Source: Zygnema cylindricum (lineage: Eukaryota; Streptophyta; Zygnematophyceae; Zygnematales; Zygnemataceae). From it: 64,000 nucleotides of DNA. Location of the stretch: assembly GCA_037447655.1 (NCBI GenBank), contig JBBHKE010000355.1:14045-78044 (forward strand), written 5' to 3'. Of the stretch, positions 1 through 64,000 are shown one piece after another. Every line of letters starts with the position of its first letter. The first letter of the stretch is position 1. Below the pieces are notes generated by a model. It searched no databases and was not told where the DNA came from. It was given only the letters and a program-made list of their open reading frames with translations. The translations under genes were made by a program, and so were the position numbers.

Positions 1-880
1 ACTTTTACGATTTCACCTATCACCTATCTTTTTCTCGCACTTTCATATAGGAGGTAGTTTCTAAAAGCACCCCGAAAAACACCGGAGCGTAGGTTGGACC
101 ACCTTCCGTGTACCGGATATGTTGCACGTCGGTGGGCTAGCGTGTGAGTAGCGCCTATAAAATATGTCTACATAATATGCATATTTTGCGTACCTCATTC
201 GATACCTTATGATGCCATAACACGTATAGTCTGCTAAAACTTTTCAATTATTAACAAAGGATGTAAAGTAATACAAACAGTTTGGAAAAGTTTAACAAAT
301 TACTAAAAAATCCCGGTGCAAAAGAAACATAAAAGTATACTAAACATGTCACGTGCAAAATGTACAAATCATATGAAAATACAAAGAAAACGTGGCCCTA
401 AAAAATCATTAAACAATTTGAAAATGTTTGACAAACATAATGAAATGTAGGAAACAATTATTAACTTTTCAAAATCGTCTGATATGCACAATACCGTAGT
501 ATTCCATAGCTTACTCCATGCGTTTTATACGTATAATACATCTGTATAAAATATCCGCGATGAGTGTGCGATCGGGTGGCTGCACGTTGTATAGGCCATG
601 TGCCTTCCACCAGGTTGGATGCGAGGCCACAAAAAGCCCCACGAAAATCTTTGATGGAGGATATACTTTCACGCTCTTTTTCTATCCACTATCCACTTTA
701 GCATTTTCATACTCTTCTACAAATGTGAAGTTTCCTCTGCCCATGTAAATTATATTCAATGCCCATGTAAATTATATTCAATACCTTCCTGTAGATTTGG
801 GGATATCGCTCTACCATGTTTGTGGAATCACAATAAAGGCGAGGAATGTTTAAATGCTACACCGTGCATCGCTATTGGTG

Positions 881-949
<69 letters not shown>

Positions 950-1719
950 CACTTAAAACATATTTTCTCCGTACATAATTGTCGGATTTTTAATTTAAAA
1001 CCTTGAATCAGAAGCCGAGAATGTTACCTTTCAATCGCAACAGTGAGATCCACAATCTGACAAGTGTGTACAAAGAAAAGATGTTTTAAATGGCTAAATA
1101 AACATTAACACTAATAGCGATTCACGGTGTAGCTCTGTAACATTTGTCGGTTATAGTTCAAAGGGTAATACCAAACGTGTCCATAATCCGATTGGTCATC
1201 CGGTAAGAGTCTCACGAAATTTAGAAATTCACGGAGATTTCCAACCAAGAATTGAAGGATCGACAAAGTTACAAGAAAAGCTAGATTTAAATGTAAAAGA
1301 CTAAATTTACAATTTCTTAATCATTAAGGTGTCAAGTTCGGACATTCTGCCAGAATTGGTTCTGAATGTCAAGAAGGGGGAACGAAAATTGAACTTAAAG
1401 TTGACATTGAGGACATTGACATAGAATCCAGAAATGCCAATTCTCAAATGTCTTCCAAATCTCGAAATTATGTAGCCCAGTGTTGTAAGTGTGACTGAAT
1501 TAGAGCCAAATAAAGATGTTGAAGTTTCACTACACACAAGTACAAGAGACTCAAAGGGGAAAAAACTCGCTCAATTGTCATATTACCAAAAAGGAGGAAA
1601 TGTTGAAAGTACCCACAATTTCATTTCCTCAACTAAAGAGGAGAGTTCCTCTTAAAGCTATCACTTTATGAAAACAATTTTGCGACCTTCATTCATAAAC
1701 TTAAGCAATAAATTCGTGT
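1..1719. other. Non-coding flank, no gene recognised
   Basis: AT-rich sequence with only short ORFs that resemble nothing I know. Apart from the TA microsatellite at 884-945 I see no repeat or gene. The stretch from about 1300 may be decayed upstream coding sequence of the copia relic that becomes readable at 1720, but I cannot align it. Confidence 0.4.
884..945. repeat. (TA)n microsatellite
   Basis: About 30 uninterrupted TA dinucleotides. Confidence 0.97.
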
Positions 1720-2245
1720 GATTGGGAATGGAAGTGGACCCGCTTGGGAGAATTATAATTCCATTTAAGAAAATGAAATTTTTAAAAAAGTATTCTTACC
1801 AAAGGGGAATGCGATCGTCGCCAAATGAATCTCCAAGATAAAAACTTGTGCATGCGGGGAAGTTATTAAATACAAAACGAGACTAAAACGTAAAGGATTT
1901 TATCAAAGTGAAGGAGTGTATCATACAGATACGTGTGTGCCTATCGTTAAATTCAGCTCATTAAAGATGATAGTCGCAATTACTGCGGTGCGGTATGAAG
2001 GAAGCACGTCCACCACATGGACGTGGAGACAGTATTTCTAAACGGTGATCTTGAAGCGGAGGTATATTTAAAGATTTTAAGGGGTGTGGTGTCGAGCAGG
2101 GAAGGTACGCTGCATTTGAATGTCCTCCTATAGACTTAAGCAGCCGCTACGGACTTGGTACCTTCACCTCTATAATGTGCGAATTGAATTTGGTTTTGCC
2201 AAGACAGTTTTGGACTAAGGTTTTTATGTCAAGCTAGAAGTATTC
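1720..2245 (+). pseudogene. Eroded Ty1/copia reverse transcriptase relic
   Basis: Reading across frameshifts gives the hallmarks of a copia RT. These are a KYKTRL block (copia KYKARLVAKG), then FYQSEGV.HTDTCVPIVKFSSLKMI (family: YTETFAPVVKFTSLR), then a remnant of the QMDVKTAFLNGDLEEEIYMK block near 2010-2075, and Y.LKQP.RTWYLHLY (family [10 protein letters not shown]) near 2125-2180. No LTR is visible nearby. It is far more decayed than the elements after 12 kb and is probably an old insertion downstream of the pseudouridine synthase gene. Confidence 0.72.
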
Positions 2246-2517
2246 TTCAATTACAGTATTGTTTTCTATGGTTCTTTGAGGTTTTTTATGGTTTTTTATG
2301 GTAAAGAGGTTCTGATTCGATACTCTTATCAAACTTGGAGGAGAATATTTCTCCAAAGACTTCCCCAACTACTTGAAAGAGGAAGTATGTATTTTTTAAA
2401 GGAACTCCAAAAAAAGTTCCATTGCATAACAAGCAGAAAACATTTTATTTGTAAATGTGTCACGCAAATTTTTCTCTGCAAAGTGGAGGAGATGGGCGAG
2501 ACGAAGTTTACATTTGT

Positions 2518-2662
2518 TTTACCCTCCTCTTTGAATACCTCTCCCTCCCCTCCCTCTCTTTCTCCTTCTCTCTCTCCCTTGCCTCTGCCTTTTCTCTCTC
2601 TTTTTCCCTATCTATTGTCTATCTCCCTCTCCCTCTCTATTTCTCCCTCTCCCTCGCTCATC
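2518..2662. repeat. Pyrimidine-rich (CTCCCT)n microsatellite
   Basis: Near-continuous C/T tract built from CTCCCT/CTCTCC units. The Ser/Leu/Pro-rich ORFs across it are composition artefacts. Confidence 0.9.
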
Positions 2663-3037
2663 TAATTTAAATTTTCAACTCATTTCAATATTGGATTTTC
2701 GAGTAATGTAAGCTTAGCCCAACACGTTTAAGTTTTTATTTTGTTTTATTTTATTCACTCTTTGAATTTGTAAAACTAAGTCCTTCCTACAAAAGACGGT
2801 GACCGGATGAACAGGAAAAAGGAAGAGAAAAGTTTTGTAAAGAATTGTAATTATGACTTTAAAGAATTTAATTTTAAAATCGCATTCCTATAAAATGCTT
2901 GTTTTCCCAAAACGTGAAAATGGAAGCTATTTCGTTGAAAGAACAAAAGTACTCGATTATCACGTCGCACGTGAAAACAAACATCAACGAGCTTGTCAAA
3001 CAAAGAAATAGGAAAAAGGAACAATAACCAAACAACT

Positions 3038-3178
3038 TTTTCCTTCTTTCTTTTTTTCTTTCTGTTTCTCTTTTTCTTCCTTTTTTTCTTTCTTTTTTTC
3101 TTTCTTTTTCTGTTTTTTTTTTCTTTTTTCTCTTTCTTTTTTTCTTCCTTTTTTTCTTTTTATTTCTTTTTTCCTTTC
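3038..3178. repeat. T-rich (TTTTTCTTTC)n tract
   Basis: An almost pure T/C tract that ends at the stop codon of the minus-strand pseudouridine synthase. The 3' UTR of that mRNA would therefore begin as a long A/G-only run. Confidence 0.9.
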
Positions 3179-3720
3179 ATAGTTCAATCCCACAAGCAAC
3201 CATGGCGTCCCGAAAATCTTGAGGAAGAGGAGCTTTAAATGTCATGTCACGTCCCGTCATCGGATGCTTCAAAGAAAGTTCACTCGCATGCAACGCTTGT
3301 CTTTGCATAGGAATAATTCCTATCCCGTTATTATATACCCCATTATATAAACCCTCGTGTTTGACAACTTCCTCTACCTCTATCACTCTCACTCCACTCC
3401 CTTCGACTCCCTCCATCCCTCCACTATCCACACTAATATTTGTTTCGACTTTGAAATCTTTATTACGATTTCCAAACCCAAGATTGCTCCTTTTTTCGAG
3501 TTCATTACAACCACTTTTTGAAATAAAATCGTTCTCTATCGGAATTGGAGTCGCGTTTCGAGAACCGTTTAACGGAAGTTTGGGACCATAGACACCGTCC
3601 CAGAGAACGGGAAGACAACCGTAAATCTCGTCTCCTAGTATGGGAAAACCGGCGTGTTGGAGATGAACCCTAATTTGGTGCGTTCGACCCGTGACAAGCG
3701 TCGCCTCAAGAAGCGATACC
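3177..3720 (-). CDS. Pseudouridine synthase exon 5 (3' terminal)
   Basis: Begins after TTTTTTGCAG. It encodes [20 protein letters not shown] and [11 protein letters not shown], then about 85 residues of low-complexity Asn/Glu/Val-rich sequence, then [15 protein letters not shown]...[18 protein letters not shown] and TGA (3179-3177). The insertion separates two normally adjacent parts of the catalytic domain. A second, truncated copy of this exon lies at 10895-11345. Confidence 0.88.
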
Positions 3721-6540
3721 CTGCAAAAAATAATAAGAACCAAAAACAAATTTTGCTGAAGTGACAAATATTACAATGGCAATGTTGGATGTCTAGTGAT
3801 ATTTGAGGGAGGGAGGGAGGAGATGGAGAAGAAGAGGGAGAGGGAAAGAGAGAGAACCTCACATGTTATGTAATTTATGACAACACCAAATTAAACGGAA
3901 TGTAGTCTGCTTAGTTTTGTGAATTTCATTTTGCTACCTTTTGTGGGAATTGCAAAAACTGGGGAGTAAAATACATAATCCAACAGAGGGAGAAAAATAG
4001 TGTGCATCAGGATGGAAGAGAAGTGAAGGAAGGGAACGAAAGAGAAGGGAAGGGAACAAAAGAGAAGGGAAGAGAAAGGAAGGGAAGGGAAAACAGAGGG
4101 TGCAATCCTACCCCGAATTCTCGTTGGCCGCCTGGACGGAGAAGTGCGTGACGGCTTTTTGTCCAGTAGTTGCCGCAGATCCGGTATTTTGTCCTGTACT
4201 GCGGGGGGACCGTACGGGCGAAGCGGTGGTCGGGGTCACGGCAAATGTTGGCATCCACACTAAATTGGAGGGGAGGGAGACCCACGGCCAGGACCAGGTA
4301 CCGTTTGGAGACCTGCGGGGGTGAAGGGAGAGGGAGGGAGGGGGAGGGAGAGGAGAGAAAGAGGAGAGGGAGGGAGAGGAGAGAAAGAGGAGAGGGAGGA
4401 GAGGGAGAGAGATAGAGGAGAGGGAGGAGAGACAGAGAGAGAGGCATCAGACAACTATTGAGCCATGTAAGCTGAGAAGGGGTAAAGTGAGAGACGGAGA
4501 CAGGAATAGGGGAGAGTGGGGAGGATTTAAACAGAGAGGGAAGTGGGGAATGGAGGGAAGGAGGATAATGGAGAGAGGCGTAGAGAGAGGGAGGGAGGGA
4601 GGGAGGGAGGGAGGGAGGGGAGGGAGGGGGAAGGAGGGAGCAAAGGGAAAGAAAGGGAGAGAGAGAGGGAGAGAGAGAGAGAAAGAGAGAGGGAGAGAGG
4701 GAGTGGTAAAGCGAGAATTGGGAGAGGGAGAGAGGGAGTGGTAGAGCGAGAATTGGGAGAGGGAGCGAGAGAAAGACAGCGGGAGGGAGAAGGAGAGGAG
4801 GGAGAGAGGGAGGGAGAGACGGAGAGAGGGAGAGACGGAGAGAGGGAGAGAGGGAGAGACGGATCGAGGGGGAGAGGGAGAGACGGGGAGAGAAGGAGAA
4901 GGGGAGAGAGAACAAAGTGACCTGTCTTTTTTGGAAACATCTGGTTGAGTGTCTCCACCACCTCTCTCTCCTTTGCGAACATCACCACTCCGGTGGTGAA
5001 CATGTCCAGCCGGTGGATGATGAACGGCTCTTTCTTCAAATGACCTACCTGAAATTAATTACAGTGTGATATAAATTACAGTGTGATATAAAATACTACA
5101 GTGCAAAATCAAATTCACTCCAAAATTAAATACAATGTGAGGTATAAGACCTTTGGGAAATAGATGTACATTAGAGTCAAATAAAGGACAGAAGGGAGAG
5201 GGAGAGACAGAGGGCGATGGAGAGGGGTGGGGAAAGGGAAAGACAGAGGGAGAGGGAGAGGGAGAGGGAGAGGGAGCGGGAGAGTGACGTGGAGGGGAGA
5301 GGCGGAAGGAGAGGAAAAGGAAGAGGGAGAGGGAGAGGGAAAGAACCACGCGGTTGACGAGGCTTCCCCCAACAAAGCGATGTCGAGGCTCGTGACGGAG
5401 TCCAGAGGGCTTGTGGAGGACCTGGGGGGGTAGAGGGAGAGGGAAGGAGGGAGGGAAGAGGGGAGAGGGAGAGGAGAGGGGACTGCGGTAAGTGAGGGAG
5501 CGCGAGGGAGAGGAAAGGTAGTTAGGGAGGGGGGAGGGAGAGGGGGGGAGAGGGAGGGGGGGGGAGGGGGGGGGGGAAGGGGGGGGGGGGGGGGGGGGGG
5601 GGTGGAAGGGAGGGGAAGGGTGGGTTTTCGGGCTTTAATGCCTGCGAAGGGAGGGGTGAGGGGGAGGGGAGGGAGGTAGGGGAGGGAGACGGGAGGAAGG
5701 AGGGCAGGGCTTTATTGTCACCCACCAAAATGCACCCATTATTAATTTATTTTATTTTTATATATTTTTTCAATATTAAGTAATATTATTTTATGGATTT
5801 CTTTTCAATTCCGTTGAACAATTTGAAGGAATTTAAAAAATTCGGGTTTATGGGGTTGCTAGGGTTTTAAGAATTTTAGAGTTTTTTAGGATTTACCAGT
5901 TTTTAACTTTTCAGGTTTTCTGGTTTTTAAAGGTTTTTTGGGTTTTTAAGAATTTCAGGGTTTGGAGTTTTTAGGTTTTTGGGGTTTTTAGGGTTATCAG
6001 GATTTTGAGAGTTTTTAAGGATTTTAGGGAATTAAGGGTTTTTAGGGGTTTTGGGGGTTTCTAAAGGCTTAAGGGGTTTTAGGTTTTTAGGTTTGTTAGG
6101 GTTTTTAAGGGCTTTATGGCGTTAAAATTTTAGGTTTCTTAGGGTTATCAAAGTTTTCAGGGTTTTTTAGGTTTCTATGTTTTCTGGTGTTAGCAGAGTC
6201 TTACAATTTTCTAGGGTTTCAAGAGTTTTCAGGGTTTTTAGGGTTTCTTTTTAAGGGTTTTAAGGGTTTTTAGGACACCATAGGAATTTTTGGGTTTTCA
6301 AGATTAGGGATTTATAGGGTTTTTTTAGGGTTCTTTAAGAGGTTTTTAAGGTTTTTTTTTTGTCGTTTACCAGAATCCACTCGTCTTCAAAAATGACGTC
6401 CAACGGCTCCTCATCCGCCACGAGTGGGATTTTTGTCGTACTCTTCGGAAACTCTCCTCCAACCAGCTGCTTCCCTCGCACGTGCGGAGGATAATGGAGA
6501 TCTGCTGGGATCACGCCGCGTGGCGCAATCTCCGCCCTTG
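3177..6540 (-). CDS. RluA-type RNA pseudouridine synthase, 5-exon gene model (5' end uncertain)
   Basis: Predicted to isomerise uridine to pseudouridine in structured RNA; plant members often act in organelles, but compartment cannot be read here. Five exons (6371-~6540, 5347-5421, 4922-5048, 4112-4312, 3177-3720) carry the family blocks in order: [21 protein letters not shown], catalytic [16 protein letters not shown] (Asp of HRLD present), [11 protein letters not shown] with [33 protein letters not shown] with GFPILGD, and a C-terminal [13 protein letters not shown] plus APLPQDF block. All introns are GT-AG and exon phases agree, except that two homopolymers (T6 at 4927-4932, G6 at 4203-4208) are each one base too long to keep frame. 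Exon 5 holds an ~85-residue low-complexity insertion absent from typical members. Either the assembly is wrong at the homopolymers or the gene is freshly inactivated. The start codon and any further 5' exon are not resolved. Confidence 0.85.
4112..4312 (-). CDS. Pseudouridine synthase exon 4
   Basis: Starts [14 protein letters not shown] and runs through [11 protein letters not shown]. After a C6 run (mRNA sense, 4208-4203) the expected continuation [18 protein letters not shown] lies in another frame and is restored if the run has five C. Acceptor CCCCCGCAG; donor GTAGGA (4111-4106). Confidence 0.83.
4322..4915. repeat. Intronic (GGGAGA)n polypurine satellite
   Basis: About 600 bp of almost pure purine on the + strand (GGGAGA, GGAGAG, GGGAGG) filling the intron between exons 4 and 3. 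The transcript would carry a pure pyrimidine run. All long ORFs across it are artefacts. Confidence 0.92.
4922..5048 (-). CDS. Pseudouridine synthase exon 3 (catalytic HRLD)
   Basis: Encodes [20 protein letters not shown] and then [18 protein letters not shown], with the catalytic Asp of HRLD. Acceptor ...TTTCAG (5051-5049); donor GTCACT (4921-4916). The exon is 127 nt. One base fewer in its A6 run (mRNA sense) would give 126 nt and a clean FPKRQ-VSKRYL junction with exon 4. Confidence 0.85.
5171..5720. repeat. Intronic polypurine tract with poly-G core
   Basis: GGGAGA-type purine repeats flank exon 2 and culminate in near-pure G between 5522 and 5602, including a G run of 20+ at about 5579-5602. 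The tract is a strong candidate for G-quadruplex or triplex structure and for sequencing error. Confidence 0.9.
5347..5421 (-). CDS. Pseudouridine synthase exon 2
   Basis: A 75-nt, 25-codon exon. It encodes VLHKPSGL and, further on, GGSLVNRV, matching the family VVNKPAGL...GTLVNAL block. The acceptor is a C-rich tract ending CAG (5424-5422). The donor GTTCTT (5346-5341) is weak. It is too short for ordinary ORF calling and lies between polypurine repeats. Confidence 0.78.
5825..6360. repeat. Degenerate telomere-like (T2-5)AGGG array in intron 1
   Basis: Some 530 bp of imperfect GGGTTTTTAGGG/TTTTAGG/TTTAAGGG units, all with G on the + strand, ending just before exon 1. The units vary in T number and carry scattered substitutions, so this resembles interstitial TTTAGGG-like repeat, not a chromosome end. 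Confidence 0.8.
6371..6540 (-). CDS. Pseudouridine synthase exon 1 (5' limit approximate)
   Basis: Encodes a segment ending [16 protein letters not shown], the usual lead-in to the RluA catalytic domain. The donor is GTAAAC (6370-6365), phase 0, and it joins exon 2 to give WIL-VLHKPSG. Open frame continues upstream to about 6706 but becomes low complexity, so I cannot tell whether translation starts there or in another exon. Confidence 0.75.
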
Positions 6541-6699
6541 ATTGTAAGTACTTTCTGAAGGGGACTGTACGGATTTGAGGGACGAAAATTCGCGAATATT
6601 TGAGGAGAGGACGGAGAGGGAGAGAGAGAGGGAAAGGGAGAGAGGGGAGGAGAGACATGGGGATGGAGTCAACGGGACAAGAGATTTTGTCTGAGAAAG

Positions 6700-6845
6700 A
6701 CATCATTTTTTTTTTGTAATTTTTTTTTTAGGTTTTTTTTTTTTTTTTTAGGATTTTAGAAGGTTATAATATATTTTTTTTTTTTCTGTTTTTTTCCCCA
6801 TTTAAAAAAAAAAAAAAAAGGGGGGGGGGGGGGGGGGGGGGGGCG
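6700..6845. repeat. T, A and G homopolymer cluster
   Basis: Successive T9-T13 runs, then A15+ followed by G20+ (about 6800-6843). Low complexity, no coding content. Confidence 0.9.
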
Positions 6846-7099
6846 AGGCGACAAATATATATATTGAACTTGTAAATTGAAAAAAATGAAAAGGAAAAAT
6901 GAAACTCCGAAAAGTAAAAATAAGTTAAATAAAATAAATATAAAAAATGTGTATTGTTAAAAATTTAAGGGAAATGTCCAACGACCAAGCTGAAAATTTC
7001 CACTTATCCACACCAATTGCGAGAAATTAAGACCTCAGCTTTTTTTTTTTAATAATATTTCGCTCTTCGTGAGAATCGAACCCACTTCATTCCAAGTGC

Positions 7100-7262
7100 A
7101 AATTTCAGTGCGGTTTGAAAATCGTGCGGCTTTTTAGTGCGACATTCACAAATCGTGCCAAACAAGTGCGAAATTCTGATATCGTGCGAAAAACTGTGCG
7201 AAATTCTTAAATCGTGTGAAATTCAGTGCGTCATTTTCAAAACGTGCGAAATACAGTACACC
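7100..7262. repeat. Degenerate AGTGCGAAATTC/ATCGTGCG tandem repeat
   Basis: Alternating GTGCG-centred words (AGTGCG, ATCGTGCG) recur about every 10-14 bp for 160 bp, with AAATTC spacers. A decayed minisatellite; the short ORF across it is not credible. Confidence 0.7.
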
Positions 7263-8339
7263 GTGAATCGTTATTTAGCCTTATGTACGGCACCCTTAAA
7301 CTTTTACATTAATACACTTTTTTGTACTTTTTGGTCAGTTAACTGCACAGTGATTTTACGCCAGCGTACGGAATTGTACCGACAAACTGGTAAACACGGA
7401 ACGGAAAAGGACGGCCAACAAAAAGTACAACGGACTCAAAATAACATTCTGCGCGCCGCCGGAATCGAACGGACGACTTGGAATGAGAAAATACGAGCGG
7501 ACGGCCAACGTGAGCGCCGACATCCCGGAATGGCTCTTTTGGCGGCTTTTGCCAATAAAGCATAGATGTCCCGTGCGCATATACAACGTACGGTACGCAT
7601 CGAACGCTTTTGAAAAGCTAATAAAATGCGTACCATACTTTGACTTTTCAAATTAAAATACTCAAAAACCTACAATACGGAAAAGTGGAAAAACCAGCGG
7701 CGAGGCAGCCTCGTCGCTGAATCAGCAACCAGGTGAACCAGCGCCTAGATGGTTCGAGCTACACAAGCACCTCACTGCGCAGAGTCCTATCATATTTTTT
7801 AACCAGCGATCAGCTTTATTGTTGGTAAAACATGGCCCTATTAAAACATGTCAAGATGAAAAAAATCAAGTTCACATTGAAGCAGAAAAGAGCCAACTTT
7901 GTATTAATTTGAAAAAAATGGTTTAATCGTCACATTAAAATTATCTTACACGTTGCACATTGGGAATATATTTCTCTCCTCTATCTTGGTCAAACATGTC
8001 TGCATCAAAATCGTCTTCTCCTAACTCCCTTTCCTCTTCCTCCCATGCTATCATACCCTCTTCATAAGTAACATCTCTGGTGTTCTAATAACCTGAGATT
8101 GGTAAAACCCCAGACCAAATCACTGGCTCGTTTAGGTGTCAGTCTATTCCTTTTCTTAGAGTGAATATGGTCATAGGTTTGTTAAAAGCACACAAAACTA
8201 GGATCGACTTACTTCTCAATAATCAACCAAGATAATGCACAGCAGAAGCTTACATGGAAATAAATCTCAATCACCACATGACAAATCACATCGACAAAAC
8301 ATAAATATATTGAGCCGAAGCTTTTCCAAAACAATCGCT
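7263..8339. other. Intergenic, no gene recognised
   Basis: No coding similarity or clear repeat seen. The right end grades into recognisable family-A LTR at about 8340, so the outer part of that LTR may be hidden here beyond recognition. Confidence 0.4.
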
Positions 8340-9022
8340 GCGATAGATGTCGCAATCGCAATGGGTTTTTGACCGTTTGCGTTCACAGTTGCGTCAATTG
8401 ACACGTGGAAGGGTAACATTGGCTTGTAGCATCTCTGGGGATTATACGAACTAATCCGGAAATGGCATGTGTCGACCTTTTGACCATGTCGTATGATGGC
8501 CGTACAAAAGGTACACCGACACCTATACCATTATGTATTTAAAAGCACTGTGATTGGTTTGTACCTCTATACTAGTGGGCCTAGAGAGGGGTTTTAGGAT
8601 TTAGAATATTTCTATTAGGTAGCCACCTCTCTTCTAGATAGCATCTGTACAAAAGGCAAACTTTGACAAGCCATAACTATAAACTCAATTGACCATTTTC
8701 AGTGATTCTTTTTGCTGCAAAATAAACGGAATCCAGTCTAAACAGGGGTGTAGGCAGTCAGAATGTTTGCCTACAGGTGTGGCTGCATTTCTAAGGGAAA
8801 GTCAAAGTGGGGAATGTTATTCAAAACTCATATTCTATCTTTGCATTCTGCGGGGGAACTGAGCACACAGAGAGTCTTATTTCACAGGGTTGAAGCAATA
8901 ATGGGGTTTTGATTGTCAAAGGGTCAATCATTTGGGTTTATATAAACTTGGAGTCGGCACTATCTAGATTAGCTTCTTTGGATCTGCGAATTCTCTATGG
9001 CAATGGAGCCCCTAGAATTTCG
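8340..9022 (+). mobile_element. Family-A copia 5' LTR, 5'-truncated or diverged
   Basis: Matches the inner 60% of the family-A LTRs at 31543 and 41137. Shared blocks include CACGTGG, the GTAC-bearing block (CATGTCGTATGATGGCCGTAC), GATTCTTTTTGCTGC, GGGTTTATATAAACTTGG and GTCGGCACTATCTAGAT. The end reads TTTCG where other copies have TTTCA. The outer part, where other A LTRs carry the tRNA-like unit, is not recognisable. Confidence 0.75.
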
Positions 9023-9740
9023 GATTATGGGCCCACCATCTAGGGTGCCTATGTTCGATGGAACAAACTTCACTTATTAGGAGTATATGATGGAGGGATT
9101 GATTTTCGAAAAGCACTTATTGGGAATTGTTTTGGGACAAGTGAAGTGTCCACCACTAGGCTTTGGAGGAGCTCACTTTTGAGAATCATCTTGGCCTGCC
9201 CAGAAAACCAACCTGAGTTAAGATGCAATGGAAGGTGACGGGGAAAACTATTGCCATGGAAGAGGGAAAAGGGGAGAAAGGAAAAGGAACACCGATGGTG
9301 AGGAGAGTTGGGCTCTCAGCTACGGTTCCACATGTGGGGATCATAACTGAACAAAAAACTGAAGAAAATGACAGGAAAATTTGGGAATATAAAAACACTA
9401 TAGCAAAACATCTCATACTTAGATATGTGTTTAAGTCCATAGCTATCACTCTTTTAAGTATACTGAAGTCTCCGAAAATCAGGGAAGCACTTATTCAGAT
9501 TTATAAGAGTGAGACTATACAGAGGTAAGAAAAAAAAGAAATAGAGGCCAATGTTTATAAAGGCGGTAGCATGATTGAGTTTTGCAATGATATTGTTGCG
9601 TTATATGTTGATCTTCCTAGTGCGAGACATGTAGAATCTGAGGAGAGAAAGATTAATACACTAATCATAAAACTCCCAGATGAGTATGAAGACATCATTT
9701 ACCGTATGCAGGGAATGGATGGCTCCTCATGGACTTAGAG
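8997..9740 (+). pseudogene. Family-A gag, N-terminal part
   Basis: Starts at an ATG inside the LTR (MAMEPLEF) and crosses the primer-binding site as RIMGPPSRVPMF. It is broken by TAG at the Trp of the family's YWE motif. Later pieces align with family-B gag, e.g. around 9340-9530 (ENDRKIWEYKNTIAKHLILR) and 9560-9720 (NVYKGGSMIEFCNDI, KLPDEYEDIIYRMQ). Copia gag normally forms the virus-like particle; this copy cannot encode it intact. Confidence 0.7.
9023..9037 (+). other. Half-tRNA primer-binding site (family A)
   Basis: GATTATGGGCCCACC directly follows the LTR and is complementary, with one mismatch, to the anticodon arm of plant initiator tRNA-Met. Confidence 0.75.
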
Positions 9741-9747
9741 CATTACC

Positions 9748-10398
9748 ATGGGTACAATTCTTGTGAGGGGAAACAATTTGAAGCTTCGCAGGGGAAGTGA
9801 CAGGGTGACTGCATTTAAAGTTGGTGGTGACTGGAAGAAGCCTGATGTGAGGAACAACGGTGACAAGCGAAAGCGTGATGAGAGGAAGAAAGACAAAGGT
9901 AAACCTTATCAAAACTTTGGTGGAAAGAGAGGGAGAAAAAAAGAAAGGGGAGTTTTGGAAAAAGGGGTTTGCTTCTTTTGTAGAGAACCGAGTCACTATA
10001 TGGAGGAGTGTCCTCGTTTCGAAGAACTCAGAAGATGGAGTGTGAATGAGGATGAAAAAAGGGAAGAGGAGAAAGAGGATGAAGATATCTTGGAGCTTCT
10101 TCACATCGGTAGAATGGAGAAGAGAGAAATGTACAGAGCAATTCTACGAAGGCAACAGTGTGCTTTTGGAGGAATAAGGGAAGTAAAGAGAGATGAGGTA
10201 CTTGAGGATATTGAGAAGTGTAGAGTGAATGACTTAGAAATGAGAAAGTCAGATCTAAGATCCATAAGTGAAAAGGGGAAAGATAAAATTAATGAGGATA
10301 ACTTTATAGATATTTTGGAAACACAAAACTGGTCGAAAAGGGAGAGTTCAACGGATTCCGAGGAAAGGGCAGAAGTGAAACTACAAGGGGTTTTATAA
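9748..10398 (+). CDS. Family-A gag C-terminus plus acidic linker (non-autonomous element)
   Basis: A 216-residue ORF from a real ATG. It has a basic stretch (residues ~45-70), a CCHC zinc knuckle CFFCREPSHYMEEC (~75-88), then an acidic Glu-rich linker and no protease. Past the stop the family-A ORF continues in decayed form to about 10680, with ASGCMLQIGDGAVCLNCKRE, a remnant of the RNase H block SGYVLYVGDGACCWSSKQ. Protease, integrase and RT are absent, as in the second copy at 40094, so the deletion is a property of the family, not of this copy. Confidence 0.72.
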   Translation: MGTILVRGNNLKLRRGSDRVTAFKVGGDWKKPDVRNNGDKRKRDERKKDKGKPYQNFGGKRGRKKERGVLEKGVCFFCREPSHYMEECPRFEELRRWSVNEDEKREEEKEDEDILELLHIGRMEKREMYRAILRRQQCAFGGIREVKRDEVLEDIEKCRVNDLEMRKSDLRSISEKGKDKINEDNFIDILETQNWSKRESSTDSEERAEVKLQGVL

Positions 10399-10739
10399 GA
10401 TAGGGGAGAAAAGGAATATTTAATGAAAGGTTTAGGGGAAGAGAAATTTTTATTGGGAATAAACTTAGAAAGTGTGAGTGGAAAGAAATCCATGGGAGAG
10501 AGTAAGTAAAGTTCAATTATTGGGGGTAATGGGTATGACATCACTAAAGGGAGTGATGGCATTTATGAAGGTGTGCCTGTAAATGGGCTAGCATCTGGGT
10601 GTATGTTGCAGATTGGAGATGGGGCTGTATGTCTGAATTGCAAGAGGGAATTAGTGTGGATGAAAAAGAGATGAGGTGGATAAAATCTTTGCTCGGATTT
10701 ATGATAAGTCGGATGCTAAATACATGTAAGATGCAATTC

Positions 10740-10830
10740 AATTCTACCTTTATGTACTTAAAAGCATTGCAATTGGTTCGTACCTTGTTAAAATGTGTGA
10801 ATTTACTAGGTCTTAATTTATTCTACTTTG
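10740..10830 (+). mobile_element. Fragment of family-A 3' LTR
   Basis: TATGTACTTAAAAGCATTGCAATTGGTTCGTACC resembles the U3 stretch seen at about 8535-8567. Only this scrap is recognisable; the rest of the 3' LTR has been lost or diverged. Confidence 0.5.
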
Positions 10831-10894
10831 TCAAATAGGCTGTCTAAGTCATCATTACTTGTCATAGTCACAAGAAGACAAAGATAGCCGTATC

Positions 10895-11345
10895 AAAATG
10901 GGAAGACAACCGTAAATCTGGTCTCCTAATATGGGAAAACCGACGTGTTGGAGATGAACCCTAATTTGGTGCGTTCGACCAGTGACAAGAGTCGCCTCAA
11001 GAAGCGATACCCCGCAAAAAATAATAAAAACCAAAAACAAATTTTGCTGGAGTGACAAATATTACAGTGGCAATGTTGGATGTCTAATGATATTTGAGGG
11101 AGGGAGGGAATAGATGAAGAAGAAGAGGGAGAGGGAGAGAGAGAGAACCTCACATGTTATGCAATTTATGATACATTAAACGGAATGTAGTCTGCTTAAT
11201 TTTGTGAGTATCATTTTGCTACCTTTTGTGGGAATTGCAAAAACTGGGGAGTAAATTACATAACTCCAACAAAGGGAGAAAAATAGTGTGCATTAGGATG
11301 GAAGGGAAATGAAGGAAGGGAACGAAAGAAAAGGGAAGGGAAAGG
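10895..11345 (-). pseudogene. Duplicated 3' exon of the RluA gene
   Basis: Near-copy of 3610-4070: [33 protein letters not shown], the intron acceptor TTTTTTGCGGGG (true gene TTTTTTGCAGGG, so the splice site is lost), the CT/GA repeat, and a long stretch of intron. It lacks the C-terminal half of the exon and all other exons. Because intron sequence is included, the copy arose at DNA level and not through a spliced mRNA. Confidence 0.85.
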
Positions 11346-12854
11346 TGTTATTTTTAGAAAGCTTTAGTCCTCTCTATGCCTCAGTTGTGAGGGAGAGAGA
11401 GCTGTTCAGGACTTAAGCTATTTTTGGTTGAGTTCGGTTCAGTACTTACCAAAATTAGTGTGACAGTGAAGATGGGAGTTCACGGTTCATTCACACTTGG
11501 GACACGCGTCGTCACTTGGGAGAATGCGTGAGTATGTCCTCTGTGGACGTACGGAAATTCGGCAGGACCACAAGACTTCATGAAGTCAGTTCTACGGTGC
11601 CAAATCCCCTAATCGGACCGCTGACAGCTGCCGCCAACAAATAGTGACGAGGCGTGACTAGATCACTATCACTTTACATTATCTGAACTTCGATGTAAAT
11701 ATTTGTGATGGAATGTTAGATGTACGGTTGGAATGCCTCCGTACAGCTTAGTGTAGTTTCGGTGTATAGAAGTATGACTTAGTGAATTTGATTTTTAGGA
11801 ACAAATGATATGAAAACTGTACACTAAGTTTTATGTAATTTCATTTCTACATATCTCACAGATCTGTAAGCGGAATTCATTGAAACTTTGTGTGTGTGTT
11901 CCTTTGTATGATATCTCCACTGTGGTAATATTCGGGACGATTGGAGCGTTTTTCCGAAAGTTATAGTCTGTCAAAGTTGTTGTTCAGCCATCGGTATTTG
12001 TGGAAGCTTCCTCTCTTGATTTGTTCTACGATGACTACTGCTGCATCTTCTTCATCTTCAGTGCCAGGAGTTATCTCAGAACAACAGTTCCAAAATAATT
12101 TTCCACATTTCTTCTATTTTACTCCTTTATACCAAAATTTTGAGGCCCCACATGAATCCACACAATCCACAAGTCCTGCTTAGGGAGATCTTTTTTCTCC
12201 CAGGCAATTTTTAGGGGAGAATTTCTCATTTTAAATTCGCGAGAATTTTGGGTTTGAAATGTTTAAAACTGAAAAAGATCAATGTATCAAGGCATGGTTA
12301 AAGGATAAATTTCCATTATATGAAAAATATAAAAAAAAAGTGCTTTTATTTAATTATTTTTGTTGGTCTATCAAATTATACACATAACTTTACGTGCTCC
12401 ACATTATTTCTTATGCATCAATGCAATACTATGATTCTGGAATTTTTCTTAGGCTTTAAGTAATGCATTTATCCAAATGTTTGAGAATATTATAATTAGG
12501 TGGCTGAGAGATAAAAAGGTTAGAGTATCAAACTCTTATAATCTCTATGTCTTACTACATTTCAGTTTAGTTGGTTCTATTAAGTGAAGTAAGAGCAGAG
12601 CATGGATTTTTTTTTTTTATAAGTGACCTCTTGACTAAAAATCAGCTATAAAGTATGTATCATACGCCTAATTTTATGGGTGTGTCTTGTCTTTATTCGT
12701 CTTTATCATTCCTTGATAACTATACTTGTGATTTTTGTTGAACCTCACTTGTGATTTACTGATTTCTGTCAATTGTGCGTGGTGATGGAGGTCACCCTCT
12801 ATAATTCTTCCTTTGTTGACTTACTCTATTTATTTTTTCCAATACAGACCTAGA
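11346..12854. other. Unassigned region with one small ORF
   Basis: No recognisable element or family gene. It contains a short ORF (12031-12183) and A/T-rich sequence up to the abrupt start of copia integrase at about 12855. Confidence 0.4.
12031..12183 (+). CDS. Small Ser/Gln-rich ORF, unknown
   Basis: From an ATG, 50 codons beginning MTTAASSSSSVPGVIS. Coding-like sequence continues after the TAG in the same frame (GDLFSPRQFLGENF), suggesting a decayed N-terminus of a longer protein, perhaps an unrecognised retroelement gag. No domain identified. Confidence 0.2.
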   Translation: MTTAASSSSSVPGVISEQQFQNNFPHFFYFTPLYQNFEAPHESTQSTSPA

Positions 12855-15298
12855 AAATACATAAATTTCAACAAAGTGAAAAGCTACATGAAACTTCAAT
12901 AAAAGAGATAAGAAGTGATAATGGGAAAGAATACAGCTAAAGGGAATTTGAAGAATATCTTAAAGAAGAAGGAATTAATCATGAGAATATTGTTCCCTAT
13001 AATCTTGAACAAAATGGAGTAGCAAAAAGAGTGAATAGAACTTTATGAGATATGTCCAGAAGTATGTTAACTGATAAGAGGATAGAGTTACAATTTTGGG
13101 CCGAGTCTATGAACTTTGCAAATTTCATCAAAAATAGAGTCCTAACGTCACCAAATAAGGAGGATTCTCCGTATGAGAGGTGGACAAGAATAAACCCTGA
13201 TTTGTCTAGTTTAAGAGTGTTCGACAGTGAAGTCTACAGTTTGGATTCTAATAAGACTAAATGGAAGTTAGAGGGAAGAGGGAAACCATGATATTTTGTA
13301 GGATATGATAAAAGCACAAAAGGATACCGGGTGTATGACTTGAAAAAGAGAGATATAATTTTGGTAAAACACATAGTGGTGATGAATGAAGAGAATTTCA
13401 TTGATCCATTCAAATATAATAAAGAAGTCAAAATCAGATTTGAAACAGATCAGTTTACTGACTTTGACTTTGAAGAGATGGAAGATGGAGGAAAAGAAAA
13501 ATCTGCACTTCTACCAAGTGAGAAGGAGGAAAGGACAACATCCGAGGCAACGCCAAAATAAGAATTGGAAACCAATGAGGAACTTGATAAGACACCGGAA
13601 TTGGAAGATAGGGAAGTTGAAAATCTTCCTAAACGAAACCCAACGATGCCTTCCATACCGGCTTCCGATTCTGAAGGGGGAAAAAGAATTAGTAAACGAC
13701 TTCAAGAAAGACAAGAAAATAACAAACTCACATAGATGTCTCACCCGAATGAACTTCAGACATACTTAGAGGCCATAAACACCCCAGAAAGTAGCCGGTG
13801 GATCACAACTATAAATGAAGAAATGGCCTCCATCATGGAAGCCAATAAATTGGATTTTGTAAATTGTCCACTAGACCAAAAACTGATTTGATGTAAGTGG
13901 GTTTTTAAACTTAAATTAAACCCCGATAATACCATTGAAAGGTACAAAGCTAGGTTAGTTGCAAAGGGGTATACTTAGAAAGAGGGGATAGACTACGAAG
14001 AAACCTTTGTACGTGTAGTCAGATTTCCTTCTGTTAGAATCCTTTTAAGTTTAGCAGCAATAGAGGATATGGAAATACACCAGATGGATATTAAAACAAC
14101 CTCTTTGCACGAGGAGTTGGAAGAAGAATTTACATGAGGCAACCGGAAGGATTCGTGGAAAGTTGGGAAGAAAGCAAGGTTTGCAAATTGATAAAATCAC
14201 TCTATGGGCTTAAACAAGCCCCGCGACTGTGGAATATAAAACTGGACGAATTTTTTACCGGTTTGGGGTATATCAGAATTAGTTCAGATCACTCAATATA
14301 TTTATTTGAGGATGAGGATGGAGTGATATTTATTGCTATTTATGTGGATGATTTGTTGGTCTTCAGCAAGTCCTTAGATAAGATTAACAAACTAAAACGG
14401 GATCTTAGAAGTCGTTTTGATATGGAAGATCTCGGTGAAGCAAAGTACATTTTGGGAATTCAAATGGAGAGAGATAGAGGAAATAGGATTAAAAGACTCA
14501 CACAAAAAGAAGTAATCGGTTATATGTTAGAAAGATATCAGATGGAAAAAGCAAATTGATGTACAACTCCTATGGATATGAAAAAAGTGTTTGAGGGGAG
14601 TGAAGAGAGAGGAATTTTGACTTTTAATGATGAGATGGATGAGATAGAAAGAAAATTTATGGAAAATATCCCTTATCGGCTAATTGTAGGCAGATTAATC
14701 TATTTTATGAGCTGTGCCCGTTTGGACATAGCCGCAGCTGTAGGTGTCCTTCGTAGAAATCTAAATGAACAAAGAAAGAGAGACTAGGAGGCTGCCAAAA
14801 AGGTGATAAGGTATTTGGTGGGGACAAGAGAATTATGGTTGCATTTGGGAGGGGAGCACACTAACATCACCACGTGGATTGATGCCAATTATGGGATGTG
14901 CCTTTAAGGCGGTGTACAATTAGATATGTGTTGCCAATTGGATCTGGTACATGTTGTTGGAGTAGCAAGCAACAAAAAGAAGTTGCTCAGTCCACTATGG
15001 AGGCTGAATACATGGTTACCTGTGTTGCAACCAAAGAATTAATGTGGTTTAAATCTATTCTTGAAGAACTTAGTTTCATGAAGTCTGGAACTCAAAATGT
15101 TTTTTGTGATAATGAAGCTGCTGTCTCTATTGCAGCTAATCCGAAACATCACTTCAAAGCTAAACATATGGATATTAGACTAAGCTTTGTCAAAGAGAAG
15201 GTAAAAAATAAAATAATTAAACTAGTTCATAAAACAGATAAAGAAATGATTGCAGTCATGATAACAAGACCAGTGCCTTCCCCTAAGTTGATTTTTTG
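12855..15298 (+). pseudogene. Copia element 'D' pol remnant (integrase-RT-RNase H)
   Basis: 5'-truncated within integrase. Recognisable in order: integrase core (SDNGKEY-like, EQNGVAKRVNRT), the integrase C-terminal GKP..FVGYDKSTKGYRVYDLKK block, linker with NPTMPSIPASD, RT (WVFKLKLNPDNTIERYKARLV, YGLKQAPRLW, IAIYVDDLLV), connection domain, and RNase H (QSTMEAEYM, FCDNEAAVSIAANPKHHFKAKHMDIRLSF). The integrase Glu of the D35E triad is Lys (NGVAKR), as in element B. Many stops (for example 13029, 13290, 13977) and a frameshift at about 14124. Followed by a polypurine tract and the 3' LTR. Confidence 0.88.
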
Positions 15299-15335
15299 AA
15301 GAGAAAACTGTGGATTTAAACTAAAAAGTGATTAG

Positions 15336-15348
15336 GAATTAAGGGGAG
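15336..15348 (+). other. Polypurine tract of element D
   Basis: GGAATTAAGGGGAG directly before the LTR's TG; this is the plus-strand primer site. The same AAGGGGAG core precedes the LTRs at 24121 and 41137. Confidence 0.8.
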
Positions 15349-16235
15349 TGTTGAAAAGAGGTAATTAATAGTTCACTTCTCTAATTTATTTTCAATTTAA
15401 AGAGAGAGAGTGAGGATCAAAGGCACGCCATTGCTGCCGCGATATTTAGAAAGTGGCAGAGTTAGAAGTAGAGGATATTTTCCAAAATAATGCTTAGGTC
15501 CAGATTTGAACCTGGGTTTCTGGACCTCTATATAGTCGTACGTCTTAACCACTAAGGCATTATTGAAACGATACACGTGACGGGTTTCAAAGATATATAA
15601 ACATTAACGTGACAGCTAATTAACACCAGACTAACAAAGAGAAACAATTCATGCATGTACGCGAATCTGAACCGTGTAAAATAGGTTTTTGATCGGACGG
15701 CCGGCATTATAGCCGCCACGCGAAGTGAGATTTTGGCGGCATACAAAGATAGCGTCACGCGATGCCACGTGGCGCCACATTATTTGATATTAGAAAAGAC
15801 GAGAGGAGGAACCAAGGCTTCTGATTTGACAGGTGTCACCTTGTAGACCTTGTTGTACAATGGTTGTACAATAAGTACATCGCCCATTGAACCCTCTTAT
15901 ACTATATAGTGTTCCTATTGGACTAGGGTTTAGTAGTAGGTAGTTGTGAGTAGGCACACCAAGACATAGTGATGTTTAGGGACCTCTCTCTAAGGGAGCT
16001 TGTAACTATAAAGGTCATCTTTGACCAACCATAACTTACTACTCAAGGAGCAAATTAAGTGATTATTTTTGCGTTTGACTCAGGAGAGTCTTGTCCTCAC
16101 AGAGGTGAGGGTGGTCAAAAAACTTTTGTGTCTGGGCAGGGCTTATTCAGTGGGAAATTGGAAAGGGAAAATATTATCCTAGAGGCTTTATATAGACTGC
16201 TCATTCTGTGGGTCAATAGAGACCACATAATTTCA
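15349..16235 (+). mobile_element. Element D 3' LTR (family C)
   Basis: Starts TGTTGAAAAG after the polypurine tract and ends ...TAATTTCA. It carries the antisense tRNA-like unit (15484-15564), GTAC words at conserved 11 and 9 bp spacing near 15856-15880, and the U5-type blocks GATTATTTTTGCGTTTGACTC and CTTGTCCTCACAGAGG shared with R1. No matching 5' LTR survives. Confidence 0.82.
15484..15564 (-). ncRNA. Antisense tRNA-like pol III unit in LTR C
   Basis: The most tRNA-like copy. On the minus strand it has an 8-bp acceptor-type stem (AATAATGC/GCATTATT), a D-arm CTTA-GTGGT-TAAG inside the A-box-like TTAGTGGTTAAGAC, and a B-box with canonical loop GGTTCAAATCT. A TTTT run directly follows the 3' strand of the stem. 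Total about 79 nt. No convincing anticodon arm, so it is probably not a functional tRNA. Confidence 0.6.
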
Positions 16236-16941
16236 TGGTGGAATAAAATACAAAGGAGATCAAAGCAAATAATCCCTGGATCATAGGAATAATCGATAAC
16301 TAGCTTCGTAATGTCACTCGTTGCACATCTTCGAAATGAATTTGGGGAGTTACTCGCGACGACTCACAAGCTTTTAGGAATGACAGCATGAATCAAGCTG
16401 GGCATATCACTCATGACCAATATCTACCAAGACGGCACATCGATGGAGGCTTACACCTCACATTAAGCTTACCTCTTGGCCGAAGCAGATGTTGTTGGCT
16501 TCATCCTTCCGATGGACACCAAGATCACACTTCTCATGCTGTCCTTACCGTTGAGTACAAACTTATACTCACGTGGCTTGATCGATTGGACCCACGACTT
16601 TGAAGTGGAATGAGATTGTTGAAGCTCTCTTGAAAGACGAGTTCAACACTAAAATCATGTCTAATCGTTAGCTCAATGGAGAGAGCTTTGCGTTAGTATC
16701 TGGAAAGGGGAGATTTCCCCTCAAGGAGAAAGACAAACGAGAAAGTCAAAATCAAGACAAGAAAGACAAGAAGTGTTTCTACTTTGACAAGCCTGGACAC
16801 TTCATCTTTGTTTGTCGCAAATAGACCTATGATAAGCAACACGACATGGTTGACGAATCAAAGCCAAAACAGGGGAAATTAAAAGGAAACGAGATTGTTT
16901 AGTTGAAAGCCATAATGGCATTCACCCTCTCGACCACTAAC
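16236..16941 (+). pseudogene. Outer copia 'C2', gag fragment
   Basis: Decayed gag of a lineage distinct from A/B/R1. Pieces include HLRNEFGELLATTHKLLGM, then WNEIVEALLKDEFNTKI, then the zinc knuckle CFYFDKPGHFIFVC (second Cys of CCHC replaced by Phe) and LKAIMAFTLSTTN at the end. The frame stops at R1's LTR. Removing R1 and one target-site copy joins STTN to NDLMVDTG at 44732 in frame, which identifies this as the gag of the C2 protease/integrase 28 kb away. Confidence 0.75.
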
Positions 16942-17857
16942 TGTAATTTTGTGACCTCCATTGGTCCACAGAATGTCCAGGTTATATGAAGCCTCTAGGA
17001 TAATATTTTCCCGTTTGACTTTCCCACTAAATAAATACCACGCTGGCACGCAAAAACTTTGACCACCTTCACCCCTATGAAGCCTCGACTCCTTTGAGTC
17101 AACGAAAAAAGAAATAATGAATTTGCTCCATTGAGCATTAAGTTATGGCTGGCCAAAGATGGCCTACAAATATAAAAGGTTTTCTGAGAGAGAGAGGTGC
17201 GTGAAAAAAATGTCTAAGTCCTTATATCCTCTCTAAACCCCCTAGTACTACTGTACTCAACCAATCACAAGATTGTAAAGTACATGAAGTACAGCCGTAG
17301 CTGAAATTCTTTCACGGGCATAGTACGGCATGGTCGTCCCGCTGGCGTCGATCAGTTCCTGAGCCATGGTCGCTCTTCTTGTAATATCCGCCGTCCTCTT
17401 AAGGATTGCCACGTGTTATCTGTCAACATTGGCTCACAAACCGCCAAATGACCACTCCGGTGCGTCGTCTTCACTATGAGCCGTCTAATTCGAAATCGGC
17501 AATTAATCACATCTGTTTAATTTCAACGTTGTTTTGTTTCGTAATTCGCGAAGTGGAGTATGTAGATTGGTACCGTTTTTAAATACGAAACACAACCATT
17601 GCATTTAACGTTTAATCAAGACCTAACAGATAAGGCGCACGGCTACGCCGTACGGTGGTCATCCAGTAGGTCATACGATCAAATCTTAGTCTCGGCGTCT
17701 AACTTTTGAAAATACATATGCCTCTTGCTCCCTTTGTCTTCTAGACTTTTTAAGGTAGCCATGGCTCTCTTTGTGACCTCAGTGACTATAAGAACTGCGA
17801 AGATTTAAAAACCTTCATAGAACAAAAGACAAAAAATAGAAAATAACTTTTTCAACA
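16942..17857 (-). mobile_element. R1 copia 3' LTR (reverse orientation)
   Basis: In element sense it starts TGTTGAAAAAG after a decayed purine tract and ends AAAATTACA. The 5-bp flank CTAAC (16937-16941) pairs with ATAAC (44727-44731), one mismatch, at the far LTR. Contains the tRNA-like unit (17621-17707, + strand, hence antisense to R1). Confidence 0.85.
17621..17707 (+). ncRNA. tRNA-like pol III unit in R1 3' LTR
   Basis: A-box-like CCTAACAGATAAGGCGC (compare ...GGATAAGGCGC of tRNA-Arg), B-box-like CGATCAAATCT at 17676-17686, TTTT at 17704-17707. Confidence 0.5.
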
Positions 17858-17870
17858 CTCCTCTTATATT

Positions 17871-18700
17871 CTAATCTATCTTTTGCTTCAGTCCACACTT
17901 CTCCCTACAAATTACCAACTTGGGAGAAGGCACAAGTTTAGTCATCATATCTGCTACCATCTCCCCATCTGGTCTATATTCCAAACTAATTATTTTATTC
18001 TCAACCTTCTCTCTAACAAAGCTTAATAGGATATCCATATGCTTTGCTTTAAAGTGATGCTTTCGGTTTGCTGCAATTGCAATTGCGGCTTGATTATCAC
18101 AAAATATTTTTTGCACCTCATTCTTCATATACCCAAGTTCTTGAAGCAATGATTTCACCCACATCAATTCTTTCATAGCCGAGCAAGAGGCCATATACTC
18201 ATCCCCTATGGTGGAAAGAGCAATCACCTTTTTTTGCTTGCTGCTCCAACAACAAGCCCCATTCTCAATATACAACACATACTTAGAAGTTTACCTCCTC
18301 AATGGAGCATCCCCATATATGGCATCTCTCCAAGTGGTGATGTCAGTATTATCCCCTCCTAAATGCAACCACAAATCTCTCGTTCATATCAAGTACCACA
18401 TGACTCTCTTAGCCGCTTCCCAATATTTTTTCCTGGGACCATTCAGACTCCTACTTAATATTCCTACAGCTGGTGCTATATCAGGACTGGTACAGTTCAT
18501 AAAATAGATCAGACTACCGACAACTTGTTTGTAAGAAATATTTTGCATAAACTTGCTTTCTTCTGCTCCTAACTCATTATCCAAGATCACAACTCCCCCT
18601 TCTAAACTCCATACGTTTCGTTTCTTTAAATCCATTGGAGTTGTACATCTATTTGTTTAAATAAGCAAATCATCAACATAGATTGCATTGAAAATTATAC
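17871..18700 (-). pseudogene. R1 RNase H and 3' part of RT
   Basis: RNase H (ACCWSSKQ, FCDNQAAIAIAANRKHHFKAKHMDI) and RT/connection remnants (MDLKKRN..., YKQVVGSLIYFMNC). The YVDDLL active-site block is at the right end (18664-18700). About 190 bp between YVDDLLI and the connection domain is deleted. Interrupted at 18700 by the gypsy element; RT continues at 29665. Confidence 0.85.
18696..18700. repeat. Target-site duplication TATAC, left (gypsy)
   Basis: Matches TATAC at 29660-29664. Joining across restores R1 RT reading EDKKGIIF.AIYVDD. Confidence 0.88.
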
Positions 18701-18724
18701 TGTAACAGGGTCAATAGTACCTAG
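18701..18724 (-). mobile_element. Gypsy 3' LTR, outer 24 bp (split by element B)
   Basis: TGTAACAGGGTCAATAGTACCTAG matches the outer end of the intact LTR at 29177. The LTR resumes at 25174 after the B insertion. Confidence 0.85.
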
Positions 18725-18921
18725 TGTAGAAATTAATGGTTTTTAGTATTTTCTAGGTCTGAATAGAAATAAAGAAGCCGAGGAAGTCTACCTCTAACTT
18801 CTCTCTCCAACTCTCAAACTTGTCGCAGTCACTGAGAAATTGGAGAGGAAGCTAGAGCCATGGCTACCTAGGCTATCCTGAGGTTTACGGGAAATTTATA
18901 TTGGTTAGGGGATTAATTACT

Positions 18922-19010
18922 AAAAGGTATGTGCCGGCGGTAGGATTTGATCCTGGTACCTGCCGGCCGACAGATAGTAGATAGCCAGTAGCCTTAGCCG
19001 TTAAGTCTAG
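18922..19010 (-). ncRNA. Antisense tRNA-like pol III unit, B 5' LTR
   Basis: Minus strand: A-box-like TAGACTTAACGGCTAAGGC (19009-18991), B-box GGATCAAATCC (18953-18943), TTTT at 18925-18922. Enclosed by a GCCGGC/GCCGGC pairing. Confidence 0.6.
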
Positions 19011-19385
19011 AAGTACTGTTACATAGTATATAGTACGATAAAATTTATACATGTAACCGTGGGATAAATCATTTAACTATAACAGTTAACGGGATACATA
19101 GATATAATAGTGTAAAAGTACGAATTGCGGTACGGAAAAGAAATCAATACCGCGATTGATTTCGTAAGCGCAACAAATACCGCGCATGTATTTATTACAG
19201 CTACGATCAAATGCCAGTTTAATCGGACGGACAGAATAAGTGCCGAGATGGCCGAAGCCGAATTCGGCGGTTTATGGATATTGCCACATCGGATGACACG
19301 TGGCGATGCTACATTGAAGGGCGGCATCTCCGAGGATTAAAGGAGCGAATCCGGACATTCCACGTGTGGACATTTAGACCATGTC

Positions 19386-19460
19386 GTACACTGTCCGTAC
19401 ATAAAGTACACCGGCAGCTGTACTTTTGCGTACGAAACTATATTTTGATTGGTTTCGTAC
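19386..19460 (+). promoter_or_regulatory. Phased GTAC array in U3 (element B)
   Basis: Six GTAC words start at 19386, 19397, 19406, 19420, 19430 and 19457: spacing 11-9-14-10-27. The family-A LTR has the identical spacing. GTAC is the core bound by green-lineage SBP-domain transcription factors. An ATTGG (CCAAT) lies before the last copy. A promoter/enhancer role is inferred. Confidence 0.5.
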
Positions 19461-19749
19461 ATCAGTAGATAGAGTCTGTAAGAGAGATAGGACTTAGAAA
19501 AATTAGAAGATAGGACCCTCTCTCCTAGAGAGATTCTGTACAAAAGGTCAACTTTGACCCTCCATAACTTACTGCTCAGGGGAGCAAATTCAGAGATTCT
19601 TTTTGCTATCGACTTAGGGGAGTCTTGCCTTCACAAGGGTGCAGGTGGTCAGAGTTTTTAATTGCCATGGTGGCATTTTTATTTGCTGAAACACAAAGGG
19701 GTCAGGATTATCCTAGAGGCTTTTTGAAAGCTGTCCACTCTGTGGACTT

Positions 19750-20840
19750 ATGGAGGTCTCACAGTTTCAGGTTATGGGCCCACCCTCTAGGGTACCAATC
19801 TTTAATGGAACTGGGTTCATATATTGGGAAAGTATGATGATAGGATCTCTATGCGAAAAAGGTTTTGGGGGATAGTGAGTGGACGGCTGAAGCGTCCATC
19901 AAGTCTTGGAATTCCTCCAGGGTTTGGAGGAAGCAGATTCACTAGGAAAGAAGATCCACCTTCAACGGAGGAAATAAAAGAAGGAGAGGTGGTGGACAAA
20001 GGAAAGGAGAAGGAGACGATCACACCAATAGCAATTGGTTTGGTATTCATGTCACCTATTCCGAGGAACGAGGAGAATGATACTGAAACTTGGGACTTCA
20101 ACAATATGGCGGCAAAGCACTTCATCCTACGCCATCTCACTCAAAGACTTGCATATCCTCATTTGCAAATAGAAAGGGCATCCGATCTTTGGATGGCTCT
20201 CATAGAGATGTACTGAAGTGGTACGATTCAGCAACAACAGTTTGCTAATCAGAAAGTTAAGGAGTATGTATACAAAGGGGGAAATATGTTGGATTTTTGC
20301 AATGAGCTTGCTACACTCTTCATGAAGCTACAGAGTGCAAAAAAAGATTTTAGTGAAAAAAAAAAGGTTAACTGTTTACTGATGAAGTTACCTGATGAGT
20401 TCGAGAACATAGTCAACCGTGTGCAGGACTTGCCGGACTCAAGGTGGATATGGAACTCAGTGGTATGAATGATTCTCGTTCGAGAGAATACAATTGAGAT
20501 CCAAAGGGGAGGAAAGAGTGGCGAAGCCTTGGCAATAGCAACTGATTGGAGGAAAAAGTATTCCCGAAAACCGGTCAAAATCTATGGGGGTAGGGAGCAA
20601 AAAAAACAGGTTGACGAGTTTGAACCAAGGGCACCCAAAGGTTTATGTCATTTTTTTAAGAAACCGGGTCACTATATGGCAGAGTGCACTAAACTAACCG
20701 AGCTTCGGTTAAAGGAGGGGCAGACCGGTGGTACCCCGAGAGGAAAGAAAAAGGCACTTGTCACACAGATACTTGAGGCGGAATCCGAGGACGAGGACGA
20801 TGAGCTCCTTTTGGATGAGGAGTTGGAGGCGAAAACTTAG
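19750..20840 (+). pseudogene. Element B gag
   Basis: The start ATG (19750) is 20 bp inside the LTR; the N-terminus MEVSQFQVMGPPSRVPIFNG reads through the primer-binding site. A missing A at about 19856-19860 shifts frame. In-frame TGA follow at about 20213 and 20466. The zinc knuckle is CHFFKKPGHYMAEC, with the second Cys changed to Phe. Ends in an acidic stretch and TAG at 20838, where a Gln codon is expected. The family role is RNA-binding capsid protein. Confidence 0.85.
19770..19784 (+). other. Half-tRNA primer-binding site, element B
   Basis: GGTTATGGGCCCACC, immediately after the LTR. It is fully complementary to the anticodon stem-loop of plant-type initiator tRNA-Met, the internal priming strategy known from Drosophila copia, Ty5 and Volvox Osser. 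Confidence 0.85.
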
Positions 20841-22967
20841 GTTGAAATTCCACGAAGGCAGAAATGTGCTTACGGTGGATTGAAAGGTGAAGCAGGCTGG
20901 ATTATAGATTCAGGTGCCTTAATGCACATGTGTAAGGATAGGCACCTGTTCACTAACATAAAAAAGATTTCGACCGTAGAGATAGAGTACGGGGATGGGA
21001 GGATAGTCACCACTACTCTTGTAAGATCGGTAGATCTGAAAGTGTTAGTAGAAGGAAAGACATCCATATTAACATTCTCCAATGTATTGTTTATTCCGGA
21101 GCTGAAAAAAAACCTTATCTCTACATCTGTATTAGATGATAAGGGTTTTTTCACTAGCACTAGGGAAGGAGTCTTTACTGCTAGTTTTGAGGAGGATGTC
21201 TATTTCATTGCTGAGAAAGGTAGCCATAGGATGTTTAGGCTGATCTTAAGTAATGAAATAAAGAAACTTTATTATGCTGGTGTTAATTATATTATGATGT
21301 GGCATAAGAGGCTTGGGCATGTGAATCTAGATAAGTTAAGAGAGATGAAAAAGATGGGAGTGGTGGAAGGGATTCAGTTCAGTGAGAGTGATGATATAAG
21401 TGATTGTAGTGGGTGTGCTCAAAGTAAAGCACACAGATTACCCTTTCCTAAAACAGCCACCTATAAGGGAGAAAAACTTCTAGATCTAGTACACACAGAT
21501 ATTTGGGGACCGGCTAGAGTGCCCTCACCGGGGGGGAAGAGATTTATGATGACTATAACTGATGATTGGTCTCGGTATTCTCGGGTGTATTTTTTGAAAA
21601 TCAAGTCAGAAGGTGAGGATTGTTTTAGACAATATAAAGCATGGAGCGAAAAACTCCATGAAACTCCAATCAAGAGAGTAAGGAGTGACAATGGTGGAGA
21701 GTATACTTCTAACCAGTTTGAGGATTTTTTGAGGGAAGATGGGGTCCAACACCAAAAGACAGTTCCAGAAAATCCGGAACAGAATGGGGTAGCTAAAAGG
21801 TTAAGTAGAACACCAAGTGATAGTGCTAGAAGTATGTTGTCAAATAAAAAGATAGGAAAAAGATTTTGGGCAGAAGGAATGAACTGTGCTAATTATCTCA
21901 AAAATAGAGTTCTTACTTCAGCTATAAAAGATCAAACACCTTATGAGAGATGGACAGGCCGGAAACCAGACATATCTCACTTAAAGGTTTTCGGCAGTCA
22001 AGTATTCAGTCTAGATAGAGATCAGTCTAATTGGAAGTTAGATCCTAAAGGAAAACCGGGATACTTATTAGGATATGATGAAGATGTTAAAGGATATAGT
22101 GTTTATGATCTAAAAAAGGAAGATATAATCTTAGTAAAACATCTAGTAGTTATGGATGAAAGAAAGTCTGTGGATCCCTTCAAATATACGAAGTCAGTAA
22201 AAATCAGATTTGAGTCAGAAAATTTTGATGACTTTGAGCTTCCTAACTATCCAGGTTTTAGAGACGATGACATTCTTGCAGGTACAAATCAGACCAAAAA
22301 AGACTCGGCTGTGGAAACTCCAGTGACAACTCTACCCGAAGCGGAAGACGTGATGGAAATTGATTCGGAATCAAGGGATAGGGGAGAAACCGAGTTTGTT
22401 CGAAAGAATCCACGAGAACCATCTATTCCGGCCTCAGATTTTGAGGGGGGAAGGAGAAGTAGTAAAAGACTGCAAGAAAAAAAGGTTAATAACAAGGTAA
22501 CTAAACTATCTCATCAAGATAAACCTCAAACTTATGGAGAGGCGATGACTTGTCCAGAAAGAAATCGGTGGAAGACAACCATCAATGAAGAGATGGCCTC
22601 AATTATGGCAGCCGATACTGGGGAGCTGGTGGATTGTCCACCTAACCGAAAACCAATCGGTTGTAAGTGGGTTTTCAAATTAAAACTGAACCCAGATAAC
22701 ACAATCGAGCGCTACAAGGCCCGACTAGTGGCAAAGGGATATACACAAAAGGAGGGATTTGACTACGAGGAAACCTTTGCCCCGGTGGTCAGATTTCCCT
22801 CCGTCTGCATACTTCTCAGTTTAGCAGCAGTGGAAGTCATAGAAGTGCACCAGATGGACATCAAGACAGCCTTCTTGCATGGAGAATTGGAAGAGGAGAT
22901 CTTCATGCGACAACCCGAAGGTTTTGTGGAGGAAGGAGAGGAGAGTAAGGTATGCCGGCTGATTTAA
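20839..22967 (+). CDS. Element B pol part 1: protease, integrase, N-terminal RT
   Basis: 695 codons open after 20880. Aspartic protease WIIDSGALMHMC. GAG-pre-integrase zinc finger with MWHKRLGHVNLDKL and CSGCAQSKAH. Integrase core with HTDIWGP and RSDNGGEY; the third catalytic position, exactly 35 residues after the second Asp, is Lys (NGVAKRL), so integrase should be dead. Then GYLLGYDEDVKGYSVYDLK, linker, and RT fingers/palm (WVFKLKLNPDNTIERYKARL, HQMDIKTAFLHGELEEEI). Ends at a TAA where the family has Lys (LI*SLYGLKQ). Cytoplasmic/nuclear retrotransposition machinery. Confidence 0.92.
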
Positions 22968-24107
22968 TCTCTTTATGGTTTGAAACAAGCGCCTCGACAA
23001 TGGAATAAGAAGCTTGATGAGTTTCTTACCGGTCTGGGATATATTCGCATCAGCTCAGATCACTCAATCGATGTTTTCGAAGATGAGGAAGGTTTGATAT
23101 TAATTGCAATTTATGTTGATGATTTGTTTGTTTTAAGTAAATCAAAGGAAAAAAATAATAAACTGAAAACCGATCTTAAGGGGAGATTTGAAATGAAGGA
23201 TATGGGGGAAGCAAAATATATTTTGGGAATTCAAGTAGAGAGAGACCGAAAAAGGAAAATTATAAGACTGACTCAAAAGGAAGCAATAGGGAACATGCTT
23301 GAAAAATTTCAAATGGATAAAGCTAATAGTTGTACAACTCCAATGGAGTTGAAGAGGGGAAGTGAGGGGAGTGAGGAAGAAGGAGTCATAGTCTTAGACG
23401 AAGAATTATCTCCTGAAGAACAGAAGTTCATGCAGACCATTCCTTACAGGCAAGTAGTGGGAAGTCTAATTTATTTTATGAATTGTACCCGGTCGGATTT
23501 AGCTGCAGTTGTAGGAGTGCTGAGTAGAAGACTAAATGCTCCCACTAAGAAGGATTGGGAGGCAGCTAAGAGAGTCCTTAGATATTTGATAGGAACTAGG
23601 GATCTATGGTTGCATTTGGGTGGGGAGAATACTGACATCACAACTTGGAGTGATGCCAATTATGGTGATGCTCCGATGAGGAGATACACTTCTGGATATG
23701 TATTATATGTGGGTGATGGGGCTTGCTGTTGGAGTAGCAAACAGCAAAAGGATATTGCTCAGTCCACCATGGAGGCTGAGTATATGGCCTTTGTCTCTGC
23801 TGTAAAAGAACTGATGTGGGTCAAGTCTTTACTTGGTGATCTTGGTCATCTTAAGAGTGGTGTGCAGAAAATATTTTGTGATAATCAGGCAGCAATTGCT
23901 TTTTCTGCCAATCCTAAACATCATTTTAAAGCCAAACACATGGATATCAGACTCAGCTTTGTTAAAGAGAAAGTAGAAAACAAAAAAATCAGTTTAAAGT
24001 ACAGACCAGATAGTGAGATGGTAGCAGATATGATGACCAAACCTGTGCCTTCCCCTAAGCTATTTTTTTGCAGGGAGAAGTGTGGTCTGAAATTAAAGAT
24101 TGACTAG
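22968..24107 (+). CDS. Element B pol part 2: RT palm and RNase H
   Basis: Continues part 1 after the TAA: SLYGLKQAPRQW, RT active site IAIYVDDLFV, connection domain (GSLIYFMNCTRSDLA), and RNase H with WSDANYGD, QSTMEAEYMA and FCDNQAAIAF (the D-E-D residues present) and HHFKAKHMDIRLSFVKEKV. 375 codons, no internal lesion. Polypurine tract and 3' LTR follow within 14 bp. Confidence 0.93.
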   Translation, partial: SLYGLKQAPRQWNKKLDEFLTGLGYIRISSDHSIDVFEDEEGLILIAIYVDDLFVLSKSKEKNNKLKTDLKGRFEMKDMGEAKYILGIQVERDRKRKIIRLTQKEAIGNMLEKFQMDKANSCTTPMELKRGSEGSEEEGVIVLDEELSPEEQKFMQTIPYRQVVGSLIYFMNCTRSDLAAVVGVLSRRLNAPTKKDWEAAKRVLRYLIGTRDLWLHLGGENTDITTWSDANYGDAPMRRYTSGYVLYVGDGACCWSSKQQKDIAQSTMEAEYMAFVSAVKELMWVKSLLGDLGHLKSGVQKIFCDNQAAIAFSANPKHHFKAKHMDIRLSFVKEKVENKKISLKYRPDSEMVADMMTKPVPSPKLFFCREKCGLKLKID

Positions 24108-24120
24108 AAAATAAGGGGAG
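24107..24120 (+). other. Polypurine tract, element B
   Basis: GAAAATAAGGGGAG abuts the 3' LTR. Confidence 0.85.
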
Positions 24121-25168
24121 TGTAGAAACTAATGGTTTTATTAGTATTTTCTAGGTTTGAAAAGAAATATAGAAGTCGAGGCAGTCTATCTCTAACTTCT
24201 CTCTCCAACTCTCAAACTTGTCACAGTTACTGAGAAATTGGAGAGGAAGCTAGAGCCATGGCTACCTAGGCTATCTTCAGGTTTACGGGAAATTTATATT
24301 GGTTAGGGGATTAATTACTAAAAAGTATGTGCCGGCGGCAGGATTTGATCCTGGTACCTGCCTGCTGACAGATAGTAGATAGCCGGTAGCCTTAGCCGTT
24401 AAGTCTAGAAGTACTGTTACATAGTATATAGTACGATAAAATTTATACATGTAACCGTGGGATAAATCATTTAACTATAACAGTTAACGGGATACATAGA
24501 TATAATAGTGTAAAAGTACGAATTGCGGTACGGAAAAGAAATCAATACCGCGCATTGATTTCGTAAGCGAAACAAATACCGTGCATGTATTTATTACAGC
24601 TACGATCAAATGCGAGTTTAATCGGACGGTTGGAATTAGCGCCGAGATCGCGGAAGCCGAATTCGGCGGTTTTGGGACATTGCCACATCGGATGACACGT
24701 GGCGATGCTACATTGGAGGGCGGCATCTCCGAGGATTAAAGGAGCGAATCCGGACATTCCACGTTTGGACATTTAGACCATGTCGTACACTGTCCGTACA
24801 TATTGTACACCGAGAGCTGTACTTTTGCGTATGGAACTGTATTCTGATTAGTTCCGTTTATCAGTAGATAGAGTCTGTGAGAGAGATAGGACTTAGAAAA
24901 ATTAGAAGATAGGACCCTCTCTCCTAGAGAGATTCTGTACAAAAGGTCAACTTTGACCCTCCATAACTTACTGTTCAGGGGAGCAAATTCAGAGATTCTT
25001 TTTGCTGTCGACTCATGGGAGTCTTGTATTCACAAGGGTCTAGGTGGTTAGAGTTTTTGTCTGCCAGGGTGGCAGTTATTTCTGCTGAAACACAAAGGGG
25101 TCAGGATTATCCTAGAGGCTTCTTAGAAGCTGTCCACCCTGAGGACTTATGGAGGTCTCAGAGTTTCA
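24121..25168 (+). mobile_element. Element B 3' LTR
   Basis: 1048 bp, TGTAGAAACTAAT...GAGTTTCA, followed by TSD CCTAG (25169-25173). B is thus 18725-25168, 6444 bp, inserted in the gypsy 3' LTR. Confidence 0.93.
24320..24408 (-). ncRNA. Antisense tRNA-like pol III unit, B 3' LTR
   Basis: A-box-like block 24408-24389, B-box GGATCAAATCC 24351-24341, terminator TTTTT 24324-24320. Substitutions relative to the 5' LTR copy fall between the boxes, not in them. Confidence 0.6.
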
Positions 25169-25173
25169 CCTAG

Positions 25174-25632
25174 AGCACACCACAATGCACATCGTAAAAC
25201 ACCAAGGATCTTCCTGTAGCAACAGTAGGAGCACACAACACTAATAGACAAGGTTGCGCTTTATTACTTGAAAGAGAGAACAAGGCTGCGCTAGCTGCGT
25301 AGGTCTACTTGAAGTGTTTTATTCACAAGCCTACCTGACTATTTAAACTAGCTAGCTGCTCGTCAACGTAGTACTGTACAACTGTACAAGTGGACCTTCC
25401 CGGTCAACCTAGATCTATCTAAACATTCTTCCTGAACTATTCCGCTCATTCAACATTCTGCCGCGTTGCTATGCTGCGCAACTATGTTGCGGCACTACTA
25501 AGTTGCTATGCCGCTAAGTTGCTTTGCTGCCACGCTGCGCTGGTCTGGAATTGCTGCTACGCTGCTCTAGAATCGCAGCTATAGCAGCCTAGCCCTAGCC
25601 ACTAAGTACCCAAATCCTGTAACCGTGTTACG
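25174..25632 (-). mobile_element. Gypsy 3' LTR, inner part
   Basis: Continues the LTR started at 18701. It matches 29181-29659 and ends GTTACG (intact copy GTTACA). Rich in GCTGC/GTTGC words. Confidence 0.85.
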
Positions 25633-26311
25633 GTGCCTCCCACTAAGGATTCAGCGTCCCGCTAAACCTTGACTGACTCAGGGAAATTGCAACTGTCGAA
25701 GTATATTGTATGTTTCCTCGCGATACTCCTCGAAATCCTGGCGAAGGGCGTCGAGTTAATTTTGGAGCTGCTCACATCTGGTCTCTAACAATGCAATGTG
25801 ATGTTCTGCCTCCGTTTATCGCCTCCGAGTGATTTGCTCTCGAACCTGGTCTTCCCCCTCCTCTGGTGCAGAGTCTGGTGCTTTTGGTTGCGGCGGAATG
25901 GCCGCTGGTGCAGGCTCCTCAGGTGACGGAATTTGGGGCGATTCGGGTTTGATTACTGGGAGAACTTCCTCAGCCTCTTCGTTCGCTGGTTCCCACTGAG
26001 GTACTTTCCGTAACTTGAAAGACACGTGCTCGTTTGCAGCTCGGGCCCGCTGCAGAGCATTCTTTCGGGCCAGCTTGAGTGTCCGTACCTCAGGGGTAAC
26101 CTCTGCCCAAGAGATGATGTCATGGAGGCGGATATCCCACGGGTGATACTGACGGAGTAACCTAGGTACATCTATCTTGTACCGCTAGTTGTCCTCCACT
26201 ACTTCCACAAACGGAGGAGTATGTCGGTTTAATTGCATATAACCCTTGTGATTGTTCCCGAGGTCTTTTGTTCTCATAAAATTCCAGGCCGGGTATGATG
26301 GTACGCTGGCG
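25391..26311. repeat. Left arm of 0.9-kb inverted repeat
   Basis: Reverse complement of 26602-27521 with scattered mismatches. Holds LTR sequence plus, on the minus strand, the C-terminal half of an unknown protein (VSFKLRKVPQWEP, then a Pro/Glu-rich segment, ending in a coiled-coil-like ETRCEQLQN.LDALRQ). The loop is 290 bp. Confidence 0.85.
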
Positions 26312-26334
26312 GGTTTCCAACAAGGAGAGTACCG

Positions 26335-27234
26335 TTGACGAGTAGTCCTCCGAAAGCGCGGAAAAGAAAGCGGAAGCAGAATACCCTAGTGGAGACGAGG
26401 TGTTTCTCCTTTGGGGAAATCAAAGGGAGACGGCCGAGGAGAGTGAACAAGAAGAGGAAATTCCCGATTACCTCTTTCCACTTCCTGCCAACACACAGCA
26501 TCCGGATCTCACCTTCAGCTTCGCGAAATGCTTGTATTGGGATCCCAACGAATGGCCCGTAGAGTGGCGTACGGGAAAACCTAGTGATCCTATCTTTATT
26601 CCCGCCAGTGTACCATCACACATGGCCTAGAATTTTATGAGACCAAAAGACCTCGGGAACAATCACAAGGGTTATGTACAGTTAAACTGACATACTCTTC
26701 CGTTTGTGGAAGAAGTGGAGGACAACTACCAGTACAAGATAGATGTACCTAGGTTACTCGGTCAGTATTCCCGTGGGATGTTCGCCTCCATGACATCATC
26801 TCTAGAGTAGAGGTAACCCTTGAGGTACGGGCACACAAGCTGGCGCGAAAGAATGCTCTGCAGCGGGCCCGAGCTCCAAGGAACCAGGTGTCCTTCAAGT
26901 TACGGAAAGTACCTTGGTGGGAACCTGCCGACGAAGAGGCTAAGGAAGTTCCCCCATTAATCGAACTTGAAGAACCCTAAGGTGCGACACCTGAGGAGCC
27001 TGCACCGGCGGCCATTCCGCCGCAACCCGAAACACCGGACTCTACACCCGAGGAGGGGGAAGACCAGGTTCAGGAGCGAATCACTCGGAGGCGGTTGGCG
27101 GCGGCAGATCATGACATTGCGTTGCTGGAGACCCGATGTGAGCAGCTTCAAAATCAACTCGACGCCCTTCGACAGGAGTTCGAGGAGTATCGCGAGGAAA
27201 CATATAATATACTCCGAGAGATGCAATTTCTGTA
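26335..27234 (+). pseudogene. Unknown ORF 'X' of the gypsy element (inverted copy)
   Basis: Readable with two frame changes and three stops. An acidic N-terminal part leads to FSFAKCLYWDPNEWPVEWRTG, then KDLGNNHKGYVQLN, a basic KLARKNALQRARA segment, a Pro/Glu-rich linker, and a C-terminal coiled coil (CEQLQNQLDALRQEFEEYRE) ending at TAA 27232-27234. I recognise no domain. A second copy, antisense, occupies 25660-26311 directly upstream of the gypsy 3' LTR. It could be a 3' accessory ORF of the non-autonomous element or a captured host exon. Confidence 0.5.
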
Positions 27235-27521
27235 AGTCAGTCAAGGTTCAACGGGACGTTGAATCCTTAGTGGGAGGCACTATAACAGGGTTACAGGATT
27301 CGGGTACTAAGTGGCTAGGGCTAGGCTGCTGTAGTTGCGGTTTGAGAGCTGCGCAGCTGCGATTCCAAACCAATGGAGCGTTGCAGCATAGCAACTTAGC
27401 GGCGTAGCAACTTAGTAGCGCCTCAACATAGCAGCGCAGCATAGCAACGCCGCAGAATGTAGAATGAGCGGTATAGTTCAGAAAGAATGTTTGGATAGAT
27501 CTAGGTTGACGGGGAAGGTCC
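26602..27521. repeat. Right arm of inverted repeat, ending in LTR fragment
   Basis: Includes most of ORF X and a partial gypsy LTR (27281-27521) in opposite orientation to the left arm. The LTR fragment abuts the gypsy protease and truncates it. Confidence 0.85.
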
Positions 27522-28243
27522 ACCACAAGAGGAAGTTTCAACCTTTTCACCGTCGCCTCGTTAATGAAGTTCCCTGATGCTCCGGAGTCCACCATGAAGT
27601 TAGCTGCACTCATTCTAATTTGACCCTGAAATATCAAAGGGTCTCCTTCTTCACCAGCTAACCTCATAACGGTAAGTTTTCCCTTCTTGGGACTTTCCGT
27701 TTTGATTATTCTCGAGCCATATGATCTGGGGAACCACTCTGGAACCATAGACCATTTTGCCTCCTCCGCTGGATTTCCTTGGGGGATAAGTCATTGGTCT
27801 TGGTCTTGGTAGGTTTCTTCTTTCTCCGCACAACGTTGACCACTTCCTTATCCTCGTTAATTGCGGCGAGCTCCATGGGGGTTGGACCTTCATCTCGTCG
27901 GTTTCCTCCGCTACTGCTCGACCCGTAGTGATAAGGTCCCTGGAGGTAAAGTCGACCGAATCGATCCGCTCCGCAAACTGGATGATTGCCGAGAGAGTAG
28001 GAGTCGTGCTTTCTCGAGCAAGCCATTGTTCCACATCCCTACGAAAAGACGATTTAAGCCCCTTCACGTAGCGATCCACGTCTTCATCCTCCATCATCGT
28101 AGGTATTTAAACTTTGCACTCCAAGAACCGCTGAGTAAACTCCATCACTGAAGTTTGTTGCTTCAATAATGGGATCTTATCTTTAACCACCTTCACCATG
28201 CTAACGAGCTGCCAAGCATCGCGGAGAAGTTGAACGAAGAGCG

Positions 28244-28771
28244 TGTTAGGATATTGTACTGAGCACTTACTTAGCGACGAGATACTCTCGTAGCTAAAGT
28301 AGCGACGACTAGCGACGAAGTTGTCTCGTCGCTAGATATTTGAAGTGACGTAGAAAGTTAGCGACGAAGTAGTTTCGTCGCTGGATTTTTGAAGTGACGT
28401 AGAAATTAAGTGTTCGTTTCGTTTCACGTATGTTTGAATAGTAATATAGAAGTGACGTGGAAATTGCTTGGTAGTTTCGGTTCACGTAAGTTCTAGTCGT
28501 ACCGTGTTGCTCAAGTCGGTTCAACGTATTGGTCGTGCTTTTTACCACGTTGATTCCTACGCGTTTCTAGTCGTGTACCTATATATATTGGTTGAGACTT
28601 CGTGGTAGAATTATCTTTAAGGAGGCGTAGCTTGTAAAGGAGGCGTAGAAAGATCAAAAGTAAAAGGAAGGAAGAAAAGAAGTTGTATTTGTATTGTACT
28701 TAATATATTGAATATCTTTTTGGAGGAACACCATTGTTGTGTGTGTATTTTATTTGGTTTGTAAGCTTTCA
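28244..28771. mobile_element. Solo LTR inside gypsy gag
   Basis: 528 bp, TGTTAGGATATTG...AGCTTTCA, flanked by TSD GAGCG (28239-28243 and 28772-28776). Removing it restores gag reading. Unrelated to the A/B/C/R1/E LTRs. Confidence 0.88.
28303..28402. repeat. Two tandem ~48-bp hairpin units in the solo LTR
   Basis: Each unit contains the inverted pair AGCGACGA...TCGTCGCT followed by GAAGTGACGTAGAAA. A third, partial unit (AGCGACGAGA...TCTCGTAGCT) lies at 28274-28296. Confidence 0.75.
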
Positions 28772-29163
28772 GAGCGGCCAGACGGTCGGTATCTCATCGT
28801 CCTCCACCAATGTCCTCCACCATGCCCCCGCTGCCCCTTTAAGAAGACCACCCGCGTAGTGAATCTTCTCACGATCCGATAAGCTAGGAAAATTCTCGAG
28901 ATAGTTCGCAACGGAGAATAGCCATGTGTCAAGAATCTTGTGTCTTGCAGGGTCAAACTCATCGGGATGCCTTAATTTCGGTCTCCTGGAGTCTCTCTCT
29001 ATGCCTCCATGAGGTCGCTCCCCTAGACGAGACTCCAAGGCTGCGACGGTGTTGCTCAGCTGCGCGTTCTGTAATCTCATACTTTCCAACTCCTTGAGAA
29101 CTTCCGCCAACATTTCTGTAGTGGATACGCCGTGTTCATCTATGCTGTCGAGTCACGGAAATT

Positions 29164-29175
29164 GCTTAGATACCA
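29164..29175 (-). other. Gypsy primer-binding site
   Basis: TGGTATCTAAGC, one base inside the LTR. It is complementary to the 3' end of initiator tRNA-Met (TGGTATCAGAGC) at 10 of 12 bases. Confidence 0.7.
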
Positions 29176-29176
29176 G

Positions 29177-29659
29177 TGTAACATGGTCAATAGTGCCTAC
29201 AGCACACCACAATGCACAACAGAAAAAACCAAGGATCTTCCCTTAGCAACAGTAGGAGCACACAACACTAGCAGACAAGGTTGCGCTTTATTACTTGGAA
29301 GAGAGTACAAGGTTGCGCTCACTACGTAGGTCTATTTGAAGTGTTTTATTCACAAGCCTACCTGACTTTTCAAACTAGATTGTTGCTAGTCAACCTAGTA
29401 CTGTACAACAGTACACGTGGACCTTCCCGGTCAACCTAGATCTATCCAAACATTCTTCCAGAACTATTCCACTCATTCAACATTCTGTGGCGTTGCTATG
29501 CTGCGCTGCTATGTTGCGGCGCTACTAAGTTGCTACGCCGCTAAGTTGCTATGCTTCCACGCTGCGCTGGTCTAGAATCGCAGCTGCGCTTCTCTGGAAT
29601 CGCAGCTATAGCAGCCTAGCCCTAGTCACTAAGTACCCGAATCCTGTAACACTGTTACA
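29177..29659 (-). mobile_element. Gypsy 5' LTR
   Basis: 483 bp with terminal TGTAAC/GTTACA, followed by TSD TATAC (29660-29664). The gypsy element is 18701-29659, about 4.5 kb without element B. Confidence 0.9.
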
Positions 29660-29664
29660 TATAC

Positions 29665-30530
29665 CTTTTTTATCCTCAAAGAGATAGATGGAATGATCCG
29701 AGCTAATTCGGATATATCCCAAGCTTGTCAAAACCTTGTCCAACTTCTTGTTCCATTGGTGTGGAGCTTTTTTTAGTCCATAAAGGGACTTTATCAATTT
29801 GCACACCTTACTTTCTTCTCTTTTATCCACAAACACTTCCGACTGTTGCATGAAGATCTCTTATTCTAATTCTCCTTGTAAGAAAGCGGTTTTGATGTCC
29901 ATTTGGTGCAATTCCATGTCTTTCGCTGCCGCCAGACTAAGTAGAATTCGGACAGAGGGAAATCTAACAACCGGAGCGAAGGTCTCCTCATAATCGATCC
30001 CTTCCTTTTGTGTGAACCCTTTGGCCACTAATCGAGCCTTATACCGCTTGATGGTGTTATCTAGAATGAGTTTCAACTTGAACACCCACTTGCATCCAAT
30101 CAGTTTTTCGTCCGGGGGACAGTCCATTGCTCCCATGTAATTGCTTCCACAATGGAAGCCATCTCATCAATAATGGTTGTCATCCATCTACGCCGTTCCG
30201 GACTATTAATTGCTTACGAATAAGTTTGGGGTTCACTCAAATGTGACAACTTAGTTACCTTGTTATTTACTTGTCTTTCTTGAAGTCTTTTGCTGCTTCT
30301 CCTCCATCCTTCAAAATTGGAAGCTAGAATGGAGGGTAATCTCGGATTTCTTCGAATAACTTCATCTTCTCCCTTATCCGTGGAGTCCATATCCGGTCGC
30401 TCATCATCTATTTCTGTTCTTTCCTTGTTCTCTTCCTCGGTTTGAGCTGGAAATTGTGGCTCCAAGAGAGAGTCATTCTCGATCAGTTTTTCCTCTTCAT
30501 CTGTAAAGTCTGGTTGAACCAAAGTTCAGT
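29665..30530 (-). pseudogene. R1 RT N-terminal half and linker
   Basis: Linker with NPRLPSILASNFEGWRRSSKR (30280-30345), then GCKWVFKLKLILDNTIKRYKARLV, EGIDYEETFAPVVRF, QMDIKTAFLQGELE, SLYGLKKAPHQW and SDHSIYLFEDKKGI. Continues at 18700 with YVDDLL. Stops occur near 29862 and 30138. Confidence 0.88.
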
Positions 30531-31542
30531 AAAAAGAATTTGAATTAACTCACTTTCGGATTCAAATCTAATTCTAACCGGTTTAGTGTATTTAAAAGGA
30601 TCTATTGACTTTCCTTCATCAATAACTACCAAGTGTTTTACTAGGACAATATATTGTTTTCCGAGATTATAAACTCAATATCCTTTTACATTTTCATCAT
30701 ATCCAAGTAAGTACCCCGGCTTTCCCCTTACATCTAACTTCCAATCAGATTTTTCTATGTTTAGACTAAAAACTTGACTTCCGAACACCTTTATGTGGGA
30801 GATATCTTGTTTTCTCGCGGTCCATCTTTCATAAGGTGTTTGACCATTCACGGCCCAGGTGAGGACCCTATTCTTAAGGTAATTAGCTTTTGCCCAGAAA
30901 TGTTTTTTTATCTTTTTATTCGATAGCATACTACGTGCACTATCACATAATGTCCAATTTAGTCTCTCGGCTACACCGTTTTGTTCAGAATTCTTTGGGG
31001 CAACCTTTCGGTGTTGAACCCCTTCCTCTTTCAAATAATCCTCAAACTGATTAGCGGTGTATTCCCCCCCGTTATCACTCCTCACTCTCTTTATAGGTTT
31101 CTCATGATGCTTCTTACTCCATGCATTATACTCTTTAAAATAAGCAGGTGCCTCATATTTATTTTTCAAGAAATAGACTCTATAATACCTAGATCAATCA
31201 TCAGTGATAGTAAGCATAAATCATTTCCCTCCAACTGACGGCAATTTGGCCGGTCCCCATATGTCAGTATTAACTAGATCTAGGACCTTTTCACCTTTAT
31301 AGGTTGAGGTTTTTGGGAAAGGTAACTTTTGGGCCTTACCTTGAGCACATCCACTACAGTCATCTAAGGTCTCATTATCTACAAAATTAATTCCCTCAAC
31401 TACTCCCATTTTCTTCATTTCTTTCAATCTATCTAGATGCACATGCCCGAATCATTTATGCCAAATCATCAAGTCACTTAAACCCGCATAGTAAACCCTT
31501 GTCTTTCCAATACTTAAATTTAGCCTAAAATTCCTTGGCTAC
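30531..31542 (-). pseudogene. R1 integrase
   Basis: Pre-integrase zinc finger (HVHLDRLKEMKK, CSGCAQGKAQ) and core: NTDIWGP, RSDNGGEY, and NGVAERL with the catalytic Glu retained, unlike B and D. Then YERWTARKQDISHIKVFGSQVFSL and GYLLGYDENVKGY. At least two stops (31190s, 31456-31458) and a missing T near 31530. Confidence 0.88.
31538..31542. repeat. TSD GCTAC, left (solo LTR A)
   Basis: Identical to 32731-32735. Confidence 0.9.
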
Positions 31543-31734
31543 TGTTGGAATTTAAGTATTTTCTAGGTCTAGAGATTGCAAAATAAAAAGCAAATAGTAG
31601 ATATTGACAGCCTACCTCTAACTCCTCACTCAAGTCCCCACACTTGTCGCAGTCACTGAAGACTAGAGGAGGAGTTAGCCATGGCTGCCTATGTTGTGTA
31701 GAGAGAGACAGGCAGTTGTTTTATTGGGATTTCT

Positions 31735-31824
31735 AAAAAGGGAGTTTCACGGAGCCAGGATTTGATCCTGGTACCTTCCATACCTCAAATCCGATATAGC
31801 CGGTAATCTTATCCTAATAGTCTA
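31735..31824 (-). ncRNA. Antisense tRNA-like pol III unit, solo LTR A
   Basis: A-box-like TAGACTATTAGGATAAGAT (31824-31806). Perfect 5-bp T-arm CCAGG-ATCAAAT-CCTGG containing the B-box (31771-31755). TTTTT terminator (31739-31735). Confidence 0.62.
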
Positions 31825-32200
31825 GGTTACAAGATGTATTATACGAGGTATGTCGGTTTAATAAATACTTACAATTAGACTAATTCATTTAACGGATACT
31901 ATATACATAATGCATAGAAACAGTTGTAAATTACGACGTACGGTACGGCTACGAAATAAATACCGCGCATTTTGTTTGACGCCGGAAAGAATACCGCGCA
32001 AGTATTTATGACGGCCACGATTGATATCCGGATTTGATCGGACGGCCGCGAAGGATGCCGAGATCGCGGAATAGGATTTTGGCGGTTTGCGATCACCGCC
32101 ACATCGAATGCCACGTGGCAAAACTACATTGGATTGCGGCAACTCCGGGGATTACGAAAACGAATCCGGATATGACATGTGTCAACAATTTGGCCATGTC

Positions 32201-32275
32201 GTACGATGGCCGTACAGAAAGTACACCGGCACCTGTACTTTTCTGTACGACACAGTATTTTAATTGGTGCCGTAC
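32201..32275 (+). promoter_or_regulatory. Phased GTAC array, LTR A
   Basis: GTAC at 32201, 32212, 32221, 32235, 32245, 32272: the same 11-9-14-10-27 spacing as element B although the flanks have diverged. Confidence 0.5.
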
Positions 32276-32735
32276 GTCAGTAGATAGAGTTTTAGAGGGA
32301 GATAGGACTTAGAAAATTTGGCAAATAGGACCCTCTCTATGAGAGAGCACCTTGTATAAATGGCAAACTTTGATCAGCCATAACTATCAATTTACTTGAC
32401 CATTTTCAGTGATTCTTTTTGCTGCGGATTCACGGGAGTCCACGCTACACAGGGGTGTAGTCAGTCAGAGTTTTTGTCTGCCAGGGTGGCGGTATTTCTA
32501 AGGGAAATTCAAAGTGGGTGAATGTGTCCAAATCTCATATTTTAACTTTGCATTCTGTGGTGGAACTGACCACATAGAAATTGTTATTTCACAGGGGTGA
32601 ATCTTTATTGGGGTTCTGATTGTCAAGGGGTCAGTCATTTGGGTTTATATCAACTTGGAGTCGGCACTATCTAGATAAGCTTCTTTTGGATCTGCTTACT
32701 CTAAGGGCCAATGGAGGACTCAGAGTTTCAGCTAC

Positions 32736-34188
32736 CCTTTTCAGCTGTGAAATATTTTTCATCCTCATAGCTACCATTGAAGACTCCTTTCTTATTACTA
32801 GTTTCAAAACACTTATCATCTAAGACCAACGTCGATATAAGATTCTTGTTCAATTTTGGAATAAAAAGCACATTAGAGAAAGTGACTATGGATATCTTAC
32901 CTTCAATTAAGACTTTCATATCCACATATCCTACTAGCCAATTGGTCACTATTCTCCCATCCCCATACTCTATCTCTACAATAGGGATCTTTCTTATTTT
33001 GGTAAACATATGTTTCTCTCTGCACATATGGATAGAGGCATCTGAGTCAATGATCCAACCTTCGTCGGGAGCTTCTTTCACTCCGCCAAAGGCACACTTC
33101 TGCTTTCTTTGAATCTCCCGTTTGGTTTTCACCTCCAATTCATCGTTGAGAAGGAGTTCTCTATCATCCTCATTTGAATCCTCACCCGTTTGTGTTGCCA
33201 CAAGTGCCTTCTTCTTTCCACCGGCTGATCTACTAGTCTGTCCCACCTTAAGTCTCAACTGCGTCAACTTAGAACACTATGCCATATAGTGTCCCGGCTT
33301 CTTACAAAAATGGCAGAGCCCTTTTGGAGGCCTAGATCCGGATCCATCCGACTCATTTCCACTCTCTCCTCCTCCAAATTTTCCATAAGGTTTCTTGGAA
33401 TCTTGATTCCTATAGTCGGTTCTAGCAGCCAAGGCTTCACCACTCTTTTCTCCTCTGCGAATCTCAATTGTGCTTTCTTGAACAAAAATCATTTTAACAA
33501 TGGAGTTCCAAATCCATCGATGATCTGGAAAATCGTGAGCCCTGTTAACGATATTCTCATAATCATTTCGTAGTTTCATTAGCAAAGTATTCACCTTTTG
33601 TTTTTATGTCTCATGTTTTCCAACACTCTCTAACACCATAAACAATCCAAACAGGTCATTGCAAAATTAAGCATTATCTCTCCTTTGTAAACATATGCTT
33701 GCACCTTCTGATAAGCTAGCTTCCGCTGCTGAATCGTACCACTCTTGTAAATATTTATAAGAGCCTCCCACAGATCGGCCGCCTTGTCAACATGGAGGTG
33801 AGGTGTAGCAAATCCCTTGTGTGAGACAGCCGAGGATAAAATGAGTTGCTAGTGTGTTTTTCAAGTCCCAAATTTCAGTATCATTTGCCTCGGTTTTTTG
33901 AACAGCCACTAGCAGTACCGATCTAGTAATTATCGGTGTGAATTTCTCCTTCCCCTTCTCCTTCCCCTTTTCATACACGATGCTTTCTCCATCTGTATCT
34001 ACTTCTTCTTCCTCCATAGATCCTCTTAAGAATAAATCCAACAAACCTAGGTGGAACTCCCAACTTTGCAGGTGGCCGCCGCACATGTCAACTCCCAATA
34101 CCCCATAGCCGTTTTTTGCTAAGTGCACCCCTCATCATGGTTTCCCAGTATATGAACCCTGTTCCATTGAAAATGGGCACCCTAGAGT
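32736..34188 (-). pseudogene. R1 gag and protease (copy 1)
   Basis: Gag remnants (MEEEEVDTDGE, NDTEIWDLKNTLATHFILG, KLRNDYENIVNRAHDFPDHRWIWNS), zinc knuckle CHFCKKPGHYMA followed by a stop, then protease WIIDSDASIHMC in which the catalytic DSGA is DSDA. Several frameshifts and stops. Virtually identical to 42332-43784. Confidence 0.88.
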
Positions 34189-34202
34189 GTGGGCCCCTAA
34201 CC
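34189..34202 (-). other. R1 primer-binding site (half-tRNA type)
   Basis: GGTTAGGGGCCCAC directly inside the LTR; one substitution from the B site. Confidence 0.7.
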
Positions 34203-35040
34203 AATAATTATGTGACCTCCATTAGTCCACATAAATTCGAGCTTATATGAAGCCTTTAGGATACTATTTTCCCGTTTGATTTTCCCACTGAATAAGTGCC
34301 ACCCTGGCATGAAAATATTCAGACCATTTTCACCTCTGTGAAGGCCCAACTCCTTTGATTCGAACGCAAAAAGAATCACTGAATTTGCTCCCCTGAGCAT
34401 TAATTTATAGCAGGTTAACGATGGCTTTTAAATTTAGAAGGTCTCTCAAAGAGAGAGGTGCCTCAAAAAAAAATTTAAGTCCTAATTCCCTCTCTAAACC
34501 CCCTAGTAATACTGTAGTTAACCAATCACACGACAGTGAAGCACAAGAAGTGTTGTTGATGCGGTACTTCTTGTACGGCCATAGTACGTCATGGCCGTCC
34601 CGCTGACGTCTCTCTGTTCCCGAGCCTTAGTCGCTCTTCCCGTAAAATCCGCCGTCCACTTATGGATTGCCACGTGTCATCCGCCGACATTGACTCACAA
34701 TCTGCCAAATGACCACTCCGGTGTGTCGGCTCCACTATGAGCCGTATGATTCAAAATCGGCAATTAATCGCGTCCGTTTAATTTCAACGTCGTTTCGTTT
34801 CGTAATCCGCGAAGTGGAGTATGTAGATTGTTACTATATTTATATACAAAACACACCCAATATGTTTCACGTTTCATCAAGACCTAACGGATAAGGTGCA
34901 CGACGCCATACGCTGGTCACTCCGTAGGCCGAAGATCAGGTCATAGTCTCGGCGCCTTAATTTTGCAAAGAGCTATCTCCTGTTCCTTTAGCTTGTCTTC
35001 CTAACTGCCTAAAGTAGTCATGGTTGTCTTTGAGTCCTCA
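34203..35040 (-). mobile_element. R1 5' LTR, copy 1 (truncated)
   Basis: Homologous to 43799-44640; homology stops at about 35040 (GAGTCCTCA), so the outer end including terminal TG is missing. From 34775 it diverges abruptly from copy 2 after 2.6 kb of identity. Confidence 0.85.
34881..34974 (+). ncRNA. tRNA-like unit, R1 5' LTR copy 1 (decayed B-box)
   Basis: A-box-like GACCTAACGGATAAGGTGC and TTTT at 34971-34974 are present. The B-box region reads AGATCAGGTCA and is damaged. Confidence 0.4.
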
Positions 35041-35520
35041 ATTTACAATTTACGGGAACTGTACGGTTTTGTACGGTAAATGTACGTACTTTGATGAAAA
35101 GATACGTTGCACTTCGTAGTACTTGCTGTCTGGTAAAATGTACAGAAATTTTACGGAAATTGTACCGAATTGGACCGAAAATGTATGAAATATTACGCAA
35201 AGAGACGGAAATTGTACGGAAAACTTACAAACTGCGGTGTATGTACAATTAATTTTCGTTTACATGTACAGAATAGTACGGACGAAAATTCATTAACGAT
35301 TTTTACTATTTTTTCAAAACGTAAATGCGTTTGTTACGTATAATTCGTCGCGATTGAATCGTTCGCACTAAACGATGTGATCAACTGTGCAATTTTGCAA
35401 GTATAGAACACAAAGTTCATATAATCGACGATGTAAGTGTCAAACGTTTCAAAAAGCGTATTGCTTAATATATGAAGTCGTTTAGCTGATCGTACCGTAG
35501 CTATTTTCTACACGAATTCA
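35041..35520. repeat. Degenerate TGTACGGAAATT repeat region
   Basis: TACGG/GTACGG words with AAATT spacers recur through 35041-35300. The rest is unassigned. It starts exactly where R1 LTR homology ends. Confidence 0.5.
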
Positions 35521-35570
35521 ATTACTGTTACTGCGATACATGAATCTCGTACAATGCACGGAGTGTGTGA

Positions 35571-36590
35571 TTGGATGGGGACACCCCCGTTCTAGCTACT
35601 GTTATCCCCCGAGTTTCAAACAGTGTGTTCGCCTTCCAGCGATCTCTATTGGACGCGTCACGTTCTCTTCCTCCCCATTCCCTTGTGGATGTGCCGATTT
35701 TCTCGACCCTTGTTACAAAATCTGTTGAGTGTGTCCAGGAATCGATTTCCGATCGGGTTGTCGCCACCATTAAATCCGGGCTTCTCAAGGCGCTTCCCTT
35801 CGATTCTTCTCGTGCCCGTCTTCTCTCTTGTGGTGGACCTGGTTCTAGGTCTTGGCTTTTTGCCACACCTATTTTTTCCACTCTCCGATTCTCACCAGCT
35901 CAGTTCACCACCGCCCTTCGGTTTCGCCTTAACCTCCCCCATCCTCCTTTACTTGGCTCTCTTGTTTGTGCATGTGGTCATGTCTTGGGGCCCGATGGTG
36001 TCCATTTCCTTCGTTGCTCCCATAGGGGAGATTTGATCCAGGCGCACGACACTATTTGAGACACCGTTGCCACTATCGCTTCAGAAGGGGGCTTTTCTGT
36101 GCGTCGAGAGGTTTCTCACATTATTCCCTCGCGTCAGATCGATGTTGTTTTGCTTGATGGTGCCCGTCGCATTTTCGGTGATATTGTTCTGGCCAACCCT
36201 ACTTCAGCTACAGTTGTTGGTCAGGCAGCTCTACATCTTGGGGTGGCAGCTCGTGATGTTACTAAGGCGAAAGAGCGTGATTATGCCCACTGGGACCCTT
36301 TGGATGACTTTATTCCGATGGCGGTCGAGATCTTTGGTTGTTTGGGTGTTGCTTTGGACAAGTTTCTCCGTACTTGTGCTCGACGTGCTTTCGAGCGTCA
36401 AGGACCTGGGAGCCCTCCTCCTTCGTTCCTTACTTCTTTTTACCGTCAACGCTTATCTGTGGCTCTACAGCGAGTGCAGGCTTTTATTCTCCTCCGATCG
36501 ACTGTTGCGGTTATGGATCGTCGCCGTGCTGCGGAACTCCCTCAACTTGCTCCCCCAGGCTGGGAGGACTTACGGGGTTGTTTTTTGTAG
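35571..36590 (+). pseudogene. Non-LTR retroelement RT C-terminus with nuclease-like domain
   Basis: One frame of 340 codons with a single TGA (36057-36059, likely a former CGA). Visible are FSPAQFTTALRFRLNLP, a Cys/His cluster VCACGHVL..DGVHFLRCSH, then EGGFSVRREVS, RQIDVVLL and FGDIVLANP. This Cys/His plus R-x-D...D-I-V order resembles the C-terminal zinc-finger and restriction-like nuclease of RT proteins from non-LTR elements in algae and other protists. RT itself is missing upstream. Family assignment is from memory of the motif pattern. Confidence 0.6.
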
Positions 36591-38063
36591 ATATTTAATT
36601 GAGTTAGGGTTGGGGTTGGGGTTTGTAGTTTAGTTTTTTTGAGTTGTCACGCTTTTCATTTTTAGTTAAGGTGCTTTTATTTTCATTGTTGTTGCTTCTT
36701 TTTTTTTATGTTCTCGTCGCTCTTTTTGTTTTTTATTGTTTTTTTTCAGTGGTGGTCATGCCACCCCTTTTGTACCCCCAGACTTAGATGGTTTACCGTC
36801 GTGCTCTTTTAATTTATCCTGCACATATTAGTGTCATGTGATGGACTGCAGTTCAATTTTACAATTTCCTTTAAACTTTTAAAAAAGTAATTATTCAAAC
36901 TTTTTCGAACCATGATTTCATTATTTCTAGTGTTCTGCATCGGTAACCATTTGCCTATAACTGATGTGTACCTTGCTTTGACCTACAGATAATCAATATA
37001 TTGCATCTCTACAATGGTGAAGGAATTATCTCGATCAATTACCAATATATACCGGGTCGATAATTTCGTACTCGAGTTTGGAATGGATTTTGAAAAACTC
37101 TCAAAAGCCGCCCCCCCCCCCCCACCCCCTTGCGATATCTTTGTACTCATTTCGTAATTTTTTCCGTAATATTCGTACTTTTTGTACTTACTAACCCCCT
37201 CAACCAATAATAATTGACGATGATTTTTGTTGGTTCCGAAGCGATACTGTGAACTGTCACCGTTCGATAATCGATTATATCGCCTGTCAAATTTATCGCT
37301 ACAAATAAATACCCGGTACACAACACTAATTTTTTTTATTTTCGACATCTTCCCTTCCGGATTGTCAACATATTTTGTTTGCAAGTAGTCAAAACATATT
37401 TATATTAAAAAAAAAATCAGCGTAATTTCTTTTTACCTCCCGTTTGCTTTTTCATTCTCATATTTCTCGTCGTATTCCACGATAACTCTAATTTTGCTTT
37501 TTAGTCCATTTACTCTTCCATTGTCGCCAAACTTAACACAATAACATTTAGACAACAAAAAAATGGAAACCTTCTTTTTATAATAGGAACTATTATGTTC
37601 CATTCGCTCTTAAATCGCGAGTTTGATATGCAAGATTTAATGGATTTCACCTTTCATTTTCATATTCATCCACTTTACTAAACAGGTCGCAAACCCTATT
37701 GAGGATATTTACATTCACACCCGCATAAATTAAGCATACACATCGGCAACAAGGTTGACAGAGCCACACTCGTGAGTCGACACTTTTGTGTGGATATTCA
37801 CTCTTTCACAGTGTAAGAGGCACAATCAAAACCATCGATATACAACAATCTGTTTAACACTAATATAAAATTGAACAAACAAAAAAAAAACAAGACATTA
37901 TAGGTTTCCCAATTTTTTTTGCATAACCGTATTTAATATTTGCGAGGTGAGACAAAACTAAGGTGGGATAATCGCATTTAAAATTTTTTGCCAAAGGTAG
38001 TGGCATTGTTTCGGGTGAGGTTACATGTTTTATTGTTGATTTGTTTTTCTTTACTAATCTTTT
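36591..38063. other. AT-rich intergenic, no gene recognised
   Basis: Short T-rich 3' flank of the non-LTR fragment, a C14 run at 37110-37123 and A/T-rich sequence. Short ORFs have no coding character. Confidence 0.5.
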
Positions 38064-39118
38064 TGTAAAAATTAATCGTCTTTTAAAGTGTTTTCTAGGT
38101 CTGAATAGAAATAAGAAAGAAGCCGAGGCAGTCTACCTCTAACTTCTCTCTCTAACTCTCAAACTTGTCGCAGTCACTGAGAAGTTGGAGAGGAAGCTAT
38201 AGCCATGGCTACCTAGGCTATCCAGAGGTTTACGGGATATAAATATTAGTTTATTTATAATTAGGAATATGTTTACTAAAATATATGTGTCGCCTCCAGG
38301 ATTTGATCCTGGATCCTGCCGGCCGGTAATTAGTCGGTAGTCGGTAGCTCTAACTGTTAAGTCTAGAGATAGTGTTACGTATTATCGGGATTGATAATTA
38401 ATTAAACATTTATACGTAGGATAGTTCATTTAATTGTAATAGTTTTACGGGAGACATAGATCCAGTAAATGTAAAAGTACGGATTACGGTACGGATAAGA
38501 AACCAATACCGCGCATTTATTTCTTTACCGAAACAAATACAGCGCATGTATTTATTACGGCTACGATTAAATGTGAATTTAATCGGACGGCCGAAATTAA
38601 ACGCCGAGATCCCGGAAGAGAATTTCGGCGGTTTTTGATCATAGCCACATCGAATGACACGTGGCGGAATGGCATTGGATCGCGGCATCTCCCAGGATTA
38701 AGGGAGCGAATTCGGATATACCACGTGTCGACATTTAGGCCATGTCGTACAATGTTCGTACAGAAAGTACATCGAGAGCTGTACTTTTACGTACGGAGGA
38801 GTAATCTGATTGGCTCAGTACATCAGTAGATAGAGTTTGTGAGAGCGATAGGACTTAGAAAAAATTAGGAGATAGGACCCTCTCTCCCAGAGAGCTTCTG
38901 TACAAAAGGTCAACTTTGACCCTCCATAACTTACTGCTCAGGGGAGCAAATTCAGAGATTCTTTTTGCTATCGACTGAGGGGAGTCTTGCTTTCACAGGG
39001 GTGAACTTGTCTGTCAAAGTGGCAATTTTTTTTGCTGAAACAAAAAAGCGTCAGGGTTATCTTAGAGGCTTCTAGGAACCTATCCACTCTGAGGGCTCAT
39101 GGAGGTCTCAGAGTTTCA
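38064..39118 (+). mobile_element. B-type LTR, 5' end of a chimeric element
   Basis: TGTAAAAATTAATC...GAGTTTCA, 1055 bp, clearly family B. Its left flank CTTTT does not match the flank of the LTR at the other end (GCTAC), and that LTR is family A. Confidence 0.88.
38278..38366 (-). ncRNA. Antisense tRNA-like pol III unit, B LTR at 38 kb
   Basis: A-box-like TAGACTTAACAGTTAGAGC (38365-38347), perfect T-arm CCAGG-ATCAAAT-CCTGG (38312-38296), TTTT (38281-38278). Confidence 0.62.
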
Positions 39119-40090
39119 GGTTATTGGCTCACCCTCTAAGGTACCAATCTTTAATGGAACTGGCTTCATATACTGGGAAAGTATGATGATAGGAGCTCTA
39201 TGCGAAAAAAGGTTTTGGGGGATAGTGAGTGGACGGTTGGGGCGTCCATCAAGTCTTGGAATTCCTCCAGGGTTTGGAGGAAGCAGATTCACCAAGAAAG
39301 AGGATCCACCTTCAACGGAGGAAACAAAAGAAGGAGAGGTGGTGGACAAAGGAAAGGAGAAGGAGGCGACCACACCAATAACAACTGGTTCGGCATTCAT
39401 GTCACCTATTCCTAGGAACGAGGAGAATGATACTGAAACCTGGGACTTCAACAATATGGCGGCAAAGCACTTCATCCTACGCCATCTCACTCAAGGACTT
39501 GCATGTCCTCATTTGCAGGTAGAAAGGGCATCTGATCTTTAGATGGCTCTCATAAAATGTACCGAAGTGGTACGATTCAGCAACAACAGTTGGCTGATCA
39601 GAAAGTTAACGAGTATGTATACAACGGGGGGAAGATGTTGAATTTTTGCAATGGGTTTGCTACACTCTTCATGGAGCTAAAGAGTGCGGAAAAGATTTTA
39701 GTGAAAAAGAAAAAGGTTAATTGTTTACTGATGAAGTTACTCGATGAGTTCGAGAAAACATAGTCAACCGTGTGCAGGACTTGCCGGACTCAAGGTGGAT
39801 ATGGAACTCAGTGGTAGGGATGATTCTCGTTCGAGAGAATATGATTGAGATCCGAAGGGGAGGAAAGAGTGGCCAAGCCTTGGCAACTGCGACCGATTGG
39901 AGGAACAAGGATTCCCGGAAACCGGTCGGAAACTATGGGGGGAGGGAGCAGAAAAATCAGACCGACGAGTTCGGACCAAGGGCTCCCAAAGGTTTATGTC
40001 ATTTTTGTAAGAAACCTGGGCACTATATGGCAGAGTGCACTAAGCTAACCGAGCTTCGGTGGAAAAAGAGGGAGAGGAAAAGACACGGGA
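39099..40090 (+). pseudogene. B-type gag of the chimeric element
   Basis: Begins MEVSEFQVIGSPSKVPIFNG from the ATG inside the LTR. Open to a TAG at 39540 where B has Trp (SDL*), then lesions near 39557 and 39760. The zinc knuckle CHFCKKPGHYMAEC is intact here. Homology to B ends at about 40062, after which family-A sequence follows in another frame. Confidence 0.85.
39119..39133 (+). other. Degraded half-tRNA primer-binding site
   Basis: GGTTATTGGCTCACC; two substitutions from the B site. Confidence 0.6.
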
Positions 40091-40093
40091 GCT

Positions 40094-41107
40094 TTGAAAA
40101 AAGGGGTTTGCTTCTTTTGTAGAGAACCTGGTCATTATATGGAGGAATGCACTTGTTTGGAAAAACTTAGAAGTTGGAATGTGGATGAGGAGGACGAAGA
40201 GGAAGAGGAGAAAGAGGATGAAGAAAAATTGGAGCTTCTTCACATCCGTAGAATGGGGAAGAGAGAAAAGTACACAGAAATTGCACGAAGGCAACTGTGT
40301 GCTTTTGGAGGTATAAGGGAAGTAAAGAGAGAAGAGTTACTAGAGGATGTTGAGGAGTGTAGAGTGTATGATTTAGAAATGAGAAAGTCAGATCTAGGAT
40401 CCATAAGTGAAAACGGGAAAGATAAATTTAATGAGGATTATTTTATAGATTATAGGGAAACACAAAACTGGTCGGAAAGGGAGACTTCAACGGATTTCGA
40501 GGAAAGGGGAGAAGTGAAACTCGAAGAGGTTTTAAAGGATAGGGGAGAAGAGAAATATTTGATTAAAGGTTTAGAGGAGAAGAAATATTTATTGGGAACT
40601 AAAATAGAAAGTGATAGTGGAAAGAATTCCATGGGAGAGAGTGAGGGAAGTTCAGAAAATGGGGTAATTATCATGGATAAAAATATGAGTACGGAAGATG
40701 TAGATCTTATGAAAAACTTAGTGGGGACTAGTGTTTGTTGGGAATATTTGGGGGTGGATGGATTTGACATCACTACTTGGTGTGATGTCGCTTGTGAAGA
40801 TGTGTCTGTAAAAGGGTTATCATCCGGGTATGTGTTGTTGGTTGGGGATGGGGCTGGTTATTTGAATTGCAAGAGGGAAAGTGGATTTAATGTGGATGAA
40901 AAAGAAAGGAGGTGGATAAAATCTTTGCTTGGATTTATGAAAAGTGGCATGCAAAATAAAATGTATGATCGACAAGATGAGATTATTTTTGGTCATCTAA
41001 TAGACTTTCTAAAATATAAAGGTATTCGCTTGAAGCTTCATGAAGGAAAAAGGAAATTGGAAAAGAAAATATATATATATGTATTTGTTGTTTTTGATGG
41101 AAGTTGA
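40094..41107 (+). CDS. Family-A zinc-knuckle/acidic/RNase H-remnant ORF
   Basis: About 337 codons open without a lesion. In order: CCHC knuckle CFFCREPGHYMEEC (residues 5-18), acidic Glu/Asp-rich linker (~25-180), then a diverged copia RNase H: WCDVACEDVSVKGLSSGYVL, GDGAGYLNCKRE, WIKSLLGFMKSGMQNKMYDRQDE and LKLHEGKRKLEKKI. Relative to B RNase H the QSTMEAEYMA block with the catalytic Glu is deleted. Protease, integrase and RT are absent. No in-frame ATG upstream; the frame opens at the B/A junction, so expression would need frameshifting or fusion. Shares the architecture of the ORF at 9748. Confidence 0.75.
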   Translation: MKKGVCFFCREPGHYMEECTCLEKLRSWNVDEEDEEEEEKEDEEKLELLHIRRMGKREKYTEIARRQLCAFGGIREVKREELLEDVEECRVYDLEMRKSDLGSISENGKDKFNEDYFIDYRETQNWSERETSTDFEERGEVKLEEVLKDRGEEKYLIKGLEEKKYLLGTKIESDSGKNSMGESEGSSENGVIIMDKNMSTEDVDLMKNLVGTSVCWEYLGVDGFDITTWCDVACEDVSVKGLSSGYVLLVGDGAGYLNCKRESGFNVDEKERRWIKSLLGFMKSGMQNKMYDRQDEIIFGHLIDFLKYKGIRLKLHEGKRKLEKKIYIYVFVVFDGS

Positions 41108-41121
41108 AAGAAAATTAGACT

Positions 41122-41136
41122 AGAAAATAAGGGGAG
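41122..41136 (+). other. Polypurine tract of family A
   Basis: AGAAAATAAGGGGAG immediately before the LTR. Confidence 0.85.
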
Positions 41137-42326
41137 TGTTGGAATTTAAGTATTTTCTAGGTCTAGAGATTGCAAAATAAAAAGCATATAGTAGATATTG
41201 ACAACCTACCTCTAACTCCTCACTCAAGTCCCCACACTTGTCGCAGTCACTGAAGACTGGAGGAGGAGTTAGCCATGGCTGCCTATGTTGTGTAGAGAGA
41301 GAGACAGGCAGTTGTTTTATTGAGATTTCTAAAAAGGGAGTTTCACGGAGCCAGGATTTGATCCTGGTACCTTCCATACCTCAAATCCGATATAGCCGGT
41401 AATCTTATCCTAATAGTCTAGGTTACAAGATGTATTATACGAGGTATGTCGGTTTAATAAATACTTACAATTAGACTAATTCATTTAACGGATACTATAT
41501 ACATAATGCATAGAAACAGTTGTAAATTACGACGTACGGTACGGCTACGAAATAAATACCGCGCATTTTGTTTGACGGCGGAAAGAATACCGCGCAAGTA
41601 TTTATGACGGCCACGATTGATATCCGAATTTGATCGGACGGCCGCGAAGGATGCCGAGATCGCGGAATAGGATTTTGGCGGTTTGCGATCACCGCCACAT
41701 CGAATGCCACGTGGCAAAACTACATTGGATTGCGGCAATTCCGGGGATTACGAAAACGAATCTGGATATGACATGTGTCAACAATTTGGCCATGTCGTAC
41801 GATGGCCGTACAGAAAGTACACCGGCACCTGTACTTTTCTGTACGACACAGTATTTTAATTGGTGCCGTACGTCAGTAGATAGAGTTTTAGAGGGAGATA
41901 GGACTTAGAAAATTTGGCAAATAGGACCCTCTCTATGAGAGAGCACCTTGTATAAATGGCAAACTTTGATCAGCCATAACTATCAATTTACTTGACCATT
42001 TTCAGTGATTCTTTTTGCTGCGGATTCACGGGAGTCCACGCTACACAGGGGTGTAGTCAGTCAGAGTTTTTGTCTGCCAGGGTGGCGGTATTTCTAAGGG
42101 AAATTCAAAGTGGGTGAATGTGTCCAAATCTCATATTTTAACTTTGCATTCTGTGGTGGAACTGACCACATAGAAATTGTTATTTCACAGGGGTGAATCT
42201 TTATTGGGGTTCTGATTGTCAAGGGGTCAGTCATTTGGGTTTATATCAACTTGGAGTCGGCACTATCTAGATAAGCTTCTTTTGGATCTGCTTACTCTAA
42301 GGGCCAATGGAGGACTCAGAGTTTCA
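41137..42326 (+). mobile_element. Family-A 3' LTR of the chimeric element
   Basis: 1190 bp, preceded by a polypurine tract (so a true 3' LTR) and followed by GCTAC and R1 sequence, exactly the right flank of the solo LTR at 31543. Confidence 0.92.
41331..41420 (-). ncRNA. Antisense tRNA-like pol III unit, LTR A at 41 kb
   Basis: A-box-like block 41420-41402, T-arm/B-box 41367-41351, TTTTT 41335-41331; boxes identical to the solo LTR copy. Confidence 0.62.
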
Positions 42327-43784
42327 GCTACCCTTTTCAGCTGTGAAATATTTTTCATCCTCATAGCTACCATTGAAGACTCCTTTCTTATTACTAGTTT
42401 CAAAACACTTATCATCTAAGACCAACGTCGATATAAGATTCTTGTTCAATTTTGGAATAAAAAGCACATTAGAGAAAGTGACTATGGATATCTTACCTTC
42501 AATTAAGACTTTCATATCCACATATCCTACTAGCCAATTGGTCACTATTCTCCCATCCCCATACTCTATCTCTACAATAGGGATCTTTCTTATTTTGGTA
42601 AACATATGTTTCTCTCTGCACATATGGATAGAGGCATCTGAGTCAATGATCCAACCTTCGTCGGGAGCTTCTTTCACTCCGCCAAAGGCACACTTCTGCT
42701 TTCTTTGAATCTCCCGTTTGGTTTTCACCTCCAATTCATCGTTGAGAAGGAGTTCTCTATCATCCTCATTTGAATCCTCACCCGTTTGTGTTGCCACAAG
42801 TGCCTTCTTCTTTCCACCGGCTGATCTACTAGTCTGTCCCACCTTAAGTCTCAACTGCGTCAACTTAGAACACTATGCCATATAGTGTCCCGGCTTCTTA
42901 CAAAAATGGCAGAGCCCTTTTGGAGGCCTAGATCCGGATCCATCCGACTCATTTCCACTCTCTCCTCCTCCAAATTTTCCATAAGGTTTCTTGGAATCTT
43001 GATTCCTATAGTCGGTTCTAGCAGCCAAGGCTTCACCACTCTTTTCTCCTCTGCGAATCTCAATTGTGCTTTCTTGAACAAAAATCATTTTAACAATGGA
43101 GTTCCAAATCCATCGATGATCTGGAAAATCGTGAGCCCTGTTAACGATATTCTCATAATCATTTCGTAGTTTCATTAGCAAAGTATTCACCTTTTGTTTT
43201 TATGTCTCATGTTTTCCAACACTCTCTAACACCATAAACAATCCAAACAGGTCATTGCAAAATTAAGCATTATCTCTCCTTTGTAAACATATGCTTGCAC
43301 CTTCTGATAAGCTAGCTTCCGCTGCTGAATCGTACCACTCTTGTAAATATTTATAAGAGCCTCCCACAGATCGGCCGCCTTGTCAACATGGAGGTGAGGT
43401 GTAGCAAATCCCTTGTGTGAGACAGCCGAGGATAAAATGAGTTGCTAGTGTGTTTTTCAAGTCCCAAATTTCAGTATCATTTGCCTCGGTTTTTTGAACA
43501 GCCACTAGCAGTACCGATCTAGTAATTATCGGTGTGAATTTCTCCTTCCCCTTCTCCTTCCCCTTTTCATACACGATGCTTTCTCCATCTGTATCTACTT
43601 CTTCTTCCTCCATAGATCCTCTTAAGAATAAATCCAACAAACCTAGGTGGAACTCCCAACTTTGCAGGTGGCCGCCGCACATGTCAACTCCCAATACCCC
43701 ATAGCCGTTTTTTGCTAAGTGCACCCCTCATCATGGTTTCCCAGTATATGAACCCTGTTCCATTGAAAATGGGCACCCTAGAGT
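42327..43784 (-). pseudogene. R1 gag and protease (copy 2)
   Basis: Same content and same lesions as 32731-34188, offset 9596 bp, with no difference that I can see. The shared stops and frameshifts show that duplication followed decay. Confidence 0.9.
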
Positions 43785-43798
43785 GTGGGCCCCTAACC

Positions 43799-44726
43799 AA
43801 TAATTATGTGACCTCCATTAGTCCACATAAATTCGAGCTTATATGAAGCCTTTAGGATACTATTTTCCCGTTTGATTTTCCCACTGAATAAGTGCCACCC
43901 TGGCATGAAAATATTCAGACCATTTTCACCTCTGTGAAGGCCCAACTCCTTTGATTCGAACGCAAAAAGAATCACTGAATTTGCTCCCCTGAGCATTAAT
44001 TTATAGCAGGTTAACGATGGCTTTTAAATTTAGAAGGTCTCTCAAAGAGAGAGGTGCCTCAAAAAAAAATTTAAGTCCTAATTCCCTCTCTAAACCCCCT
44101 AGTAATACTGTAGTTAACCAATCACACGACAGTGAAGCACAAGAAGTGTTGTTGATGCGGTACTTCTTGTACGGCCATAGTACGTCATGGCCGTCCCGCT
44201 GACGTCTCTCTGTTCCCGAGCCTTAGTCGCTCTTCCCGTAAAATCCGCCGTCCACTTATGGATTGCCACGTGTCATCCGCCGACATTGACTCACAATCTG
44301 CCAAATGACCACTCCGGTGTGTCGGCTCCACTATGAGCCGTATGATTCAAAATCGGCAATTAATCGCGTCTGTTTAAATTCAACTTCGTTTCGTATCGTA
44401 ATCCGCGAAGTGGAGTATGTAGATTGGCACCGTGTTTAAATACAAAACACATCCAATATATTTAACGTTTCATTAAGACCTAACTGACAAGGCGCATTGC
44501 TACGCCGTATGGTGGTCATCCCGTAGGTCATAGGATCAAATCCTAGTCTCGGCGTCTAACTTTTGAAAAGACCTATTCCTCTTGCTCCTTTAGTCTGTCT
44601 TCTTAACCGCTTAAGGCAGACATGGCTCTCTTTGAGTCCTCAGTAACTACGACAAGTGTGAGGACTTAAAAACCTTCATAGACACACTGACAAAAGACAC
44701 AAAAATAGAAATTACCTTATTCAACA
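43799..44726 (-). mobile_element. R1 5' LTR, copy 2 (complete)
   Basis: Ends ...TTCAACA (TGTTGAA in element sense) at 44726, next to ATAAC and the C2 protease. Primer-binding site at 43785-43798. Confidence 0.88.
44475..44564 (+). ncRNA. tRNA-like pol III unit, R1 5' LTR copy 2
   Basis: A-box-like GACCTAACTGACAAGGCGC, B-box GGATCAAATCC (44533-44543) in a TAGG/CCTA stem, TTTT at 44561-44564. Confidence 0.58.
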
Positions 44727-44731
44727 ATAAC

Positions 44732-46321
44732 AACGATTTGATGGTGGACACTGGGCTAATAAAAAACACATGTATCGCAGGGAGTGGCGCCAATATTAAG
44801 GAAACTACTCCCTCCCGCATATACATGGGAGACAATCATACGTCACTCATCATAGGCAAGGGAGACATTGAGATCGAAGCGGTAGTAGATGGCAAGTTGG
44901 TTTCCTGCACATTGAAGAATGTGCTCTATATTCCTATGAAGTGTAACCTTTTCTCAATTCCCCAAGTTGAAGACAACAGAACCATACCGATTTGGCAAAA
45001 AAAGGAAAATAAAGCTGGTGAGAAACAGACTTACCATCGCAGAAGGGGAAAGAATGGCAGATGGCTAAAGTGCAGCCCGAAGCAAAAATCCATAGCTCTC
45101 GCAGCCCAAGCTGTTCTTCCATCACACGAAGAGAACACCAAAGAGAAAGAGGAGATGAAAGAGAATGCTGTCAAAAAGGAAGTCACTAACAACAAAGTGA
45201 AGTTTGACAAACTTACACAACCAACATACAACCAACTCTTTTTGCACTGGCGATTAGGCCATCTCCACATTGACGAAATGAAAAAACTAATTGCAAGCAA
45301 CATGGTTAATGGAATAAATCTTACCTTTGTCAAAGATTCCAAAGAACCTTGCCACAGTTGGGAGATGGGGAAATCCCATCATCTTCCATTACTCAGACTC
45401 GGAGGAACGAGGGCTACTCGCCCGCTTACACTAATTCACTCCAACGTATGGGGCCCAACAAGGGTGCCCTCGTGTAGTTGGAGAAGATACTTCGTCACCT
45501 TTATTGATGACTTCTCCCGGATGACTCACACGTACTTGCTCCGACATAAAAGCAAGGTGTTTCAAAAGTTTAAAGCACTTAAAGCAATTGCTAAGAAAAA
45601 GCACAAAACAAAAATCAAATGCTTAACGAGCGACAACGGAGAAAAACATTTGTCGGCTGAGTTGAAGAAGTTCCTCACCTCAAAAGGGATTGAACACCAA
45701 TTGACAACACTCGGAACTCGGCAACAGAATAGTGTGGCAGTGTTCATGAACCAAACACTTTTGGAAATGTCACAAAGCATGATGGTGACGCACACTGTCA
45801 GCTCCGACTATTGGGGAGAAGCAATCTACACAGCAACATATCTCATAAACCGATGCCCAATGAGAGCGTTAGAGAAATCAACCTTGTTTGGAAAGTGGAA
45901 TGGCAGACGTCCTAATCTATCGCAACTCCAAGTGTTTGGTAGAAGAGCTAATGTTTTCAACCACAACAATCAAGGTGGGAAGCTAACTCCTGAAGCAACT
46001 GAGGGGATATTCGTCATATATGACAAATATTGCAAAGCATATGGCATTGCAAACAAAAAGACTAAAACGATCACCATTTCAAGAAACATAAAGTTCGGAG
46101 AACTGCCCAAACCGAATACATTGGGAGTCACACAAATAGAATTGATATCTCACTCTCAATGTGGTCCTTAAGTGATGAAGAAATTGAGCGTGAAACGAAG
46201 GCAGGAGAGTATGACGAATCAAAAAGAGAGGGAGAGGAGAGACCCTCCCCATCAAAGACCCTTGAGCTGCCTGCAATTGAGGAACAACCACGTGGCAAAG
46301 AAAGCTACAGTAGGGCAAAAA
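44732..46321 (+). CDS. C2 copia protease and integrase
   Basis: 477 codons open (44738-46171), then decayed to the E insertion. Protease DLMVDTGLIKNTC (catalytic DTG). Zinc finger HWRLGHLHIDEMKKL with CHSWEMGKSHH, whose second Cys is replaced. Integrase core with HSNVWGP (first Asp changed to Asn), FIDDFSRMTHTYLL, SDNGEKHLS; then QQNSVAVFMNQTL, where the catalytic Glu (family AER) is missing. Inactive integrase. A lineage separate from A/B/R1/E/G. Confidence 0.85.
46317..46321. repeat. TSD AAAAA, left (element E)
   Basis: Matches AAAAA at 52031-52035. Confidence 0.75.
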
Positions 46322-47316
46322 TGTAGAAATTAAAGGATTCTTTTATATATTTTCTAGGTCTGAATAGGAAAAATAAAAGAAGGAAGTAAGCAAATGCAGC
46401 TTGCTTCTCGCTCCACTCTCCAGTCCCCTTACTTGTTGCAGTCACTTAAGACCAAAAAGAGAGCCAAGGCCATGGTTGCCTATGCTCTCCAAGGAGACAA
46501 CGAGTAGGCTAATATAAGTCTTTACCAAAAAGGTTGTCAGAACCAGGTTTTGATCTTGGTACCTACCGTCCGTTAAATTTGCAAGTAGCCGTTAGCTTTA
46601 CCCTATAGTCTAGGACCATTGCTGAGATATATAGGGTACGATAGGTATTTAAATATGTAGACGTAGACAATTCCATTTAACTGATAGAACAGTCTCTTAG
46701 AGCATAAAACCCGTTGTATCTTACATTTCATATGAAACAAATGTTACGGACATTTATTTCGACGGTCTATATCAAAAGCAGATTTTAATCGACAGCCATG
46801 ATGCGAGCCGACATTCAAGAATGTTCGCCTTGGCGGTTTTCGGATGCCGCCACTCCATATGACACGTGGCAATATCTTATATGATTACGAAATCTCCGAA
46901 CCGCACGATAACAAGTCTGGATGTGACTGTTGTCAACGTTATGGCTATGCCGTACAAGGGCCGTACAAAAAGTACTCTGGCACTTGTACTTTTCTATACA
47001 GCACAGTCTTGTGATTAGTGCCATACTTTAATAAAAAGGGGTTTAAAGAGATTTAGACCTAGCCAAATTTAGAAGCCGCCTTCTTCGAGAGCTTCTATAA
47101 AGTCATCTTTGATCATTCATAATTTACCGCTCAGAATTGCTATATTTCTTTGCTATCAACTCAAGAGTGTCTTCTCTAAACAATGGTGAACTTGGTCAGA
47201 GTTTTTGTTTGCCAAGGTTAGTGTTATTTTTGTTGAAACAAGAAGGGGTGAGGTTTATCCTAGGGGCTTCATGTGATCTACCCACTCTGAGGACCTATCG
47301 AGGTCTTAGAGTTGCA
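46322..47316 (+). mobile_element. Element E 5' LTR
   Basis: 995 bp, TGTAGAAATTAAAGG...AGAGTTGCA. Related to B but a separate family. The gag ATG that lies inside the B LTR is ATC here. Confidence 0.9.
46527..46612 (-). ncRNA. Antisense tRNA-like pol III unit, E 5' LTR
   Basis: A-box-like TAGACTATAGGGTAAAGC (46612-46595), B-box AGATCAAAACC (46556-46546), TTTTT (46531-46527). Confidence 0.58.
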
Positions 47317-47331
47317 TGTTATGGGCCCACC
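47317..47331 (+). other. Half-tRNA primer-binding site, element E
   Basis: TGTTATGGGCCCACC, one mismatch at the LTR-proximal base. Confidence 0.8.
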
Positions 47332-48380
47332 CTGTAGGGTGCCCATCTTTAATGGAACTGGCTTTATAAAATCGGAGAGTATGATGACAAGATCTTTATG
47401 TGAGAAATCGTTTTGGGGAATAGTGAGTGGACGGGTGAGGCGTCCATCCAGTCTAGGAATCCCTCCAGGGTTCGGAGGAAGCACATTCACCACAGATGCA
47501 GATCCATCTCCAACTGAGGAGACAAAGGAAAGGGAAGTGATGGACAAAAGAAAGGAAAAAGAGACGATCACACCTATAGCAACCAGTTCAGCATTCATTT
47601 CACCTATTCCGAGGAAAGAGGAGAATGATATTGATATCGAGGACTATAACAATATGTTGGCAAAGCACTTCATCCTCCGCCATATTACTCAAGAACATGC
47701 ATCTCCTCATTTGCAAGTAGAAAGGGCATCTAATCTATAGGTGGCTCTCATAGAGATATACCAAAGTGGTACAATTCAGCAATAGCAGTTGGCTGACCAA
47801 AAAATAGACGCATATGTATACAAAGGAGGGAAGATGTTGGTTTTTTCTAATGAGCCCACAACACTTTTCAAGGAGCAAGAGAGTGCTAGACAGGTAGAAA
47901 CTGAAAAGATGAAGGTTATCTGCTTGCTCGTGAAGTTCCTTGATGATAACAAGAATATAGTCATTGTGTGAAGGACTTGCCGGAATCGAAGTGGATATGG
48001 AATTTAGTGGTAGAGATGATTCTCGTTTGAGATAATACGATAGAGATTCGAAGTGGAGGAAAGAGTGGACAAGAATTGTCAATCTAGACTGAGGAACAAG
48101 GATCCCAGAAAACCGAGTGGAAACTACGAAGGGGGGCAGAAAAATCAGTCCAATAAGTCTAAACCGAGGGCTCCCAGAGGGCTGTGTCATTTTTGTAAGA
48201 AATCGGGGCGCTATATGGCGGAGTGCTCTAAGCTAACCGAACTCCTATTAAAAGAGGGGTAGATCGGTGGGTCTTCAAGAGGAAAGAAAAAGGCTCTGGT
48301 GACTCACGTACATGAGGAGGAATCCGAGGACGAGGAGGATGAGCTCTTGTTGAATGAGGAGTTGGAAACGAAGACCTAGG
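47317..48380 (+). pseudogene. Element E gag
   Basis: Starts at the primer-binding site (VMGPPCRVPIFNGTGF), continues FWGIVSGRVRRPSSLGIPPGF, and shows stops and shifts near 47738, 47785 and 47970. Zinc knuckle CHFCKKSGRYMAEC with the His of CCHC changed to Arg. Acidic C-terminus. Confidence 0.85.
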
Positions 48381-50790
48381 TCAAAACATCGCGAAAACAG
48401 AAATGTGCCTTCTAAGGATTAAAAGGTGAAGGAGGTTGGATTGTGGATTCAACTGCCTCCATGCACATGTGTAAGGAGAAACTCATGTTCACTAAGATGA
48501 GAAAGATTCCCACCGTAGAGATAGTATGGGGATGGGAGGGTAGTCACCACTACTTTGGTAGGATCAGTAGATCTGAAAGTCTTTTTGGAGGGAAAGACAT
48601 CCATAGCTAAATTCTTAGATGTGTTGTTTATCCCTGAGTTAAACAAAAACATTATCTCAACGTCTGTGTTAGATGATAAGGGTTTTGAGACCAGCACCAG
48701 GAAGGGAGCCTTCACTGCTAGTTTTGAGGAGGAAGTTTATTTCACTGCTAAAAAGGGTAGCCAAGGGATGTTTAGGCTGATTTTTAGCAATAAAAAGAAG
48801 AAACTTTAATTTGCTAGTGTTCATGATATTATGTTGTGGCATAACATGCTTGGACATGTGCATTTAGATAAGTTGAAAGAAATGAAAAAGTTGGGAATAG
48901 TGGAAGGAATTCAGTTTGGATAAAGTGAAAAGCTAAGTGACTGAAGTGGCTGTGCTCAAGGTAAGGAACACAGGTTACCCTTCCGAAAGGTAGCCACTTA
49001 TAAAGGAGAAAAAGTTTTAGACTTTGTACACACTGATATTTGGGGACCGGTCAAGTACCTTCACCCGGGAAAGAGGTTTATAATGAATATCACTAATGAT
49101 TGGTCTTGGTATTTTAGAGTATACTTTCTGAAAAATAAATTAAAGGCCCAACATATTTTCAAAGAATATAAAACATAGAGTGAGAAACTCCATGGAACCC
49201 TTATTAAAAGAGTAAGGATTGATAATGGGGGAGAGTATACCTCCAATCAGTTCGAGGATTTTTTGAGAGAAGATGGAGCGCAACATCAAAAGGCAGTCAT
49301 TGAAAATCCTGAGCACAATGGTGTAGCCGAGAGGTTAAATAAGACACTAAGTGATAGTGCCAAGAGTATCTTGTCGGATAAGAAGATACGAAAGAGGTTC
49401 TGGGCGGAAGCAATGAATTATGCAAGTTATCTCAAGAATAGAGTTCTTACTTCGACGGTAAAGGCCAAACACCTTATGAGAGATGGACCGGTCGAAAACC
49501 AGATGTTTCACACTTAAAGGTTTACGGTTGTCAAGTGTTCAGTCTAAACATTGATCGGTCAAATTAGAGGATAGATCCGAAAGGAAAACCAGAATATCTA
49601 CTAGGATATGATGAAGATGTAAAAGGATATAGAGTCTATGATCTCAAGAGAAATGATATAATTCTCGTGAACCATCTAGTGGTTATGGATGAAGGGAAGT
49701 CTGTAGATCCCTTTAAGCATACGAAGTCAGTCAAAATCAGATTTAAGTCAAAAAATTATGATGACTTTGAGCTTCTTAACTATCCAGGTTTCTGAGAAGA
49801 TGATGATCTTGTAGGTACAAATCAGACCGAAAAGGAACCAGCAATGGAACCTCAAATGACAACTAAGCGAGAAGCAAACGACGTGGTGGAAATTGAACCG
49901 GAACCAAGGGAGAGGGAGGAAGATGAAACTATTAGAAGGAATCCACGATAGCCATCTATACCAGCAGCAGATTTTGAAGGAGGAAGGAGAAGCAGCAAAA
50001 GGCATAAAAACAAGTCAATAACAAGGTAACCATACTATCCCACCCGGAAGAACCTCAAACTTACAACGAGGCGATGAGCTATCTAAAGAGAAACTGATAG
50101 AAAATAGCCATCAACAAGGAAATGGCCTCAATCATGGCGGCCGATACTTGGGAGTTGGTGGACTCTCCACCTAACAGAAAGTAAATAGGCTGTAAGTGGG
50201 ATTTCAAGTTAAAAGTGAACCCCGATAACACCATTGAGCGTTACAAGGCCCGGTTAGTGGCCAAAGGATTTAATCAAAAAAAGGGAATCGACTACGAGGA
50301 AACCTTTGCTTCGATCGTCAGATTTCCCTTTGTCCGAATCCTTCTCAATCTGGCAGCTCTAGAAGACATGGAAGTGCACCACATGAATATCAAAACAAAC
50401 TTTTTGCATAGAGAGCTGGAAGAGGAGATCTTCCTGCTATAACCCGAATGATTCGTGGAACAAGGAGGGAGAGCAAGGTAATCCGGCTGAATAAATCTCT
50501 TTATGGCCTGAAACAAGCGCCTCTACAGTAGAACAACAAGCTTGATGAGTTTCTTACCAGTCTAGGATATATACGGATCAATTGTGATCATTCAATTCAC
50601 CTGTTTGAAGATGAGGAAGATTTTATTTTTATTGCAATTTATGTCGATGACTTGCTTGTTTTAGGTAAATCCATAGATAAAATTAATAAATTGAAAACAG
50701 ACCTAAAAAGCAGATTAGAGATGAAAGATATGGGGGAGGCAAGTTTTATCTTGGGAATTCAGGTAGAGAGAGAGACAAAGATAAAAAGAT
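48381..50790 (+). pseudogene. Element E pol (protease, integrase, RT)
   Basis: Protease WIVDSTASMHMC (DSGA changed to DSTA). Integrase pieces HTDIWGPV, NGGEYTSNQFEDF, NGVAERLNKTL (Glu present). RT pieces NPDNTIERYKARLVAKGF, EETFASIVRF, IAIYVDDLLV. Many stops and shifts. At about 50790 the RT jumps to the end of RNase H (PHHFKAKHMEIRLS), so roughly 600 bp of connection/RNase H is deleted. Confidence 0.88.
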
Positions 50791-51001
50791 AATCAAACCA
50801 CATCATTTTAAAGCAAAACACATGGAAATTAGACTAAGTTTATTAGAGAGAAAGTGGAAAACAAAATAATAAGTTTAGAATACAGACTTGATAGTGAAAT
50901 GATAGCAGATATGATGAACAAGCACGTACCATCTCCTAACTTAATCTTTTGTAGAGAGAAGTGTGGTCTTAAACTAGAAAGTGAAAAGAAAATAAGGGAA
51001 G

Positions 51002-52030
51002 TGTAGAAATTAAAGGTTTCTTTCATGTGTTTTCTATGTTTTTGAATAGGAAAATAAAAAAGAGGAAGTCAGCAAAGGCAGCTTGCTTCTCGCTCCACTC
51101 TCCAATCCCCATACTTGTTGTAGTCACTGAAGACCAGCGAGAGAACCGACGAGAGAGCCAGAGCCATGGTTGCCAATGTTGTCTAAGGAGACAACAAGTA
51201 GGCTAATATAAGTCTTTACCAAAAAGGTTGCCGGAACCAGGTTTTGATCTTGGTACCTACCGTCCGTTAAATTAGCAAGTAGCCGTTAGCTTTATCATAT
51301 AGTCTAGGACCTTTGCTGAGATATATAAGGTACGATAGGTATTTAAATATGTAAACCTGGAGAATTCCATTTAACTGATAGAACAGTCTCTTAGAGCATA
51401 AAACCCGTTGTACCTTATATACCGTATGAAACAAATGTTACGAACATTTATTTTGCAATCTATATCAAAAGCAGATTTTGGATCGACAGCCATGATGTGA
51501 GCCGACATTCAAGAATGGTCGTCTTGGCGGTTTTCGGACGCCGCCACTCTAGATGACACGTGGCAATATCTTATACGATTACGGAATCTCCAAACTGCAC
51601 GATAACAAGTCCGGATGTGAGTGTTGTCAACATTATGGCTATGTCGTACAAAGACGGTACAAAAAGTACTTTGGCACCTCTATTTTTCTATACGAAACAA
51701 TCTTGTGATTGGTGCCGTACTTTTATAAAAAGGGGTTTAAAGAGAGATTTAGACTTAGCCAAAATCAGAGGTAGCTGACTGTCTCCAAGAGAGCTTCTGT
51801 ACAAAAGGTAATCTTTGACCATTCATAATTTACTACTCAGGGGAGTAAATTCAGTGTTTCTTTTTGCTATCGACTGAAGAGAGTCTTCTCTTGACAAGAG
51901 TGAACTTGGTCAGAGCTTTTGTTTGCCAAGGTTAGTGTTATTTTTATTGAAACAAGAAGGGTTTAGGTTTATCGTAGGGACTTCTTGTGAGCTGCCCACT
52001 CTGAAGACCTATAGAGGTCTCAGAGTTGCA
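51002..52030 (+). mobile_element. Element E 3' LTR
   Basis: 1029 bp, preceded by GAAAATAAGGGAAG and followed by TSD AAAAA. E spans 46322-52030 (5709 bp) within C2. Confidence 0.9.
51221..51306 (-). ncRNA. Antisense tRNA-like pol III unit, E 3' LTR
   Basis: A-box-like TAGACTATATGATAAAGCT (51306-51288), B-box AGATCAAAACC (51250-51240), TTTTT (51225-51221). Confidence 0.58.
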
Positions 52031-52035
52031 AAAAA

Positions 52036-53516
52036 GGGACAACACTACAAATCAAGAAATCAAAATTGAGGAGACAGAGACAACAGCTGCAGAAAAATCC
52101 AAGCGTTCTAAGTAGAGAAAGAAAGGAAAAGAGATTGAACTCTCACCTGTGACCAACGATCAAAGCAGCAGGTCGAGACATCCTCCCCAAAGATTTGGTG
52201 AGTGGTTGGATACCTGAAGAGCCCCAAGGAGGAAGTTTGTTAGGATGGCTCACCTTGAGGAGCCCACAAGCCTTAAATAAGCAATCTCTGGAGAGGATAG
52301 TGACAAGTGGAAGGCGGCTATGAACGAAGAGATGGCCTCCATTATGAAGACCAACACATGGACTCTCGAGGATCAACCACAACGAAGATAAAAAATTGGT
52401 AGTAAGTGGACATTCAAGATCAAGCGAAATGCAGACAACACAATTGAGCATTATAAAGCAAAACTTGTCCAAAGGGGTATACACAAATAGAGGGGATTGA
52501 TTACAAAGAAACTTTTGCCCCAGTTTTCTAGTGTATATCCATTCGAGCTCTCCTCACGCTTGTAGACAACCTTGGAATGAAGGTGGAGTAGATGGAAGTA
52601 AAATATGCCTTTCTCAACGGCGAGATTGAAGAAGAGCTTTATATGCGACAACCAAAAGGTTATGAAGATCCCATGGACCCAAATAAGGTTTGCAAACTGT
52701 CAAATGCTCTTTATGGACTGAAGCAATCTCCTAGGTCTTAAAATTTGAATAAAGATCAATTGCTTCAAAGTGAGGGTTTCGCTAAAATCCTGTATGACCA
52801 CTCAGTCTATTACCATGAAGATCTAAACATCATCATTGCCATCTATGTATGTGATTTGATGATAGTGGGAGAAACAAAAGATGATATTTCAAAGATCAAG
52901 AAGATGTTATCTAACTCATTCAAAATAAAAGATTTAGGCGAGATAAAATACATTATTGGCATTGACGATATTAGAAACAAGGAGGAGATAACCATTCAAT
53001 TATCACAAAGGAAATATATTGGAGATTTACTCACCTACTTTCGACTCAAAGATGCAAATGCAGTTTCAACTCCACTCAAATTAGGAGAAAAGTTCATTGA
53101 TGAGCTCTCGATATACCAGGATGACCCCATAGAAGCACCGTATCAAGAGGCTGTGGGAGCACTCATTTATGACATGAACAGTACGCGTACGAATATCGCC
53201 ACAGCCCTCAAAATTCTAAGCAAGTTACTACACAAGCTAGGAAAATAGCATTAGTCAGCAGTGAAAAGAGTTCTTAAATATCTAAAAGGAACGATCAACT
53301 ATACTCTTACCATCGGCGCAACGAACCACAACATAGAAAAATATACATTCACTGACGCTGATTCACCGACTGGGTAGGGGACTTAAGCAGCAGATAAATC
53401 AACAACACGATACCTTTTCAACATCAGCAATGGAAGCGTGAGTTGGAGTTTGAAGCTCCAGAAGATCGTCGCCCTCTCAGCAATGGAAGCAGAGTAAATG
53501 GCGTCGGCAACCACAG
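52036..53516 (+). pseudogene. C2 RT and N-terminal RNase H
   Basis: Linker, then [70 protein letters not shown] 167-codon open stretch (52745-53248) has the catalytic YVDD replaced by IYVCDL, then DLGEIKYIIGI and GALIYDMNSTRTNIA. RNase H FTDADSPTG, SVSWSLKLQKIVALSAMEAE up to element G; it resumes at 58993. Confidence 0.85.
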
Positions 53517-53521
53517 TAAAG
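53517..53521. repeat. TSD TAAAG, left (element G)
   Basis: Matches 58988-58992; C2 RNase H reads ATTVK-EALWLRGF-like across the excised element. Confidence 0.88.
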
Positions 53522-54146
53522 TGTTGTAGGTCATGGGCATTCTGACTTGGCTATGATCCACTCCCACTAGGAGTCACGCTTGCACCAGTAGGAACAAAGC
53601 CATTAGTATAAATGACATCAGTAGCAAACCCAAAGAGAAATACCTAGTAGACTAGATCTATATTGTAAGATATGTAACTTCAAATGAGAGAGGTCTTTCA
53701 ACCAAACAAACATATACCACAACCAAATCAAGGATAATAGAACAGAATACACCTTAAAGTGCACTTAGTGCTCTCATTTCCTTAACTCTATGTAGAATGT
53801 ACATTCTGTATCAAACTGATTGTTGGTAATTGAACTTAATACTCAAAAGATCTAGAAAACATCAAAAACATATTTACAAGGTTTACCTAAAAATCTACCA
53901 ACAAAAATCTAAGTACTTGGACAAAAATTATCTTGTAACAATATCTACACCCTAAAAATCCGTGAGATATATATCACATCTACATTCATAGGCGGTTGTA
54001 AACACTAATTTAATCAAAGATAACTATTTGAGTAGATACGAAAAAATCCACACAAAATATTGCTAATATTGAATAGTTGGTGGTCAAAAAATTTTCTAAG
54101 TCCTAGACTCAAATTCCCAAGGCACGCTAAAGCTTGCTTTTCAATA
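53522..54146 (-). mobile_element. Element G 3' LTR
   Basis: In element sense starts TATTGAAAAGCAAGC after AAAGGGAG and ends CTACAACA. Both G LTRs begin TA instead of TG. No tRNA-like unit or GTAC array seen. Confidence 0.87.
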
Positions 54147-54164
54147 CTCCCTTTAAGCTTTAGA

Positions 54165-57100
54165 AGACTTACTCACTCAGACCACGTGCTTTTTCTGCAG
54201 TAATCTAACTTAGGAGATGAAAGAGCTTTTTTCAACATGTCCGCAACCATTTTCTCATCAGGCAAATATAAAAGTTTCACCACACTTGCAAATATTTTTT
54301 TTTGTAACAAATGTAAGCGAATGTCCATATGCTTTCTCTTAAAATGGTGACTTGTGTTTGTAGCCACATAAATGGCTGCCTAATTATTGCACCACATTAT
54401 TTGTGTCCCGCGTTGTGTAAAACCCAATTTTTGAAGAAATGCCTTAATCCAAAGCAGCTCTTTCAAGGTTGCGCTCTAAGCCATGTATTCAGCTTCCATA
54501 GTCGATTGTGCCATGACATTTTGAAGTTTATTACTCCAAATACAAGTTCCACTTCCAATCTGAATAACATACCTAGTTGTAGATTTCCTACTAGGCACAT
54601 CACCATAGCTAGCGCCACTCCAAGTGTTAATACTAACCTTGTCCCCTCCCAAAGTAAGCCAAAGATTTTTGGTCAAAACAAGATATCTTAAGACCCTTTT
54701 TACTGCCTCCCAGTCTCTCTTTCGAGGATTTTGTAGACTTCTGCTTGATACACCAATAGCTGCAGCTATATCAGGCCTAGTACAATTTATGAAGTAAATA
54801 AGACTTCCTTCTACTTGTTTGTAATGTATTTGGGACATAATTTTTTGCTCTTCTGCACTAAGTTCCTCATCTATTATGACTCCAAACTCATGCTCCATTC
54901 CTTCAAGTTTTTGCTTATACTCCATAGGAGTTGCATAACCTTTGGCATCAGCCTAACCAAATTTTTCCAACATATTTCCTGTCGCTTCTTTTTGAATTAG
55001 CCTAATGATTTTCTTTTCTCTATCTCTTTCAACTTGTATTCCAAGAATGTATTTAGCTTCACCCAAATCCTTCATTTCAAATTTTGAATTAAGAGCGTGT
55101 TTTACTCTAGCAATTCCTCCTTTGTTCCTACTAATTAGCAGCAAATCATCAACATACACAGCAATGAATATCACCTCATCAAGATTATCACCACACATCA
55201 CATATACTGAATGATCTGAGCTAATTCTAGTAAACCCTAATCCTGTCAAGAACTCATCTAACTTTCTATTCCATTGCTTAGGGGCCTGTTTTAGGCCATA
55301 CAAAGATTTTAAAAGTTTGCACACAAGATTTTCTTTTCTTGCTTCCTCATAACTCTTTGGCTGCTTCATATATATGACCTCATCTAAATCACCATGCAAA
55401 AAGACAGTTTTGACATCCATTTGGTGGGTGTCAAAATCCTCTATGGCAGCTAGTGTAAGTAAGATGTGGACAGATGGAAACCTTACAACCGGTGAAAACG
55501 TTTCTACATAATCTATCCCCTATTTTTGATTATATCCCTTAGAAACTAAGCGAGCCTTATACCTGTATATGATATTATCTGGGTTCAATTTTAATTTAAA
55601 CACCCATTTACTTCTTATAACATTTCTTCTTGGAGGAAGTTCCACCAGATCCCATGTTTGGGCATCCATGATGGAATTCATTTCTTCAGTGACCGCTTCC
55701 ACCCAGTGTTCCTTTTCATTACTCGAAAAAGCTTCCGTCAATGTTACAGGTTGTTTTGTGTGTGCTGAGTGAGCAAAGGCTGCATTTTCTCCCGTGAGTC
55801 GTGTACTTCGGCTAACTCCAACTGGAAATTCTGTCGCTGGTATAGATGGTTGGGTCCTCCTCCTCGATACATGTGATTCTTATTGTGATTCAGTTTCGGC
55901 TTGAGGTAGAGGAGAGTCTTCTACTCTTTCAAGCATAACATTTTATGTTTTTGGTAGCGAAGATGATTGCAAGTCACTTTGAGTTGATGTTGATGCATTT
56001 TCTATATTTTTATTAAATTACATTGGATTTTCCTCTGAAAAGATATAGTCAACACTTGGATCCTTCTTTTCTTTCGGTCGATGACTAAACACATCTACTC
56101 CTCTTTGTTCATCCTTCAATATGATGATTTTGGCTACCACGACTCTACTTCTCTTAGTGTCATTTACTTTATAACCCTTGGCATGATCATCATACCCTCT
56201 AAATATCCTTGGTATGCCTTTTGGCTCTAATTTCCATTTTTGTGGATCATTATCTTGAATGAATATCTTACTTTTAAAATTTTTAAAGTGACTTACATCA
56301 GGTTTGTGTCCTGTCCACATTTCGTAGGGAGGTTTATCTTTTATTGCTCTTGTTTTTAGCTTGTTTCTCACATAAGCTGCACAATTTATAGCCTCAACCC
56401 AAAATTTGAAATCTTTGTCCATATCAGCCATCATTGTCCCAACACACTCTGATATGTTCCTATTCATCCTGTCATAAAAAACGTTTTGTTCTAGAGAATA
56501 AGGAACAGTTAGCTAACGTGAGATTGCATGCAATTTTAGGAATTCCGCAAACTCATTAGAAATGTACTCCTCTCCATTATCAGATCTAATCTTGCTATTT
56601 TTCTCTCATGTATATTTTCAACCTAAGCCTTATACTCCTTAAATTTTGCAAAGACTTCATCTTTTTTTTTCAAAAAATAAACTGTAGTAAATCTACTATA
56701 GTGATCTGTTTAGGTAATCATAAACGTAGCACCTCCCACCGATGGATACCTAGATGCCCCCCTTACATCTGAATAAATTAGTTCTAGCACTCTGCTATTT
56801 CTATGATCAATTTGCGAAGGGAAAGGCAACTTATGAATTTTTCCCATTGCACGACCATCACATACAATTGATGTTGGTTTTTGACTAATTTCTACACCTT
56901 CCACCATTTTTTGATTTGCCATCTTTTATAATCTATCATAATTCACATGTCCTAAACGTTTATGCCATATATCACAATCAGTGATTACACTTGAGTTCAT
57001 CACATCATTGTCATTATCATTTGCAAGACTCAACCGATACAAATTGTTTCTTCTAGCAAATCCCCTACAGCTATTTTCCCATTCTTACTCACTGTTTTAT

Positions 57101-57452
57101 TTCCATTATCAGATTTAGTTTTAAAACCTTTGTTTTCTACCACTGACGAAAAGAAATTTTTTCTTTTAAAAGCTAGGACATGCAACACATCTTCCAAGAC
57201 CCTTTTCACAAGTTTTCCCTTTACGTTCAACATAAGTGACAACTTCCCTTTTGCTTTCGACTCAACAAAGGTATCATCACTAAAATAAATTTTGATGGGT
57301 GAAATAGATTGAATACTCTCAAACAGATGGCGATTGCGGCACATGTGTGCAGATGCACCAGAGTCCATTATCCATTCGTCTTCCTCCACGCCTTCCGTTG
57401 CTTGTGCCATCGCAAAGTATTTCTTTTCGTTGTTGGTGGGAATGCTGCTCAC
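54165..57452 (-). pseudogene. Element G pol (protease to RNase H)
   Basis: Protease WIMDSGASAHMC (57340s) and integrase zinc finger region. Core remnants include YSDVRGA, then NRNISECVGTMMADMDKDFKFW, PYEMWTGHKPDVSHF and FRGYDDHAKGYKV. RT WVFKLKLNPDNIIYRYKARLV, MDVKTVFLHGDLDEV, SLYGLKQAPKQW, IAVYVDDLLL. RNase H WSGASYGDVPSRK, QSTMEAEYMA and TSHHFKRKHMDIRLH. Several stops (near 54480, 55525, 56515). Sequence clade differs from A/B/R1/E. Confidence 0.88.
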
Positions 57453-58414
57453 GTCCTCCTCCTTAAGGTTGTTGAAGAGAGCAGTTGGTCAACCACTTGA
57501 TTGAGAAGGAACCCGACTTTCGTCCCATCCAGAGCGAAAACTTCTTGTGGCTTTCGCTCTCTTATATGCATTACACATTCTGAACACATGCCTTTTTTCA
57601 TCACAGTAATAGCAAGTTAAAGGTGACCTTTTAGGACCACTACCTTTGCCACTACCACTACCAATCTTAGAATCTGAAAACTGGTTTGCTAGTGCTTGAA
57701 GAGACTTACTACTACCTCTTTGTTAAACCTGGTTATCTTCTTCGTTTAAAATAAACTGAATTGTTAACGCTATATTTTGTGGTAGAGCCCTAAGCCTATC
57801 TATGGCTCCCTTATATTCATCAGACAAAGTTCTCATCAACAACATAGCTTGCTGAGGTGGTGAAAGTCCCCACTTGAACTAGTACTCTGAAGAAACAACC
57901 TTTTCATAGCATGACAATGATCTGACATACTATCTCCACAATACTTAAATTCAAATATCTGAGTGGCTATGTTAGTCTAGACAGTAACATCTAGATGAAT
58001 ATACATAGCACGTACACTAAACCAAACTTCAGGGGCTTTCTTCATCTCAAGATACGACATTACCAAGTTTTTTGTCATTGATTGTTTCTAGACGTTGAGG
58101 CAATAAAGATTTTTCTTTCTCCAATCCGGCGCAGTCACATTGGCTGTTCCTTCCACAATGGGTGACAAGTCCCTCTCCTCGAAATATGAGCTCAACATAT
58201 CTTCCCAGTATAAGTAGTCAGTTCCGTCAAAAAAAGGCAATTTGGGCGGTGGGCCCATAACTTGTTGAAGGTCATGGGCATTTAGACTCGGATGTGATCC
58301 ACTCCCACTAGGGGTCACACTTGCATCAGCCGGGATATTTGTTCCTGGAGGAGCAGGTGGAGCACTAGGGCTAACATGAGCATTTGCAGCAGAAGCTGAG
58401 CCATCAGTAAACAT
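57453..58414 (-). pseudogene. Element G gag
   Basis: The ATG at 58414 lies 152 bp inside the 5' LTR, so about 50 residues (MFTDGSASAANAHV..., Ala/Pro/Ser-rich) are LTR-encoded. It then crosses the primer-binding site as QQVMGPPPKLPFFDGTDYLYW, matching A/B/E gag. Broken after about 108 codons. Later remnants include a Cys/His cluster near 57560-57610. Confidence 0.8.
58248..58262 (-). other. Half-tRNA primer-binding site, element G
   Basis: AGTTATGGGCCCACC at the LTR edge. Confidence 0.8.
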
Positions 58415-58987
58415 GACAGCAAAAGCAAACCCAAAGAGAAATGCCTAGTAGACTTGATCTATAGTGTAAGATATGTAACTACAAATGAAAGAGGTATTTC
58501 AACCAATCAAACATGTACTACAAGCAAATCAAAGACAATAGAGCACAAAACACCTTAAACTGCACTCAGTGCCCTCATTTCCTTAAATCTTGTGTAGAAT
58601 GTACATTGTGTATTGAATTGATCAATCCTAATTGAACTAAATGCTCAAAAGATCTAAAAAACATCTAAATATCTAGAAAGCATCTAAAATATCTAGAAAA
58701 CATCTAAAACGTATGCACAGGGTTCACCTAAATATCTACAGACAAAAATCTAAGTACTTCGACCAAAAAAATCTAGTAACAATATCTAGACCCTAAAAAT
58801 CCGGGAGATATGTTTCACGTCTACATTCATAGGCGGCCGTACACACTAATCAACTCAAAGATAACTATGCAAGTTGATACTTAAGAATCCACACTAAATA
58901 TAGTTAATATTGAATAGTTGGTGGTCCAAAAATATTCTAAGTCCTAGACTCAAACTCCTAAGACTTACTAAAGCTTACTTTTCAATA
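58263..58987 (-). mobile_element. Element G 5' LTR
   Basis: 725 bp (TATTGAAAAG...CTTCAACA), followed by TSD TAAAG. G spans 53522-58987, 5466 bp. Confidence 0.88.
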
Positions 58988-58992
58988 TAAAG

Positions 58993-59394
58993 AAGGTTCT
59001 CTGGCTAAGGGGGTTTCTAAACGAGCTTGGGTTTATTCAATCGAGGAAAACTCTATTTTACACAGATAGTCAGAGCTGCCTAGCTCTAATTAAAAATCAT
59101 ATTAATCATCCTAAGACGAAACACATCTCTATGAGATACCATTTTATCAAGATAACACTACAACGGAAGCGGTGGCCTTCTATTACATGCCAGACAAGGA
59201 GAACGCCGCAGACATGCTTACTAAAGCTGTCGTCACTAAGAAGTTGCTCCTATGTGAAGAAAAAGTAGGTTTAAAAGAAGGAAATTTTATAAAGGAGGAG
59301 GAAATTTCTAAATCTAAGGTGGAGGAGGGAGAAAATTCTACAACTATGGACAACAAAAAGCGAAAGATGGAAATGAGCGAAGGTGAGAGCACGT
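58993..59394 (+). CDS. C2 RNase H C-terminus with basic tail
   Basis: Reads (with one shift near 59150) LFYTDSQSCLALIKNH, HPKTKHISMRYHFIK, AFYYMPDKENAADMLTKAV, then KLLLCEEKVGLKEG and a charged tail with NKKRKMEMSEGEST and TAA. PKTKHISMRYHF and DMLTKA are standard copia RNase H end motifs. The KKRK tail looks like a nuclear localisation signal (inference). Confidence 0.8.
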
Positions 59395-59916
59395 AAATAG
59401 TTTTGAGCGACTCATTTCCGAATCTAGACGTTCGGAAGGACCACGGAAACATTCTCGCGGTAACATTGGAGGATTGCCTCCGAGTCTTATTAATTGGATG
59501 TCTAGATTTTGACCGTCGCGATAACTGGTGGACTATTACTGGACCTAGTCCTACGCGTGTCGTCTAGGAGGTACGTCGGCGGCGGCACACTTTACTTGAT
59601 TCGGTTTTGACAAATCAAATTTGTGTAGGTGTATTTTGTTTTAAAATGGTCCTGCACGCTATCGTGGCACTTACGGATCACCACATCTGTTTTCAAACGG
59701 TCCTATACGGACCAAATTTGTGACGCGACGACGAAACTTACATTTATGGAAGTTATGTCAATGTACAAAATCTGCTTCACGGACGTACGGTGACGATTCT
59801 ATCACGCGGTGTTGGGATTTGATCGTTGAAGACTTCATCACATTTCAAGCAAGGTTCGCGGTCAACTATGGTCCCTGTCAAAGCTACGAATAAATCACCG
59901 CAGAATCGAGTGGGAG

Positions 59917-60317
59917 TGTTGTTTTTAGTGCGACTCTGGGCAATTATTTCGATTCATTACTTAGCTGATTTCGGCCTCACGTGAAATCAAATTGTACCTG
60001 CTTTGACCCGCGATATTTAGGGTACACTATTTTGGGTGGGTTTGTGTGTCAGTGCCTTTGCAAGTACATTATTGTAGGCGCATTATTGTAGGTTGTCAGA
60101 TTAGACACGTGGCATTTATTCATTGGATTGCCACTTAAATTCTTTGCTTGCTCTTAGGCTTAAGTAGTTCGTTTTTGCAAACGTAGAATCATCATTCACA
60201 GAGAGGCAAGATAAATACAAGGCTTTATTGATAGGGACAAAGCTGTCCGGATTTACATTTTGTATTCTTCCTACTTTCTTAATGGATTTCTAAAAGCCTC
60301 CACCTATCTTGTGTACA
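59917..60317 (+). mobile_element. Probable C2 3' LTR
   Basis: TGTTGTTTTTAGTGCG... follows a purine tract (GAGTGGGAG) and runs to ...TTGTGTACA, about 400 bp. It includes an ACACGTGGCATT motif also seen in other copia LTRs. No second copy exists in the window to confirm the ends. The 520 bp between the RNase H stop and this LTR is non-coding. Confidence 0.5.
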
Positions 60318-60660
60318 TGTGAATGCCTATTACTCTCTCTCTCTCTCTCCTATCTTGTCTAATTCTCTACACTTCGTGACGAATATGAGTTTGGACGTCC
60401 GTGGTCCCAAGTCTCTTCTTGGTTACCCGAAATGGTCGATTCCAGTTTTCATGTCCCAATCAGAGCAACCCTTGCTTTTTTGTTTTTTTGTTATTTGGGA
60501 GGGATTCCAGTCTCATGGGAGCTGTTTCAACGAAGGCTTGGGTTATGGCAAAAATGGAAAATGGATGGTGGGAGGACAATGGAAGGGATGATTTGGAGTG
60601 CGCAAAATCTTAAACATGAGATACACTTGTCGATAGAAACTTTAAAGACTGCTTGACATA
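60318..60660. other. Flank with short overlapping ORFs, unassigned
   Basis: ORFs of 70-90 codons overlap in all three frames. None resembles a known protein and there is no frame bias that I can judge. Confidence 0.3.
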
Positions 60661-60689
60661 CGATATCACTTTTCGTACTTACACAAATG

Positions 60690-60945
60690 AAAGGAGATAA
60701 AGAGATAAGGACATAGAGGTGAGGACATAGACATAAGGCCACAAAGATAAGGGCATAGAGATAAGGAAATAGAGATAAGGACATAGAGATAAGAACATAA
60801 GGTAAGGACATAGAGGTAAGGAGAGGGAGATGAAGACGTAGATGTGGGACATGGAAGTAAGGACATAGAGATAAGGACATAGAGGTAAGGATATGGAGAA
60901 AAGGACATAGAGATAAAAAAATAGCGATAAGGATGTTGATACTTA
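60690..60945. repeat. AGATAAGGACATAG minisatellite
   Basis: 12-18 bp units of the form GGACATAGAGATAA/GGTAA repeated about 16 times. Confidence 0.9.
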
Positions 60946-61562
60946 AAATTGGCTATTTATTTGTCTGTTATAGCCCAGATTTGCTCCTCCTTTGTTAAGT
61001 TTGCATTCGAACCTAGCTCTAATTCTCAATATCCGTACAAGCCATAAATGATATAGATCAAGGACAAGATAAAAATGAAAATGACTCAATGCATCGCATT
61101 TGTCAATAATACAAATAAGTCATGATTTCATTACATTATGTCAAATTCCTGTGAACACGAAACATAGTGAACCTTTTTACATTTACCGAGGATTTTACAA
61201 CATTCGGAAAATTAGTTCTCTTCGGGATTACTTTAGGTTTTTTATGGTTTTTAGAGTTTTTCAGGTTTTCCTATGTGATTTAATAATCAGCATCTAGTAA
61301 ATACATAACAAACATTTCTGTAATACTCCAATCATTCATAAAACATTTCATACTTGAAATTTTTCTCATATTTATCCTAACAAATCCAAACTTTTTAGTG
61401 GCCAAAGACTTTATAGTGGTATTGTACTCTATGGTTCCAATTATGTGAAACTCCCAGCTAGATGAAAATATCGATTTAACTTCCAATTTCTATTCTCCCA
61501 AAAACATTTCTTTTTTAGAGAAAAAAACGAGTGGAAAATCTTAGAAAACGAACACAAATTTT
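60946..61562. other. 3' flank of the LRR gene
   Basis: AT-rich, no ORF of note. Probably 3' UTR and intergenic sequence of the minus-strand gene. Confidence 0.4.
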
Positions 61563-61624
61563 CTACCGGCGAAACTTGGGCGGAGGTGGACGTTTGGTGA
61601 TTGGTTTGGGTGGAGGGGAAATTG
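61563..61624 (-). CDS. LRR gene terminal exon, proline-rich tail
   Basis: Acceptor TTTTTTGCAG (61627-61625). Encodes the last 19 residues, ISPPPKPITKRPPPPKFRR, and TAG at 61565-61563. The phase matches the preceding exon. Confidence 0.72.
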
Positions 61625-64000
61625 CTGCAAAAAACAAAATGAAAAAAAAAAAAAACTTTAAGATTATTTTTTAACATGCTCCAATCCTGCATTCAATTGT
61701 TAAAACAAAAACACAGGTGAAATGAAAGCCTCAAGCCTTAATTTTAAGAAATAAATAGCATAAATCTTTTGGGTAGAATATGTGACTGAATGTTGATATC
61801 AAATACCAAAAGATAACAAAATTGAAACATTGAAAACATTGAAAATCCTTCATCTTTCAATGGAAAGCCTACGATTTAAAGAAATTAATTTCTTTCTGTA
61901 ATCACAGAATTTTTTTTATGTATGCCTCTATCATAATTGATTGTGTATAATAATTAAGATATCACACCGAAATTTAAAAATATTAGATTTATTACCGAAA
62001 CAAAATCCGGAGTTCCTTCATCCCACTATGATATTCTCTTTTTTGAATGGAAAAAAAACATGTTTGTCTCTTTGTTTACATATATTTTTCAAAAGCAATT
62101 TATTAATACGATTACGTCGATAAAGAGGAATGTAGTCAATAATGATTATTAGTGTAATAAGAAAAATAATAACAACGATAATAAAAATAATAACAAGAAA
62201 AACAATAAGAGCAATAATAACAAACATAACAAACAGTAATAACAATATTATAACAACAACAAAAACAACAGGATAAAATAAAAAAAATAATAACAATCAT
62301 ATCAATCATAACAGCTATAAGAACTGAAACAACTAGAACAATAATAACAATAATTACAATAATGATAATGGAATCCCACCTTTACAAGTGAAACTGTTAA
62401 AGGGATTGAAAAACCCTTTGTCGCAGAAACATTTGGCCGTAGATTTAGAAATTGGGGTACAAACCCCATTAGGCCCACAACTCCCTCCAGCTTCATAGGC
62501 ATTGCAAAAATTATTACACTCCGTTGATGATTTGTTTTTGAAATATTTCGCTTTTCCTTTATTTTTTAAGCAACCTCCATATTCCCAAGCATTGTCACCA
62601 GTGACTCTTAACCTATTTATGAATAAATCGGAAAAATAATTGTTGCTTATGTCAATTGTATATAACCATCCAGAGTAAGAAACATTTACAATTCCGGTTA
62701 GGAAGTTATTAGAAATGTTCCTGAAAAAACAAAAAACAAGAAGGTAAAAAAAGAGATGGTATCTTTTAAGGAGGATAATCGTTGTTTAGAAATTCTAATG
62801 ACTAGATTTCATTTTTAAAGACAATTCTTAAATTTTCATCGTCTTATACATCAACGAAAAGACAATCCTTTCAATTTCTCGTGATTAATTGCATGTATTT
62901 TTGTTTTATTACAAAAAAAAAAAGCAAAAACGTTTTGCTTATGATGACTTTTCTGGAAGTCCAAATCACATAGGGGTTATATTTTTCTATTTTAAAAACT
63001 TCAAAGCAGTCAAATTAATAATGTTGCTAACCATTTTTTTTTCTTGGTTAAAAAAGAAAAAGGTGGAAAGAGAGTTGCGTCTCGATCTCCTCCAAGTCAA
63101 AAAGATAGAGAGGGAGAGGAAGAGGGAGATTGGAAAACATCGGTTATTAAATATTTGTTTTTTTTCAAATAATAAACTTACAGCGATAAAAACTTGGATG
63201 TAAATTTGAATTTTGGTATTTTTCCGATAAATTTATTATAGCTCAAATTTCTGCAAACAATTTAAAAAAAAAAAAAAAAAAAACATCGAAATATAAATGA
63301 ATGTAATAATTTCTCAACTTTTCAGATGCTAACCGAAAAAAAATAGCACATATGCAAATGTTTCACATTGTTATACCCAAAAAAAAGTAGAAAATTAAAA
63401 TAAAAGTTTTTTAAAGGAACAGAAAAAAGAAACGAATGATAAAAAAATTAAAAAGAATATATATATCTTATTTTTATTATTATGAAGGATCAGAAATGAG
63501 AAACAAATGGGTAATTAAGTAAAATGGCAATTTATATTTTTTATGATCTTTTTAATATGAGAATTTTACGTACCACATTTTCATCTTCCCATAATTACAA
63601 AAAAATGGTTATGATTAATAAAAAAAGGTTGAAATCAATAAAAACAGTGTAATAATTAGAAAAAAAGGGTTATGATTAGTTTTGACTTTAGAAGTTCATC
63701 AATTGTTTTTTTAAACCAACAAAAAAAATAAATAATAATAATTTAAAAAAGAAAAAAGGAAAAAAAGAAAGAAAAATGTCTTACATTTCTGAACTGGAGT
63801 CGTTCCATGAAATTTTTCCAGTCAACTTATTATTTTGAAGCCACCTGATGGGAGGAAAGTTTAAACACTATTTTTTTTTTTTTTTTTCATTTTCATTCCA
63901 ATAATTTTCGATATTATAAATACTTGCTAACATACTACCACTATTTATCTATTTATTTTTTTACAAGGGTAATTGTACCTCATTAGTAAACTTTAAAGCT
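61563..64000 (-). CDS. LRR-EGF-like protein, 3' half (five exons seen, partial)
   Basis: Exons 63965->64000, 63785-63844, 63182-63250, 62380-62721 and 61563-61624. All junctions are GT-AG and in phase. The product has plant-type LRRs, about one per small exon (WLQNNKLTGKISW, NLSYNKFIGKIPKF, NISNNFLTGIV, IDISNNYFSDLF). A Cys-rich EGF-like module follows (CNNFC...GGSCGPNGVC...CFCDKGFFNPFNSFTC), then a short proline-rich basic tail (ISPPPKPITKRPPPPKFRR, TAG). No transmembrane or kinase segment follows, so the protein may be secreted or wall-associated. The N-terminus lies beyond the window. Relationship to receptor-like proteins is inferred from LRR type only. Confidence 0.8.
62130..62365. repeat. 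(AATAAC)n-type intronic simple repeat
   Basis: AATAAC/AATAAT/ACAAC units in the last intron of the LRR gene. The hydrophobic minus-strand ORF over it is an artefact. Confidence 0.85.
62380..62721 (-). CDS. LRR gene exon, last LRRs and EGF-like module
   Basis: 342 nt. LRR NISNNFLTGIVNVSYSG, a capping segment, then eight Cys arranged as CX3C, CX5C and CXC pairs with GGSCGPNGVC typical of EGF folds. Acceptor TTTTTTCAG (62724-62722 is CAG); donor GTGGGA (62379-62374). Confidence 0.8.
63182..63250 (-). CDS. LRR gene exon (69 nt)
   Basis: Encodes NLSYNKFIGKIPKFKFTS and KFLSL. Acceptor TTTGCAG (ends 63251), donor GTAAG (63181-63177). 23 codons: one LRR. Confidence 0.78.
63255..63784. other. AT-rich intron of the LRR gene
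   Basis: A-rich runs and no coding signal between two in-phase LRR exons. Confidence 0.6.
63785..63844 (-). CDS. LRR gene exon (60 nt)
   Basis: Encodes WLQNNKLTGKISWNDSSSE. Acceptor ...CATCAG (63847-63845), donor GTAAG (63784-63780). The preceding partial exon at 63965-64000 (LKFTNEVQLP, donor GTAAAA) joins in phase. Confidence 0.75.

Follow-up and report, generated by a model that had tools for sequence, protein, structure and literature searches.

An antisense, tRNA-like layout in the LTRs of Zygnema cylindricum Copia elements hints at past or present production of a short RNA directed at the elements

The window, by which we mean the whole stretch of 64,000 nucleotides analyzed here, contains a Copia element on the plus strand, element A, with LTRs of about 1,045 bp (5' LTR 18725..19769, with TG and CA at its ends; 3' LTR 24121..25168). 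The element is flanked by the 5-bp target duplication CCTAG. Its primer-binding site (19770..19784, plus strand; GGTTATGGGCCCACC) is complementary to the anticodon arm of the host initiator tRNA-Met, and its pol region (20880..24107, plus strand) consists of two open reading frames with gag_pre-integrs, integrase and RVT_2 domains. Within the first third of the LTR lies a short unit that reads in the opposite direction and that resembles a polymerase III gene of the tRNA type; given the pol reading frames, this antisense unit belongs to a protein-coding Copia element. Primer-binding sites of the initiator tRNA-Met type (0-3 mismatches) were also identified in C (exact), D, E, F33 and R1 and, in degenerate form, in the T family. 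The flanking target duplication of element E is the low-complexity sequence AAAAA.

All eleven units of the original prediction were recovered, their positions agreeing with the predicted ones exactly or to within a few bases. Each combines an A-box-like block with a B-box-like block of 11 nt and a run of four or more T. The unit lies on the strand opposite to that of the Copia element in all eleven copies in the window and in every family that we aligned. In the coordinates that follow, the TATA-like box, A-block, B-box and T-run are given in this order. On the minus strand are unit C (15484..15601; 15594-15601, 15542-15558, 15502-15512 with the sequence GGTTCAAATCT, 15484-15487), unit A1 (18922..19049; 19042-19049, 18991-19007, 18943-18953 with the sequence GGATCAAATCC, 18922-18925) and unit A2 (24320..24447; 24440-24447, 24389-24405, 24341-24351, 24320-24324). 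The same strand carries unit D (38278..38406; 38399-38406, 38347-38363, 38299-38309, 38278-38281), unit E1 (46527..46653; 46646-46653 with the sequence TTTAAATA, 46595-46610, 46546-46556, 46527-46531) and unit E2 (51221..51347; 51340-51347, 51289-51304, 51240-51250, 51221-51225). Unit B1 (31735..31822, minus strand), which lies in a solo LTR, has its A-block at 31806-31822, its B-box at 31758-31768 and its T-run at 31735-31739, and the A+T-rich stretch upstream fits the TATA-like octamer poorly (5/8); its duplicate B2 (41331..41418, minus strand) has the corresponding blocks at 41402-41418, 41354-41364 and 41331-41335. The three R1 units are on the plus strand, namely R1a, which lies in a minus-strand element (17578..17707; 17578-17585, 17620-17636, 17676-17686, 17704-17707), R1b (34839..34964; 34839-34846, 34881-34897, 34933-34943, 34961-34964) and R1c (44435..44564; 44435-44442, 44477-44493, 44533-44543, 44561-44564). 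The B-box of R1b is degenerate (AGATCAGGTCA, 7/11 fit), and the predicted end of this unit at 34974 has to be moved back to the end of the T-run.

The eleven copies do not represent eleven independent cases. A1 and A2 are the two LTRs of a single element (93.3% identity), E1 and E2 are the two LTRs of another (85.9% identity), and B1 and B2 are part of a segmental duplication that extends to about 34,740 and whose copies show 10 differences over 3,202 aligned columns. The number of insertions is thus smaller than the number of copies. The division into five families (A, B, C, R1 and E) likewise needs one amendment, in that the copy at 38278 represents a separate, A-like family, here named D. 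A perfect CCAGG/CCTGG T-stem, thought to be frequent, is present in B and D in the window but not in A, C, E or R1, and the 8-bp acceptor-like stem of C is complete in the window copy but in none of the 25 other C-family copies, which pair at 5-7 of the 8 positions (row L037 of this comparison is the window copy itself).

We also read portions of the 353-Mb host genome, whose initiator-tRNA genes pointed to a land plant, and obtained 29 representative copies. These were chosen by hand and grouped by eye into 17 clades of Copia LTRs that are related to one another. The copies were collected with unit profiles or BLAST, which biases the sample toward conserved boxes and T-runs. In this sample, a run of at least four T is found 14 to 18 nt after the B-box in 28 of the 29 copies. 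Counted by clade, TTTT occurs within 3 nt of position +16 after the B-box in 16/17, compared to a mean of 4.2% when every sampled offset is counted, even those around +16, and to 0/17 for AAAA at +16. It is the top positional 4-mer, with the 4-mers of the B-box reaching 13 clades. The T-run at a fixed distance from the B-box is more than chance, and in family G, which was found through the A-box/B-box pattern only, the T-run is free of the gathering bias. We also looked for avoidance of premature terminators inside the unit and found no inner T-runs where 8.0 were expected, but inner A-runs were depleted too (1 versus 8.4), and so the lack of inner T-runs is no specific signal.

When windows of 11 columns are ranked by conservation along the aligned part of the LTR, the B-box falls within the second highest (0.86 versus a mean of 0.63; these column statistics omit the copies A02 and A49, which are incomplete downstream). 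G53, T55 and R57 of the B-box and A21 of the D-arm are invariant in the column statistics, and the tRNA-invariant positions of the D-arm stay on a diverged background. Measured against GGTTCRANNCC, the B-box matches at 11/11 positions in 4 of the 29 copies, at 10/11 in 14 and at 7-9 in 11; most B-boxes have A54 in place of T54 (0.63). The suggestion that boxes and terminator persist while the sequence in between diverges is thereby upheld across families for the B-box and the T-run, with the spacers at 0.54-0.60, but not for the A-box. Their conservation relative to the flanks is also less general than anticipated. Across families the B-box exceeds its surroundings, but a GCCATGG block of the LTR outside the unit is conserved above it, and in family C the bins with the boxes and the T-run (0.87-0.96 versus a mean of 0.92) are no better than the neighboring LTR, the B-box core being retained in 21/26 rows and the T-run in 23/26. 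Among the 29 A-type loci with an A-block, 27 have an exact B-box and all have the T-run. We do not use conservation within families as support, because of the bias of the unit-based queries and the neutral decay of dead copies. In one young element, with LTRs that are 98.2% identical, both LTRs contain an identical, intact unit.

Upstream of the unit, a TATA-like octamer (at least 6/8 matches to TTTAAATA) is located 54-56 nt from the tRNA position A21 in 14 of the 17 clades, outliers included, compared to a median of 0 clades at other distances and 8/17 at the runner-up distance of 83. When the best octamer was picked freely, it fell at 54-55 in 22/29 copies. The TATA-like box is outside the two unit search profiles but inside the BLAST query used for family T. 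The stretch between the TATA-like box and the A-block is poorly conserved (0.55), and, among the three host initiator tRNA-Met genes, the best TATA-like octamer is close to that distance in only one (at 50, the others being at 61 and 64).

The A-box is degenerate in the window families. Measured against TRGYNNARNGG, G10 is replaced in all of them and T8 in all except C, and 4-7 of the first 8 positions match; the weighted frequencies in the sample (0.17 for T8 and 0.05 for G10) indicate that both have mostly been lost. Outside the window, family G, for which two of 14 places were read, retains an A-box that matches at 11/11 positions in L070 and at 10/11 in L069, and a B-box that matches at 11/11 in both, with T-runs at +14 and +12, respectively, all antisense within a C-like LTR. 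The Rfam model that fits L070 best is that of tRNA (RF00005), and L070 is also the unit with the highest score for this model, at 18.4 bits and an E-value of 2.5, below the cut-off of 29. In the window and the loci searched, no unit passed as a tRNA at the Rfam cut-offs, and ARAGORN with default settings made no tRNA calls in the units; a canonical tRNA was rejected on these grounds. In relaxed mode (-ps90), 6/13 of the ARAGORN calls were on C-family units, on the antisense strand.

Homology of the units across families, their orientation and spacing, and the conservation of the B-box and of the terminator-like T-run are established. The conserved spacing, D-arm, B-box and T-run, together with the boxes of family G, point to a tRNA-derived polymerase III layout of type 2, as had been proposed, albeit with degenerate A-boxes in the window. 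In type-2 promoters, the A and B boxes are 30-40 bp apart and TATA-like boxes occur at -31/-24, according to the relevant section of PMC7279448. The Copia units would have the TATA-like box at about -31, A21 of the A-box at about +24, the B-box 34-44 nt further on and the T-run 14-18 nt later, which would give a putative RNA of 83-96 nt, from about 31 nt past the start of the TATA-like box through the T-run. Judged by the best-preserved member, the unit is probably of a tRNA-Arg-like type. We favor the hypothesis, with a probability of roughly 0.6, that the LTRs of this Copia clade inherited a single antisense, tRNA-derived polymerase III unit of the type-2 layout.

A simpler possibility is that the unit goes back to a SINE or a tRNA gene that was inserted into the ancestral LTR and then decayed, serving no function there, the likeness among the units being due to common descent. 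The degraded A-box and the family C bins, which are no better conserved than the LTR mean, would be expected from such a history, but a B-box, a T-run and a TATA-like box that keep a fixed spacing across families while the spacers between them fall to 0.54-0.60 would not, and we consider it improbable. Alternatively, the tRNA-derived fossil may serve as a DNA element only, at which TFIIIC (as at extra-TFIIIC sites) or another factor on the B-box palindrome would act as an insulator or would activate the sense polymerase II promoter from upstream, with no antisense RNA being made. The decay of the A-box at T8 and G10 while the B-box was kept agrees with this, as does the position of the unit among LTR blocks that are equally or more conserved, and the TATA-like octamer can be read in the sense direction too. 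A mere binding site would nevertheless need neither the T-run at a fixed distance in nearly all copies nor the fixed spacing between the TATA-like box and A21, and we think this explanation deserves to be taken seriously but is rather unlikely.

We also considered whether the unit could supply the second half of a bipartite primer-binding site like that of Ty3, in which case the sense U3 RNA would pair with the T-arm of the initiator tRNA-Met. This would explain the antisense orientation, and the T-arms of A, B, D and E do resemble that of the host initiator tRNA-Met, A54 included (local alignment z of 5.6 to 10.6), the normal primer-binding site being complementary to its anticodon arm. However, the C units have T54 and weak similarity to the initiator tRNA-Met (z of 3.5-4.2) in spite of an exact primer-binding site, and the T and R34 units show no similarity beyond shuffles. 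The identity of the unit thus does not follow the primer tRNA, and we rejected this highly unlikely explanation. An equally remote suggestion is that the element's own RNA forms a hairpin at the unit, which would serve as a packaging, dimerization or 3'-end signal in U3, with an incidental likeness to a T-arm. Two-sided changes preserve parts of the T-stem in several clades and some F-type units (L029) have a 10-bp stem around it, but the identity of the stem is highly variable and pairing is only modestly above shuffles (107/135 versus 100.1, p 0.005, relatedness not removed), and the tRNA-invariant loop positions and the T-run would be left unexplained. A strand-specific RNA structure was rejected, since G-U (11) and A-C (8) combinations showed no preference for the sense strand.

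If the inherited polymerase III unit is functional, TFIIIC may bind at the B-box and recruit polymerase III, at least in the families with good boxes (G, T and C), and the short RNA product would be the complement of the U3 copy that the element RNA has in its 3' end. The likeliest use would be in cis, where the unit, as a divergent neighbor of the sense promoter, would hold the LTR open or tune transcription in the sense direction. The complementary RNA may in addition act as a brake, and in families with degraded A-boxes TFIIIC binding may be all that is retained. The losses of G10 and, except in C, of T8 in the window A-boxes, A54 in most B-boxes and the lack of a callable tRNA unit argue against present activity. 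We offer only as a tentative proposal, for which the odds are rather low, that this whole clade of protein-coding Copia elements has kept, through its division into at least 17 LTR clades, a divergent, two-polymerase LTR. Polymerase II would transcribe it in the sense direction, and a polymerase III gene descended from tRNA-Arg would run in reverse from a TATA-like box that is shared or adjacent. The RNA of 83-96 nt from this gene, complementary to the 3' end of the element RNA, would limit or tune copying.

Such a unit was thought to be undescribed, but tRNA-like sequences in LTRs are already in print for short, non-autonomous elements; the antisense setting in protein-coding elements is what differs. 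In Helenus (TRIMp3) elements, the LTR harbors a tRNA-like sequence that includes A and B boxes and is mostly not a functional tRNA (Kojima, 2024; PMC10886601). They are 311-1263 bp long and protein-less, the tRNA-like part has been proposed to be their own promoter, and they have a primer-binding site, which in most fungal Helenus is for a tRNA anticodon loop, that of the initiator tRNA-Met included, and 5-bp target duplications in fungi and plants (PMC10886601). The Copia elements studied here likewise have LTRs with A and B boxes in a tRNA-derived sequence, best seen in family G, the primer-binding site beside the LTR and the 5-bp target duplication of element A. In contrast to Helenus, element A encodes an integrase and an RVT_2 domain and has LTRs of about 1 kb, and the unit is antisense in every family aligned, whereas that of Helenus is in the orientation of the element; the Copia unit can thus not produce the element's own RNA.

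Other comparisons are more distant. Cassandra and Ajax also have LTR sequences derived from a polymerase III gene, in Cassandra with promoter and terminator conserved, but these are of 5S rRNA rather than tRNA origin and the Cassandra sequence drives the element's own transcript, as described in the pertinent part of PMC10886601. Among the plant Ty1/copia elements, Osser, Bryco and part of Gymco-II have a primer-binding site complementary to a half tRNA-Met, a comparison based on this site, but the relevant section of that source mentions no tRNA-like LTR unit (PMC6317226). Bovine leukaemia virus is a retroelement that bears its own polymerase III units, although these form a microRNA cluster of a retrovirus and not a tRNA-like LTR unit, to judge from the corresponding section of PMC4992882. 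In Ty3, a tRNA-complementary segment in U3 is part of a bipartite primer-binding site, as outlined in the section of PMC5371799 concerned, whereas the complementarity of the Copia unit does not follow the primer tRNA.

In the literature searched, LTR sequences derived from polymerase III genes are described as promoters of very small elements that parasitize LTR elements. The module reported here is part of protein-coding elements themselves, in reverse, and is old enough for highly diverged LTR families to share it. If it is transcribed, these elements, which are abundant in the host genome, would encode an antisense RNA against themselves or have a TFIIIC site of their own. The module would also make the coexistence of polymerase II and polymerase III promoters in a single LTR testable, for which families G, T and C are suited.

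The window contains many Copia elements, nested in one another. Element A is bounded by LTRs of the TG...CA form (18725-19769 and 24121-25168) and flanked by a 5-bp target duplication, CCTAG; its pol ORFs encode gag_pre-integrs, integrase and RVT_2 domains. Its primer-binding site (PBS), GGTTATGGGCCCACC, lies directly after the 5' LTR and is complementary to the anticodon arm of initiator tRNA-Met (iMet). In the host genome (352.8 Mb in 2,689 contigs), an iMet pattern matched six places, five of which were identical across the matched 34 nt; ARAGORN called tRNA-Met in both fetched iMet loci, and the gene in locus L068 is presumably identical to the plant initiator tRNA, which would make the host a land plant. 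Half-tRNA-Met primer sites are described for the plant Copia groups Osser, Bryco and part of Gymco-II (Neumann et al., PMC6317226); the PBS of element A would agree with a host that is not a flowering plant. A repeat pair of about 463 bp (25169-25631 and 29196-29658; 90% identical), which starts at the exact 3' end of element A, possibly represents the LTRs of another element.

The original prediction was that eleven LTR copies carry a tRNA-like unit antisense to the element, and all eleven were found in that orientation. They do not represent eleven events, since A1/A2 and E1/E2 are LTR pairs and B1/B2 is a segmental duplication. ARAGORN called no tRNA in the window, and no match to the Rfam tRNA model was listed there up to E 10, nor in three shorter scans; the top-scoring Rfam hit in the window, a long (TA)n run at 877-955, is meaningless. 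The duplicates of the B/R1 segment are nearly identical as far as about 34,740, with 10 differences among 3,202 columns; from there on (34740-35240 versus 44340-44842) they diverge steeply across the R1 LTR, unit included, a sign of either a breakpoint or a conversion tract.

The boxes had also been predicted to persist while the intervening sequence diverges. We aligned 29 hand-picked representative copies, assigned by eye to 17 clades, and calculated sequence-weighted statistics for 27 of them over 296 well-filled columns. Conservation averaged 0.63, compared with 0.86 for the B-box, 0.78 for the GGCTA block, 0.74 for the A-block, 0.72 for the TATA-like block and 0.54-0.60 for the spacers, and the second-best 11-column window of the alignment contains the B-box. 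The boxes thus exceed the spacers, yet they are not uniquely conserved, because several non-unit LTR blocks outscore the unit when the window families are aligned alone, and GCCATGG, outside the unit, reaches 0.88 versus 0.86 for the B-box. Across families, conservation in the aligned LTR part is highest around the palindrome AGCCATGGCT at 18856-18865, which is not part of the unit and is located some 70 nt past the B-box. Conserved tRNA invariants include A14 (0.85), G19 (0.90), A21 (1.00), G53, T55 and R57 (each 1.00), C56 (0.89), A58 (0.95) and C61 (0.96); G18 reaches 0.72, and T8 and G10 are not retained.

The spacing of the unit is regular. In 14 of the 17 clades, an octamer that matches TTTAAATA at 6 or more of 8 positions begins 54-56 nt upstream of A21, against a median of 0 clades at other distances and a runner-up of 8 of 17 at distance 83. 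Freely chosen, the best octamer lies at 54-55 in 22 of the 29 copies and elsewhere (35-78) in seven; in three host iMet genes it lies at 50 (exact TTTAAATA), 61 and 64. The distance from A21 to the B-box is 34-44 nt. If the -31/-24 rule for TATA-like boxes (PMC7279448) is applied, A21 would fall near +24, presumably a normal place in a tRNA gene, and the predicted RNA would be 83-96 nt long. At least four T residues follow at +14 to +18 past the B-box in 28 of the 29 copies, with F35 as the sole exception. TTTT at +16 (±3 nt) is the top positional 4-mer, present in 16 of the 17 clades against an average of 4.2% across all sampled offsets; B-box 4-mers reach 13 clades and CCATGG 4-mers 10, and AAAA at +16 occurs in none of the 17. 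A survey of flowering plants reports poly(T) of at least 4 within 50 nt downstream in 67-73% of tRNA genes (PMC11700998).

Genome searches with the unit and the C unit as queries covered the best 40 scored places of 2,866 and 1,912 candidates, respectively, and profile searches over the fetched loci yielded additional diverged families. Family T, which was among the weakest profile hits (E 0.002-0.09) and was followed into the best 40 scored places of 3,695 candidates, has the unit at the same LTR place, with a canonical B-box (GGTTCGAGTCC) plus a TTTTT run in locus L036. A pattern combining a tRNA-Arg D-arm with the B-box matched 20 places, judged by eye from their strings to be repeat family G (14) and tRNA-Arg genes (6). 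In the two G places fetched, L070 and L069, the unit is again antisense, and the LTR around it is C-like, at about 76% to the window C LTR and 88.7-89.1% to locus L047. The A-box is TAGCCTAATGG in L070 (11/11) and TAACCTAATGG in L069 (10/11); both have the B-box GGTTCAAATCC, with T-runs at +14 and +12. The D-arm letters were within the search pattern, and the likeness of G to tRNA-Arg therefore reflects how it was found. The best Rfam match on L070 was the tRNA model, at the unit and on the antisense strand (18.4 bits, E 2.5, below the cut-off of 29); no tRNA match was listed by Rfam on L069.

One young element (L031, contig C873) carries one and the same unit, intact, in both LTRs, which share 98.2% identity across 1,053 bp. 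Among 29 A-type loci with an A-block by pattern, 27 have an exact B-box and all 29 a T-run, counts that are biased because the loci were picked by the unit query. The inner-run, T-stem, wobble and strand-similarity controls do not help the polymerase III reading. Inner T-runs are absent from the units, yet inner A-runs are nearly absent too. In four of the five T-stem pairs both partners have changed (pair list judged by eye), standard pairs number 107 of 135 versus 100.1 in shuffles (p 0.005, with the kinship of copies left in), and wobble counts gave no strand signal. Similarity to tRNA is strand-specific in many copies, not all: scores against host iMet, forward and reversed, were 38 and 19 for B and 41 and 16 for E1, and R34, C50, C47a and T61 scored no better than shuffles. 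An F-type unit (L029:2318-2413) has a 10-bp stem, CTTGACGGAC/GTCCGTCAAG, around the T-arm, which makes a long hairpin on either strand.

The sole close work among the matches listed from the open PMC library is that on Helenus and Ajax (Kojima, 2024, PMC10886601). It gives a length of at most 1,263 bp for Helenus and a single plant Helenus, from Selaginella, and it argues that any autonomous partner has to use polymerase II; the word "antisense" has no occurrence in its main text. We observed a 515-bp element (L051:1760-2274) with two 230-bp LTRs (TGTTGGATT...AATCTAACA, 89.7% alike), a PBS-like TGGTATTAGAGCC, a G-run ahead of the second LTR and, in the first LTR, a tRNA-like sequence called by ARAGORN on the sense strand. 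Copies of its LTR occur at L026:1-222 and L034:3358-3589. Although a target duplication is not evident, these features are those of a Helenus-type TRIM.

Several explanations for the antisense units can be considered. The idea of a bipartite PBS was rejected, because the C units have a T54 loop, yet the PBS of C is of the same iMet type. The unit may be a binding site only, or it may reflect plain decay of an inherited insertion. The ordered TATA-like box, A-box, B-box and T-run, their fixed spacing, the single strand and the family with perfect boxes are, in our opinion, most readily accounted for by an origin in a tRNA gene or a tRNA-headed element, which would have inserted antisense into an ancestral LTR, with later selection on the unit for the polymerase III machinery.
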